From: Ceratodon purpureus
Taxonomy: Eukaryota; Streptophyta; Bryopsida; Pseudoditrichales; Ditrichaceae
Assembly (NCBI GenBank): GCA_014871385.1
Contig: CM026423.1
Location: 359,475-423,474, forward strand
DNA length: 64,000 bases
Direction: 5' to 3'
Shown here: positions 1-64,000 of the stretch, piece after piece
Layout: the number at the start of each line of letters is the position of its first letter
How positions within the stretch are numbered: the stretch's first letter is position 1
Made by a program: the position numbers and the translations under genes
Notes under the pieces: model-generated
Seen by the model: only the letters and a program-made list of their open reading frames with translations
Database searches by the model: none
What the model was told of the DNA's origin: nothing

Positions 1-150
1 GTAGGACCAGTCTCGGTAGTAGGAGGACCAGTAGCAACATCACCAGGACTAGTGGCGACACCAGGTGGACCAGAGATGGAAGTGACCGAGGCTACACCCA
101 TGAGTGGCTAGAGTAGGATTACGGGGTATACTGGTAGGACCAGTAGTAGG
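1..150. repeat. Degenerate GGACCAGTAG-type short repeat
   Basis: Words such as gtaggaccag, aggaccagta and ggtggaccag recur at irregular spacing through the first 150 bases. The pattern reads as a decayed minisatellite cut by the window edge. From 150 to 860 I see only AT-rich and GGAG-rich sequence with no supportable gene. Confidence 0.35.
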
Positions 151-1033
151 CTCTTTTTAATTTTTATTTCCTTTTTTATTTTTGGCTAACTACATAAAAA
201 TAGAAGCCAGAGCATCTGAGGACAGATGCAGACTAAAAGGGGGATAATGTTAAAGGGATTTTTTGCCTTTTTACCTAGGAGCAGTAATTTAGGAGCAGAA
301 ACAGTAAACTGCTAGGAGCAGTAAAAACAGTTAGGAGCAGTAAAACAGTTAGTTACTGCGGATTTCTTAGTTACTGCGTTTTGGATGAAGTTTTGACAGT
401 CGGATGAAAAATCGACTTGGATGAAAAATGGACAGATTGGAGGACGGCTAGGGTTTGGGGGGGGTTAGTGAGGAGTGAGGGTGGCGGCTCTCACTCTCTC
501 TCACTCTCTTGCAGAGTTTGTGGTGGCTATGGAGGTTAGGAGGGAACTTAGAGGTTAGGATGAGGGGGATGGTGTGTTAGAACAGATCAGAATCTGCTAG
601 GTACAGGACTGAATGTGTATTGCAGCCATTAATGACAAGAAGTGGACCCTTGTTGATCATTTGCATTGTTGGGTATTGAATGGAAGAGATTATGGGTGTT
701 GGAGGTACTGCATTGATGGTAGTAGAGGGGCAGATTGTGGGTTTTCTGATACTGTGAGGGGCAGAATGGTATTGGGTAGAATTAGTTAGGTGGGTACTAA
801 AATTTCGAAGGTTTCTTCTTAGATCTGGACCTTACATTAGCTTCCAAAGGGTGAGCTAAATCACCCTTTAACAGTTTGTGTTGGTGTGAAGGATCTGTGG
901 ATTGCGGTGAGGTTGCCGGTGCAGTGGTGTTGTTGTGTGGTGTTGTTGTGTGGTAGTGTGGAGAGAGGGTTTGGTGTGGTTCTTTGGTTCAACTGTGCCC
1001 TTGGCTGCAGTTGTTGCAATTTTCACCCCTGTC

Positions 1034-1152
1034 GAAACAACATATCGATGAGGATGTTGTTTCAACTCCTCAAGAGTTGTTTGGCACCAGCAGTAGAAAT
1101 AACATTTAATCTGAGGGCGGTAGAAACAACATTTTCGGCAGAATGTTGTTTC
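1034..1152. repeat. Pair of short hairpins with GAAACAACAT arms
   Basis: Positions 1034-1063 and 1123-1152 each begin GAAACAACAT and end ATGTTGTTTC around a short loop, so each can fold into a stem of 10 to 11 bp. A weaker copy of the arm lies between them and another follows. They may be the remains of a foldback element. Reading frames here on both strands look like by-products of the repeat. Confidence 0.4.
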
Positions 1153-1584
1153 AGCGTGTTGTTTCAACATGGATTTTCCTCTAGTGGCTTGGGACTATCC
1201 TGAAAAAACCAAATGTATTTCAACTGCAATGAGCGTTTGAGATCCAGCAATAACTGACTAGTTTGTGGCACGATCAAAATCTTTGACCTAAGGCTACGGA
1301 CAATCCAAAAAGAAATGGCAAAGGGTGTAACCATGTGTCTACAAACACACGTGACCTACAAACTTCTCAAAGAAAAAGGTTCGTACAGGACCTATGTCCA
1401 AGCCAGGTGTGAATTGTTGCATAGTCTCACAAATAATTCCTTCCTGTTGCATGAGCCGCATGTACGATCCAACCCACCAAACTGGTAGCTCTGAGTGGAG
1501 GGGTGGCCAGGCTTCCATCAAAGGATGCTCAACATCTTACCCTAAACCTCCTTTCACATGCCACGCATGCGGTCATTGCGATCA

Positions 1585-2590
1585 TCACATGGGATGGCCG
1601 GAAGGCATCAAGAATCCCACGCAATTGATGAACACCCTTTGTTGCATGGATATTATACTAGCTGCTAGTATTGGATCCATGAGTGTCAACGCAGCAATGG
1701 CCTTATCAACATTGGCAAAAACATTCGGCTCATTGAGCTTTTCTAGTGTTTGAGATTCTGAAAGAGCATGCAAAACACTCATGTCCAGGTAATCTGTCTT
1801 GAGTCGGTTCTCAAGAATCTCTAATGCACTGCCTCTACTCTCGGACATGTGTCGATAATGCTCATAAAGTTGAGCTGGAATCCCATCGTACTCCGGCCTG
1901 TACTCGCCAAGAACTAGGATATTTCGCAAAACATTAATTTGCAAAAACTCAACAGAGTCCAATAAGCCATGTGCACCCTGTGTCAACTGCTCAACGCTGA
2001 ACTCGACAAAGGGAAACTCAATCAGCACTTCCTCTAAAAGGATCAACCGAGACAGAGTCTCGATAATCAAATTGGATTCGATGCATGATGTCCAGAGATT
2101 TTGCATCCTTAGAGAGGGCACTCCAACACTGATGTAGTAGGTCCAGGTCATCTCCCGCAGTCATCGATCCATTGGCACTTACCTCAAATCGGCAAGCAGT
2201 GTTGCTTCTCAGAGCAATCTGCCTTGAGATGCAAGAGGTTGCGTTGAGGATAGCCACATGTGTGTAAACCAATTTAGAATATAGTGTTGGAGTGGTGTAG
2301 ATTCCCAAGCCTGCTTGTGCTAGCCTAATTTCCAACCTGGGCCAACATCGTTGCATGCCCAAACAATGCACCGGAGAATCACAAGTACTGATGTTCTTAT
2401 CTGTTGCTGTTTGCACACATATGCGTAGGACTGCATGGCATGCTTCCACCAACTTATCAAATTCATGATAGGTGGAAAAAATAGGTGTTTGAAGGTGGTT
2501 TGAATCTACTAATAAGGGGGGTAGCGCCAACACAGGTGCTGCCATGTATTGTAGAGTACCTGAAGCACTCCAAGTTTGTCCGGGTAGAAT
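1585..2590 (-). CDS. Coding-like gene fragment, unknown product
   Basis: I do not recognise this protein. Two long minus-strand frames overlap. One runs from the edge of the MITE at 2,590 to about 2,183, where GAG|GTAAGTG makes a good splice donor. The other is a 188-codon frame (2,151 to 1,585) that looks genuinely coding: rich in Leu, Ile and Glu, low in Cys and Trp, and probably mostly helical. A possible acceptor (ctacatcag) ends at 2,129, but the phase across this 53-base gap does not join the two long frames, so either the intron is drawn wrongly or the gene carries a frameshift. The upstream end is cut by a MITE, so the fragment may be a disrupted host gene. Confidence 0.4.
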
Positions 2591-3082
2591 GTAGCAGAGG
2601 TGACCTCCGGCTATGGCCCCGGCGGAGTGGGGGGTCAGGAGCATGAGGACCCGACATCGAGCAAGGGGCAGCTCTCACCGGGCAGCCCCAACTTTCATTA
2701 TTTTTTTTTTAATTTGTTAATTTTTTACTTTTTTTTTTGAACAAATGGTCTCAGAAATTTACACGAGTAATATAAGGTTTTTCAAACCCATCGAGCGGAG
2801 CGAGAAGGGTTTGAATAAGGGCGACGGGTCCGGTAGGACCCGTTGCCCGTTCAGTAATTTTAGGGTTCACTCAAAACAGCGATCACGGGGTAGCTAGGGT
2901 TGATCTCATTGAATTTTGGTTTTTATTGCCTCTATTTTTTTCCCAAATAATTTTTTGTTTTAAATAAAAAAATAAAAAAATAAAAATTCAAATTCTATGG
3001 GGTTGCCCGCCCAGTAAGCGCCGGGTCCCCTGCCCCCACCCTTCAATTCCCCGGGGCCATAGCCGGAGGTCACCTCTGCTAC
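2591..3082. mobile_element. MITE, 492 bp, with 32-bp perfect TIRs
   Basis: The first 32 bases (beginning GTAGCAGAGGTGACCTCCGG) are exactly inverted at 3,051-3,082. Weaker similarity continues inwards for about 40 more bases, including a GGACCCG motif. The flanks carry AT on both sides, a possible 2-bp target duplication. The interior is AT-rich and holds no coding frame, so this is a non-autonomous DNA element. It adjoins the coding-like fragment to its left. The superfamily is not clear. Confidence 0.75.
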
Positions 3083-3582
3083 ATGTGTCCCACCCGATTT
3101 TTGTAACCAAAAGACTGTCGGAGCCATCCAGTGAAAAAGTCTTGGAGCGCCGGACGTGGCGCCACTTCTTGTCCTACGTGGTGATCTGATGTGGCCGAAT
3201 TAGGGCTTAGGTGTTCATTTTGGTAGATTTCGATTGAGACATTTCCGTTGGAGGGTTTAGACATGATGAGAATATGTGTAAGATATGTACATAACGTGCT
3301 GAAATATTAATCCGTAGATTCGACATGCGGACATCTCGAATTGCATAAGTTACAACGACATGTTCCATTTTGTTTTGATTCCACCGTCTTCACTGGCAGT
3401 GACTGCGTATGGACAAATGTCCACCGATCTCGACATACATGGATTCAGATGCGAAAAGAACAAAACACTGGATCTTCGAGAAGATGAATCCTTTCCAATG
3501 AAACAGAGCATGCAACCAAGAATGCATGTGAGGACAGACGAAATCAATACGGTAGTAATTTTTCGGGGCATGCTATTCTGCG

Positions 3583-3632
3583 AGCGGTGAGCGGTGAGCG
3601 GAGAGCGGTGAGCGGTAACTTTGCGGAAATTT
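3583..3632 (+). repeat. Left terminal inverted repeat of element A
   Basis: The repeat is built from AGCGGTG and AGCGGAG subunits followed by AACTTTGCGGAAATTT. It matches the reverse complement of 27,023-27,065 over 43 bases without a mismatch. The leftmost unit (3,583-3,589) has no partner on the right. Confidence 0.75.
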
Positions 3633-4344
3633 TGATGTTTTTGGTGAAGTTTCTCACACTCAACAACTGCAGCATGTTGTTTTGATTTTTTTTTTTTTTT
3701 TCAAAAAGTAGGACCTAAAAACACCCATGACCGTGCGTGCCTATTCCCGTGCATGCATATATCCTTCTTTAGATGTGTTTTACAGCCATCATTGAAGGCC
3801 ACGGGTGTTAGTATTTTGACTTTTTATCTTTCCACGTACTAAATTCAGAAGAAGTAGATGGGTTGAGTTTATTTTGGAGTGGATACGGTTTAGGGTAATG
3901 AAGACTACTAGATTTCATCAAATTTTTTAAAGATTACAATATTATTCTTTATTTAGTCCCTAAGTCTATTATCAAGATAAAGTATAGCCAAGTAAGAGAG
4001 ATAAAGGTAAACTGGCGATCACTATTAGATTATGTGAAAGGGGTATAAAAAGACTGCGAAGCAACTGCAGATTTTTCTTTTTTAACATTTTTTTTATTAC
4101 ATATTCTTTTCATCCGATTTGAATTTGTTTATGTCAGTTTGGGAATGGCCCCAGCAATTATCCTTTGCGAGGTACGACGTCCATTGCTTTCTCTCGAGAA
4201 GTATAACACACCGAAGCCACTGCCCAAGTGACGATAATTAACTCACATGTTCAGGATTATATTGAAGTTATATTCTGAGCCAGCAAAGATTATGGGATAA
4301 ACTTGGTTTAGAGCGAACCGGCTTATGTGATCGACCTTGATTAG
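3633..4344. other. Gene-free AT-rich stretch
   Basis: No coding frame, RNA gene or repeat family could be supported here. Poly-T and poly-A runs and short AT-rich words dominate. Confidence 0.5.
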
Positions 4345-4712
4345 TATGGCTGTATGGGTGATGTGTATGGGTTGTATGGATGATGTATATGGGATGTATG
4401 GGTGATGTGTATGGGATGTATGGGTGATATGTACGGGATGTATGGGTGATGTGCATGGGATGTATGGGTGATGTGCATGGGATGTATGGGTGATGTGCAT
4501 GGGATGTATGGGTGATGTGTATGGGATGTATCCGTGATGTGAATGGGATGTATGGGTGATGTGCATGGGATGTATGGATGATGTGTATGGGATGTATGGA
4601 TGATGTCTATGGGATGTATGGGTGATGTGTATGGGATGTATATGCGATGTGTACGTGATGTGTATGTGATCTGAATGTGATGTGTATGTGATGTGCATGT
4701 GATGTGTATGTG
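4345..4712 (+). repeat. Minisatellite, unit about 22 bp
   Basis: Near-identical units of gggatgtatgggtgatgtgt (last bases variable) repeat about 16 times, decaying into shorter gtgatgtgtat units at the right end. The apparent His- and Thr-rich minus-strand proteins are translations of this repeat, not genes. Confidence 0.85.
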
Positions 4713-4729
4713 ACGGCATGGATATAATT

Positions 4730-5912
4730 AATGTAGTTCATTTTGAATTTTGGAGAAATACCAAACTTAAATTCTAGAGGAAACCTGTGAGAATGGAGAT
4801 TTTGTGATTCAAACGAAGGAGGTGGCTTCAGGGGTTTCATCGTCCCAAAAAAAAAAATCAAATAAGTTTTATACCTTCTAATATAAAAAAGAAAGAGAAT
4901 TTAGATAAAAATTAAATGAGCATGAAGAGAAAAACAATTTAATGAAAAAACGGAATAAACTTTATATTATTTACGAAAAAAAGGAAAGGGAAGTAAAGAA
5001 AACTAATAAGCATGAAAGGAAGAAAAGAGAAGCGTAGAGTAAAATTCCGGAGCAAGGTTGTATAAGTTCTATAAAGGGTGGGAGGTCTGGATTTTGTGCT
5101 GAATAAGATAAGGACTGGGACCCAGCAATCTGTAAATTTCAGAGGGATGTATATGACTAGAAACTTAAATTAAAAAAATGTAATGTAAAGAATTGGGTAC
5201 ATTACAGAATCTTAATATGAAACTGGAACCCCGAGAGTTCCAATAAGAGGACTTCAAGTATGCAATTCAAGAGTGGTCGGGGCCGAACAGAGTTTATTCG
5301 AAGTTTTGTGAGTCTCCCTGAATTTCTTTAAGGCATCAGGCAAGATTGTGCTAATAAAGCTCATAGGTCTTCGATGAACTATTCACTTACAATCCTAAAT
5401 AAAAATAGGGTAAACATAGAGTATGATTGGCTTAGTTCCAATTTCCCTTGGTTGTTCCACATACCGGTTAGTTTTAATTCGTTGCTGGGCCATTCATACT
5501 TTGTTCATAGGGGCGATTCTTAATGCACGCACTCTTCTCGAGCCTCCTAGCTGATGTACAGGTAGGCAGATATCTGATCCGCTTCCATCTGCCGGATTTG
5601 TACCTGTTAAAGGCTATGTGAGCTACGTGCATTTCCGTGCTGGGGTATCAACAACTGACATTATCGTGTGAAAGTAAGTTTTGACGTGATGGCGCCGGCG
5701 CCATACATGTCTTCTTAACACTATATCGATTAATGCAGAGGATCAGGGACTATCTGTTCGCTGGACACGAGACTGGGTGGCGGTGTATCATTAAGGAATG
5801 CAAAATAGGGTCATAAACATGGACAGAGTACTGTGAATATCAAGGAGATGCCGCCGGCGCCTTGACGTGAAATTGACGCTATACTGCATCATATATCAGG
5901 GGCAAGCACAAC
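4730..5912. other. Gene-free stretch, A-rich to 5,060
   Basis: The stretch 4,840-5,060 is very A-rich on the plus strand. The remainder to 5,912 has no frame I would support. It is the 5' region of the 242-codon reading frame at 5,913. Confidence 0.4.
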
Positions 5913-6641
5913 ATGCATTTCTCAGAAGACCTGAATGCTTATTTCATGCTAAGGCGGAGAGTATCATCATTTTTTTGCCTCGTAACTATGTCTCCTCTCA
6001 TGTTTAGCCTCCACTCAGGATCACAGTTCTTGCTCAACCTTGGAGCAACGCTGGAACCGCAAGTAGGGGATATAGTTATACGTAGAGTAAAGGCGGATTC
6101 CATCATCCAGTACTATCTATACAAGTCTCCGGAACAGTGGAATCAGTATCATAAGACATGGGTGCTGAAGATCTTCTCGTCGTCGGTTCTTTGTGCTTTA
6201 GATAGTGATGGAGGTAGTGAGTTTCCTCCGAACATGAAGTGCATGATGCTGATGGTTTGGGAGTACGGGCTTGGATTCAAGGAGGCGATATCCGGAGGAA
6301 TTCTTATTCCGGAGGTGCAAGATCCCGGAGCGGCGCAAGTGCTCGGACTTGGACGCGGTGGAACCGTCCCTGACCAGAATACTATTGTCCTAGCATTTAC
6401 GCAGCCGAGTGTGCCTTACGGTCCAACATTTCTGCGTGCAGATTTCTGGAAACAGAAGTACCTCCAGGATGACTACGCGAACCTTATGGTCTTTTCAGTT
6501 GTAGACTCCCTCATTGGACTCAACAACTCGACTAGAACAGTGACAAACTGGAGCAGAGCAGGTTCGTCCTGGGAATCCACTGACTCAATCACCGGGGCTT
6601 TATCGCAATACACGGGTTTGACCCTGGTAAATCTAGGCTAG
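5913..6641 (+). CDS. Uncharacterised 242-residue protein
   Basis: An uninterrupted frame runs from a true ATG to TAG with balanced, protein-like composition and no low complexity. I do not recognise it. Residues 1-45 include a hydrophobic stretch that might be a signal or anchor. The body is rich in Trp, Tyr, Gly and Ser with a charged centre, consistent with a mixed alpha/beta globular fold. AATAAA-type sequence follows about 110 bases after the stop. It lies inside element A, upstream of the 3' end of the minus-strand methyltransferase gene, so it may be cargo, a captured host exon or part of a gene whose other exons I cannot see. No intron is needed. Confidence 0.45.
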   Translation: MHFSEDLNAYFMLRRRVSSFFCLVTMSPLMFSLHSGSQFLLNLGATLEPQVGDIVIRRVKADSIIQYYLYKSPEQWNQYHKTWVLKIFSSSVLCALDSDGGSEFPPNMKCMMLMVWEYGLGFKEAISGGILIPEVQDPGAAQVLGLGRGGTVPDQNTIVLAFTQPSVPYGPTFLRADFWKQKYLQDDYANLMVFSVVDSLIGLNNSTRTVTNWSRAGSSWESTDSITGALSQYTGLTLVNLG

Positions 6642-6859
6642 TAAGGCTCACTTGAGCTACGTATGTTCAGTGGTTGGACTGTTTAGAATCGAATATGGTC
6701 ATGTTTACCTAGAAGGTTATGTGTACGTTTCTGCAGTATTATCATGGAAGGCAATAAAATGTGATGATTTTTTGTGACCAGCCAATCGAATCCAGTTCAT
6801 TCTTCAAGTCCTGTTCATTCAGCCAATCGAATCCAGTTCATACTTTGTACAAAAATTCA

Positions 6860-7110
6860 AAAGAATACAAGCTTAACCAGCTCCATTGCAACTCTGCTAG
6901 GGGCCGATCACTCTCCCACAGCCCTCATTGGAAGGATCCCACCCCTTGAATGAGCTTAAAGCGTCGCTGCCAATGCAACTCTGATCGGGGCCTACCACAC
7001 TCCAGTAAGGGTACAGTGTGCATTCCAAGCACCCTCCTAAGAATTGTTAGAATAACCTTAGTAATGCAAAGTCATAGACTGGTCGGTCCATATGTAATAA
7101 TCGCAGTGTA
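6860..7110. repeat. Isolated units of the 170-bp satellite
   Basis: Phrases such as ctctgctaggggccgatcac and ctctgatcggggcctaccac recur here in the same order as in the large array at 14.4-18.8 kb. One to two diverged units are present. Confidence 0.7.
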
Positions 7111-7640
7111 CAGTGGGACAGTAAAAGATTAATGAAAATAGGGGGTGGAATGCCAGCACCCAAAAAGAAAATAAAGCATATGTTAAACAAAAAGAAATGT
7201 GCGGATGGAAAGGATAAACAAAAAAACCAAATGGAAATGCAGAAAAAGGAAAGCAAAACTAATAACGGGGATAGGAAAGAGAGTGGATAGTTGGAGTGGA
7301 AGGGATAAGTGAAATTACTGGGGTGAATGGAAACATAAAAATAAAAATTATGTTAATGAAAAAGGAAGGTGCAAGTAGAATGGATAAATGAGATATCAAA
7401 AAAGGAATGGAAATAGATGCAACAAAAAACTGGGATGTTAATGAAGGAGAAGGATCCGAGAAGAATGGAAAAACAAGAAATTAAAAAAGGAATGGTAAAA
7501 AAGATAAAATTGGGGGGGGAGGGGAATGAGAATGAGAAAGGACATTTAAAGTGGAAGGGATATATGCAAATAATGAATGGAATGGGGAAAAGATCAAAAA
7601 ATAGATAATGCAACTAGGAATTAAGGGAATTCATATACAG
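7110..7640 (+). repeat. Purine-rich low-complexity tract
   Basis: The plus strand is almost entirely A and G, with recurring ggaatggaaa and aaaaaggaa words and a period that is hard to fix. Frames on either strand are Lys/Glu/Met-rich or Phe/Ser-rich artefacts. It lies just beyond the 3' end of the methyltransferase gene. Confidence 0.55.
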
Positions 7641-7700
7641 AGCTCTGGCTAAGCTCTTCAGTACATGCGAGTTCTATATCAACTCGCTTACAGCCCTGAC

Positions 7701-10700
7701 TCACATTTCCAAAATGTCCTCCAAAGTACTGACAGATCGATCTACACGGCGCTCTTCTTCAAGGTCGGATTGATCAGAGGACGATAGGGTGATTGAGGAG
7801 GGGCTAATATCTGAGAGATGGTCGTCTGACTCATCGGCTTCAACATCAAGAAACTCCAACGATCTACTTGGTGCATTTTTAGATCTAAAGTAGCGGTACG
7901 AACCACGAGCTAGTTCGATAGCTGCATCGTTTGCATAAGATGGAAGAGTCCAAGACTGTGGTGGGCTCGGGTGGAAATTAGGATCAGAAAAGAAAGGACG
8001 ACGCACGGGATACCTCATATTATCGCATCTGCAAATGTAAATGGCAAGTTGTTTATGAATCCACTTTACATTCAATGCGTGTAGATGAAAGGTAACACTA
8101 GAGAAAAAGTGTCTAAACTCACTTCTTGAACCGAGATCTCTTCACGATCTTCATTATAGGAACTTCGCCCTCAGGATCCTCAGAGCTGACATGCTGTGCG
8201 GTGCTGGCTTCTGGAACCAATGTACTGCGAATCAATGGTTCCAGCAAAGCCTTGAAAATGGCTGAATCGGCCTCCAAGGCCACGATGTGGCGGTCAACGT
8301 TGCGGCAGGCATGGATTGATGAACCTGATACACGACCCAATGAGTATATGTAGTGCTGATAATTACCATGGCCAAAGAAGACAAGTACTGCAACATAGGG
8401 TACAAGAAAATATTAGGGAGAAGAAACTGACCAGTTGCTGCCGTACAATCTAATATGACATTCCCCGGATCGGATGCAGCTTCAATCAACATTTCCATGA
8501 GTACAACCGATTTTTCCCGAGGGCCTCTCCATGGCTTCTGACCGTCACACAATTGGTTCTCGGGCAGAACAATGTTCTGTAAGCAGTCATCGCGACCCAC
8601 GTTTACACCGTGGCGGCTAAGCAGCTTGGGCACGGGCCTGAAAGCAAACTTTGATGCAGGAACTCCACTTTTCACTGCCAATGTAATTCCGAACCTGAGT
8701 ATCTGCATCCCATTTTGAAAGAGCAAGTTAGTAGTAGATCACTACGACTCTGTGATCGCATTGTGCTAGGGGAATTTCGAACTCTGATAGGGATTGATTA
8801 ATGATGGTAGACTACTCAAAGGACCAGAGGTTTTTTTTTGAAAGAGGTCCTCTTCATGGCTTCTTCTCGATGGCCTTATGCTCTGGCCGCAAGCACTCGG
8901 TACAGCAAGGAGACTGATGGTTTTTCATGAAGGCAAGCTCGTGGGCCATGGCTATGAATGTAAGTCTAAGCTGATTTCCAATTGTTACCAGGAGAGTGAC
9001 TATGCTAACCCTAGGTGACTAAGGAACAAATGGAGGAGATTAATGTGTAGTTAGAACTTACAGTAACGGATTGATCCAAGGGTGATGTCAAGTGGAGTCG
9101 GTTCATTGCCCACCATTCCTTGCGGACTTTCATTCCATACGTATGACAGTAACCTAGTATTGTAGATTTTGTTGATGCTCGAAAGGGATGAAAAAGTATC
9201 ATCGCCTCGTCATCCTGGAGGTGATTCTCTGCAAAGTCAAAAATGCTCTGCAACCAATCAGAAGCTCCGTCATTCCAAGCGGGGATGGATGTGGGAGGGT
9301 CGGAGACGCCTGGGACAGGGAGGCCTTCTGGCAAGTCAGCAATGATGAGGTCAACGAACGGGTGACTGACTTCATCACCCTTCAAATACAGGGCTCTTCC
9401 GTTAGTGACCTGCACAAAAAGCATATAGAATGAAGTTAACTGTACGCAACAAGAGAACTGAAATTCAGGAGGCCCAGAATAAAGTAAGGTCCTACTCATC
9501 CCGCAACTAATAAGTTGTTAGACGTGAGCTCCTATTTAAATATATGGAAAAAGCTTCACCTGGACCATTGCGATGCTCATTGCACCTGCGACCAAGGAAA
9601 CATTCTATGACAAACTAGAGTAGAGCAAAGCAGACATTGGAAAGACAAAAGTTCAACTAAAGTGAAGGCACATAAGGACTGAGTAAACTTCACGGCCACC
9701 AGTTAAATGCACCGAAGAGGCGAATCACACTCGATTCCAAGATACACGAGCAACATCCTAGAGTGCCAATGGCACAGCCTACAAGACTGTAAGGGCCAGG
9801 CCTAAGCGAAGCTCGCTGCATCCCAAGTCAAGCAACTAGTTCAGTAGCTGCTCATAAGAGCTCTGCACGGGGTTGATCACTCTGCTTTTATTATTAATTC
9901 TCTTGTTCTCTGAAGTCACAAAACCAATCGAACCACTGCCCACTGCAACTCTGGTCATGCCGACGTCTCACCCACTGCCCTCTTTAGTCCTCACCCGAGC
10001 CTCAAAGATATAATCAATGGACTGACCACTGCAAGTCTGATCGGGGCCTACCACACTCTTACGGTCCATACTTTGAACAAAAAAGGAAAAGGATTGAAGC
10101 TTAAACAGCCCCATTGCAACTGTGGTAAGGGCCAATCACTCTCCCACAGCCCTCAATTTGTCCTCACCCACGCCTTGAATCAGCTAAATGCGTCATAGCC
10201 AATGCAGCACTGATCAGGGCCGACCACACTCTTAGAGTCCATACTTTGTACAAAAAGTTAAAAGAATTGAGGCTTAACTGCCCACTGCAACTCTGCTAGG
10301 GGCCGATCACTCTCCCATAGCCCACATTGATCCTCACCCGAGCCTTGAAAAACCCAATCGATCCACTGCCACTTCGACTCTGATCGGTGCCTACCACACT
10401 CTTACAGTCCATATCCTGTACAAAAAAGTAAAAGAATTGAAGCTTTACCAGCCCCATTGCAACTGTGCTAGGAGCCGATCACACTTCCACAGCCCTCATT
10501 GCAAGGATCCTACCCCTTGAATGAGCTTAATGCGTTGCTGCCAATGCAACTCTGATCGGGGCCTACCACACACTTACGGTCCATACTTTGTAGAAAAAAA
10601 CAAAAAGCGCGTAGCTTAAGTGCCCACTGCAACTGTGCTAGGGGCCGATCAGTGTCCCACAGCCCACATTAGTCCTCACCCGAGCCTTCATAAATCCAGT

Positions 10701-13700
10701 CGATCCACTGCCTCTCCAACTCTGGTCGGGGCCTACGACACTCTTACGGTCCATACTTTGTACAAATAATTGAAAGGGTACGAGCTGAACTGCGCATTGC
10801 AACTCTGGTAGGGGCCAATTACTCTCCCACGGCCCATGCTAGATCTCACCTGAGCCTTCAAAGAACTCTGATTGGGGCCGACCACTCTCCCACAGTCCAT
10901 ACTTGTTCTTCCGTGCGAGAGTAGGAACTAGTCATGATATGCTCACTGGAACTGTGGTCCGGGCCGACCACTATTATGAAGTGTACATTTTTCTCTCAAT
11001 GTCTCATATGCTACCAATCCAAGGATGACCTGATTCAAAGGGATGTGACCTATTTTACCTTAAGAAGGAAATCCTTGATTTCCAGGTAAGTTGGCGTGTA
11101 GTCATCGTCTTTGCCTCCTAGAACATCGTCGAGGGAAGAGTTCAGGATCAATTCTTCATTTTTTCCACAGTCCCCAGCATCGTTGAATTCAAGAAGCTGA
11201 TTGAGATCGTCATAGGTTGTTCTCCTTTTTCGATTCCTCGACCCCGTTTGCTCTTGCTGCCCGTATTCATTAGGTGGAGTCTCCATACCCTCCTGACCCG
11301 GGGTAGTGACCCTCTTCTTGCCCTTTTTCGCTGTTTTCTCTTGTGCCCTCTGCTGCTTCTCGAGCTCCTTCTGCTCCGCCTTCTGCTCTGCTTCTCTCAC
11401 TTTTTGGGCTTTCTTACGGTCCTCTTCGAGCCTCCTCTTCAGCGCCTTCGCTCTCTCTTCTTCGTCTTCTATTCCGATAAGATCAACCATTTCGATACCA
11501 GACTCCCCAATGGCGTCCCTAGACCTCCTGAGCTCGATCTCAAATGATGGAGTAAAGCTTGGCACACAGTCCAAGTACCATGCACCTGCAGTGAGGTGCG
11601 AAGTCGTCCATGTCCGCTGTTGTAAAGCGGAGAACATGCACGCTGGATTTGATCGATCGACCCAGGCTGCAAGAAAAACAGGAAGGTTTTCCTTCGAAAT
11701 GGCGTGCTTGGCTAAGAGCTCGAATTTGAAGTACCTACGCAGGACTCAACACATAATAATCGAGTTAGCTCTCTCCAAAAATGCATAGCAGATTAGACAG
11801 CTTACCGAGAAGAACCCTTACACCAAGCCATGTGGAGAAATCGAGGCTTCAAAATGGAGAAGTTGTATTCGACCATCAAATTACTTCATCAGTACATTAC
11901 ACCCTGGAACAAAGCCTTTAAAGAAAGCCAATGTGATCAAAGGATAATTGACTGGAGCACACCTTCTACGAATTACAAAATTAGGGGTGGCAACACTGCC
12001 ATGACAACAATATTAAGATTTCGCAGACACACGCACAATTGACATTGTTAGGGGCCGAAACAGTATGAGAGGTAGGAGATGAGTACCGGTAGAGGAGACG
12101 CCTGACGATCAGCTCTGATCCCTTCAAATCCCGAAAGTCTTGTCCTTTTTGGAAAGCTTCATTTCCGCGAAAGTAAGAAAGAAAGACATTGTCCCACAAC
12201 TTCATCTGGCAGTCCTCCACATAAGCAGGCAACGTCATTGGGTCCCCTGATACTGACATATCAATGCCAACACGGTCTTGACGCACGATCTCGTCAAAGG
12301 CTGCCGTGGCTTGATCTGATAGCTGTCGAATATGCATGCAAAATTGTAAGCTACGGCTGGACGCACCTCTGGGGAAGTCACGATCAACCTGACTATGCAT
12401 CTCAATAAAAATTGGTGGATCAGGATGCGTGCGCAAGTAGGGGGTATTGTGGTGAAGGTCATACCTCTGCCCAGAATGTGGCTTTATGCAGCCATACAGT
12501 AAGCTTCTCTTCGTTGACAGGCTTTGGAGGGATCTTCCGGGCCTCGCGGGTGGCAGCAGAGGAATTAAAGAACTCGAGCCACTTGATCTTTGCTGCTGCT
12601 GAGGCCTTCGCGGTCACCATGAGCTGCAGTTTTTCCATGGTCAATTCCGTGTTACTAGAGTTGAAAGCGTAATGTCGCTCGACCTAGCACACAAAGAGCG
12701 CCACGGTGAGTCATTAATTCAGAAGAGGAGCAACTGCCAGCAGAAATCTCCACACTGGCAAGACTCGGATGAGTTCAACACTGTAGCATTCTGTACCAAG
12801 CACTTCGTGGGAAGCGAAGTGCCCCTCATCAATGTTACTTAAAAGTATGCCTCTGTGAAGCAAGTCTGTTAAATCGTATATTTATAAAGTGTTGCTTGAA
12901 TACCACATAGAGTCTAACGCAAATTGCATTACGGAGCTTGGGCCGGAATTTATGTACCTCACGTAACCAAGCCGGTGTCAGCTCGGGATTCGCCACAGCA
13001 ACATATTTATTCATCTTTTGTCTGAGTTTTTCCATTACCTTCTTCACGGCAGCTTTCATAGCAAACACTTTTTCCGCTTCAGAGACATCACCATCGTTCT
13101 GCTCCAAGAAACCTCTTAGACCATCGTCGGCCGCGCGGCTAATCTCATGCTAAAACACAGACAGTCCAAATACAAAAGAACACGTGAGCTTCGCATCCAT
13201 AATTATAAAATAAAAACATTGGAACAGTTTGCCATAGATACCGTGGAAGCAATCTATAGGAAATGAAAGCAAACAAATAATCCCGCCATACAGCTCCCAT
13301 CAAGATCAACATGTTACCGACCAATCCCTGAATGAAGTACTGATATAACTGGGGCTATACTATGGCATAAGCCCTTCCTGATATGCTTTATTGTGAACAT
13401 ACCTGGAAGATGAAACTCGTAAACACTTTAATCGGCAAGGTCTGCCATGTATTGTGCTTCGTTTTCTTACATTTTTTCAAATCTGAATCCGACAAGATAT
13501 CCTTGAATTGTTCCAAAGGCATCAAGCCATATTTTTGAACCCTGAAGAGGGTATGAACTGGATTGGTTTTGACATGAGAGTCCTCCGTGTGCCTATCACA
13601 GGGGACAATATTAAAACAACTCATAAGCAAGTAAAAACCTCAAAACACCTATATACGAAATACCTTAAATCACCTACATATTTGCTTGAAAAGATTGGTC

Positions 13701-16700
13701 AGTGAAAAGTAATATTACTTACTTGTTAATATTGTGCATCAACTGCATGACAAGACCGATTCTCCCCTTAGTGTCTAGGAGAATGGAGTCAACTAGGTAA
13801 TGCCAGGACTCCTCCGTCTTGTGCAATCGATCAATATGGTTTGTCCAGGCTTGGTATCGGTGGTTGCCATCACACACGAAGAACATCGTGTTTGTGAAGG
13901 AAGCTAACTCTGGAACTGTCAAAAGGAAGTTATTAAATTCCTCGTTTTTCTTAGTCCAAATTGGTCCCCACTTCCACGTGTCAGCCTCGGTAACCTCTCT
14001 AGTCTTGCCGTCCTCGTCAGTAGTTGACACATAGAATACTGCTGCACCCTCTCGATAACCGTGAACAAACTCCTGCTCGAGTTTTAAGAGATCGCTTTGT
14101 AAGGTTGGGCGGACCATCGGCATGGGATGCATTCGACACAGGGGAATGTTGAATTTGGATGCGCTAAGTGGCTGCAGCCGGATATCTGCAATTGTCGAGA
14201 CAGAGTTGACCCTCTGTCGTGTTCGAATGTCGTCCTCGTTTCCAGCATATGCTTCGCCAATGGAGTCCTCGTCGCCATCGGAATCTTCGTCCTGGCCATC
14301 TGTCTTCTGTGTCAAAGCTAGCGCATCTTCATCATGAACATCCTCAACCGGAGGGTGTTGGTCCTACAAGCATGTTGATCCCACCATCAATAACAACTCA
14401 TTGCGACTCTGCTAGGGGCCGATCACTCTCGCACGGCCCTCATTAGTCCTCACCCGAGCGTACAGAAAAACCATTCGATCCACTGCCACTAAGACTCAGA
14501 TCGGGCCTACCACACTCTTATGGTCCATACTTTGTACAAACAAACGAATTAGTCCTAGTTTAACTAACCACTGCAACTCTGCTAGGGGCCGAGCACTCTC
14601 CCACAGCCCACATTAGTCCTCACCTGAGCCTTCAAAAAACCAACGCATGCACTGCTCATTGCAAGTCTGATCGGGGCCTACCACACTCTTACGGTCCATA
14701 CTATGTACAAACAAACGAATTACTCCTAGCTTAACTGACCACTGCAACTCTGCTAGGGGCCGATCACTCTCCCACAGCCCACATTAGTCCTCACCTGAGC
14801 CTTCAAAAAACCAACGCATGCACTGCTCATTGCAAGTCTGATCGGGGCCTATCACACTCTTACGGTCCATACTTTGTACAAACAAACGAATTACTCCTAG
14901 TTTAACTGACCACTGCAACTCTGCTAGGGGCCGATCACTCTTCCACGGCCCTCATTAGTCCACACCCGAGCGTACAAATAACCAATTGATCCACTGCCAC
15001 TTAGACTCTGATCGGGGCCTATCACACTCTTACGGTCCATACTTTGAACAAACAAACAAACGACTCGTAGCTTAACTGCCCACTGCAACTCTGCTAGGGG
15101 CCGATCACTCTCCCACACTCCACATTAGTCCTCACGCGAGCCTTCAAAAAACCAATGAATCTACAGCCCATTGCAACTCTGATCGGGGCCTACCACACTC
15201 TTACAGTCCATACTTTATACAAAAAATCAAAACAGTACAAGCTGAAGTGGTCTTCTGAAGTCTGCTATGGGCGGATCACTATCCCACAGCCCTCCGCATT
15301 CCTCACCTGAGCCTTCAACTAACCAATTAAATAACAGCCACTACAACTCTGATCGGGGCCAACCAACCTCATACAGTCCATACCTTGTAGAGGAATTCAA
15401 AAGAATTGAAGCTTAACTGCCCATTCATACTCTGCTAGGGGCCGATCACTCTCCCACGGCCCTCATTAGTCTTCACAAGAGCCTTCAAAAAACCAGTGCC
15501 TCTGCAAGTCTGATCGGGGCCTACCACACTCTTACGGTCCATACTTCGTACAAACAAACGAATTAGTCCTAGTTTAACTAACCACTGCAACTCTGCTAAG
15601 AGCCGATCACTCTCCCACAGCCCACATTAGTCCTCACCCGAGCCTTAAAAAAACCAATAAATTCACTGCCCATTGCAAGTCTGATCGGGGCCTACCACAC
15701 TCTTACGGTCCATACTATGTACAAACAAACGAATTACTCCTAGCTTAACTGACCACTGCAACTCTGCTAGGGGCCGATCACTCTCCCACAGCCCACATTA
15801 GTCCTCACCTGAGCCTTCAAAAAACCAACGCATGCACTGCTCATTGCAAGTCTGATCGGGGCCTACCACACTCTTACGGTCCATACTATGTACAAACAAA
15901 CGAATTACTCCTAGCTTAACTGACCACTGCAACTCTGCTAGGGGCCGATCACTCTCCCACAGCCCACATTAGTCCTCACCTGAGCCTTCAAAAAACCAAC
16001 GCATGCACTGCTCATTGCAAGTCTGATCGGGGCCTATCACACTCTTACGGTCCATACTTTGTACAAACAAACGAATTACTCCTAGTTTAACTGACCACTG
16101 CAACTCTGCTAGGGGCCGATCACTCTTCCACGGCCCTCATTAGTCCACACCCGAGCGTACAAATAACCAATTGATCCACTGCCACTTAGACTCTGATCGG
16201 GGCCTATCACACTCTTACGGTCCATACTTTGAACAAACAAACAAACGACTCGTAGCTTAATTGCCCACTGCAACTCTGCTAGGGGCCGATCACTCTCCCA
16301 CACTCCACATTAGTCCTCACGCGAGCCTTCAAAAAACCAATGAATCTACTGCCCATTGCAACTCTGATCGGGGCCTACCACACTCTTACAGTCCATACTT
16401 TATACAAAAAATCAAAACAGTACAAGCTGAAGTGGTCTTCTGAAGTCTGCTATGGGCGGATCACTATCCCACAGCCCTCCGCATTCCTCACCTGAGCCTT
16501 CAACTAACCAATTAAATAACAGCCACTACAACTCTGATCGGGGCCAACCAACCTCATACAGTCCATACCTTGTAGAGGAATTCAAAAGAATTGAAGCTTA
16601 ACTGCCCATTCATACTCTGCTAGGGGCCGATCACTCTCCCACGGCCCTCATTAGTCTTCACAAGAGCCTTCAAAAAACCAGTGCCTCTGCAAGTCTGATC

Positions 16701-19700
16701 GGGGCCTACCACACTCTTACGGTCCATACTATGTACAAACAAACGAATTACTCCTAGCTTAACTGACCACTGCAACTCTGCTAGGAGCCGATCACTCTCC
16801 CACAGCCCACATTAGTCCTCACCTGAGCCTTCAAAAAACCAACGCATGCACTGCTCATTGCAAGTCTGATCGGGGCCTATCACACTCTTACGGTCCATAC
16901 TTTGTACAAACAAACGAATTACTCCTAGTTTAACTGACCACTGCAACTCTGCTAGGGGCCGATCACTCTTCCACGGCCCTCATTAGTCCACACCCGAGCG
17001 TACAAATAACCAATTGATCCACTGCCACTTAGACTCTGATCGGGGCCTATCACACTCTTACGGTCCATACTTTGAACAAACAAACAAACGACTTGTAGCT
17101 TAACTGCCCACTGCAACTCTGCTAGGGGCCGATCACTCTCCCACACTCCACATTAGTCCTCACGCGAGCCTTCAAAAAACCAATGAATCTACTGCCCATT
17201 GCAACTCTGATCGGGGCCTACCACACTCTTACAGTCCATACTTTATACAAAAAATCAAAACAGTACAAGCTGAAGTGGTCTTCTGAAGTCTGCTATGGGC
17301 GGATCACTATCCCACAGCCCTCCGCATTCCTCACCTGAGCCTTCAACTAACCAATTAAATAACAGCCACTACAACTCTGATCGGGGCCAACCAACCTCAT
17401 ACAGTCCATACCTTGTAGAGGAATTCAAAAGAATTGAAGCTTAACTGCCCATTCATACTCTGCTAGGGGCCGATCACTCTCCCACAGCCCACATTAGTCC
17501 TCACCCGAGCCTTAAAAAAACCAATAAATTCACTGCCCATTGCAAGTCTGATCGGGGCCTACCACACTCTTACGGTCCATACTTCGTACAAACAAACGAA
17601 TTAGTCCTAGTTTAACTAACCACTGCAACTCTGCTAGGAGCCGATCACTCTCCCACAGCCCACATTAGTCCTCACCCGAGCCTTTAAAAAACCAATGAAT
17701 TCACTGCCCATTGCAAGTCTGATCGGGGCCTATCACACTCTTACAGTCCGTACTATGTACAAACAAACAAATGACTCGTACATTAACTGCCCACTGTAAC
17801 TCTGGTAGGGGCCGATCACTCTTCCACAGCCCACATTAGTCCTCACCTGAGCCTTCTTAAAACCAACGCATGCACTGCTCATTGCAAGTCTGATCGGGGC
17901 CTATCACACTCTTACGGTACATACTATGTACAAACAAACGAATTACTCCTAGCTTAACTAACCACTGCAACTCTGCTAGGGGCCGATCACTCTCCCACAG
18001 CCCACGTTAGTCCTCACCCGAGCCTTCAAGAAACCAATGAATGCACTGCCCATTGCAAGTTTGATCGGGGCCTACCACACTCTTACGGTCCATACTTTGT
18101 TCAAACAAACGAATTACTCCTACTCTAACTAACCACTGCAACTGTGCTAGGGGCCGATCACTCTCCCACAGCCCACATTAGTCCTCACCCGAGCCTTCAA
18201 AAAACCAATGAATTCACTGCCCATTGCATGTCTGATCGGGGCCTATCACACTCTTACGGTCCATACTTTGAACAAACAAACAAACGACTCGTAGCTTAAC
18301 TGCCCACTGCAACTCTGCTAGGGGCCGATCACTCTCCTACAGCCCACATTAGTCCTTACCCGAGCCTTCGAAAAACCAATGAATTCACAGCCCATTGCAA
18401 GTCTGATCGGGGCCTACCACACTCTTACGGTCCTTACATTCAACAAACGAACAAATGAGTCCTAGCTTAACTGCCCACTGCAACTTTGCTAGGGGCCGAT
18501 CACTCTCCCACGGCCCACATTAGTCCACACCCGAGCGTACAAAAAACCAATCGATCCACTGCCACTAAGACTGTGATCGGGGCCTACCACACTCTTACGG
18601 TCCATACTTTGAACAGAAGATCAGAACATTACAAGCTTAACTGCGCTTTACAGGTTTGCTAGGGGCAGATCACTCTCCCACGGCCCTCATCATCCGTCAC
18701 TCGAGCCTTCAGTGAACCAATCAATCCACTGCCACAGTCCATACTTTGTGCAGAAAATCTAATGAGAACATGGTTAAGGAGCCCCATTGCAACTCTGGAA
18801 GGGACGATCACTCTCTTACAACCCTCCATAGTTCTAACCTGTGCCTCACTTGATAAGATAAATTGCCCAACACCTTCTACTCAGTGAAAGAGAATGGACT
18901 GACGTACCAATCACTTGGATGCAGTGACCCGAATCATCATGTAGTTCAAATACAGATTGAATTTCAGTAATGATGCATTTTGTAACCTGTCGGTACAGCT
19001 CATCCATGTCACTGCAGCTTGTGCTCTCCTTAAAGTTGATGCATAGAAGAGCAAAGTCTTTTACTGACCTACAAGATTGCTCGGCACAGTTCAAGGACTA
19101 ATAGAGGCTAGGTTTCAGATTTACCTCGTCGACTTCCATACGTTCCTCATCTCCTAGGGCCCTTGCAGCTGCTAGGTCCTCCATTCCTCGATTCTGCAAA
19201 CCTGAAGTAGATTCCGACACGGATTTGAGACTCCGTGAAGTCTTAGAGCCTTGTACTCGTTTAGGCCGCTGCTCTCTCGTCTGACCCAAAGAGGAGTCTT
19301 CGGACCCGGATCTTACATCCTGCGCACATAATCCACCCAGTGGCATTACTTTCGACAAGAGAAGTTCAAATTAGAATCGCAGGCAAGAGAGGGTAGTGGA
19401 GCGTACGAGCATGCGGACCGTGGGAGGGTTTGAAGAGACTCAGGCACTAGACTGCCTTCGACAGTTGAACCCTAGATTCAACACCCGAATTGCAAGCATT
19501 TCATTAGCTGCCAGAAAATGCGACCCAAAATCTATGCTTTGAGTACAATGATAACCAGTGGCATCGCACTCGCTTACCTCCTTTGTACTTTCTTTCTGAC
19601 GTGAAGAAGCCTCTCCGTCTAAAAATGCCAATTTAACTAGCTGAACCTCTCCATCGTCAAACCCGTTGCCGTCTCCCATTTCCTTGCTAACACCAGCCTG

Positions 19701-19847
19701 ATTAGACTTCCCTCCCTTCCTTCCCATTGTTGAACGCAAGTTGTATGGAGTACCTAAACCGTCCCTGCACGCTAACTTACGTAACCTCTCTTGACGTTGC
19801 TCTCTTCTAAATTCGAGCTTAGCTTTTGCACTCGATCTGGTTATCAT
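7701..19847 (-). CDS. ParB-like domain / N6-N4 DNA methyltransferase-like fusion protein
   Basis: Thirteen exons by splice signals and phase: 19847-19578, 19319-19125, about 19060-18908, 14363-13723, 13592-13403, 13149-12958, 12683-12465, 12388-about 12085, 11666-11057 (perhaps with a 60-base intron), 9409-9062, 8702-8432, 8324-8123, 8028-7701. Together about 1,300 residues. Order: basic and acidic N-terminus, ParB-like domain, helical middle, charged Lys/Glu coiled-coil-like stretch, methyltransferase domain, acidic tail. The methyltransferase half has the beta-class order, with a motif IV-like strand (VDLIIADLPEG) before a motif I-like strand (GNVILDCTAATGSS) and a following RHIVALEAD acidic turn. 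Most joins keep frame; exons 3-4 and 8-9 are uncertain. Satellite DNA fills two introns. ParB-methylase fusions are known from phages and bacteria. DNA modification is inferred. Confidence 0.72.
8123..9409 (-). other. Methyltransferase domain exons of the fusion gene
   Basis: Three exons (9409-9062, 8702-8432, 8324-8123) join in frame (phases 0 and 1). They encode a Rossmann-like methylase core in circularly permuted beta-class order. Visible landmarks are VDLIIADLPEG (place of the catalytic DPPY), a Trp-rich WLQSIFDFAENHL helix, GPREKSVVLMEMLIEA (the pre-motif-I helix usual in N4/N6 methylases), then LDCTAATGSS (AdoMet loop) and HIVALEAD. The catalytic motif is D-L-P-E rather than D-P-P-Y, so activity is in doubt. 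Confidence 0.65.
9880..10960. repeat. 170-bp satellite array, six to seven units, within an intron
   Basis: Units alternate a half beginning ctctgctaggggccgatcac and a half beginning tctgatcggggcctaccaca. The block lies between the methyltransferase-gene exons ending at 11,057 and starting at 9,409. The remaining intron (9,500-9,880) shows no gene. Confidence 0.8.
13723..14363 (-). other. ParB/Srx-like domain exon of the fusion gene
   Basis: This 213-codon exon starts with an acidic linker. It then carries a strand with LQPLSASKFNIPLCRMHPMP followed, about 105 residues later, by FFVCDGNHRYQAW. The D-G-N-H-R block is the hallmark loop of ParB/sulfiredoxin-fold domains, where it binds nucleotide or DNA. 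The 3' donor AA|GTAAGT gives phase 2 and joins cleanly to the exon at 13,592. Whether it acts as a nucleotide hydrolase, nuclease or DNA-binding module cannot be told from sequence. Confidence 0.65.
14385..18800. repeat. 170-bp dimeric satellite array, about 26 units
   Basis: The monomer is 170-171 bp, measured between successive ctgcaactct words at 14,571, 14,742, 14,913 and 15,083. Each is itself a dimer of related halves of about 88 and 83 bp. Segments of 844 and 1,185 bp are repeated: the same marker word (gtggtcttctgaagtctgct) occurs at about 15,247, 16,432 and 17,276, so blocks of five and seven monomers were duplicated. The array sits in one intron of the ParB/methyltransferase gene. 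Repeated 64-codon minus-strand frames within it are artefacts. Confidence 0.9.
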
Positions 19848-20252
19848 CTCTGTGAATGCTACTACGAGAGTCTCAGATTAATCCATGACATTGCCGCCTC
19901 AACAATCTATGAACTGACTAAATGTTCAGAATTCCTCGAAGGCACCAAGACATAAATGTCGTAAGATTTTCATATCCTGGACTTCATTGTTGGTCCAAGG
20001 AAGTTGGTTCAACTTCCACACTGTCAGTAACTTACTGTATGTTAGCCTCTCTTATTAAAAAACTGCCGTCTTTTATTAGCGGCGTCCATCAATGTAACCC
20101 TCTTCAAAAAATAAAGAAAATAACTTAAAAGAAGGCAACTCCATGCTTAATACTATCATTCTCTATATAAGTGACCTGGATGTCTCATTTGGTATCAGAT
20201 TTGATTTTCAGACTTCCCTTCTCTGGGTAGATACTCGTATGTTTCGGAAGGG
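19848..20252. promoter_or_regulatory. Probable divergent promoter region of element A
   Basis: The methyltransferase-like gene starts at 19,847 on the minus strand, and the next plausible plus-strand coding begins at 20,253. The 400 bases between them must hold at least one promoter. A TATATAA-like word (tctatataagtg) is at about 20,161. Assignment is positional. Confidence 0.35.
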
Positions 20253-20582
20253 ATGGACAGCAACCCGCTACATCCCCGTAGTCACCTCGCTTCAGGATCA
20301 GAGCAGGAGACAGATCAGGTCGTGTCCATAGATGAATTTCATGGTCCATTTGAACCAGTTCCTGAATGCAACATTCCGGAGTGCAACAAATCTGATGCCC
20401 CCATCGATGAAGTCCATGCTGTAGATGGGAAGGGCTGTGGCGAGTCGCTTCATTCAGCTGTGGCTGAAGTAGAGCGCACCCAGGGCAATTCAAGTAAAGC
20501 ATCCCATTCCTATGCAAGAGTAGGGGTCATCAAACCTGGAACGTACTCTAGGCTTTTATTAAGAAGTACCCCCCCGCCCTAG
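20253..20582 (+). CDS. Possible 5' exon or small acidic protein
   Basis: A 109-codon frame with a true ATG is moderately acidic and Ser/Glu-rich. A second frame downstream (about 20,589-20,700) ends in a basic KKRSRQG tail, so the two might be parts of one short gene or of 5' exons of the transposase. I do not recognise a domain. The opposite strand also has an open frame over the same bases, so coding is not certain. Confidence 0.3.
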   Translation: MDSNPLHPRSHLASGSEQETDQVVSIDEFHGPFEPVPECNIPECNKSDAPIDEVHAVDGKGCGESLHSAVAEVERTQGNSSKASHSYARVGVIKPGTYSRLLLRSTPPP

Positions 20583-21158
20583 AGGTCGTAAGTTAAAGAG
20601 TATGGGATGCTGGGCAGTTGAGAGCATCGAAGGGCCACAGGAAGATAGTATCAAGGATTCAAACAGTGTTCAGGGATCTAAAAAGCGCAGCCGCCAGGGC
20701 TGATATAGATTAGTGGCCTGATATAGATTAGTGGGCCGTGCAGTAATTAGATACTTCTACATTATGAAGATGTAGATGGTTCCAATGTACTCTTCACGGT
20801 TTTATTTTATCGAAGATGCTGCAATTTATTGGCGGTTTGCCGTCATTTCATGTAATGGCTCTGTTATCGCAGCACTTGTCATAATTATTGTGATTAGGCT
20901 AGGCTATCCCACCACCATGTCCAGAGTTGGAGTACTTCTCACCTAAGTAATTTCAAAACACGTACATACAGTTCAGCAATGACTGAAGTTAAACCAACGA
21001 TGATGATGCCTCTCATTCTCTGAACTTGTGATTGTTAATTGGTTTCCATCGAATTTGTAATCTTAGTACTCCAATACTCATATGTTTTTGTGTAATCTGC
21101 TTTGCTTTCTTTCTGCTATCTCATCTCACTGTTGCGAGTGCCACTTAATCTGCTCAGG

Positions 21159-24100
21159 ATGGCCTACCTTTGTGCGGACTCGCATTCTGTTCCAATTACC
21201 TTTCCATTGGGTGCAGATGGGTGTGCTATGATCAGTTCCACAACTCTTAGTCTTCGATTTCGGTTTCGGGAGGACTCCCTCCATGTAGAAGAGGAATTTT
21301 TCGACGACATTACTGGTGGACTCTCGCATGCAGTGGGTCAGTTACCAACTCAGAATGAGATTGGAACGTTCTGGATGCTGAAACCTGGGAAGTATAGAGT
21401 TTACGGAGTTACGGAGTCTGGCCTAGGTGGCTCTACTGAATTGCTTACTCCCCGTTCGTCCACAACAGTTTGCATAGAGTCTGAACCATTGTTGAGGAAG
21501 GTAAAAACCGAGCCAGGTCTTCAGACAATCTATGAGTTGAGTGATGACTCCGATAGTGAGAACGCAGAAGACACCACTGTAATTCATGAGAGCAAGGGTA
21601 AGACATTGCCAACCCTAGATGATAGTTGTGAAGAAGTGCTTGTCTCTGCAAAGTCCTCGGTTGCGTCTACCGTTGTTGTCTCCTCATCAGTGAGCGTCGT
21701 TCAGTGCCTCATGAAGCTTAGCGTCCGTAAGAGGTCCAAGAGTGTTCTGTCGCGCATTGATTTCAATGCAATTAGAATGCAGGAAGTTCAATTCCTCCCA
21801 CCAGTGTACAATGGCGATGTGATTTTCGAGTTCCCACCCCTAGGTGCACACGGCCATCACTCTGCTGCAAAGCAGTTACGCGGGATGGATAGGAAGTACG
21901 ATGGCCACCCTTGGACTCGAACGGTGACCTCTAACATTCAGAACGACCTGAAGCTAACATTCCGCTCTTCATCGTGCCTTGGCCATCTCCGCTGTGACAA
22001 TTCCAAATGTGAGTTCTTGACACGTAAGAATAGGACCACGCTAGTGAACGAGACTGAGTGGGATGGAATTTCCGAGAAACTGTTTGAGGTTGGTTCCACT
22101 CCGCCGCACAATTCCACTGTAGTTTGTAAATCTTGCGGTACTCCACCGACCTGCCTTGCACTATGCCCTGCAAAGATTTACTATGTCACTGCAGGACCTC
22201 ACATGACGAGGGCCTGCGTTCACGTGGGAACTCATGACCACCCAGTGAAGTCGGGAGAGAACCGAGACTTTGTCGACCACACGGAGAACTTGATCAGGGA
22301 GCAGGTGGACCGAACTCCGTCCGCCACGAATTCCGCCATCGTCCTTGAAACAGCGAAGGAGCTGCTTGGACCGTTACTTCTGGCCAAGGAGGGTGAACCG
22401 CAGAAGATTCTGGAATTGGAGGAGCTGGAACCAATATTCGACCGCTGTAAGCACCTCTCTTCCCCAAACATGCGAAATTGCATTACATTGTTCAAGAATG
22501 TTAGGCGCTTTGGGACCATGGATGGCATCAGGCTACTGCGAGGCTTCAGCAACTGGAAGTTCATCCAAAACAACATGTTCCCGGGGCAAGGCGATGATGC
22601 AGCGAAGGTGTATGTCTTCAAGATGTCTGAGGTAGGGCCGGGTAGTGGAGTCGATTTAGTTAAGCGTATGCAGGCTGGCGGTGACTTGGAGGATGCGTGG
22701 ATCATGTTTGACCACGTGAGGCGAGTTCGGGACTGGGTAACAATGGCCTGCCACGTCTACGACCCCACCTATTGTCGGATAATGACAATCGCAGCGTGCG
22801 ACATGCAGTCGGAGGACACGGCAGCCCAGTCCGTCCTGTGGAAGAATTTGAATGCCGTCATGGAGACTCACGGGGTCGTGAGTGTAAACTTTAAGGGCTT
22901 CATGGCGGATGGTGCCCAAGCGAACTGGAACGCGGTTCGAATTATCTATGGGAGCGGTAACGCCTCCGAGAGGATGATTGATAGGGAGAGGACATGCTTA
23001 TTCCATTGGAGGCAGTCTTTGGAGCAACATACAAATGCTAACATCCGCCAGGACCTCCGAGCACAGCACATCAAACTCTGCCAGCAGTATAAGGACGCGA
23101 GGACACTTGCTGAAGCTGAAACAAAGTTCTTGGCAATCCGAGCATGGTGGATGTCATCCGGCGCTGCCACAGAGAAAGGGCTCTCAAATCTGGAAACGTG
23201 GCTCGCGTACTGGCACCACCGGTACCGCCAGTGGGGAGGCTTCATGGAATTGGTAATCAAACTCTCCCCCTTTCAATCTTTGTCACATCTAAGGCAACTT
23301 GCTCTACAGTCAGTTATCCAACACTGAGCTATCTGACCTAATCATCGATGTGTGCAGAATCACAGCGAAGATGAACTCGCGGAGATGCCGTCCTGCAACC
23401 TTGCTGAATCAATCCACAACAGATGGAAGCAGCAGTCTGGAGATCGGGGCAGCGACTTGTATGTCGCAGCTGTCGACGACTTTGTACGGGCCTTCATGCA
23501 ATGCGTTGCCTACTTCCAGTTCCTGAAGGGGGAGCGTCCTGGGAAAGGTCCGTCAAAAGAAGAGCTCAAGCTCCGACGGGCACAGAGATCTGCAGCAAGA
23601 ACAGGAAACCCAAAAGTTCTACACGAAGCAATTCTGAACATGCCAGGAGCAGACGAATGGTGCACCAGGAACCCGCATCTTGAAGGGGAGGAGGTCTGTG
23701 TCTCTCTGAAACGAAAACCTGATGTTGCATTCGGAGATGAACGGGAGTTTCATAGGCCAGATAAGATCACTGTGTCGAGACCCCGTGTCCAGACCCGAGC
23801 TGCACGCCTGGAGAGCGAATATCCTCCGACGGTGGTAATAGCAGAGTCCCCTACAAGCAGCGAAGAGGACCAAGCTGACCTTCACCCTCACCAGTCTCCA
23901 CCTCCAGTTGACTACCATCACGTCACTTCAGTGGAGGAGACCGCCTGCAGCCCTTCCGAGTGGCACATTGCACGACTTCCTAAGACATCCGCCAAGGCGT
24001 GCTTCGCCCAACATGCTGTGACTAAGAAGAAATGCGTGGCTCGGATCGTGCAGCACGGGAAGAGCACTGTGGCGCCGACATACACGGGCCCCATGAAGAA

Positions 24101-24809
24101 CTATAGGAAAGACAGAATAGAGACTCATCAGTTCTTTTTCTGCAACGACGACATTGACAGGTGCGTAAAGGGTAGCAAACGGAAGTGGGTATTATCAGTG
24201 CCTAAGGTACCTGAGGTGTGGCCCGTGAAGCTTGGCACGAAGTTAACGAAGAAAGAAATCCTGTCTCTAGAGAGTGCCGGCTTCAGACTCCCACAGCAGA
24301 AGGAGATGTCGCCGAGAAGACTCTTTCAAGACCGGGCAGCGCCAGTGGACTTATCTGCCTACCCTACGCCGGCTTATCCGGATGAGTTCCCTACCCGGCG
24401 ATTAGGAAAGCTCATTCGACGGAACAAGAAGGCCCCGTCAACAAAGCATAGCAATAATGGTGCCTTTGCCTTGTCGTTGAACGCGAAGGTGAGCAAGTTG
24501 TGCATGCTGCCAGCCCCAGCCCTGGGATGCATCGTCACATTGGACTCCGGGAAGGTTCCGAAGGTACAGCAGTATTACTTGACCATTTCGCAACACCCTT
24601 CCTGCACGTGCCCAAATTTCAAGGAGATGGCAATGCAGGCACTTGGGAAGCGGGGTCAATGGGCTAACTGTAAGCATCTGTACTATGTCTTCACTGTAGT
24701 TTGCGGTCTTGAATCAGAGTCGGAAACATTCATTCATGCACCTAGTTTTAGCTTCAACGAAGTGAAGCGAGTCCTGGAGAGTGGCCTTCTCAAGTACTTG
24801 GACAACTAG
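21159..24809 (+). CDS. MULE-like transposase with SWIM zinc finger
   Basis: Two exons, 21159-23252 and 23358-24809, join in phase 0 across a 105-base GT-AG intron. An upstream acceptor (tgctcag) just before the ATG suggests another 5' exon. Order: acidic N-terminus; a GCM/FLYWCH-like finger with LRCDNSKCEFLTR and later C-x2-C pairs; the catalytic region; a low-complexity linker; a C-terminal SWIM finger (CTCPNF, then CKHLYYVF). In the catalytic region, WIMFDHVRRV supplies a first Asp, FMADGAQANWNAVR a second, CLFHWRQSLEQH matches the C-x2-H seen in MULE transposases, and NLAESIHN may hold the Glu. I recall many similar uncharacterised proteins in mosses and lycophytes. It probably moves element A by cut-and-paste DNA transposition. 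Confidence 0.8.
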
Positions 24810-25030
24810 TGATATCTGATTTGTTGTTTGTACATGTGTCGCCTGAAATCATTTCAATGGTGAAGTAGTGAGACTAAAAGGGCCACTACCAAAAAATTGG
24901 AGTAGCACTAGATTCCATTTCTCCAACTTCGTGTGAATTTCGCTCTGAATATATATAAGCACTATAAAGAACTGTTTAGAGAGCAATGTAAGGAACTATT
25001 TAATTCCTAGAGAGGTCTGGATAATCCGAT

Positions 25031-25340
25031 TTAAGAGGGAGTCACCCAAGTGTGTTCGGGCCCGAACAAACCTTTTTCAGGGATTAGGAGGGAGTCACCT
25101 AAGTGTGTTCGGGCCCAAACAAACCTTTTTCAGGGATTAGGAGGGAGTCACCTAAGTGTGTTCGGGCCCGAACAAACCTTTTTCAGGGTTTAGGAGGGAG
25201 TCACCCAAGTGTGTTCGGGCCCGAACAAACCTTTTTCAGGGATTAGGAGGGAGTCACCCAAGTGTGTTCGGGCCCGAACAAACCATTTTCAGGGTTTCGG
25301 ATGGAGCCATACAGTAAGCGCGCCCGGACTCGAACAAACC
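25031..25340 (+). repeat. Tandem repeat, unit about 59 bp, five copies, palindromic core
   Basis: Each unit has gagggagtcacccaagtgtg followed by the perfect palindrome GTTCGGGCCCGAAC and then aaacctttttcaggg. The last copy is diverged. It starts about 220 bases after the transposase stop, so it may serve as subterminal protein-binding sites of element A. Confidence 0.85.
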
Positions 25341-25614
25341 TTTTTACAGACTCCGTAAACCTATTGCACTCTCAGTCAAAGGGAGCCTAGGAGGTACAAT
25401 AATGACCAGGGTAGAAGCCTTTGACCATATCACACCGACCACGAGGTTAATGCACGACCATGGAGACCCTAAACCGTTTTCAATTCACGGTCCGCTACAG
25501 TGATCTATATCCTCGTCGGAACCGCTCTTTCTATCATCGATTGCTGTACGTGTGAACGAGTGTATGCTATGTTGCATATGCATGTTCTAATCACTTTCCT
25601 TTTGTGCACAGCAG

Positions 25615-26486
25615 TCAGAATTCATCGTGTTCCAGTTCTTGACACTTGCTTCGATTTTCATCATCCGCATAGGACGTTGGATGACGGTCCTCCACATCCA
25701 CTGCTGGCAAACGACGTCTAATCCAATCAAATTGTTTTATCCAGTCAGGGCTGTTCTGATTACAGCTTCTTCTATCCCAAAAAATACCACTGTCATCTGC
25801 TTTCGAAGAGCAATCAATAGACATCAAGGGATCATCTGGGTCATCAGGAGGTATCCATAGGATCACATCCTCGCGGAATCGCCTTGTTGCAGGTAGAATG
25901 AACTTGCACATCCATTTCGTAATAACATGTGAATGTGTAGCTCTCCTTAAAATAACCGGCTGGTGTACGTTCATTCTTAGCTTGTCTCTGAAGACGGGAT
26001 GGAAATATTCTGACTCTCCTAGCACCATTTATTGGTCTGTAAACCAGCATCAATTTGTGGTCGAGGTAATTAGGTATTGAAACAAAGTAGTCCGCAATGC
26101 ATCAATCAATTCCCAGGTGTATGGATTTATTCCATAGTGGCCCTTCCTCAGAAAGTACCCTAAACCTCGAGGAGGACTGAATTGAAAGACATATACTCCA
26201 TCAGCCTGAATCTTCCAACGACACTGAGGTTCCTTGGTATGCGGCCATTCATCACAGATTGGACAGTCATCGCGCAAGTACCCTGCCAACTTGTTTCGCT
26301 TGCTCAACAGTTTTGGATGGTCCTAAACTTAGAGAGGTTCAACAGTATAGGATTGCACGCAATCCCATCTTCTTGTTTCATACGAAAATTTGCGGAATAG
26401 ATTGTTTCTTTTACATTTACTAATTTATACGTTGTCGAAGCAAAGAACCTAATAGAGCTACCAATAGAACCTAATAGAGCTACCAA
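25615..26486 (-). pseudogene. Frame-disrupted coding remnant, unknown protein
   Basis: Three minus-strand frames follow each other with good protein composition: 26,486-26,304, 26,307-26,050 (with a CPICDEWPHTKEPQC cluster) and 26,028-25,615 (with FREDVILWIPPDDPDDP). The last two overlap in sense but are out of frame near 26,030-26,055, and no GT-AG intron bridges them. This reads as a decayed gene, or one with exons I cannot place. I do not recognise the family. It lies within element A, beyond the 3' end of the transposase. Confidence 0.35.
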
Positions 26487-27022
26487 ATGTTCTGGTAAAA
26501 GAAGGATGACAATGTATTCAACTCAAATTTAAGCAGTCATTCACTTGGTTGGATGTAAGCAAAAAATGATCAGTAATTGTAGTTCGATGATTTGAATCGT
26601 CGGAGGCATGTGAGGAGTTGTCCGGTTGAAAGTATGTTGAATTATGTAAGGTCTCTTTAGCATGTTCACAAAGATACAAAGTCTACACTGTCATACAACA
26701 GTGACAATATCTGTACCTAAATCAATATCATAATTAGAACAGAAGGCCGCTTCCGTGTGACCGTCACCTCAGTACACGTCCCCAAAATAAGCCCTAGCTA
26801 AATAGTTTTTATTACACCGTCCCACGGCTGCAGGCCCGTACTGCCCACTCATCCCAACACCGAGATTTTCCACGGCCATAGATCCAGGTCCTTCAGTCAT
26901 TTCACTGAAATGGACCACGGCCATAGGTCACATTATGAACTATATTTAGAATTTTAAAAAATAAAAACATTGTTAGTCCATAAAATACCGTAATCTTACT
27001 GCTCTAAATCATATTCTCATCC

Positions 27023-27065
27023 AAATTTCCGCAAAGTTACCGCTCACCGCTCTCCGCTCACCGCT
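27023..27065 (-). repeat. Right terminal inverted repeat of element A
   Basis: The exact reverse complement of 3,590-3,632. Immediately outside is GTG, which also precedes the left copy. The stretch 26,490-27,022 inside this end has no gene; it contains a short hairpin with TTCAGT and ACTGAA arms at about 26,898. Confidence 0.75.
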
Positions 27066-27185
27066 GTGCACGCTCTAAGTAGATATCCTGTTGTACACCG
27101 CCTGACAACGTTAAAGTCGCAAGTATGGATAAAGACATTTTGGAACATGTTAGATTCGGAAGGCATAGAGAAAACAGAAGTGCCT

Positions 27186-27650
27186 CTAAGCGCGTGCGGA
27201 CTGTGCCACCCATATGTCTGGACGTGGAGCAATTTTACTGCCGTCGTAGACCCAGATCGGACTATTCCCGGGACCAGCAAGACGTTCGCGCAGGTGGCGC
27301 AACTCCTCCGTAGTGAGGCTCGCGAGTGGCAGGTTGCGGTAGCGTGCATCAGAGAAAGGAACTGCCATCGTCCAGGACGTGTTCAGGATGCCCCATGAGT
27401 AGTTGAAGCGGAATGCCTCGAATTCATCCTTTCGGACCCAGTTATCCCCCGCAACTTCGGAAAAATCTGCACGAGCCAGGCGCATGACGGCATACTCCGG
27501 ATTGGCATCCACCGTGTTCTTCCACATCTTGCAAACCGCACGAGCTCGGTCAACATCTGCGAAGGTTACAATTTCCGGTGCGACCCAGGTCTGGTCAGTG
27601 CAAAAATAGTCCCAAGGGTCAGGACCACGGGCGACTTCAGCGAGCAGCGC
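27186..27650 (-). CDS. F-box-like protein, 3' exon
   Basis: A frame of about 155 codons begins after a good acceptor (gttttgcag|GCG) at 27,650 and ends in TAG. It includes IVTFADVDRARAVCKMWKNT, which resembles the second half of an F-box motif (a hydrophobic helix, R-A-x-x-V-C-K-x-W), followed by a Trp/Tyr/Phe-rich region. F-box proteins normally bind Skp1 and recruit substrates to SCF ubiquitin ligases. The full F-box is not visible, so this is a resemblance only. The gene lies just outside element A, whose right end is 120 bases beyond its stop codon. Upstream exons are uncertain. Confidence 0.45.
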   Translation of the reverse strand, partial: ALLAEVARGPDPWDYFCTDQTWVAPEIVTFADVDRARAVCKMWKNTVDANPEYAVMRLARADFSEVAGDNWVRKDEFEAFRFNYSWGILNTSWTMAVPFSDARYRNLPLASLTTEELRHLRERLAGPGNSPIWVYDGSKIAPRPDIWVAQSARA

Positions 27651-27891
27651 CTGCAAAACTCCATGGCATGCAATGACTTCGCAAGACATTGTGTGAGTCA
27701 AAGACCGCAGTACCGAATCAAAACGAGACAAAAACAGGACCTGGTACTCAGAAGCAGAACTAGCAAGACTTAAGGCACGCAAATCAAGTAAGACTTCTGT
27801 AAACTGATAAGATAAAGAGGAAGAAGCATGAGGTTTATGCGCCACTAAGCCACTGGAGAGCTCAAGTGAAGGAGGAGGGGAGACATACCTC

Positions 27892-28372
27892 GAGGCAACC
27901 TACTCATAGACTCAATTACGCTCGGTAGGCCTGATGATTAAAATCATCGTGATTCCAGCCCTGGATGTCACGTACTCCCGTGTGCGAGGCCGTATCCTCT
28001 GATCTACAAAGTGAGGGAGCCTAGAGATGTTAATGAGGTTATCATATCGACATAATGTGATTGAACGATCATCTACTGGTTCTATCACTTGTAAAGAAAT
28101 TAGCACAGAACGTAATTATACGTACCTCAAAGAACTATCAAATCCGCACAGATTATGGTTGTAACCGGCGGCGGCCCGGTCGGGACACCATCGACATACA
28201 ATTGCACATACGGCTTGATTGAGATCCATTTTGCCCGAGCCATGCAGGTTGAGCTTGGGCCCCGGACGCACAGGTCCCCACTAGCACCGCCATCACCTAC
28301 GGCAGCGCTGCCACCGAGCACGACTTTGCCATGATCCTGATCAACCTGAGCAAAACAAAAAAATAATACCAA
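27892..28372 (-). CDS. Possible upstream exons of the F-box-like gene, unknown
   Basis: Two coding-like stretches (28,372-28,127 and 28,091-27,892) have plausible splice signals: acceptor tttacaag at 28,092 and donors TTGAG|GTACGT and CGAG|GTATGT. Each in-phase reading stops before its donor, so they do not form a clean chain. One contains a Gly-rich segment (VVLGGSAAVGDGGASGDLCV). I cannot name a domain. They may be non-coding exons, a second gene or degraded sequence. Confidence 0.25.
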
Positions 28373-28477
28373 CTTCTAGAATGCAAGAAGTACTCAGGAT
28401 GCAACTTAGACAGTGGAAGATGAGATCGAGAGTTGTGGAAGATTGCACCGATTCAGCTCATCGACCCTAAACACCAA

Positions 28478-28616
28478 GACCCGGGGTCACTGGCCTGGGC
28501 CCCCCAGGTCACTGGCCTGCGCCCCCCAGGTCACTGGGTCGGGCACCCCAAGGTCACTGGCCTGGGCACCCCCGTCACTGGATTGGGCACCCCAGGTCAC
28601 TGGATTGGAAATCCTT
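28478..28616 (+). repeat. Minisatellite with GGTCACTGG core, about five units
   Basis: Units of roughly 25-30 bases share ccccaggtcactgg with variable cctgggc or attgggc linkers. Both strands are open, which explains overlapping apparent proteins. Confidence 0.75.
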
Positions 28617-28639
28617 AGTTGTTGAGTTGAGAATCGAGA

Positions 28640-30014
28640 ATCTGAATTCATAATAGTCCTCAATTCAAATGACTTGGGGTTTTCAGTTCAAATGATTGGA
28701 ATGTTTCATATACTATAATCAATCTGAATGTATTAATTATCATGAGTTTGACTCTTTTTTGTATGGTATTCTTAGATATGTTAGATACTAGCGGGACCCG
28801 TGCCGTTGAGCACGTTGACATTAGTTTAATGTTAAGTACTTTTAAAAACTTCAAATAAAAATGAATGAAATGATAAAAATAATGTATCCAAGTGTGAACA
28901 TTGTTATCAAAATATCAAAAAATGACTTGATTAGAAATTATTAAAAAAATATCAAATGTGTTTATTTAATAAAATAAAATATACATTAAAAGCCTCAAAA
29001 ATTGTTTTTATTTTATTTCATTTTTTGACAACATTCTATTGGATCAATCATCAACATGGATATTGACCGTTGAAATGTCTCTATTCCTTTTAAAAGTGTA
29101 TCATAGTGGTCGTTTGCAGCTACACTATATAGTTGTAGTAAGCATGTAGTGTACCATCCAAAATTAAGATTCCCAGATATTGGTGGGAGAGGAAAGGTGG
29201 ACTCATTTTTTTCAGAAGTCGGGGTCCTCCAGCCATGGTTACTCACCCTTCTGATGAGCTCATTAGAATTGTGGAAACCATATACAGTACCATAACACAT
29301 CTAAATTTAATCAAAATTTTATTTAAAAGATAATTTTTTGGATATTTATTATTAAGAAGATCATTTTCACTATGTAATTTTATTTCATGAGAGCCAATTG
29401 ATTTCTTCAATAAATAAAGTAAGAAAATATACAAAAGATGCATAGAGCAATACTTTGAGCCATAAACATTGTCAAGTGAGGCCTACTTTTACCTCCGAAA
29501 ATATCCAATTAACTGTTAATGACTCTCATTTTGATCTCCAATAAACATTGGAACAAAGAGGTACTATTTCTGTTGTTCTTTCAAAGCCGAGATGGAAGCA
29601 CATTTACACCAGATTGAAAATGTGCCTTCGATCAAACACACATCCTATCAATGTTTTAAGGAGATGCTGATCCTAGAAAGGATCCGAGCTAGGACATTAC
29701 CAAAAGTTTCTCCGGCATCTCCCTGGCTTGGTGGCATGTGCCAGAGAGACTCTGAAGCTTCCTTCTTCATGGAGGCCAACCGGATCCCGTCAACAGCTTG
29801 TTGCAACAGGAAGCAAAGCCCAGGTTTAGGGAAAGACATAGTGCAGAGTGTGAAGGATGTGGTGCACATGCTACTTAAGTAATAAAAATACAAATAGAAG
29901 ATATTCATGGATGTTCTAGGACTGACATGATTTCTCCCGAACCATATAAATCACGACCTACAATCTTCATTCCAAACTTCGTTTCGCTACAAGTAGTGAA
30001 GAATTATCAAAGAC
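28640..30014. other. AT-rich spacer with one possible exon
   Basis: The spacer between elements A and B is AT-rich. On the minus strand, 29,872-29,690 encodes a short coding-like stretch (DGIRLASMKKEASESLWHMP is part of it) that might be a host exon. The complementary plus frame (29,592-29,882) is equally open, so I do not call either. Confidence 0.3.
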
Positions 30015-30018
30015 ATTA

Positions 30019-30115
30019 GGGTGAGAGTACACTACACCGGGTACACTTTGGGCAGATTTTAGAAGTACTTTTATAGTACATTTATACTAGTAGTATCTGT
30101 AGTACTTCTCTGGAT
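30019..30115 (+). repeat. Left end of element B with AGTACT motifs
   Basis: After the 20-base terminal match come agaagtactttt, tagtacattt and tagtacttc within 70 bases. The mirror arrangement is present at 58,560-58,667. The stretch 30,120-31,020 after it has GGGTTAG-like repeats and is probably the SET gene's promoter and leader. Confidence 0.6.
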
Positions 30116-31020
30116 AACCGTGGCCGTCGATTTCACCACCGCGATCCACCTGCGCCCATGCTCAGATCGACCAATCACGTTGGTCTTGACCGGTGGTCTC
30201 AGGTAACTGGATCGGGTCTCACCTGTTGTAGCCGGTAGTCATCGTCTCGCACCTCCAGATTTCTCCAGTCTCGTTGGTGTTGGTGGTGTTGGTCTAAGTT
30301 AGTCTCGGTTGTGTTTTGTGGTTCGCAATTTGGTTAAAAGTTTTGATTTTTCAAGAGGAGGGTCTTTTGTTTTGATGTTAGTTGTTATGTTGTTAGTTCA
30401 GATGGAGGGTTAGGGGGTTTTGCGAGGGATAGAGGGTTTAGGGTGTTAGAGGGTTTGAGGGTTAGAGGTTTCTGTGAGGGATAGAGGGATTGAGAGTTAG
30501 AGTTTTTGTGAGTTGCATGTGTTCTGCTTAGGGTTGGTTTTGCAATCTGCTTAGTTGTTGTGAGTTCTGGAGAGGAGAGTTATCTGTTGTGTTGTTTATT
30601 GCTGTGTTGTTAGTTCAGATGGAGGGTCAGAGGTTTTGTGAGAGATAGAGGGATCGAGGGTTAGATGGTTTGAGAATTAGAGGTTTCTGTCAGGACTGAG
30701 GGATTGAGAGTTACAGTTTTTGGGGGTTGCGTGTGTTTGTCTTAGAGTTTGGTTTCAGTTGGGATTTCACTTGTTTGTGCATCATTGTTTAATGTCTTTG
30801 TTTGTTGGAGATGTGGTTTGTTATTGGGTGCGATAGCTCAAATGGGTATTCAGAGTTTGAGGATATAGAGTTAGAGTCTTCTGTCGCAGTTTTATTGTTT
30901 TCCCTTAAGTGTTTGCGATAAGGTTTAGCTGCTCCTCTAGGGAAAGAGCTGGAATATTTGTTTAGGGTTTAGGGTTCGCATAAGTTTGGGGCGGGGATCT
31001 TGTTGTATACGTGTTTAGCA

Positions 31021-34000
31021 ATGTCGAGGAAGTCCGGGGGTTTAGAAGGGGTGATATCAACTTCGAGGGATGGAAAGAATAGGTCTAGAGGGAGTGCTGG
31101 ATCTGGGATGGGAGTGAAGGTTGTTAAGACTAAGTCAGGGGGCAGTGAAGCACCAGGGATGCCAGTGAAGGAGGAGGAGCGCTTTCTCAACATCGACGAG
31201 TTGCAGGAGTTGATAGATGGCTTGAAAACTCCTCCGGATGTGCTAACTTGGGAGGACTTTCGCGACAGGTACAATCTGGAGTGCGGGCCGAACTCAATCA
31301 ACCCCCATCGTTGTCGGAAGGATAAGGACATCAGCGACAAGACAATGCTGGAGCTTGGGTTGAAGCCGGAGGGGGTTAAGGGGCGTGGTGGATATTCGTG
31401 GTCAGAATGCAAGGTGCGGGAGATAGTGAACCGTATCAAGTATATGCATCCAATCGTGTATCAACACGGTCCTGAAGAGATACCTAGATGCGTGACCAAG
31501 CAGTTTGCTGTTGGCGTGGTCTTGAAGTACCAGAATAACTTGGTGAACTGGGCGTTGTATGGCCAAGAGACGAATAATAGCCAGCGGCGAAAATACGAAC
31601 AGGATCTCTCGAAGCTCCAATTTGCCATCAACACGGGAGCAAAAGTGACGAAGCGGACTTGGAGGAGTCTCAAGGTTGATGCTGCCGTGAAGGTGAAGTT
31701 GGAGCCGAACGTTGGAATGGAGGCTGCAACGCCCACTAAGGTATGTGCACTAAACTCTATTTTGTTTTCCTATTATGTCAGTTGTTGATGCAATGCAATT
31801 TGCTTAGGGTGTGTGATATCGGTTTATGTTATAGTAGACATTGCAATGACAATAGATTAATTTCGATTTCTAGTTTAGAAAGTTACTGAAAATTAGAACT
31901 TTGGATCTAACGAGTCAGTGTTATAGTATTCTGAGTAGGTCTATGCTTTGCATTGCATTAGCCAGATCAATTGAAATGAATTACAGTGTAGTATACATCT
32001 TTTCTGACTAAGGTTAATTTCTCGGGTTTTGGTTTCTGTCTGAATGCGACATGTATTCTAAAAGCATAGTTTTTAACTAGTAACTGTTTGTTTCTTTGAC
32101 TGTCGTTGTTGTTGTAGAGGAGGGCTATACCGCCACCTGGCAATGTGACGACCAGTAGAAGGCTCGGGGTGAAATCTGAATTCCCTAACTCCACAGTGAA
32201 GGTGGAGGATCGGGGGATAGCCTCGATGTCAAAATTGGAGTACTTCCAGACGATGCACACGGTTTTGCTAATGGAGATAGAGGGATTGAAGTTGGACGAG
32301 GAGTTGGCGAAGAAAGCTAAAGATGGAGCTGCTCAGGACCAGCGGTTGGCGCTCTTGATGGTGGAGTCATACGAGGCTAATTTGGCCTCTCTCCAAACTG
32401 CGGACGTGGCACATCCGGGAAATGAAGCGAAACGGAGTTTACTAGCCGAGCTGTTGGAGGAACAGAAGGAAGTTCTAGGAAGGAAGGAGGCAGAGGCGCT
32501 ACAGAGGGATTTAGCCGCAGCAGAGTGTCGCAGGTTGCGGGAGCAGAAGACGCGGATGTGTGAAGGGGTGAAGGTGGAGATCGATCGCATCAAATATGGG
32601 AGGCAATCTGCGAGCCTCAACCCTGTGCCTCTTGTGTACCCTGATTCGGCGTTTGGTGAAGACGAGTCTCCCGAGCGCAGGTTCTTGAAGATCACCAAGT
32701 GTGCCCTTTGCGGTTTCAACTTCCCCAAGAGTGATATAGTGATAGCAAGTTGTAAGCACATGTATCACCCTTTCTGCGCAAAGGTGACCTACGAGAACGG
32801 GTACAAGTGTGCTGCAGGTAACTGTAGTGATAAACTGGTAGACCCGGATTGGCACCGTAGTTTCGGGTGGGGAGGTCCAGGTACACTTGTTGTCGAAGAT
32901 GTTGCTGCCCAGATTACCTTTTGTGACGAGGAGGTGGCGCGGTTGCTTGCTGAACGAGCTGAACGAGCTAGGCTACGATGTCCAAACACAGGTCAGTACT
33001 ACGGTGGTTTTTATTTCAAGTGCCATCCTGCCTTGCTGTTCTGAGGTACTGCCTTAAGGTTTCTTGTTTCTAGGGGACGTATAGCTTATGGTACTGATCT
33101 TCCTTTTAGTATTAGGGATAGTACTAAAGATGTACTCGGTAGCATTTTCTAGTTTTCAAATTAAACGTAGAGTCACTAATCACAAGTACTTGTCTTGCAG
33201 AGGCTCAAGGAAGATTACATTCCCCTCTACAGTTTTTACTTTCTGTACTTGGATGCATTATTTGTTTTTTTTGTTTTCAGTACATATTGTATTATTTAGT
33301 ACTTTCATGTACATATTGCTTATTTCACAGAGTTTGTGTACATCGAATACTTTTGGTAAATACAATTGTTGACGCAGTAGTTGTGTATGCTGTACTTGAT
33401 GTATTCATGTTCAATTTCTAGAGTACTTCAGTGTAGTACTCTTTGTATGAGTGATAATCTATCTGTAATACGAAGCTTACTTACTAGTACTTGTTTCAGT
33501 TACACTAGTACTTAGGTAGCCTAAAAGTACTACGTTGGTCTAGAATAGTACATTATTGTAGGATGTATAAGCAAAGTATCGAGGGAGATGAGGCGCAGAA
33601 GTACTAATAGTAGTCTCTGCTATAGTAGATGTACTTATAGTATATTGTTGTACTTCTGATGGACTTGTTAATTCAGATTGTTTGTTTTTTGATGACAGAT
33701 TCGTCATTGAAGCCGATGTCCTGCCTTTCTCACGGGCTTGCTAGTGGTGGAGAGCAAAGCCAAGCTGTTTCTACTCGTTTCAGAGACTCGGCTGGTGGAG
33801 AAACCTTTACTAGCAGTCTACAGGTGGTCCGAGAGTAGGATGGAGGTAAGATGGTGGTGGACAGTCCTGTGAAAATTAATCTGACAACCACAAGGTCTGG
33901 ATGCTCAATTGGGAGATCTGAGGGACGGAAATCAGGAGCACGAGCTCAACTACCTCCGGAGAAGGTTTTTGAGTGCCTTGAGAAAGACTCGCGGGGGAAA

Positions 34001-37000
34001 TCCAAGGTGACGGAGCCAGAGTTCATTGAAGAATCTGAAGATGAAGACTCTGAATCCGAAGGTATGCCCTTCTAACTCCACTTAAATGAAAGTGTTATAT
34101 TATATACTTCACATTGTATTTCAGTTGTTATATGAACCTAGTGAATGGAAAGTGCGTGATTTGTCCACAGGGTTTAAAGTACTAACTGTTCATGTGTGAA
34201 TGTGTCAGAGAAATGTCCTGATCTATCTTCGAATTCGGGGACTACAGCAAGTGGCAGCAATAGTGAGAGCGAAGGGAGCGATAATGAAGACAATGAGGGA
34301 GAAAGTGGCCATAGTCCCCAGGTTCTGCAGGTACAGGACGACAGACCAATAGAAGATAATGGGCTGAGGTTGGACATCGAGAAGAAGTTTAGGGATGAGG
34401 GGCTGATCCAGAGTCCACCCGTTCACGTGGTGGCCAAAGAAGACATACAAACCGATGAAGGCCCTTGTGAAGACGACCCGAGGAGTGACGCGGGTGAGGA
34501 AGGTGTGCGAAGACGTGACATAGGCTTAGGGTCCGGGGAGGTTAAGAGAGATAGTGACATGGAGTTGGACAGTGAGATAGAAGGAGGAGGGGAGACTAAG
34601 TGTAAGGTAGGGGGGGATGTACATCACTATGGCAGAGATGCGTCAAACTTGACGTAAATCCACACTATCCTGAATTAGTGTGGAAAAAATATCCAATTAA
34701 ACATGGCGCGCGTCAAGCGTTTTAACGTGAAAAAGTCACCAATAACGTCACTGCGTCAAAGAGGATATGGGTGAAACGCGAATAAAATTTATACGTTCCA
34801 AATAACGGCATCACGTTAAATTAAACGGACACGTTCCTGTTGGGCAGTAAATTTTTCACCTACTTTTTTACCTCAAGGAACTTTAGATAAGACTAAATAT
34901 AGTAAGTCTCCACGTCAGCACGTTTCTTATAACAGGAAGGACGTCAATCTTAACAGGTGCTACGTTAAAATGTGTTAAAAAAAACGTAACACATTGACTG
35001 ACGTGGAATGAGTGCGCTGACGTGGAATGCTTGAAGAGTCAATGGCTGACGTGGAAGGTAGTTTTGACTATGGTTGACCATAGTAGTATCCAGAGCAGCG
35101 CGTTTCTTATAACATTGAGGCGTCATAGGTAACATGCGCCACGTTCAAGTGTGTTAAAAAAAACGTACCGAGAAGTCTGACGTGGAATGACTGTGCTGAC
35201 GTGGAATGCATTGTAGGGTGATAGGCTGACGTGGAAGGTTTAGGGTTTGACCGGTCAAGTAATGTTTGAGAGCCCGGGGGGGCTGTCAACATTGACGTGC
35301 GCGTTTCTTGTAACGTAATAGTGCGTTCAGATGTGTTACAAAAAACATGACGAACCTATTTGACGTGGAATGCGAGCCGTGACGTGGAACGTGTGCGTGG
35401 ATGGGTTGGCTGACGTGGAATGCAGTATTTGACCAGCAATATTTAATTTGGGAGACTAGGAGGCATTGACGCATGTGTTTCTTGGAACAGGAAGTGTGTT
35501 AAGATGTGTTACAAAAAACGCGACACTACATATCTGATGTACCGCGCATGTTAGTTGAAACAGATACTGCGTTAATAGTTGTTACAAAACACGTCCAGAC
35601 ATTTATGAAAATGTAACACAGTATGGAATTCATAACGACATTGTAGGAAGCCTAATCCTCTGATGTAAACTCACTATCAGATGAATCACCCAGGATCTGG
35701 TCGTCATCCTCATCACTTCCCTCCCCTGCCACTGGCTCGCCTTCCTGCTCTTCTACAAAGGACCCGTAAGCTGAGACGTCTGAATGTGAAGGCTCTCCTG
35801 TGCACAGCTCTGTGTTATTGGCATGTGGTGAATTTGAGCCGGGTAATTGTGCCTCTGCATCGTCGTATTCTGCAGCAAAGGCACGACCTCTGCGGCTGCC
35901 TCGAACATTTGCCTTGCACACCACTTTCCATGGCCCCTGGTCCGCCATAAAAAACACTTGATGTGTGTGAATGGGGAACGCGAAAGAGTGGGGACCCAAA
36001 GGAAGAAGGCAGTTTGCCGAAAAATTCATGGACAGAAATCCATGTTGATCCCGCTTCATTGTTGGTGAAGCGCCTCCCATTTTTCCTTTCACCCAGGAAC
36101 AGAGAAGAACAACGACACACGTGCTCCTATACTCTAATTCCAGTATTTCTTCAACCCAACCTACATACTCCTCTGTCTCTTCTCCTGCGTCGTCGGTGAA
36201 TATTGCATGTACTCCACTGTCCATAGAAGTCCTAGAAGCTTCAACTGAGCGACAGCGGAGGTGCATGCCGTAAGCCTTCATTGATCGATAAGCAGTTGCA
36301 ATCAGCGAGGGGGGTCTCGACAGATCATAAGTGGTTTGATCGATGGTCCGAGAGCGTGTTCTCCGATCGGCTTCAACGGTTTGTTTCAACCAATCCGGAA
36401 ATGGGGCCAAAGGCCTCAACTGTGAAGGAATGTCTGAGGAATTCCGTCTTCTTCGTCCACGTCTTGCGCGATTTCTCAAGCGGCGTTCTGTGCTCCTGGA
36501 ATTCTGCTCTGCTTCATACACCCTGCGGTGTGCAAAATGCATTAGTAGTGCGTGCAAACATGAAAAGGACTGACCAAGGTCCGTGCAATTCACTATAGGA
36601 AAGCATTGGGGAAAATGACGTAGTTTAACGGGACATTTTAACGCATTTTCTTGTTTTAGGAGTGACATAGTAGTCACCAAAGACAAGGACTGTAACGCTG
36701 TCCTGAATGTACACGTTACTAAAAACGTTGCATACATGTTAACCCACGTTTAATCACGTTTAGGCACGTTAAATCACGTTCAGGCAAGTTAATCCACGTT
36801 CAGACATGTTAAACTGTAAGTAAGATTCCGGAAATGCTATTATCGTGGAGTATATATGATTGTACCTTCTGTAGTACTGAAGTGTACCAGCATTTCTGAT
36901 CACAAAGTTGTGAATCCAGTCACGGAGAGTCCGAGACATAGGGCGTCTTATTCCCTTGCCCTCTACCATCTCATCATACATTGACTGCTCTTCGTTTGCA

Positions 37001-40000
37001 TCCCAGACTCTTCGAGATGTAGCCCCGTAGCGTTCCATATACTCTGAACAAAATCCGAGGGTTTCTTCCATATAATACGCCTCTGCCATGCTACCTTCTG
37101 GATTCTGCTTCAAATGCACATAATCCTTAAGGGTCTTCATGTATCGCTCCATTGGATACATCCAGCGGGTGTGAACTGGGCCGCATATAAAGAGCTCCTC
37201 CATGAGGTGCACAAATAGGTGCGTCATGATGACCATAGATCCTAGAGGAAACTCTCGCTCAACCATGCAAAGCGTCTCATTTGCGTCTTCAGTGTACTCT
37301 TTTTCTTTAGACATATCCACTGAGCCACTGCACAGGCGTCGGAATACTCTGCTGACCCTCATAATACACAGCCGAACGGCTGCGTTCATTTCAACATTCC
37401 GTAGTGAATTGGGTAGTATCTGAAAATTGACATGATGTAAAGGATTATTTTCCAGAAATAAAGATTGAGCTCATATTGCCATCATGTTAAATTATACGCG
37501 CACCACATCAGAGCTGCGTCAAAAAGGACGTGTTTTAACGCGAGTTTTAACAGTTTCCTTTAACGTAGATATTTTGGATCATTGAAATGAATATTCAGAC
37601 GAAAAGAAATATCCACATCGTGAGGTAGCATTGCCACATTAAACAGTTCTGAACGCAAAGTTGGTAGAAGTTAACGTGAACTTAAATTACCTGTTGCATG
37701 AGGATGTGAAAGTCATGGGATTTCAGAAGCCTGAGTCTCCCGTCAGAAACTCGTTTATGAATTGCGGAAGAAAAATTTGTGGGCACCCTTGTTGATGCTA
37801 TCACAGCAAGCATGTCTGCCTTCGCTTGGGGAGAGAGTACGTAGGGCGCATGCGGCATGAAGAGTCGCCCGTCTGTACCGTGTGTTCGTCTCAGCCATAG
37901 GTCAGGCCTGACTCCCATGTCTTTGTAGTCCTGCCGTCCTCGTGGAAAATCCGTCTCTCCAAACAACGTCTTGACTATGTTTTCACATAGGTTTTTCTCG
38001 CAGTGCATGACGTCCAGTGTGTGTCGTATGAGCAAGTCCTGCATCACATTGAATATGTTCATGGGGCTGTAAATAATTTGTATGTATCCGAGTTGGAAAA
38101 CAACCGTAGCGATCTAAAGCGAGGAAAAGCTTTCAGCAGTCAGTTGGTCACGTTTATTGGGACGTTGAATAACACAATTTGACGTCAACGCATTTCTAGA
38201 CGAGCGCGTTTCTTATAAACGTGAATGACTGTTTTCACTTGTTTTATGGTGTATCTCCCATGTTTAGTGGGATGCCTAGTGACAAAGAAAGACGAGCAAG
38301 ACATGAAACAGAGCAACTCAGAGCGCTCACCTTCCAATACGGGAGAGTAAAGAGTATTGAAAGCCTTTTCACCCCGTGCGTCCTCACTGGATCCTCTGGA
38401 CCCTCTGCCCTTCCTCCCAAGGCAAGGTATGACTCCCTTTCTGCTGCAAACTGTAAAACATCTTCGCCAGACATTCTCGAATTGGAAACCTCCTTCTCTT
38501 GAAGCCCATTGAACCGCAGGTCTTCACGAAAAGCATGGTCCTCTGGAAGGCGCTGGCGTGCACCTACGTACACTATCTTCTCACCTTTGGGGCCTCTAGC
38601 GCTTCTAGAAACAGTGTCTGGGCCGCATACGGTGCAAGCTTTGTATCCTATAGTTTGCTGTCCAGAAATCAAACCATAAGCAGGATAATCTGAAATAGTC
38701 CATAAAAGTATACCCCGAAGAGTGAATCTTCTTTGCACGTCTTCAGCTGAAGCGTCTATCGCTTCTACTCCCTCCCATAGCTGCTGTAATTCTTCCACTA
38801 GAGGAGCAATGAAGATATCTAAATTCTTGTCTGTTGGAGACTCCTTGCCGGATATTAAAATGCTCATCATGATGAAAAACCGTTTTGTCACCAACCACGG
38901 TGGCAGGTTGTAAATAACCAAGAGAACAGGCCACGTTGAATGTGAGGTACTTCGAACCGAGAAAGGGTTCACTCCATCAAGTGACAGTGCCATGCGTACG
39001 TTCTGGTTTTCCGCTTGAAATGTGGGATCTATGACTCCAACGTGTTTCCAAGCGGGGCTGTCAACTACGGTCTCCATTACAATCTCACCATCGCTGTTCG
39101 TGGTCACCCCACGCTCTGAATGCCATTTCAGGAGCTTTGCAATTGCGGGAGACCCAAACATGCGCCTCAACCTCGGAATGAGGGGAAAGTGTCTTATAAC
39201 CTTCATCGGAGCTGCCTTTGTACCTTCTCTGTATCTTCCTTTTCCGCAACTGGGACACGATTCTAGATCGCTGTGTTCTCCTCGAAATAAGACACATCCT
39301 GACGGACAGGCATGTATTACATTGTATGCGAGTCCAAGTGCCTGCAGCATCCTCTTCGCTTGGTAATGGTTTGCAGGCAACACATTATCTTCTGGAAGCA
39401 GCTCCACTGTCAGATAGTGAAGCAGCTCAGTTTCGAAGTTCCGACTCACTCCATGCGTGGTGCACAATGTCATCAAAACGACCACTGCTGAAATCAAGCT
39501 CACAGAACTGCCTGGATAAAGTGGGCGTGAGGCCTCTGCAGACAATAATTCCAAAGCCTCAACTGTGGGGTCAGGTAAATCTGCGGGATGTTCATCGTCT
39601 CTCTCCATGTTCTCAGAGTCCCGTGTCAGCTCTTCTAACTCTTCAGCGGTTCTAATGGCGTCCTCAAACTGTTGCTGTACATCGTGGAGGCCATGTGGTT
39701 CACAATCTGGGTCTTCGGGTGGAATCTGCTCAAACTCTTCCTCATTGCTGCAGACATTGTCCTCTGTCCATTCCTCGTCGCTGTAGTACCAAGCCCCACG
39801 CTCTGGGTACCCCCCTGGAGGATCCCCGCCAATCATGGAGTGGTTCAGAAATTGGTCGCGGCCATAAGAGGTGAGATGCCGTGTTATAGCACGCACAGGC
39901 AGACGTCGGCCTCCATGACAGTATGTGCACGGGCATGACCATCTCGTTATTGGAACATCCCTAGTTGCAGCAAACTGAAGTTCATGGCAATGAATAATTT

Positions 40001-43000
40001 CCGCAGTTGATCTCCATTTGCGTCTCCGATTGGGGGATACCATGGCTGCACGCAAGGCAAATAGAGGTTAGCAATTTGAGTTCCTGGGTTTAGTGATGTT
40101 AATGTGTGTTTTCAGATGACGTTTAGCAACGTTTCAATTGACGTTGTGTCTTGTTTGAGATGACGTTCAGCAACGTTTCTGATGACGCTGTATCTTGTTT
40201 CAGATGACACTGTATCTGGTTTCAAATGACGTTTTAGGAGAACATAGAGATTATTTCAAGTGTCCCTAAACATATAGCACAAATGTTATAAAATACATCC
40301 GTTGAAGGCTCTGGATTTACAAACCTTACTACACAGGCTCTTTGCAACTTAATGATGTTATCCCTGTCCACTTTGGAGGACTTCTTGAAGACCGACCCAA
40401 AAAAACCGCGTAAGCTGCAAAGTTAAAGCTCTGTGTTAGTATAAATTCAGCGATTGTTGTTTGAGAACTCATTCAAATTCAAGATTTTAGAGTCTTCAGT
40501 TCACAATTAACAAACTCAGTGCTGCAATTTCATTCTGATACTACGAGTCAAACACCATTAGATTTAAGTCACCAAGTCAGAAATGTCTTGCGGATGATAG
40601 ATTATGAGCAGATGAAGTACTACTGAACATTCCATGGCTAGTGCATGTATTACAAACCAAAACCGAGCACATAATTGTGCATGGACATGACATGCATTGA
40701 GATTAAAAAAATAGATAGAGATTGTGAGTGATAGTTGAGTTAGTTGTTCTCCTATTATAATCGCGTTCCAAATGACGTTTCGTCTCGTTGCAAAAAACAT
40801 TACATCGCGTTTCTAATGACCATGCATTGCGTTTCAAATGACGTAAACTCACGTAATAACACGTTTCTGTAGACGGCACACAAAGGCGCAGAGTTCTGAA
40901 TGCAATCACGGAAATAGGGAATAATTACCTGGTCACCGCCGCCGTCACGGAAATAGGGCCCTCTACTCCACCTCACTTATGGCGGCCGCCATTCGCAATT
41001 GATCGTGATGATCCCTGCAGACATGGAGGCGGCTAATTCAGTTCCTCACTACGAACAGCTACGTGATGAGAGAATTACGAGGAACAGGATCGAGGTGGCA
41101 TTGCGTTTGAGAGAGGCATCAGGATCAGGACTTCTGCAACTCACTGTTTCCTAGTGCTCATGCAGGTTCCTCCATCAAGTCATCCAGTGCACCAGCCTTG
41201 AATCACGATCGAGGGAGACGGCAATCGGAGGAGTTCAATTCTGTGCCACGCCGAAGCACACGGCGGCGCCCAACTCTCGAGGCGACTCCTCCTGAAGCAC
41301 CGCAGCCGCCAACAAATCTGAGAGCTCTAGTAAGTCTCCTTGGATTATCTGAATTGTCTCCCTCTCATGTGTTCTCTCCAATTGCCCTGAGCGACTCTGA
41401 AAACCCTAGACCTAAACCCTAGTTGTGCTGACCCTGAATGGACTGTTCTATGTTCACAGACCCGTAAGCAAAGCAAGGAGTTGTTTGAAGCGTGGCGGCA
41501 GAGACCTTCTAGGGTTTATGCTAGACCCAATTCTACTTCAGTCCGAGCGCTGCGAGCAGCTCTTTCCGGGGAAGGGGTGAAGCGATCAGCGATGGAGGAG
41601 TAGGAGGACGACGGTAGGAGGGGTCGAAAGAGGAGTCGGAGCTTCGGAGGACGTGGGCGCGTGGAGCCCTCTTGGATGGACCGAGAGGCTGGTGAAGCAA
41701 TGCGTCCTCCGAAGCACACACACAGTGGAGGTGGTAGGGGTTCACCAGCACCTCAGCCACGCAAACCTGCAGGTAAGTTCTTACGCACGTGCATCCTTCC
41801 TTCTGGGAATTGCACTATACCTAAACCCTAAACCTTCGTGCTTCTCCCAATGCGTTTACTCAACTGTGTAGTCATTCGTGTCTAGGAAACATTATAGTGC
41901 GTCATCTAAAACGTGATGTAGTGTCTTCCGAAACGTAAGTCTCCACGTCATGAAAAACGTAACGTAACGTCACGAAAAACGTAATAGAAGGTCAACTTGA
42001 ACGTCACCGGAAACGTGATGCCAGGTCATTAAAAACGTGTTCTACCTTCATCTCTTCTTGTCATGTCTGCTGTCTACGGAAGCTTAGTTCTTGAGGTCTG
42101 TTTCGTTTCTTCAATACTCATATATTCTCGTCTTCTCGCTCCCATTTTGCTCCCTTGTTGTTTTTTTTTTTCTTCTTTATTTTTTTGGCTTTCTTCAGTT
42201 CAGTTTGGGCTCCGCCTCACATTCTCTGCCTTCGGGTTACTAGTTTCAAAATTCAGTCCTCTTCCATGTTGTTTTTTTGCTTTTTTTTTTCTTCTTTATT
42301 TTTTTGGCTTTCTTCAGTTCAGTTTGGGCTCCGCCTCACATTCTCTGCCTTCGGGTTACAAGTTAGTTGTGAGTGCTGGGTTAGTTTTATGTGCGAGGGA
42401 TTGGTTTAGAAGGGTGAATGCACTTGTTTGGTTGAGTGAAGTAGTCCTTTGTCATGTGTGTGCGTCATCTGAAACGTGGTAGTGCGTCCTCTGAAACGTG
42501 ATAGTGCGTTATCTGAAACGTGATGGAGTGTCTTTCTAAACGTGACGAAACGTCATGAGAAACGCACCACAACGTCAGATTGAACGTCACTCAAAACGCG
42601 ATGTTCTACCTTCATGTCGTCTTCACGCGTTTTTTGCGTTCTTCACTTCATTTTTTAAGCAGCCTCCTATTCTATGTCTGATCTCTGTACTTTCAGCGTT
42701 AGTTCAACCCCTATTTTTTTTTTTAATTTTTTTTTTTTCTTTTTTTTTTTTTTCTTTCCTTGGCTTTCATCACTTCATCTTTTGTTCAACCTCCCATTTC
42801 GTTTCTGATCTCCATTGTTTCAGATTTTGTTCCTCTTCTAATTTGCTTTTTGTTTTTTTTTTTTTTTTTTTTTTCTTTCCTTGGCTTTCATCACTTCATC
42901 TTTTGTTCAACCTCCCATTTCGTTTCTGATCTCCATTGTTTCAGATTTTGTTCCTCTTCTAATTTGCTTTTTGTTTTTTTTTTTTTTTTTTTCTTTCCTT

Positions 43001-46000
43001 GGCTTTCATCACTTCATCTTTTGTTCAACCTCCCATTTTGTTTCTGATCTCCATTGTTTCAGATTTTGTTCCTCTTCTAATTTGCTTTTTGTTTTTTTTT
43101 TTTTTTTTTTTTCTTTCCTTGGCTTTCATCACTTCATCTTTTGTTCAACCTCCCATTTCGTTTCTGATCTCCATTGTTTCAGATTTTGTTCCTCTTCTAA
43201 TTTGCTTTTTTTTTTTCTCTTTTTTTTTTCTTTTCTTGGCTTTCATCACTTCATCTCTTGCATCACACCCCGTTTTGTTTCTGATCTCCGTTGTTTCAGG
43301 TTTTGTTCCTTTTATGTTTTGCTCTCTTCTTCTTTTTTTATTTTTTTATTTTTGGCTTTCATCAAGTCTTCTGACTGCGTCCTATTTTACTCTCTTCTCT
43401 CTACTCTGTATGACTTGAATTTTTATCTCTTCTGTCTTTGTGATCCCGACTTTATTATTTTTTTAATTTTTTAATTTTTAATATTTCATTTATTTTCAAA
43501 TCAGTAGACACCGCGTTTCTCATGATTGTGGTTTCGGGTTTCTAACGACAGGTACGTGACCTTGCGTTCATATTGACATGACCTTGTGTTTTAATTGATA
43601 TGGATTTGCGTTTCTAATGACAGTTAATTGGCAGTGCACTTATGTGTGGTTTGAAAATGTAACACTCTTTCGATTTGGATGGTATGGTTGTGGTTGTAGC
43701 TTGGTCAAGTTCTGATTTACGTACCTTATAATTCTGTGTGTTCTGAATGTGAATCCAATTTTTTTAGTAAGTACTAAACCTATTTAAACCTGTAGGGTAC
43801 ATGAGGAGGATACCGGCTAAATCCAGCAGGCATTCGCTGGAGCACAGCGACGACCTTACTCCGCCATGGCGCGCTGCCAGCACGGACACATCTTCTGGGC
43901 ACGGCATCCACGGCAACAAAGGAAAAGGACCTGCATGGGCTGGGACTAGGACGGCTGCGCGCAGCTCCGGGAGTCAATCACTGGAGCAGTTCGAGGATGA
44001 AGAGATGGAGGAAGAGGAAGAATTCGAGGATGAGGACATGGAGGAATATGAAGACATGGAGGATCAAGAGGAGGAAGAGGATGACCAGCCTAAAGAGCCG
44101 CTGCGCATTAAGCTAGACCGTCGCGGGAAGCCGGTGGGCGCCCACGAGCCAACGTTGGGCAGGGAGCTCCAGAAGTTTGCAAGACGGTTAGATCCGACCG
44201 CCACTCCCTGCTGGCACGGACAGACGGTGGCGGCAAAGAGGGCGTTGCTTCAAAGAGTGCGGGCTGAATTCGAGTTCTACGGCGAGACAGACGAACTGAG
44301 TGAGAGCTGGTTCAACACCCGGATGTCGAGGTGCGTGACACGGGTCAAGTACCAACTCAACCAGCTCATCAAGCAGGGACATGGTCCGCCGGCCGACATA
44401 GCTCTGGAGCACTGGGAGAAGTTAGTGGAGCTCAAAGACGACCCAGCAGTGCAGGAGAAGTCGCTCATAATGTCGAGCATATCTCTTGGGAGGCCGTCCA
44501 AGAATGGTAACAATTGGACGCAGTCCTTAGCGGCGGTGTCGGCACTGGTAAGTTTCCCGCTTTCTATCTTGTCACTGTAACTTCTGAATTCATGATTGAT
44601 GTGTTCGGAGAGTCGTCAATTGGTAGGAAAGGGATGTTAAGAGACGTTTCACTTGACCTGTTCACTTGTGTCACAGCACGTTTAAATAAACATGTTTCTA
44701 TGTCATAATAAACGCATGTGACAGGTTTGTCATGTGATTGAGTTCTATGCGGGCTGAATTCGAGTTATCTATGATTTCTATGTATATGGTTTGTCATGGT
44801 TGTTGTTAATGAAATGACTATGGGAGAGAAATGGACGGAATGTGGGACTCTTGTGCAGAGTATTCAGCTTGGTCGGAAGCCAACGGACGAGGAAATTGCA
44901 AATGAGGTGAAGGCCATGAGGAAACGTGAGAGAGAGGAAGCCTTATTGGTGAAGAAGCAGAAGGCAGCAGAGAGTCGTGACTATGACCGTGGGAGGATGG
45001 AGAAGCTTGAGGACTTGTGTGCGGCCCAAGACGAGAGGTTGAGGAAAGTAGAGGACATGTTCTACCAGTTACACGCCAAGCTTCAACAGATGACCAAGCC
45101 GAAGGAGAAGAAGAAGAGGACAGCAGCCAAGGAGAAGAGCACGAAGAGAAGGACGGTGGACAAGGAGGAGGTCAGTGCAGCGATGGAAGACGTGGGGACA
45201 GCGGAGGCCTCAGAGGGCCGCACAGAGTCGGGGGACGCTCTTCAAGGCACTGGCATGGAGCCAGAGGAGGAGGTGGACCCAGATTCAGTGACAGGTAAGG
45301 AGGTCGCCGAAGCAGCTACCGAGGCAGGGGAGGGGGCGGCCATGGACCATGACGCTTCGGAGGGGGCGACCATGGACACCGACACAGAGCAAGTCAAGAA
45401 TCCAGGTACCGAGACAGGAGAGAGCGCCCCAACCCCCATTGCCCAGAGTGTCCACGAAGACTTGCTCGACTTCGACTCCATGACACAGGCACCCGAGAAG
45501 GAGAAGGTCCCCTCTGAAACAGCAAAGGAGCACCAGGTTGTGGAGACGATGGCACAGCTCTCCACTGACTCTGCTGCTCAAGATCAAGTATGAGATGGTT
45601 TCAGTTTCTTCCATAATTTAGTAGGATGTTTGAACTCTCTATATGGGCAAGCATTGGTTTCAGCAGTATCTGAAGTCCATCGTTTTTGAGTTAGCTATGT
45701 CACTAGCCTAGTGTCTACTCGGTAGGAACTCTGCCTCGAAATCTGTAGACCACTTTTTAGTTGATATTAGTTGCGTTTCGGATGACAGTACATTGCGTTG
45801 CAAATGACAGGACTTTATGTTCTTAATGACGTGACATTGCGTTTCGAATGACGTTACCTTGCGTTTTAATTGACGTGACCTTGCGTTTTAATTGACATGA
45901 CCTTGCGTTTAAAGTGGCATGAAGTTGCGTTTAAAGTGACAGGCGGCATGAGGGAGGCAGTCTACACATACGTGCTGCACCGAGTCTTTGTTAGTTCACT

Positions 46001-49000
46001 TAATGCCTTGTTTGTATTGTAGGGTGGATTTGCGAAAGGAGTGGCGGTTCAATTGTTGAGCAAACCTCGTGACGACCCCGAGTCCGAAGTTGTTGGAGCA
46101 GGAGTGTTGCATGGACTGCCTGGAGAGTCTATACATTGCATGACCATAGAAGATGATGAGTTCTCCGTCCAGGTGCAGTCCAGCCTCAAAGACGACCACG
46201 AGCTTCAGTGTCCTGTGGAGGATGAAAACGTCCTCTCTATGAATCAAGCCATAGGCTGGTTCATTCGCTGGCCTGCGACAGACATGAGACTCCTGGACGC
46301 CCCAATTGAAGAACCATCGAAGGCAGTGGGAGGCGCTGGTGACGCCACTACGGTCGCTCCTGACTCCAACGCCACCAATGCAGCATCACATGGGAGAGCA
46401 ACAACACGAGCTGGTGCAAAGAAACTCAAGTCTCCAGTGAAGGAATCGGCCAAGTCTCCTCCACAGAATCAGAAGCCGAAGGAGGATACAAGGAAGTTGC
46501 CTAAGAAAGTTGCATTTAACAACAAACAACAGGTCAGTTTTCACACTCCCTCACCTTGATGCACAAGTAATGTTTGACGCGGTTTAACGTGGTTTAACGT
46601 GTATGTCACCCTTGGATAACATGTGCGTTAAACTGCGTTAAACAGCGTTACTTTAGACAGTGTTCTCCTTTAGTGCAGTATGGGTTTTGATGCAAGCGTA
46701 GGGGCGGTGTTTTCCAATACGCAGGAGCGCTTCATTCGTCTACGGTCTCGGGCACCCGAATCACGAACTGAGCAGAAATGTAGATCCCATTTGAAGGCAT
46801 TGGTCGAGGCCATTTCTTTCCTCTACCCTGATGATGACGCAGTTGTGTATACAGGAAGAAGGTGGGGGTTCGGTGAAGTTGACGGGACAGAAAGCAGCAC
46901 TGCCGGTGAAATGCTTTAAACGGGTATGCGCTCAATGATCCTTTTCCATTACATGGATTGTTTGGTTGATATGTTGCAGTGACCTCACCGTTCCCTTGAT
47001 TATGTTCGCCACGCAGATCAAGAAGAACTGAGCATGACTCTCCGGATGTACGCTCGATTTGCTTTGTTTACATGTCAACCGCATCTCGAGGAGGTGGATC
47101 CATTGATTTTGGTAGAAAGCTGTACGCATCTACGTTCAGCAGGTAGCCTTTAGGTTCTGGTGTATTTGACATTGCTCTTCACTGTATCCGTATTGTTTTA
47201 AATGCAATCCAGATTTTTTCATATTGTAGCACACTTCTTTGTGCGCATAGTGAAGTGCACATTCTTACACCCATGCTCCGTTTACTGCTGTTTATATGCA
47301 TATTTGTAGATGTGATATGCACGTTTTTAACGACGTTATAACGTGTTTCATTTTGTGTTACAAAGCGTTTAACCGTATGTTACATAGCGTGGAATTGTGT
47401 GTTACAGCGCGTTTCATTTGTGTGTTACAGAGCGTTGAGCTGTATGTTACAGCATATTTAATTGTGTTTTAATTGACGCTTCGTTTGCGTTTTGAATGAC
47501 GTTCTCTTGCGTTACAGAACGTTATCGCTCACGTTTAATAGTGTTTGTATGTGTCACAATGATCATGAGCAATGCGTCTGGATAAACATTAAATCGCGTT
47601 TCAGTGAACATGCGAATTCCACTTTGATGTCACAAACAGTTGACACCGCGAACGTCAACTTCCGTCTACGTGCGTTTTTTAAAACGCATTCAAATACGTG
47701 AAACATGCGTTTATTAGCGTCAAAACACGTTATAATGAACGTCTACACTACGTTTACGTAAACACACAAAAACCGTCAACATAAACCGTTTCTGTAAACA
47801 TACAAAATCCGACACCGTAAACGCATCCGGGAATATTCTACGATCCGTGATCATGACACGTGTCACCATCTCAGCCGTTGAAATCAAGTGCCACGTCAAC
47901 TGCCACGCAATATCTGACGTGGAATGGACAATGGAGGGAAATATCCACGTAAACTCCAACGTGGAATGAAAAACAGCGGGAAATGCTCACGTGGCAAAAA
48001 GTAACTCCCTCAATTTACTGACCCCAGGTAACTTCTGGCAATTCCGAGTAACGTGGTTTAACAGAGATGACGTGCGCACGTTAAAACGTTTTAACGTATT
48101 ATGACGCGTCGCGTCATAATCAAAAGACCTATGTGACAGGGCGCGTCACTTTTGATTAGTCAAAAAATCCACGTTAAACCGCGTTAAAAACCGCGTTAAA
48201 CGGCGTCATCTTTGACGCATCTCTGCCATAGTGCATGTACTCCAGATGATAGGAGAGGAGGAGTTAGACGAGGGGCAAGAGGAGGCGTTGGAACAGGATA
48301 GCCTAGAAATTTGGGGCAGGCCTTGGACCTCCTTGGTTAAGTCCAATATGGCAGTGGATGTGCCCACCAACCAGGATAAGAAGTGTCAAGAAGTGGAGAA
48401 CCCGAAGGGCATGGAGCAAAGTAACGAAGGAGATGACTTGGCCCTAGGTGTTGAGAACGAGGCCAAGGAGAAACAGGTGAAGGAGAAACAGGTGAAGGGG
48501 AAGAGAAAGTCCTTAGAAGGGAGGAGGCTTCAGGAGGAGCTGGAAGAGCACGGTGTGATTGGAAGATCAGGAAGCGGAGAACAGGGGCCAGCCCAGAGGA
48601 CGCGGGCCAGTAGGAGATCGAGCGAAGGTGATGATTTCGCAACGAAACGGAAGCCTAAGGGTAAAAGGCAGAAGGACTGTGCGATGGAAAAGGGTGGGCA
48701 GAAGAAATCTAGCAAGAGGAAGTCAAAGGAGACCCCTTCTCTTCGTAACTGCCCCGATGTTGGTAGTCCCGGATGCAGCCCAAGCCCAAGCGGGAAAAAA
48801 CTCAAGCCGGTGAACAGCGTACTGGAGTCCTCTAACTAACTGTTGTAGTAGGCTTGTGTAGGATTGTGTAGATTTCTGTAGGCAGTTAAGTATGGGTGCA
48901 AATTTTTTTATACACTATGCATCGTATCTTCACATATACATACGTGGGCTGCTTTGCGTCTATGGTTTTTTCCTCCATACTTTGGTCTGTCTTCTATTCA

Positions 49001-50625
49001 TTCTAATACTTGGTTTTTTCCTCTACACTCTGACTGTTTTGTATGTATCCCAACACGTGCCAAAAGAACTCAACCAATCCACTAATTCTAAGGGAATAAA
49101 ATCTGCCTTGTCAAAACAGGGTCAAGTACTGGTTGCGGACCTATCACAGGGATTGGAGCAAAAACCAGTGCAACTGATCGGTCCTATTGGAAACCCCATC
49201 CCCCTTCCTGAATTTTACTACACTAAAGAGAGCATGGTGTATGTTGAGGAGCCTAATGGTGGCGATTTGTGGAAACCCGTGGGAGAGACATTCAAAGCCA
49301 AAGAGGGATGTTTAGGATGCGGTTCTGACTGTCTAACTTCCGGAAAATCTGGTTGTACGTGCGCCCTGAAGTCAGGGGAATTTGCATACGACACAGCTGG
49401 CCTCCTTCGGGCTGATGTCCTAAAGAAGTTGGATGACAAGCTAAGTTTGGAATATTGTGACAAAGGTGCCGGTTGTTATTGTTCCAGTCTCCCAAAAGAA
49501 GACAAAGACACTACTAGTGAGGAGGAGACAGTTTGTCCTGGTCACAAAACAAGGACCTTTATTACGGAATGCAACTCCATGTGCGCTTGCCATTCAAAGT
49601 GTGGGAACCGGGTCATTCAACATGGCATGACAACGAAAGTCCAGGTAAGGATGAATGAACTAGATAACAGAGTTACTGTTTCCATTATGAAATTTGCGTT
49701 TTTAAATATAAGGTTTTTAACAATTGCTTTGTCATTGCCAGGTTTTCAATACTACTACACGAGGCTGGGGTGTCCGGACAGTGGAGCACATCCAGGCAGG
49801 TAAGTTTTTGTTTGAGCTTGCGGGGGAGATCGTGACTAATGGTGAACTGATCGAACGGAACCACTTGGTGCACAAGCTTCTTGGGTTTAGGCAAACCTAT
49901 ACGCTTCAGCTGGATGCTTGTTGGCGATCAGAAATAATGGCCACGGACAACAACTCCCTATGTATCGATGCAACTCACTATGGCAATGTTGCCAGATTTC
50001 TAAACCACAGGCATGGACCGTCCTAGCTCACTATGTGAATCGTACAATGGAATTCAGTGCTTAGTGTCAAATAGTCCTAATTATTCTTAAAAATTGTTAC
50101 TTTGGTGGTTTCAGGTGCGAGGGAGCCAATGTCATCGACATGCCTGCTCGACTCCACTCAGATGAAGACCGTATCTACCACGTCGCATTCTTTGCCAGAC
50201 GTGACATCTACCCTGGAGAGGAGTTGACTTGGGTAAGCAATACTACTGAATATGAGGCCCTATCCCTACGTCGTCCAGCCTAGTTTCTATTTTTATGTAA
50301 ATTCTAAACTGAATTCTCAGGACCGTAACGACCGTTACTAACCCACGGTTGTCATGTGTCACAGGACTACGGCGAAGACTTTAAGTCTGATGACCGGGAT
50401 ATACCCAGCTTCAGATGTCAATGCGGAAGTAGCAAGTGCCGAGACAAGCAGAGGAAGATAAAACTGAAGTCAGTACGGGAGAAGACAGCGACACCGATGG
50501 CGGAGAAGCCAAGGCAACCGATGGAGGAGAAGCCGATCAGGTCGATCAGCAAAAGCAAAATGAAGAAGAAGCATCACAATCCCTGCAAGTGGACAGTCAG
50601 GAGCCGCAAGAAAACAGTGCCATAA
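31021..50625 (+). CDS. SUVR-type histone H3K9 methyltransferase with RING-like N-terminus, split by a CACTA element
   Basis: Exons: 31021-31740, 32118-32991, 33699-34061, 34209-34624 continuing at 48237-48809, 49120-49644, 49742-50010, 50115-50232, 50365-50625. All joins keep phase. Order: basic N-terminus; coiled coil; RING-H2-like finger (about 32,698-32,830); acidic and Lys-rich linkers; pre-SET (CLGCGSDCLTSGKSGCTC, then ECNSMCACHSKCGNRVIQHG); SET with RGWGVRT, GEIVTNGE, NVARFLNH plus RC across an intron, and ELTW|DYG; post-SET CQCGSSKC. The Zn-binding and catalytic residues look intact, and pre-SET and SET closely resemble plant SUVR1/2/4. An in-frame TAG at 33,836 separates the RING part from the rest, so two genes or a broken gene are possible. 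It lies inside element B as probable cargo. Confidence 0.8.
33100..33690 (+). repeat. AGTACT-rich intron of the SET gene
   Basis: The intron 32,992-33,698 contains well over a dozen gtact or agtact words (for example tagtacttg, gagtacttc, aaagtacta), far above their density in nearby exons. They match the motifs at the ends of element B. Confidence 0.6.
33836..33838 (+). other. In-frame TAG within the SET gene model
   Basis: With the exon 2 donor ACACAG|GTCAGT (phase 1) and the acceptor gatgacag at 33,698, the frame meets TAG here. The same frame then stays open through an ATG at 33,851 to the next donor at 34,061. Only 15 bases could be removed by a local GT-AG pair, too short for a plant intron. 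Confidence 0.6.
34640..35640. repeat. Left subterminal repeat region of the CACTA element
   Basis: Motifs gacgtggaatg, gcgtttcttataac and tgtgttaaaaaaaacgt recur several times each at about 35,000, 35,170, 35,360 and 35,480, in clusters about 180 bases apart. Such arrays bind the TNPA-type protein in En/Spm. Confidence 0.8.
35652..40043 (-). CDS. TNP2: CACTA transposase, TNP2 type
   Basis: Four exons join in frame: 40043-38331, 38038-37691, 37419-36866, 36522-35652, about 1,160 residues. The first has an N-terminal zinc-binding region (CPCTYCHGGRR), a CPSGCVLFRGEHSDLESCPS finger and the Transposase_21 core. Within the core are WPVLLVIYNLPPWLVTKRFF, LLWTISDYPAYGLISG and GYKACTVCG, all diagnostic for plant TNP2. 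Exon 2 continues with IRHTLDVMHCEKNLCENIV and LKSHDFHILMQQ. Exon 3 is the DUF4218 region (GPVHTRWMYPMERYMKTLK). Exon 4 is a DUF4216-like region (VEEILELEY ... HQVFFMADQGPWKVV) and an acidic tail. No frameshift or stop was found, so it may be active. It catalyses excision and integration of the CACTA element. Confidence 0.93.
40060..41009. promoter_or_regulatory. Divergent promoter region of the CACTA element
   Basis: The TNP2 and TNP1-like genes start on opposite sides of this interval. It contains clusters of gcgtttc(a/t)aatgacgtt-type repeats at 40,090-40,250 and 40,765-40,880, the same word family as in the terminal regions. Confidence 0.5.
41010..46559 (+). CDS. TNP1-like second gene of the CACTA element
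   Basis: Exons I can place: about 41010-41334, 41460-41772, 43796-44547, about 44838-45587 and 46023-46532 or on to the stop at 46559. Joins 41772/43796 (phase 1) and 45587/46023 (phase 0) are clean. The N-terminus has YEQLRDERITRNRIEVALRL, usual at the start of plant CACTA second genes. The middle (43,796-44,547) has a very acidic run and then a helical region resembling Transposase_24 (PF03004). A Lys/Glu coiled coil follows. The last exon resembles DUF8039 (NQAIGWFIRWP). A TAG at 41,601 lies in frame of the second exon, so the copy may be damaged or the exon drawn wrongly. Its relatives bind subterminal repeats. Confidence 0.7.
42140..43335 (+). repeat. Pyrimidine-rich tandem repeats in a CACTA intron
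   Basis: Two copies of a 125-bp T-rich unit (42,150-42,365) are followed by five copies of a roughly 120-bp unit starting ggctttcatcacttcatctt at about 42,760, 42,881, 42,999, 43,119 and 43,239. The apparent Phe-rich membrane-like proteins are translations of this repeat. Confidence 0.9.
45760..45950 (+). repeat. Tandem 23-bp TTGCGTTT...TGACGTGAC motif array in an intron
   Basis: About seven copies of ttgcgttttaattgacgtga or close variants follow each other in the intron between 45,587 and 46,023. The same word family occurs at 40.1, 40.8, 41.9, 42.5, 43.5 and 47.4 kb. Confidence 0.8.
46560..48225. repeat. Right subterminal region of the CACTA element
   Basis: From about 46,570, words such as gcgtta, acgtgtttca, tgtgttacag and ccacgtcaac recur densely, becoming gttttaacg and gcgttaaac units near the end. 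A 79-codon frame at 46,680-46,919 is probably downstream of the TNP1-like stop. No other gene is supported. Confidence 0.7.
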
Positions 50626-50639
50626 CATTGAGGAACTTT

Positions 50640-51290
50640 TGCGAAGTTTATGGTCAGAACATTGGAGATATTTGTGCATTGTAGAACTTAACTAAAATCA
50701 ACACAAATTTGTAAACAAATCCAGTCAAAGAACTCCAATGCACTTGCGTATCCAAAAAAAACTTGCATTCACAAAAAAAACATCCGCATTCTCTTGAGTC
50801 TAACAAATAAAAACAGTACAACGTAGATGATCAAACTCTTAAGAAGACGTCAACTTTATAATGTCACTTTGGAAGAAGGTTGAAGCACACAAACATGAAA
50901 ACTGAGAAAGCAATGAAGTGATAAGAGGAGTAAAGAAACACGCAGCAGATGCCACTGGGTCAAGGAATGAGGGAGTACTAAGAGATGCGTACCTAGGTTG
51001 TGACACTGTAACGGTTCTCAGGGACTGAATTGAAGATAAAGAAATACCAATGACCAGAAATACAAAGGAGTAGATATGACCTCGCCATATGGACTATATT
51101 TGTTTCCAAACGGCCACATTCTGGCGGCAATGTGATTGCTTGGGATTCCGTCCCGCTCGGACTATTCTCCTAGAAAAGAATCATTTTCCCCCACTCAGAA
51201 ACTTTCCCGCTCTATCTTCTCCCGCCACATGTACTTGTTAAGACCCAGCTCACGATCTGTCCCACCTACCCATTCAGTCCATAAAAAACT
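50640..51290. other. 3' region of the SET gene, no further gene
   Basis: Sequence after the SET-gene stop is AT-rich and holds no frame or RNA gene that I can support. Confidence 0.4.
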
Positions 51291-51299
51291 TTGAGATAT

Positions 51300-52440
51300 T
51301 GAGAAACAAAAAAAATAATAGTAAGGTAATAAAAATACAAAATGAACGTGAACAATAATAAACAATAAGATAGGGAAAATATTGAAAAAAAAAAAGAAAA
51401 AAAGAAATAAATAAATAAATAAATAGTTTGGAAAACATATAATCAACTAAAAGAACAATAAGTAAAAGAAGAAATATGAAGGCTTTGAAAGATTAAATTA
51501 AATGAAATAAGGAAAGGACAAGAAGAACGAAAAAAGGATAATAAAACATTAATAAGCTTGAAAAAAAAATTGTAAAGAAATAAAATAAAAATAATGGATA
51601 AGATTGATAATAATAAATCAAAATAAAAGAAACCCAAGAACAAGAAGGGAGAAGAAGCTTAAAAAAAAATAAAAAAAAAATAAGGAGGATGAAAGGAAGG
51701 GGAATCAAGGGAAAAGTCAAAGTAAACGAAGTATAAAGAAGGTCAAGAAGAATTAAGAAGCTCGAAAAAAAAAATGTAAATAAATAAAATAAAAAGAATG
51801 GATAAGATTGATAAACATAAATCAAAATAAAAGAAACTCAAGAACAAGAAGGGAGAAGAAGCTTAAAAAAAAATAAAAATAAATAAGGAGGATGAAAGGA
51901 AGGGGAATCAAGGGAAAAGTCAAAGTAAACGAAGTATAAAGAAGGTCAAGAAGAATTAAGAAGCTCGAAAAAAAAAATGTAAATAAATAAAATAAAAATA
52001 ATGGATAAGATTGATAATAATAAATCAAAATAAAAGAAACTCAAGAACAAGAAGGGAGAAGAAGCTTAAAAAAAAATTAAAAAAAATAAAGAGGATGAAA
52101 GGAAGGGGAATCAAGGGAAAAGTCAAAGTAAACGAAGTATAAAGAAGGTCAAGAAGAATTAAGAAGCTCGAAAAAAAAATGTAAATAAATAAAATAAAAA
52201 GAATGGATAAGATTGATAATAATAAATCAAAATAAAAGAAACTCAAGAACAAGAAGGGAGAAGAAGCTTAAAAAAAAAATAAAAAAAATAAGGAGGATGA
52301 AAGGAAGGGGAATCAAGGGAAAAGTCAAAGTAAACGAAGTATAAAGAAGGTCAAGAAGAATTAAGAAGCTTGAAAAATAAAATGTAAATAAATAAAATAA
52401 AAAGAATGGATAAAATTGATAAACATAAATCAAAATAAAA
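51300..52440 (+). repeat. Purine-rich tandem repeat, unit about 204 bp, four to five copies
   Basis: The marker gaagggagaagaagcttaaa appears at about 51,646, 51,850, 52,053 and 52,255, giving a period close to 204. The plus strand is nearly all A and G. Minus-strand Phe/Leu-rich frames repeated here are artefacts. Confidence 0.9.
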
Positions 52441-52444
52441 GAAT

Positions 52445-53530
52445 TTTGAAATATTCACGCGTATCCACTAATACTCAAGTATTAACTAAGCGTTTAAGCT
52501 TATTTCATACCTTGAAGTAACTGTATTCCTAGATTATTTCAAATTAAAATCTTTTAAATATTTTAAATAAATGTGAATAACACCTATGCCTATATCCGCT
52601 TTAAAAGAAAAGTGACAAATTATCTTTGAGTTATAAATTAACTTAATCGAAATAATCGTCCAATAAGGTTCTATTTAAGGCCACATACATGCACATCCAT
52701 ATATAGTTCAATATAAAACAGTTATGTTATTTGGTTGTTGTTAATTTATTTGTAATTGCCTTTATCATTTTAAATCGCCGTTTTGCATTCAGATTTTGGT
52801 TAAATCAATTATAAACATGCATTTACCCAAACACTGGGGGAACTTAAGAGAATATCATGACGTGTCTGTTTTTATCATTAAAAATTATAACCCTTTATAA
52901 TTTTTGGTATATGCTTCAGATTCTGTTAAGCGTTTGTCCAGTTGCAGTATCTGCGGAGACCCAAAGTAAGCTGAGTACTAATAGCTGACGAACAGGTGTT
53001 TTCTAAAGCAGTGGTCCCTTCGCAATAGATAAAGCAATTCCATTATCGCTCCAGATCCCTATTTATAGTGAGACTCGATTGCGCCTGTGGACAGTATGTC
53101 TTAAATTTCAGAACGGAATGTTTTTGAGTTAAAATTAGATGGATCACCTTGAGAATTGAAGAGTAATTTCTGTGGAAATTCCTTCCGACCCTAAACTTAA
53201 CCAACGGTTTTTGATTATTTTTAATTGTGAACATCATTCCAGTCCCACCTAGGCGCTCCATCGATATTGCTACATAACTTATATATGTACCCTAAACCTG
53301 TCTGATTTCTAAGGCCATGTTCATGTTCAACTAACACTACGACTGGTGGAAGACTCTACTTTGCTTAATGGCATTGGGATATAATGGTATCAATGGATCT
53401 CCTTGTATATTGATCCAATCAAACAACGTCCTGCATGGGAGATAGATAACAACCAGGTACGTTCTCACACATGACACATAGATTTCACATGAAAGTGACT
53501 AAGTTATAAAAAACAGGTTCAATTGCAATA
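52445..53530. other. Gene-free spacer between the two genes of element B
   Basis: AT-rich sequence with no supportable frame. It separates the 3' ends of the convergent SET and transposase genes, with the purine repeat on its left. Confidence 0.5.
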
Positions 53531-53534
53531 ATTA

Positions 53535-56500
53535 TCACTCATCGTCATTTTCCCACACCTGTGCTAAAGAGTGTCTCACAACATCGACTACTTCTGAGGA
53601 GATCTTATATACTGGATCCCCACCTTTCAGGCAGTAGGGGGCGAGTTTCATTCGGAATTTGCAGGCTATAACCAGGTGCGATGAAACATGAGCTACGACT
53701 GATTTTTCAAGATATGTGTATGTGTATTCACCCCGGCCAGACTTCTTGTAATAAGTGCCTTCTATGACGAAATCCCCTGCTTCAAATTCGGCACCCCAAG
53801 GACACGACAGAGGAGCCTTCAGTTTATACTTTCGTCGTTGGCATTGCAAGATATAAAAATCAACACCCTCTTCGTTTGGTTGTTCAGCTGGAACCACAAA
53901 ATTGTCACCAATGTCAACGACTTCATCTAGCCTCTCTCCTCGGTGTACCTGAATAAATCAGTAGGTGAGCATCCTCATATTATTCTTCATGTGTCCAGCA
54001 AAGTTACGAATCTAAAGAATTTTAAATCGATTTAAAAAAATAACCTTACAACTGTGATGCTATTACACAACAATACCTGCTCGGCTGGGTCGTCATCCAG
54101 GGTCTCCAGCTCCTCTGACGGCGCTTTGGGCTGGATTTGCACTGCCCTCCTCCCTGGAACATGAGCCGTTTGCTCACAATTCTCCCAGTCTTTATGTATG
54201 CACGATGCACAGAAACATGACAGAGGTCTAACCAGCAAACATGTCTTATTGCTGGTAGAATTCCCCATAATGGAATGGAGAGATCTTGAGCCTGCAATAG
54301 TGTGACACGCCATCGATGACTCCCTGCTGATCTCGCTCTCACCTACGTGCCAAAAGGTACGGTGAATATCTCTGCTGCTAGTCCCTGCATACGAAGAAGG
54401 CGCTCTATTAGAGAAGCCCTCCTGTAAGTACTCAACACATTGGAGTGCGTTCTGTAGCTGCCTCTCAGGGTTTCGAATCTGTTCGATACGTAAAGCACGC
54501 TTCACTACGGCCCCTGCACCATCCCATTCACCTACAATTGCAACCAAAAATGTTAACTAAATCCATATTAATAGCATAGCACATCATCCCCATCTCGTAA
54601 TATAGATTCTGCTCCTCTCACAGAAGTACAAAAGTACACTGTCTCCACTCAAGATATACAGAAGTACATACGCTCCAGTAACAAAAGTACAAAAGTACCG
54701 GAGCTTCACTCAAAGAAGTACAAAAGTACAGAATAACAAGTACCTTTCCCATGTCCAGTCGCGAAAAAGTTCCAGATCATCGAGCAGCCTCCTGTGAGAC
54801 TGGGATATCTAGCAACAAAATACATTGCTGTAGCCCCCTTAAACTGACCTGCACAGCCATCAGAGAATACCCAATGCTCCCTTGGTTTTTCCCCGTTAGC
54901 AATCAACCACCTCCAGTGTAGCATAAGACAATGCTGAACGAACAAACTGTCATGTTTCTTGTCATCCGAAATATAGTAGTGTGTATGTTTTCTGGTGATC
55001 AAATCACCACTCACATCACGGACTCTCTGCAAAGTGATATGGACCAACAAGGACACATACTCAGACATATAGTACATGCTCTGAACTTCGTTTTGAATCT
55101 GGAATTCATAGTTCTCTGCAAAATCGATGTGGGAAACTATAACTCCCTCAGGCAAACCTTCCATCATTTCCTTGCACTGCCAATCCTGCCAATTGGCAAT
55201 AAAATTATGCTTGATAAAGGCCTGAACTTTGGGTTTCAGGTAAGTAACAAACTCCAGAGGACTAGTCTCTTCATATACCTCTTGCAACCTTTTCTTCGCC
55301 TTCCCTGTCTCACGGTCAGTGCCAATAGTAACATACGAGAAGTGTTTCCACCTTAGTTTAGGTTCTTCCAGTGAAGACATCTCCTGTGGGCAAAAACCTA
55401 GAGTATCTACGCCACATTCTTCACAATCACCCATTAGACAAGAGAGCTTGTGCCATTCATTGAACTCTGGCTTCTTGCTAAGACAAGCTTCCCACAAATG
55501 AGTGATCCTCTTAAATATTCTGTGATGAGCATCACAGCCTATACCATCACCCGTTGCAGTCTCCACAGAAGCAGAACAAAGGTCACATTTACAAGAGCAA
55601 TCTATTTGTGCATGCAGACCCCTCTTCTCCTCCCGTAGGGTGTTCAACCCTACCCTCATGAGATCCATTTCTACATGGTAGATGCAGCAGCACACATTAC
55701 GGTCCCTAAGTGGTTTCACATACCATGGTTTCAGATTCTCAAATCGCCGTTGCCCGATTTTACACTCTAGATGAGCCTCTTTGAACTGCAAGAAGAATGT
55801 CGTCTACACACCACATACATAAAAAAGTATTATTAGTACTACAGAACCAACAATCTGAACCTACAGGTACATTGAAAACCGAAAGTACATTCACAGAGTA
55901 CCAACAAATACATATTCGGCATTAACATAATACTACAAGTACCTTGTATTATAATAAGTACTAGTTAAGCGTACATACTCAAAACATAAAGTACTTCAGT
56001 ATACAACACCGCCCCCATCGAGTACTACCTATATTATGAAAACTACATGCGGATTGTACCCTAAATCATAATAATACACATTACATAAATCCATTTGTAC
56101 ACAAAGTAATTTCGCAAGTACACTTAATATAAGAACTAGTACATGTGATACTAATAGTACTCTACTGTTTTCATTAAGGAACATACTTTTTGCACCTTGA
56201 AATAAAAAGAGTAAAATAGGGGAGAATTTTCGACACTATTAGTACTTCTTTGCCAGTACGTGAAGTACTAACGGTGTTGAAGTACTTCAAGTAAAAGCAA
56301 CATTGTACAGTGGGATTGCTGTGTACATGCGGCACAAGATGGTTTTCATGCAAAGTATTGAAGACATACCTGCGTGACTGTCAAATAGTGCTTTGGATGT
56401 GTCTCTCCTCCTCTTTTCAGCCCACCGCCCTTGTTCACGACGTCCTTTCTGTTTGGACTTACTCTGGTTTGACTGTGCCACCAAGCTTGAACTGTAGCAA

Positions 56501-57791
56501 GACAATACTCTGTAGATCCATCTGTGCGTTTTTGCCTGCGAAGGGGTGCAAAGCGAGCAGCACCCTCCTCATACTCTTCTCTCCTTTCCAAGGCAGCTTG
56601 TATATTATCTGTCTTGGTTCCTAAGACACGTGCAAGCGCCCTAACACCCCCAACATTCCCACTAACAGCAGCATCCAACAGAGCACCTTTTCTAGACAAC
56701 ATGTTGTTTGAGAACGGTATGGACACGGACTGTAACTCTGCTCTATAACTTTGAATAAAATAATGAATACTCTTAGCTTCTAAATCTCGAGGATAATAGT
56801 AAGGTAACAAAGGCAAAACAAGATTGTGGCGAAGAACCTTCTCAAACACAATCTGACGACAATGGGGACCAGGAAGTGTGTTGAGCTCATCACACATGAT
56901 GTGCACAATTTTTTGAGCTACCCTAGATGCATCTCGTGTAGAAATGACATCTGAATTCTCAGGCGCTGTGTTCGTCGTAGAAATCTCTCCTCCTTCCGAG
57001 TCCATTGAAATTCTCCTGCGACGGCGTTCCTGGTACAACCGATCGCGCTCTGCCTTCTCTAACCGTGCAGCCTCTACAGTTTCCATTTCTGACGCCCTCT
57101 CCGCAGCACCAGCACGTCGCGGCCTCAACCTTTGTCTCCGGGCTTGGTCCCCCATGCTACAAGTGATGAGACCCGTGAACCCACAGAAGAGACTACGCGG
57201 TTAGAGAAGGCAGATCACATTCTGGAAAAATAGAGGTTGCAAGAGCCTTGTCCTGGACCTACGTGCAAATACAGTGGGGAACAAGTACAACATGTTGCCA
57301 TCAAAGAACATAAATTTGACAACAAAACAAGTACATAATCAGAAATCAAAAGTTCTGCACAAACTTGAGGAGAAACTCACCGAACGCACAGGGGAAGGAC
57401 TTCGACAGTCGGGGTAGCACCTGAGTTCCTGCCGAGGGAGACCGCCCTCAACGGTGAAAGATCCGAACAAGGTTTTGGGCGACTGGACCAGGCGCTCACG
57501 GGACTGCAGCGCTTGGTTTGAATGATGCAGGTACCAGCTAATATCTCCAACCTTTGAAGTTGGAGTTTCGGATACGTGGGTACTGCTAGACACATCATCT
57601 GAGGGACTATCGCATGAATACGTAGTGAAATGCTGACCTACACTCTCAATCTCTTCGTTGACAACGTCGCAGACAGGGTAGTAATGGGTAATTCGCTGCT
57701 GCACAAGCTGCGGGGGATCTCGCACTACGTAGTAAGATGTTATGAGGGACTGAACTAGTGTGCAGTTTGGAAGATGCCCTTCCCCAGACAT
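53535..57791 (-). CDS. RNase H-fold transposase of element B (unclassified superfamily)
   Basis: Exons: 57791-57381, about 57164-56370, 55785-54744, 54531-54077, 53948-53535. Joins among the last four keep phase (0, 1, 0); the first join is uncertain. The second exon ends with VSPNRKDVVNKGGG and YLTVTQ, continued by FENLKPWYVKPLRDRNVCCC. Cys/His pairs follow (CKCDLC, CEECGVDTLGFCP). The presumed catalytic core has HIDFAENYEFQIQNEVQS (first Asp), HYYISDDKKHD, HWVFSDGCAGQFKG (second Asp) and WNFFATGHGKG spliced to EWDGAGAVVKRAL. The C-terminal exon (IGDNFVVPAE ... GDFVIEGTYYKK) is Tudor/SH3-like. I recall such proteins widely in animals and non-seed plants. No stop or frameshift appears in the core. 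It presumably mobilises element B. Confidence 0.78.
54560..54740 (+). repeat. AGTACAAAAGTAC motif cluster in a transposase intron
   Basis: The intron between 54,744 and 54,531 contains gaagtacaaaagtaca repeated with small changes about six times. It belongs to the AGTAC motif family found at the ends of element B. Confidence 0.7.
55800..56300. repeat. AGTACT-rich intron of the transposase
   Basis: Some twenty agtact, gtactt or gtacat words lie in the intron between 56,370 and 55,785. The density parallels the SET gene's intron at 33.1-33.7 kb. Confidence 0.65.
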
Positions 57792-58069
57792 TTGTGTGGC
57801 AAACCCTGGCGATGGCTGCGCCGCAGCTTACAATCCTTGCAACACCGAAAAACAACTTCAGTCGACGTTCAGAACCCTTGCATGCACTGTAGGTGCATGC
57901 AAGAGAAACCATTTGGAGATGAACAGATTCTAGTAGAATTCATCCATCTCTTCAACTAACAGAAGATCCACCTGCATTCGAAACCGGCTAGATCCACTTA
58001 TATCGGACCTTATCAACAACGCGTACGGCTGAGATGTGAGCCCATTGTAATCCGACGGTTCAAAATTCT

Positions 58070-58667
58070 GCAGGAAAGTACTCTAAGTACTTTTCATTTT
58101 GGGAGTACATTTTCAACTACTCTTAGTGGCGGCCACATCAATTATTAATGTCTAATAAAACAACTGATAAGAATGAAATGGCCGATAGCCAACATGGGGC
58201 ACACGTCCAGAAAGCCTTCTACGTAGGAAAATCACAAAAGATCCTTGTATTTTAGGAATTCTAGACTGCGAAAAAAAAAGGCAAAAGGCAGCGAATATTT
58301 CCATGGATCTTCAGCTTCTCCTAGTTTTTTCAAGTGGGGTCCGTAGCCTTTTATGAGTCCTATACCCTGTTACAATATCACAGGAAAAAAAAACATCTAA
58401 CTAAGCATAAATTTGTACTTTGTATAATTTTTGACAATCTAACATACTTTTAAATTTGGGGAAAGTACTACTTTTGTTACTCCATACGACTTTTTTTGTG
58501 ATCTTGGGATTGCGATAACAATGCTAAGCAATGTTCCAATCATATTCTGTGATGGGAAATGCATTCGCACAGATTTTACTTGGGAAAACAGAGTACTTTC
58601 TACCAAGTATTTCCAGAAAAGTACTTTTCTGACATACTTTTTAGGGGGGCGTAGTGTGCTTACACCC
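58070..58667 (-). repeat. Right end of element B with AGTACTTTT motifs
   Basis: The interval holds gaaagtactctaagtacttttc, gagtactttc and aaaagtacttttctg before the inverted terminal sequence at 58,648-58,667. It mirrors the left end at 30,019-30,115. Confidence 0.6.
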
Positions 58668-58799
58668 ATTAAATTTAAAAAAATTGAAATTAAAAATCAA
58701 TCAAAAAATCCATTTGTATACAATCAATCAGATATTTTGATTAAGAGATAGCAGTCAACATTTGTAGACATGAAAAGCCAACAAAAACTCAAAAAATAC

Positions 58800-59150
58800 T
58801 AATGAACAATTGCAGACAAAACGTCATAAGGTTGCAGACAACGATCTTATGAAAGCAATTCTGGAAAAGCTGGAAGATACTAGACAACATTTTTGAATAG
58901 GAAGTGTACTAGATAGCAAACAACATACCAAAGAAAGCAACAAGATAACAAACATCTTTCTCAGAAAAGCTGATAGATAGCAGACAAGATTGTCGAGAAA
59001 GTTAGAAGAGAAGATACAACATTCCAGAAAAGCTGTAAGACAATAGACAACATTCTTTGACATAAAACTGTAGGGTAGCATGTAACATTCTTGGATTGAA
59101 AAGGACTGTAAGACTATAGAAGAAACTGGCAATAAGACAACTAGATGTTC
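58800..59150 (+). repeat. Degenerate tandem repeat, unit about 45 bp
   Basis: Phrases like cagaaaagctg, agacaacatt and agatagcaga recur about seven times at roughly 40-50 base spacing. Coding frames on the minus strand (Leu/Ser/Phe-rich) are produced by the repeat. Confidence 0.55.
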
Positions 59151-60690
59151 TTTGTACCGTTGTACGGTTACTTTGAACAAATTTGTCTCAACTTCAGATC
59201 TGTTACAATCAAAGGTGACATATCAAACATTCCAAACTTCTCATTGATATTGACTGTCTTTACATTGTAGTGACTAAGTCCTCGAAAGAGGAGAGAAAGT
59301 CTCAATGTCCCCCTATCCTGTAGGCACCGGGTCAATGACATTACACACGGACACTTTATTAACGCCGACCCTGTCAAAGGGTCGGTGTTTCTATCTATCT
59401 CGTGACTGAGTTTTCAAATCTATTAACAAAGATGGATATTATCATAATTTTGATACAGAGACATACGACCAAAATGAATAGCAACTTATATTTGGATGAT
59501 AAATTACACAATATATAATGTCCTAGCGTGGTACTTTTGACCAAAAACATCTTTTAAATATTAGAGTGATGTATTGTTAACTTTTCTTTAAAGATGGTAA
59601 TGATCTTCTTATCAAGATATAAAAGTTTGTTTATTTAGCAAGAAAAACATGTGCAAGTCTTCATTACAAGCCAAAGAGATACAAAGAATACCTCACTAGA
59701 TCTACTACAATAAAAAAGTTAAGTTTTCTAAGCTTCGAGCATCCTTGGTAGGATTTTGTTTGCCGAAATTGTTTCTCGTTGAGCATAATTATTTAATAGG
59801 TTACCTAGTACATAATTATTTAATTTTTTCCAAATATCCTACAACAAGAACATAAACCCAATGAAAAAATTTTAGAGCATTTTTCAGCTCTAAATTAAAT
59901 TTTATCATATGCACCTTTTCAACTACTAAATCAAGAAAACATACTATTTAATTATTTTCAAATCACAGAAGAATACAAGGCCAATTACAACTGAAGTAAA
60001 AACAGACCAAAGGGGAATTTTGAGGTGAATCTATACTGTAATACCATAGCATGTTTGTTCCAAAATAACTCTAAATATAAAAACTAACGAATTTTAAAAT
60101 TATTAAGACATAAGGACAAAAATAGAATAAATTATTTTTTGCAATATTTTGTTATTTCTAAGCCATTTAAGGTAATTTTCACCAATTTTTTTGCTAGAAA
60201 ACAGAAATTGATAAATTCAGTTTTTTATGGACAAACCTTTATTTTTCAAATAAAATAAATATTCGTCTGTTGAGGACCAAACCTGCTATGGTGTTACGGA
60301 TACAAATGGCCAAGTATAAAAACACCCGTTGTAATAAAACCCGCCTTTGTTTTAATATTAGGTTGTCAAATATTGGATTTATCGTCAAATAGTGGAACTG
60401 TATCACTCTCATCTATAAATTCTACCTTACTTTAGGGGTAGCTTTGACACTCATTGATCAAATAATTAATTAATTTCAAATTTTGGTGTCTGGTAATAAA
60501 AACAAGTAATTTTTTGAAATTCAACTTTTCACAAAATAAATAATTTTGAAGTACAAATTTCATCCACAATCAATGAAGTTTCATTAGATATTTGTTATAT
60601 TAGTGGACTTCATGTGATCACTATGAACATTATTAATTTATTTGGTTTTTGATTCATGTGTTCTATTCCAAGATATTCCATCATTCATCT
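59150..60690. other. AT-rich spacer, no gene
   Basis: About 1.5 kb of very AT-rich DNA. A short hairpin (ccgaccctgtcaaagggtcgg) is at about 59,363, possibly a trace of a small inverted-repeat element. Nothing else can be supported. Confidence 0.5.
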
Positions 60691-60699
60691 AATTTTATT

Positions 60700-62725
60700 T
60701 TATGCAGTGATAGGTAAATTAGGATGGGCCAGCAACAAGGTAGACATCTGCATGTATCTGACATGAGTGCCCGGCACCACCAGGAATGTGAAGAACCTGC
60801 ACAAAGTGGCTAATACTATGCGCAGCTGCAACATGGCTGAGTCCTTGCCGATGCAAATCGGAGGTCCAGCCTTCGTTGCGAAATTTGAGGAAGGTACAAT
60901 GGATTAGCCCAAATAAACCGGAGCAATCTTAGCAGTGATTACGTCACTTGTGCAAACTAGAGTATTGCACAGAAATCACGTACTCCTAACGTTGACACAA
61001 ATTTGAGCTGTGATTTTTTTAAAAGAACCCACAATTGACGCATCAGTACTTCAGCCTTGACATTCAATCAAATTATAATGTCTGTGAGCATTGCATTGGC
61101 AGTAGTTTCGGACCAACACTGCTAGTTTTCTGACGTGTGAAGAGGTCTTATCTCAGTGACATCGCCCCCTGTTCTGCATTGGCATTCCTTCCATGCCAGG
61201 CTTATGTTTTGGTTCCAAGATGGTAATGTCACAAGAGATAGCCAAGAAAGAAAGAATGCGAAGAATCTGGGATGTGCTTAATTACTTGGGATGTCACGAA
61301 TTTGAAGGGGGATTCAGGCTCGACACCTCCATCCACAAGCCATCTCTCTGGCTTGAACTCAGTGTGGCAATCGTCCCATTGCATAAGCTGCATACAATAC
61401 AGATTCACCTTTCTTCACTTCGGTTCCATCAGGAAGTGTGTCATCAGCTGCGACACTCTTCCGAATCTGCACGTAAATTATCACACAATTCTTGACTAAT
61501 TAGCCCTTTTCCTCAACTGTTGAACTTTGTGATGTATGTCAGCATGAAAATAGTCTCCACCTTAATTATAATATGCTGGGTCACAAAGCCACAAACACGT
61601 ACAAGCTGCAAAAATCTTGTCTCGTCAACCTGAAAATGCAGTTATCAGAAAGTTTTCTGTTCGAATCCTGGCGATTTCTCATCATATCCAAGGCATCAAG
61701 GAATTTGAAATGTTGCCAAAATTTCTGCAAGAGCCAGGAGTCTCAAAGAATTACCATCGGCACTGTAGGGTTCAAAAGCCTTGGAGTCTCCAGGATGCAC
61801 GCATGCAAGCACTGGAGGTTCAGCAGGGCATCAAAAGTGAGCAGCTCAGAAAATCTCTCAACCCTTTCATGAAAGTAGTTATCTCCAGTTTGTGGCACCT
61901 CTTTGCTGCTCATGTCGCCATTCACTACATTTTCAGTGTCGAGATCACGTAGCTCCTCAAATAACTTCTGCTCGATGTGCGGGTGAAGCGTCATCATGTA
62001 TATAAACCATGACAGGGTGAGGCCACTACTATCTCTACCAGCAATCAAGAAATTCAACGATGTGTCACGGAGGGTCTTGTCTGTGAGCTCCTTCCTTCCC
62101 TGGTTCAAAAGCTTGAATCTGGTGAAGAGGTTGCTCTGCCCCTGCTTAGAGAGAAAGCGTTCTATGTCAGAATGATCATAAGATAGAAAATGAAATGCTA
62201 CACTCATGATCACTCTCACAACGTTCGAAAAAAGAAATCACATCCGGATTATCCGAGCCACGCTCGAGGCTTAGGGTGAAAGACAATGCACTCACATAAT
62301 TCTGCAGATTCTCTGCAGTTCTCCCCTTCAACACGTCGTAAATGAGGTCATCTACTACATTTGCACTCTTGGCGATAGATGCCTCTGACCCAACTTTAAA
62401 ACTCGCTGCAGCTTCCAGAATGGATTCATGAATCTGCTGGACGCGATCTCATTCGTGAGGGCGAAAGCATCGGCAAAAGGATGTGAGGGAGCTCAGGTTT
62501 CAGGGTACCAATTTCGTAACCGAATGTAACTTTAAAGATCGAGTCCATGGTAAACCTCAAGAAGAGGTCCTGACTGTTTATAAGCATTGACAGATTCAGA
62601 AACCCAGATAATTTCTTCACATCTAGTTTCCCGTATTTCACCACAATTTTGCAAGAAACCCTAAACCAGAGTTCGCCCAAAAAGAATAATATCCAGATCC
62701 AAGAAATCACGTTAAATTTACGCAA
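60700..62725 (-). pseudogene. CYP704-like cytochrome P450 pseudogene
   Basis: Order on the minus strand: MDSIFKVTFGYEIGTLKPEL (about 62,550); NEIASSRFMNPFWKLQRVLK; TLRDTSLNFLIAGRDSSGLT (I-helix with the A/G-R-D-S/T core); ELLTFDALLNLQCLHACILE (K-helix region); then exons 61466-61286 and 60870-60700. The last pair carries DDTLPDGTEVKKGESVLYAA, the PERW motif and the haem-binding loop AGPPICIGKDSAMLQL. Two GT-AG introns are intact (61,754-61,467 and 61,285-60,871). Decay signs: single-base frameshifts near 62,480 and 62,385, a deletion with frameshift after YAAYAMGRL, and Pro in place of the conserved haem-loop Arg. Relatives are microsomal fatty-acid omega-hydroxylases used for cutin or sporopollenin. 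No intact N-terminal anchor is found. Confidence 0.8.
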
Positions 62726-62729
62726 GGAT

Positions 62730-63390
62730 TACAAGAGCTGACCTGCATATCCAGAACCCGAGTTTCGACAAAGAACATGCGCGAAAGGGGGGTGTGAATG
62801 AGTGACCAAAGGTGAACTAAGAATACGTCCACCGTAATTACATGGGAAATGTGTGCACTTACAGTCCAGCGGATGTTAACACACCGCATTTGTGAAACAC
62901 ATGTCCTGAACAACTACCTATGTATCTGGCTTTATCCGGGACAGAGAGCTCAAAGTGTCTGAAGAAGCACGAGTGTTTTCTAAATCAAAAAAACAGAAAA
63001 GGCATTCCACGCTCTCAACACGACCTACTTGTTCTCCGAATTCTATGGCTTGGCAGCCTAGAGACCCAAGTTAACTACACGTTCATATTCACATTCCAAG
63101 GCCTAACAGATTATCACAGGCCACTATATAACGCGGCCCTTCTAAGCTCTCCTCTCCGTGCAGTCTTCACTCCTAGATTCAGGGCCATGTCTACGGCTTC
63201 CAACAGTTGCAAGCAGTATCGTCGTCGCTTATTGTGATGATCTCCTTCCCGGCCAGCCCCTCTGCGCATGCCAACTAACCATTAGACAAGTCTTTGTAAA
63301 ATAACAAACCGGGAGCCCAATCATTTGCGAACTATGTAGAGTTGTAGACTCTGAATTGCTTCAGAAAGGAGAGGGTGGAGAACTGTGACA
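62730..63390. other. Spacer, possible decayed 5' part of the P450
   Basis: A minus-strand frame at 62,913-62,707 and mixed sequence up to 63,390 do not match an intact P450 N-terminus. No other gene is supported. Confidence 0.3.
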
Positions 63391-63393
63391 TAC

Positions 63394-63912
63394 CTCGCGT
63401 AGACAGGGGAATGAGACGCTTGCGGAGAGGAGAGAACGGTGGCGTAGAAGGGCCTCCGTCCTCCAACACCAAGCGCTGTATGGCCGTCTCGTCTTCGTCA
63501 TCGGATGCCTGCCGATCAGAGACCGCCTCCCGACGGTCGTCCATCCGTTTCATGGCGTTCTCCCATGCGCGCGCGTTGTAAAGCGTCTTCCTCGCACGAT
63601 CATCCGAAGCTATCGCCCTTGCATCCATCGCAACGTCCGCTTCTTGAATATCATCCCGTCGTGTCGGCTTCAACTTCGGATCAGTTGAGTGATTGTCGCC
63701 ACCATCGTCCTCGGCTGCGCGCTTCCCGCTGGAATTGGATGCCTGTCCCAACGTCGGAGGCCCAGAGTGGTATTGGAAAAAACAAGTTTTCCCCAGCCAG
63801 TGTCGACGAAAGTATCCAGGGCGCTCCGGGGAGTAGGGGCTCCTCCAGGCACTGTCTCGCTTCTCCGTCTCAGTCACGGCGTCTCCGTGCTCCTCGATGG
63901 ACGTCCTGTCAA
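63394..63912 (-). CDS. Exon of an unrecognised charged protein
   Basis: About 170 codons are open between a likely acceptor (ctccaacag at about 63,915) and a good donor (CGAG|GTATGT at 63,394). There is no ATG between the upstream in-frame stop and the exon start, so this is an internal or late first exon. The product is hydrophilic, rich in Arg, Asp, Ser and Pro, with a basic-acidic helix (RAIASDDRARKTLYNARAWE) and an SP/TP-rich end (STPPFSPLRKRL). I do not recognise a domain; disorder and nuclear location are plausible. The opposite strand is also open, which lowers confidence. Confidence 0.4.
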
Positions 63913-64000
63913 CTGTTGGAGACAACGACAGTAGGGAGATAGCAAGTGATTAATGTTCCGGTTTAGGGTGCCATGAGCTGAGACATAACTGTGAGCTTGT

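Follow-up and report, generated by a model that had tools for sequence, protein, structure and literature searches.

Hosts use H3K9 methylation as a weapon against transposons. SET genes have been reported from the oomycete Phytophthora, where HarbingerS and MuDR elements carry them (Kojima and Jurka 2014, as cited in PMC12730594), and the same source describes fungal DNA transposons that carry TET/JBP, an enzyme captured in several families. In Arabidopsis, VANDAL elements encode VANC as a third gene alongside the transposase (PMC5735166, PMC10398659), and VANC21 is described as binding a short motif that lies in the introns and terminal noncoding DNA of the family encoding it (PMC5735166). 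Sola transposons, known in the moss Physcomitrella, are characterized in PMC10741241 by 4-bp target duplications, DDD-type invariant acids, and lengths up to more than 15 kb. Among the plant SUVR proteins, SUVR1 and SUVR2 are given in PMC7218100 as having no activity in vitro.

The segment 30019..58667 of the window (the whole stretch of 64,000 nucleotides of Ceratodon purpureus DNA that was analyzed) represents, with a probability of about 0.93, a copy of a ~15-kb, autonomous-looking DNA transposon lineage whose members regularly include a SUVR-derived SET gene, retained in diverged families and under purifying selection. This gene, for a SUVR-type SET protein, lies between ORF1 and a convergent gene for a Sola-like transposase of 904 aa. 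As in the Phytophthora HarbingerS and MuDR elements, a SET histone methyltransferase gene thus resides in a DNA transposon; those elements, known here by citation, differ in their oomycete host and transposase superfamilies. Because the oomycete cases were already reported, the moss element is a variant and SET genes in DNA transposons are not unprecedented (PMC12730594), which limits the earlier note's statement that no SUVR gene was known in such an element. The TET/JBP elements also share a chromatin or DNA modification enzyme on a transposon; the enzyme there is a different one, an eraser as described in PMC12730594, whereas a writer is presumed in the moss.

The carrier is bounded by imperfect 20-bp terminal inverted repeats, the left at 30019..30038 (forward strand, starting GGGTGAGAGTACACTACACC) and the right at 58648..58667 (reverse strand, GGCGTAGTGTGCTTACACCC at 58667), which match at 16 of 20 positions and are flanked by ATTA target-site duplications read at 30015..30018 and 58668..58671. 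A search of the 362-Mb genome with the GGGTG-type end pattern gave 94 matches (49 forward, 45 reverse) and none with a control pattern, and the ends form 29 head-to-head pairs at less than 50 kb; chance is excluded as their source. The sequence was read for 13 of these 29 pairs (the window and 12 others): 12 show a perfect 4-bp target duplication, every word being different, and the exception is element E6, with TATA/TGTA. The imperfect GGGTG...CACCC ends and ATTA duplication proposed in the earlier note are therefore real, as is its view of 30019..58667 as a transposon in this respect, but the 28.6-kb span is not a single element and was rejected as such, since it includes a nested CACTA/EnSpm element foreign to the carrier (34625..48233, reverse strand, ends CACTATGGCAGAGATGCGTC...). 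This 13.6-kb insertion is later than the carrier, splits the window copy, and is flanked by CAT duplications at 34622-34624 and 48234-48236; copy E9 has the insertion site without CACTA, and the nesting and this empty site together give a carrier length of ~15 kb. The tnp2 transposase identified by Pfam at 38244-40067 (minus strand) was rejected as the carrier's own, given the separate ends and 3-bp duplications. Assignment of the carrier itself to CACTA/EnSpm was likewise rejected: it has GGGTG ends and 4-bp duplications, and CACTA ends, a 3-bp duplication, and tnp2 belong to the nested element alone.

The carrier's transposase (53535..57155, reverse strand; exons 57155-56370, 55803-54744, 54531-54077, and 53948-53535) is an open 904-aa frame across four inferred exons, complete as it had appeared at first reading. 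Residues D489, D577, and D619 are invariant in 38 relatives at the sequence level; neither a Pfam family nor a solved-structure relative was found for this protein. We class it as Sola-like by its 4-bp duplications, ends, and size. The three invariant acids are a putative DDD set, and both the short (20 bp) terminal inverted repeats and the ~15-kb length fall within the Sola ranges of PMC10741241; the difference is the SET cargo, none being mentioned for Sola in the account of PMC10741241. A KDZ-type identity was considered, since the fungal TET elements include KDZ, and was provisionally set aside.

ORF1 (31021..48839, forward strand) comprises the inferred exons 31021-31740, 32118-32991, 33699-34061, and 34209-34624, the last continuing past the CACTA element at 48237-48839; like those of SET and transposase, its gene model is a prediction. 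Two lesions interrupt ORF1 in the window copy: an in-frame stop at 33836-33838 and the CACTA insertion. Annotated Ceratodon purpureus versions have 993 aa, and P0216 and P0217 are 95% and 94% identical to ORF1. Exon 32118-32991 encodes a RING-like zinc site with a RING match under the Pfam cut-off, and no RING match was seen in P0216.

The SUVR-type SET gene (49093..50626, forward strand) has exons at approximately 49093-49647 (pre-SET), 49742-50009 and 50115-50232 (SET), and 50365-50626 (post-SET with a basic C-terminal tail), and its second intron begins with GC. The model starts at the pre-SET exon, with the first coding exon outside it; coding sequence that precedes the pre-SET exon was rejected as part of SET, being the end of ORF1 with a conserved stop. 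The predicted pre-SET, SET, and post-SET residues were confirmed by Pfam (Pre-SET, E 7.3e-13; SET, E 1e-20) and by the post-SET cysteines, and in the window copy both SET and transposase exons are uninterrupted. The catalytic-core motifs GWG, NHRC, and ELTWDYG and the pre- and post-SET cysteines are retained in the compared copies of families A, B, and C, and in the same alignment the family S2 SET is missing the region where two of the pre-SET cysteines lie. The best listed relatives are plant SUVR proteins at 40-43% identity (best 120 of 826 listed), those with names all being plant SUVR or SET proteins and the closest of SUVR4/SUVR2 type; the search applied a length filter, placing stand-alone SET proteins below ~440 aa outside its scope, and its query included the ORF1-end stretch from the first gene model. 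Compared with SUVR1, SUVR2, and SUVR4, the element SET thus shares this identity, the Pre-SET, SET, and post-SET regions, NHRC, and ELTWDYG, and differs in its many transposon-borne copies, its separate group in the tree, and its WIYLD domain, which is absent from the element SET (in the model without the first coding exon) and present in host SUVR P0139.

Phylogenetic analysis placed all element SETs on one side of a branch with 100% support, with the SUVR of the moss host and those of other plants (24 sequences) on the other, the separation that the earlier note had asked of a SET tree. The trees are unrooted, draw 25 plant SUVRs from the 120 that were listed, and have no other SET family as outgroup; the first contains 11 element rows, omitting the damaged A copies E5 and E8, and the second contains seven, with the near-duplicate or damaged E2, E3, E4, E6, and E9 also omitted.

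Other copies with the same ends and both genes were found, which supports the proposal of a SUVR-type SET gene inside a DNA transposon. ORF1, SET, and transposase are common to families A, B, C, and S2, with SET in the same position and orientation in all four; SET identity to the window copy is 60-68% in B and C, each read from one copy (B1 and Cc1), and ~40% in S2, for which no end repeats were found in the right flank (L059). A listed SET match lies inside all 19 A-type end pairs. Within the genome lists (103 of 1027 candidates scored for SET, 116 of 1197 for transposase), 76 transposase loci reach at least 70% identity. Of these, 54 lie within 25 kb of a listed SET, where chance placement would give 1.6%; the two genes are on opposite strands in 54/54, at a median distance of 5.9 kb. 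There is no SET among the matches listed at the other 22 transposase loci and at 4/5 B-type pairs; two loci from other transposase families, neither with a SET in the list, were sampled, and SET was present at both (2/2). At least 74 pre-SET matches with 56% identity or more are listed across 12 contigs, and these together with the 19/19 A-type pairs exclude the outcome that the earlier note had named as refuting, a single-copy SET gene, syntenic where the transposase and ends are lacking.

The motif AGTAC/GTACT occurs 88 times in the element, compared with 19.4 +/- 5.0 expected (maximum 37 in 500 dinucleotide shuffles). The densest clusters are intronic and distant from the element ends: ORF1 intron 2 (32992..33698) has 29 motifs, or 41 per kb, transposase intron 1 (55804..56369) has 22, or 39 per kb, and transposase intron 2 (54532..54743) has eight, and none occur in ORF1 intron 1 and the SET introns of the window copy. 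Subterminal clusters lie at 30019..30110, which holds by the tip all six matches of 30019-31020, and at 58410..58667; these end clusters could be plain transposase binding sites. ORF1 intron 2 and transposase intron 1 carry 26-44 motifs per kb in all seven copies examined, including B1 and Cc1, and motif 5-mers are retained more than 5-mers of the same composition in seven of eight intron comparisons, the W/E1 comparison of transposase intron 1 showing no extra retention (0.91 vs. 0.91). Because A introns are still alignable in part to C, and partly to B, the placement common to the families is partly inherited. Taken by itself, the core tetramer GTAC is less informative: in family A the noncoding/coding ratio is higher for TTAA (5.8) than for GTAC (4.1). 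The VANDAL elements likewise have a motif dense in their own introns and terminal noncoding DNA, in addition to a third gene alongside the transposase; VANC is no SET protein, and its motif is YAGTATTAY (PMC5735166, PMC10398659), compared with AGTAC/GTACT here, a putative binding motif.

A putative H3K9-type writer has been kept through divergence to ~40% SET identity and would therefore help the element. We propose that the element SET works as a histone methyltransferase despite loss of WIYLD, the ubiquitin-binding domain found in host SUVRs, that ORF1 or the transposase may recognize the AGTAC/GTACT clusters in introns and ends and bring SET to the element's own copies, and that SET would there alter the H3K9 methylation state to the element's benefit. 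Motif-guided action on the element's own chromatin, whatever its direction, seems to us slightly short of an even bet given the conserved residues and motif placement. The fuller version, a writer-based counterpart of VANC in which an element-encoded DNA-binding protein reads the clusters and recruits the element H3K9 methyltransferase, leaving each copy in control of its own chromatin independently of the host, is offered tentatively. As to direction, the most likely route would be that SET permits continued transposase production by converting the host's silencing marks or competing with them; this antisilencing effect, argued from analogy, is doubtful. Gene removal is routine in moss, which could make transposon management of silencing directly testable. 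The lineage also allows one to ask whether selfish DNA can benefit from a repressive mark and, if the clusters guide SET, would be a natural, self-contained, sequence-directed chromatin-writing system.

A close rival to the antisilencing direction is that SET writes repressive H3K9 methylation on its own copies, reducing transposition and host damage so that long-lived families of low activity persist. Motif clusters would target repressive writing equally well, the element SET is closest to SUVR4/SUVR2-type proteins (best 120 of 826 listed), PMC7218100 credits SUVR4 with increasing H3K9 methylation, which a title cited there places on transposon chromatin, and copies are many yet moderate in number among the matches listed. 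We nonetheless consider such restraint rather unlikely, as dS between copies E2 and E3 is only 0.003-0.007, which indicates recent spread, and the VANC and TET/JBP analogies favor antisilencing. Conserved SET residues are no proof of activity, because SUVR1 and SUVR2 are inactive in vitro (PMC7218100), and this inactivity, together with the basic tail and absent WIYLD, would fit a SET protein acting off element chromatin, whether by methylating one of the other element proteins (transposase or ORF1) or a silencing factor of the host, or as a catalytically dead scaffold like SUVR2; retention of the catalytic motifs at 40-60% divergence makes this less plausible again.

Subterminal transposase sites are known in other elements. 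The clusters at both tips resemble these, and some other AT-rich words are likewise commoner in noncoding DNA, so that AGTAC/GTACT may be a transposase-binding or splicing-related repeat unrelated to SET, with no targeting signal; the concentration in introns far from the ends, with ORF1 intron 1 and the SET introns free of the motif, leads us to doubt this. Gene capture by transposons is common, and SET is broken in 4/11 A copies, as might be expected of a functionless host SUVR gene captured by chance. It is open in the other 7/11, however, and its dN/dS of 0.23-0.31 (window vs. 10 copies) lies inside the transposase range of 0.15-0.50; this constraint, the constant place and orientation in A, B, C, and S2, and the presence of SET at both sampled loci without a listed one make a passenger very improbable. 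Insertion of transposons into a host SUVR locus, or a coincidence of assembly, is refuted by the multiple copies, which share their ends but not their target duplications; the location of the genome's single WIYLD match on C1 also speaks against it, and no evidence in its favor was found. Between the two convergent gene sets of the element, self-matches outline an AT-rich tandem array with a period of ~203 bp (51301..52459).

The GGGTG...CACCC-type ends and the ATTA duplication that the earlier note described for a transposon at window 30019–58667 are present, but the span is not one uninterrupted element, since a complete-looking CACTA/EnSpm element lies inside it (34625–48233). An inverted repeat with CACTA ends, a minus-strand tnp2 transposase (E 1.7e-65), and CAT duplications together indicate a CACTA insertion; in E9, another copy of the carrier, this site is unoccupied, with a single CAT. 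The insertion point is in the last ORF1 exon, and pyrimidine-rich repeats occur in the nested CACTA at 42.5–43.4 kb. When the Ceratodon purpureus assembly (362,488,568 bases in 151 contigs, with the window at C3:359475-423474) was searched for the end pattern GGGTGNNAGNACACTACNCC, there were 49 matches in forward and 45 in reverse orientation, and a control pattern had none. The ends form 29 head-to-head pairs less than 50 kb apart, with a usual spacing of approximately 15 kb, the size of the carrier minus the nested CACTA. Twelve elements were read besides the window copy (W, family A): ten A-type (E1–E10), one B-type (B1), and one C-type (Cc1). Twelve of these 13 elements have a perfect 4-bp target duplication, every word being different; the exception is E6, with an imperfect duplication (TATA/TGTA). 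Between E2 and E3, dS is only 0.003–0.007 in the genes compared.

The SET gene is a regular part of these elements. Copies with the same ends hold both SET and transposase, a check that the earlier note had proposed, and the B and C copies read encode all three genes, with SET pieces 57–90% identical to those of the window (main ones 59–68%). Among the matches listed, a SET was found in 19/19 A-type, 5/5 C-type, and 1/5 B-type end pairs. A genome search with the SET protein gave at least 195 matches (103 of 1027 candidates scored), with at least 74 pre-SET pieces at 56% identity or more; further, widely dispersed copies at 46–47% represent a more distant family, S2. Two copies of S2, on contigs C8 and C12, are approximately 98% identical over approximately 8.9 kb and encode relatives of the window genes (ORF1 31–36%, SET 41%, and transposase 53%), ordered and oriented as in the window. 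Among 76 transposase loci with at least 70% identity, a listed SET lies within 25 kb of 54 (median 5.9 kb), always on the opposite strand, and 22 have none among the matches listed. For transposase loci at 58–61%, a SET is among the matches listed for 3 of 40; the expected place was read at two of the remaining 37 and holds a SET gene in both, 69% and 61% identical to the S2 SET. The reading of locus L057 contains a stop near its start; L055, L056, L057, and L058 belong to S2 and to additional SET-bearing families. No ends were located for these, in a search that covered the right flank of S2 (L059). Contig C6 (110.5 Mb, 30.5% of the assembly) holds 50 of the 76 listed transposase loci and, among the matches listed, 53 of 74 tabulated SET pieces. 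This contig may represent a sex chromosome of Ceratodon.

The SET exons span pre-SET, SET, and post-SET, the first coding exon being outside the model. The closest relatives, among the best 120 of 826, are plant SUVR4/SUVR2-type proteins (40–43% identity), and the moss host SUVR P0139 (M758_1G137900) is 41% identical. The WIYLD domain is found in P0139 and is absent from the modelled exons of the element SET; a genome search for WIYLD gave at least one match, on C1, a lower bound because introns split the domain. The rows compared for families A, B, and C retain GWG, NHRC, ELTWDYG, and the cysteines of pre-SET and post-SET, and the S2 row of this alignment is without the stretch around two pre-SET cysteines. 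SET intron 2 (50010–50114) begins with GC, not GT, and an intron occurs at the identical NHR/C point in the B1, Cc1, S2, and L058 genes. Phylogenetic analysis placed the element copies apart from host SUVR, a point that the earlier note had proposed to examine with a SET tree: In the 36-row tree, a 100/100 branch separates 11 element SETs from 25 SUVRs (that of the moss host and 24 from other plants). A tree including the distant S2 separates seven element rows from the 25 with support of 100/99. From these sequences a single ancient capture of SET is favoured, rather than proved, because the trees have long branches and no outgroup of other SET families.

Comparison of the window copy with the ten other A copies gave dN/dS of 0.23–0.31 for SET, 0.15–0.50 for the transposase, and 0.10–0.20 and 0.26–0.74 for the first and last parts of ORF1. 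Seven of the 11 A copies (W, E1, E2, E3, E7, E9, and E10) have an open SET frame when single-base gaps at the 3′ end of the final exon are disregarded; in E4, E5, E6, and E8 the SET is broken. Between the damaged E4 and E6, SET dN/dS rises to 0.53, as would be expected from decay.

ORF1 (31021–48839) and then SET lie on the plus strand, with the transposase convergent on the minus strand. Between the convergent gene sets is an AT-rich tandem array (51301–52459, period approximately 203 bp), also present in other copies with varying unit number. The stretch upstream of the pre-SET was considered as a SET N-terminus and rejected: It is the end of ORF1, spanned with the same stop by the annotated Ceratodon proteins P0216 and P0217 (993 aa, 94–95% identical to the window ORF1). 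Conservation of this end extends to families B and C, and the N-terminal 240 residues are strongly conserved. The window ORF1 is disrupted by an in-frame stop and the CACTA, both absent from other copies. With five relatives among 7999 candidates scored, ORF1 is a nearly orphan protein; it has a RING-like zinc site (E 6.9e-5, under the Pfam cut-off), and a Pfam domain search of P0216 reported no RING match.

The motif AGTAC/GTACT is crowded in the non-coding DNA of the element. Excluding the AT-rich array, there are 88 in 6984 bp of non-coding DNA (12.6 per kb), compared with 11 in 6894 bp of coding DNA (1.6 per kb) and 82 in 48963 bp in the rest of the window (1.7 per kb); dinucleotide-preserving shuffles gave 19.4 ± 5.0, with a maximum of 37 in 500. 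The motifs concentrate in ORF1 intron 2 (29), transposase introns 1 (22) and 2 (8), and the tips, with none in ORF1 intron 1 or the SET introns. Among 12 palindromic 4-mers in A, GTAC has the highest ratio relative to the rest of the window, whereas TTAA exceeds it in non-coding/coding ratio. ORF1 intron 2 and transposase intron 1 carry 26–44 motifs per kb in 7/7 copies, including B1 and Cc1, and the A introns retain some similarity to C and partly to B. Motif 5-mers outlast same-composition 5-mers in 7/8 intron comparisons (retention 0.69 vs. 0.38 for W/E7 and 0.40 vs. 0.08 for B1/Cc1; 0.91 for both in W/E1 transposase intron 1), although gapped alignment may favour motif-on-motif matching here. 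In S2, the non-coding DNA is likewise rich in the motif, with 23 in 2144 bp compared with 12 in 6447 bp of coding DNA; a 124-bp tandem repeat accounts for part of this density, and the flank preference is shifted towards GTACA.

This distribution is the same in kind as that described, in excerpts of PMC5735166 and PMC10398659, for Arabidopsis VANC21. This protein binds VANDAL21 at YAGTATTAY sites, located in introns and in the terminal non-coding DNA, and removes silent marks there; its targets expand through tandem repeats. By analogy we infer that ORF1, the leading candidate, or the transposase would read the motif, and that the SET may act on the element's own chromatin, loosening or tightening silencing. 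According to an excerpt of PMC7218100, SUVR4 converts H3K9me1 to me2/me3 in vitro, and SUVR1 and SUVR2 have no activity in vitro.

SET genes in DNA transposons are already known, as Phytophthora HarbingerS and MuDR elements with SET genes are cited in PMC12730594; searches of the open literature, a scope outside which subscription papers and Repbase reports fall, showed no SUVR gene in any DNA transposon of plants. By description, the carrier fits Sola, with which it shares 4-bp duplications and large size (excerpt of PMC10741241, which mentions Physcomitrella); Sola2 also has 4-bp duplications (excerpt of PMC3627910). Relatives of the transposase (904 aa in the inferred gene model) occur in organisms including Klebsormidium, Hydra, fish, and molluscs, and D489, D577, and D619 are invariant among 38 relatives. 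One distant relative, P0063 of the fish Neoarius graeffei, has an N-terminal annotated partial PR (SET-type) domain of the PRDM2 kind (E 3.8e-7), which may stem either from a fusion introduced by gene prediction or from a second capture. Elsewhere in the window, the plus strand at 21096–24809 contains two long frames, of 743 and 490 residues, with no Pfam match; their end resembles, by eye, a SWIM zinc finger, and they may represent another transposase.
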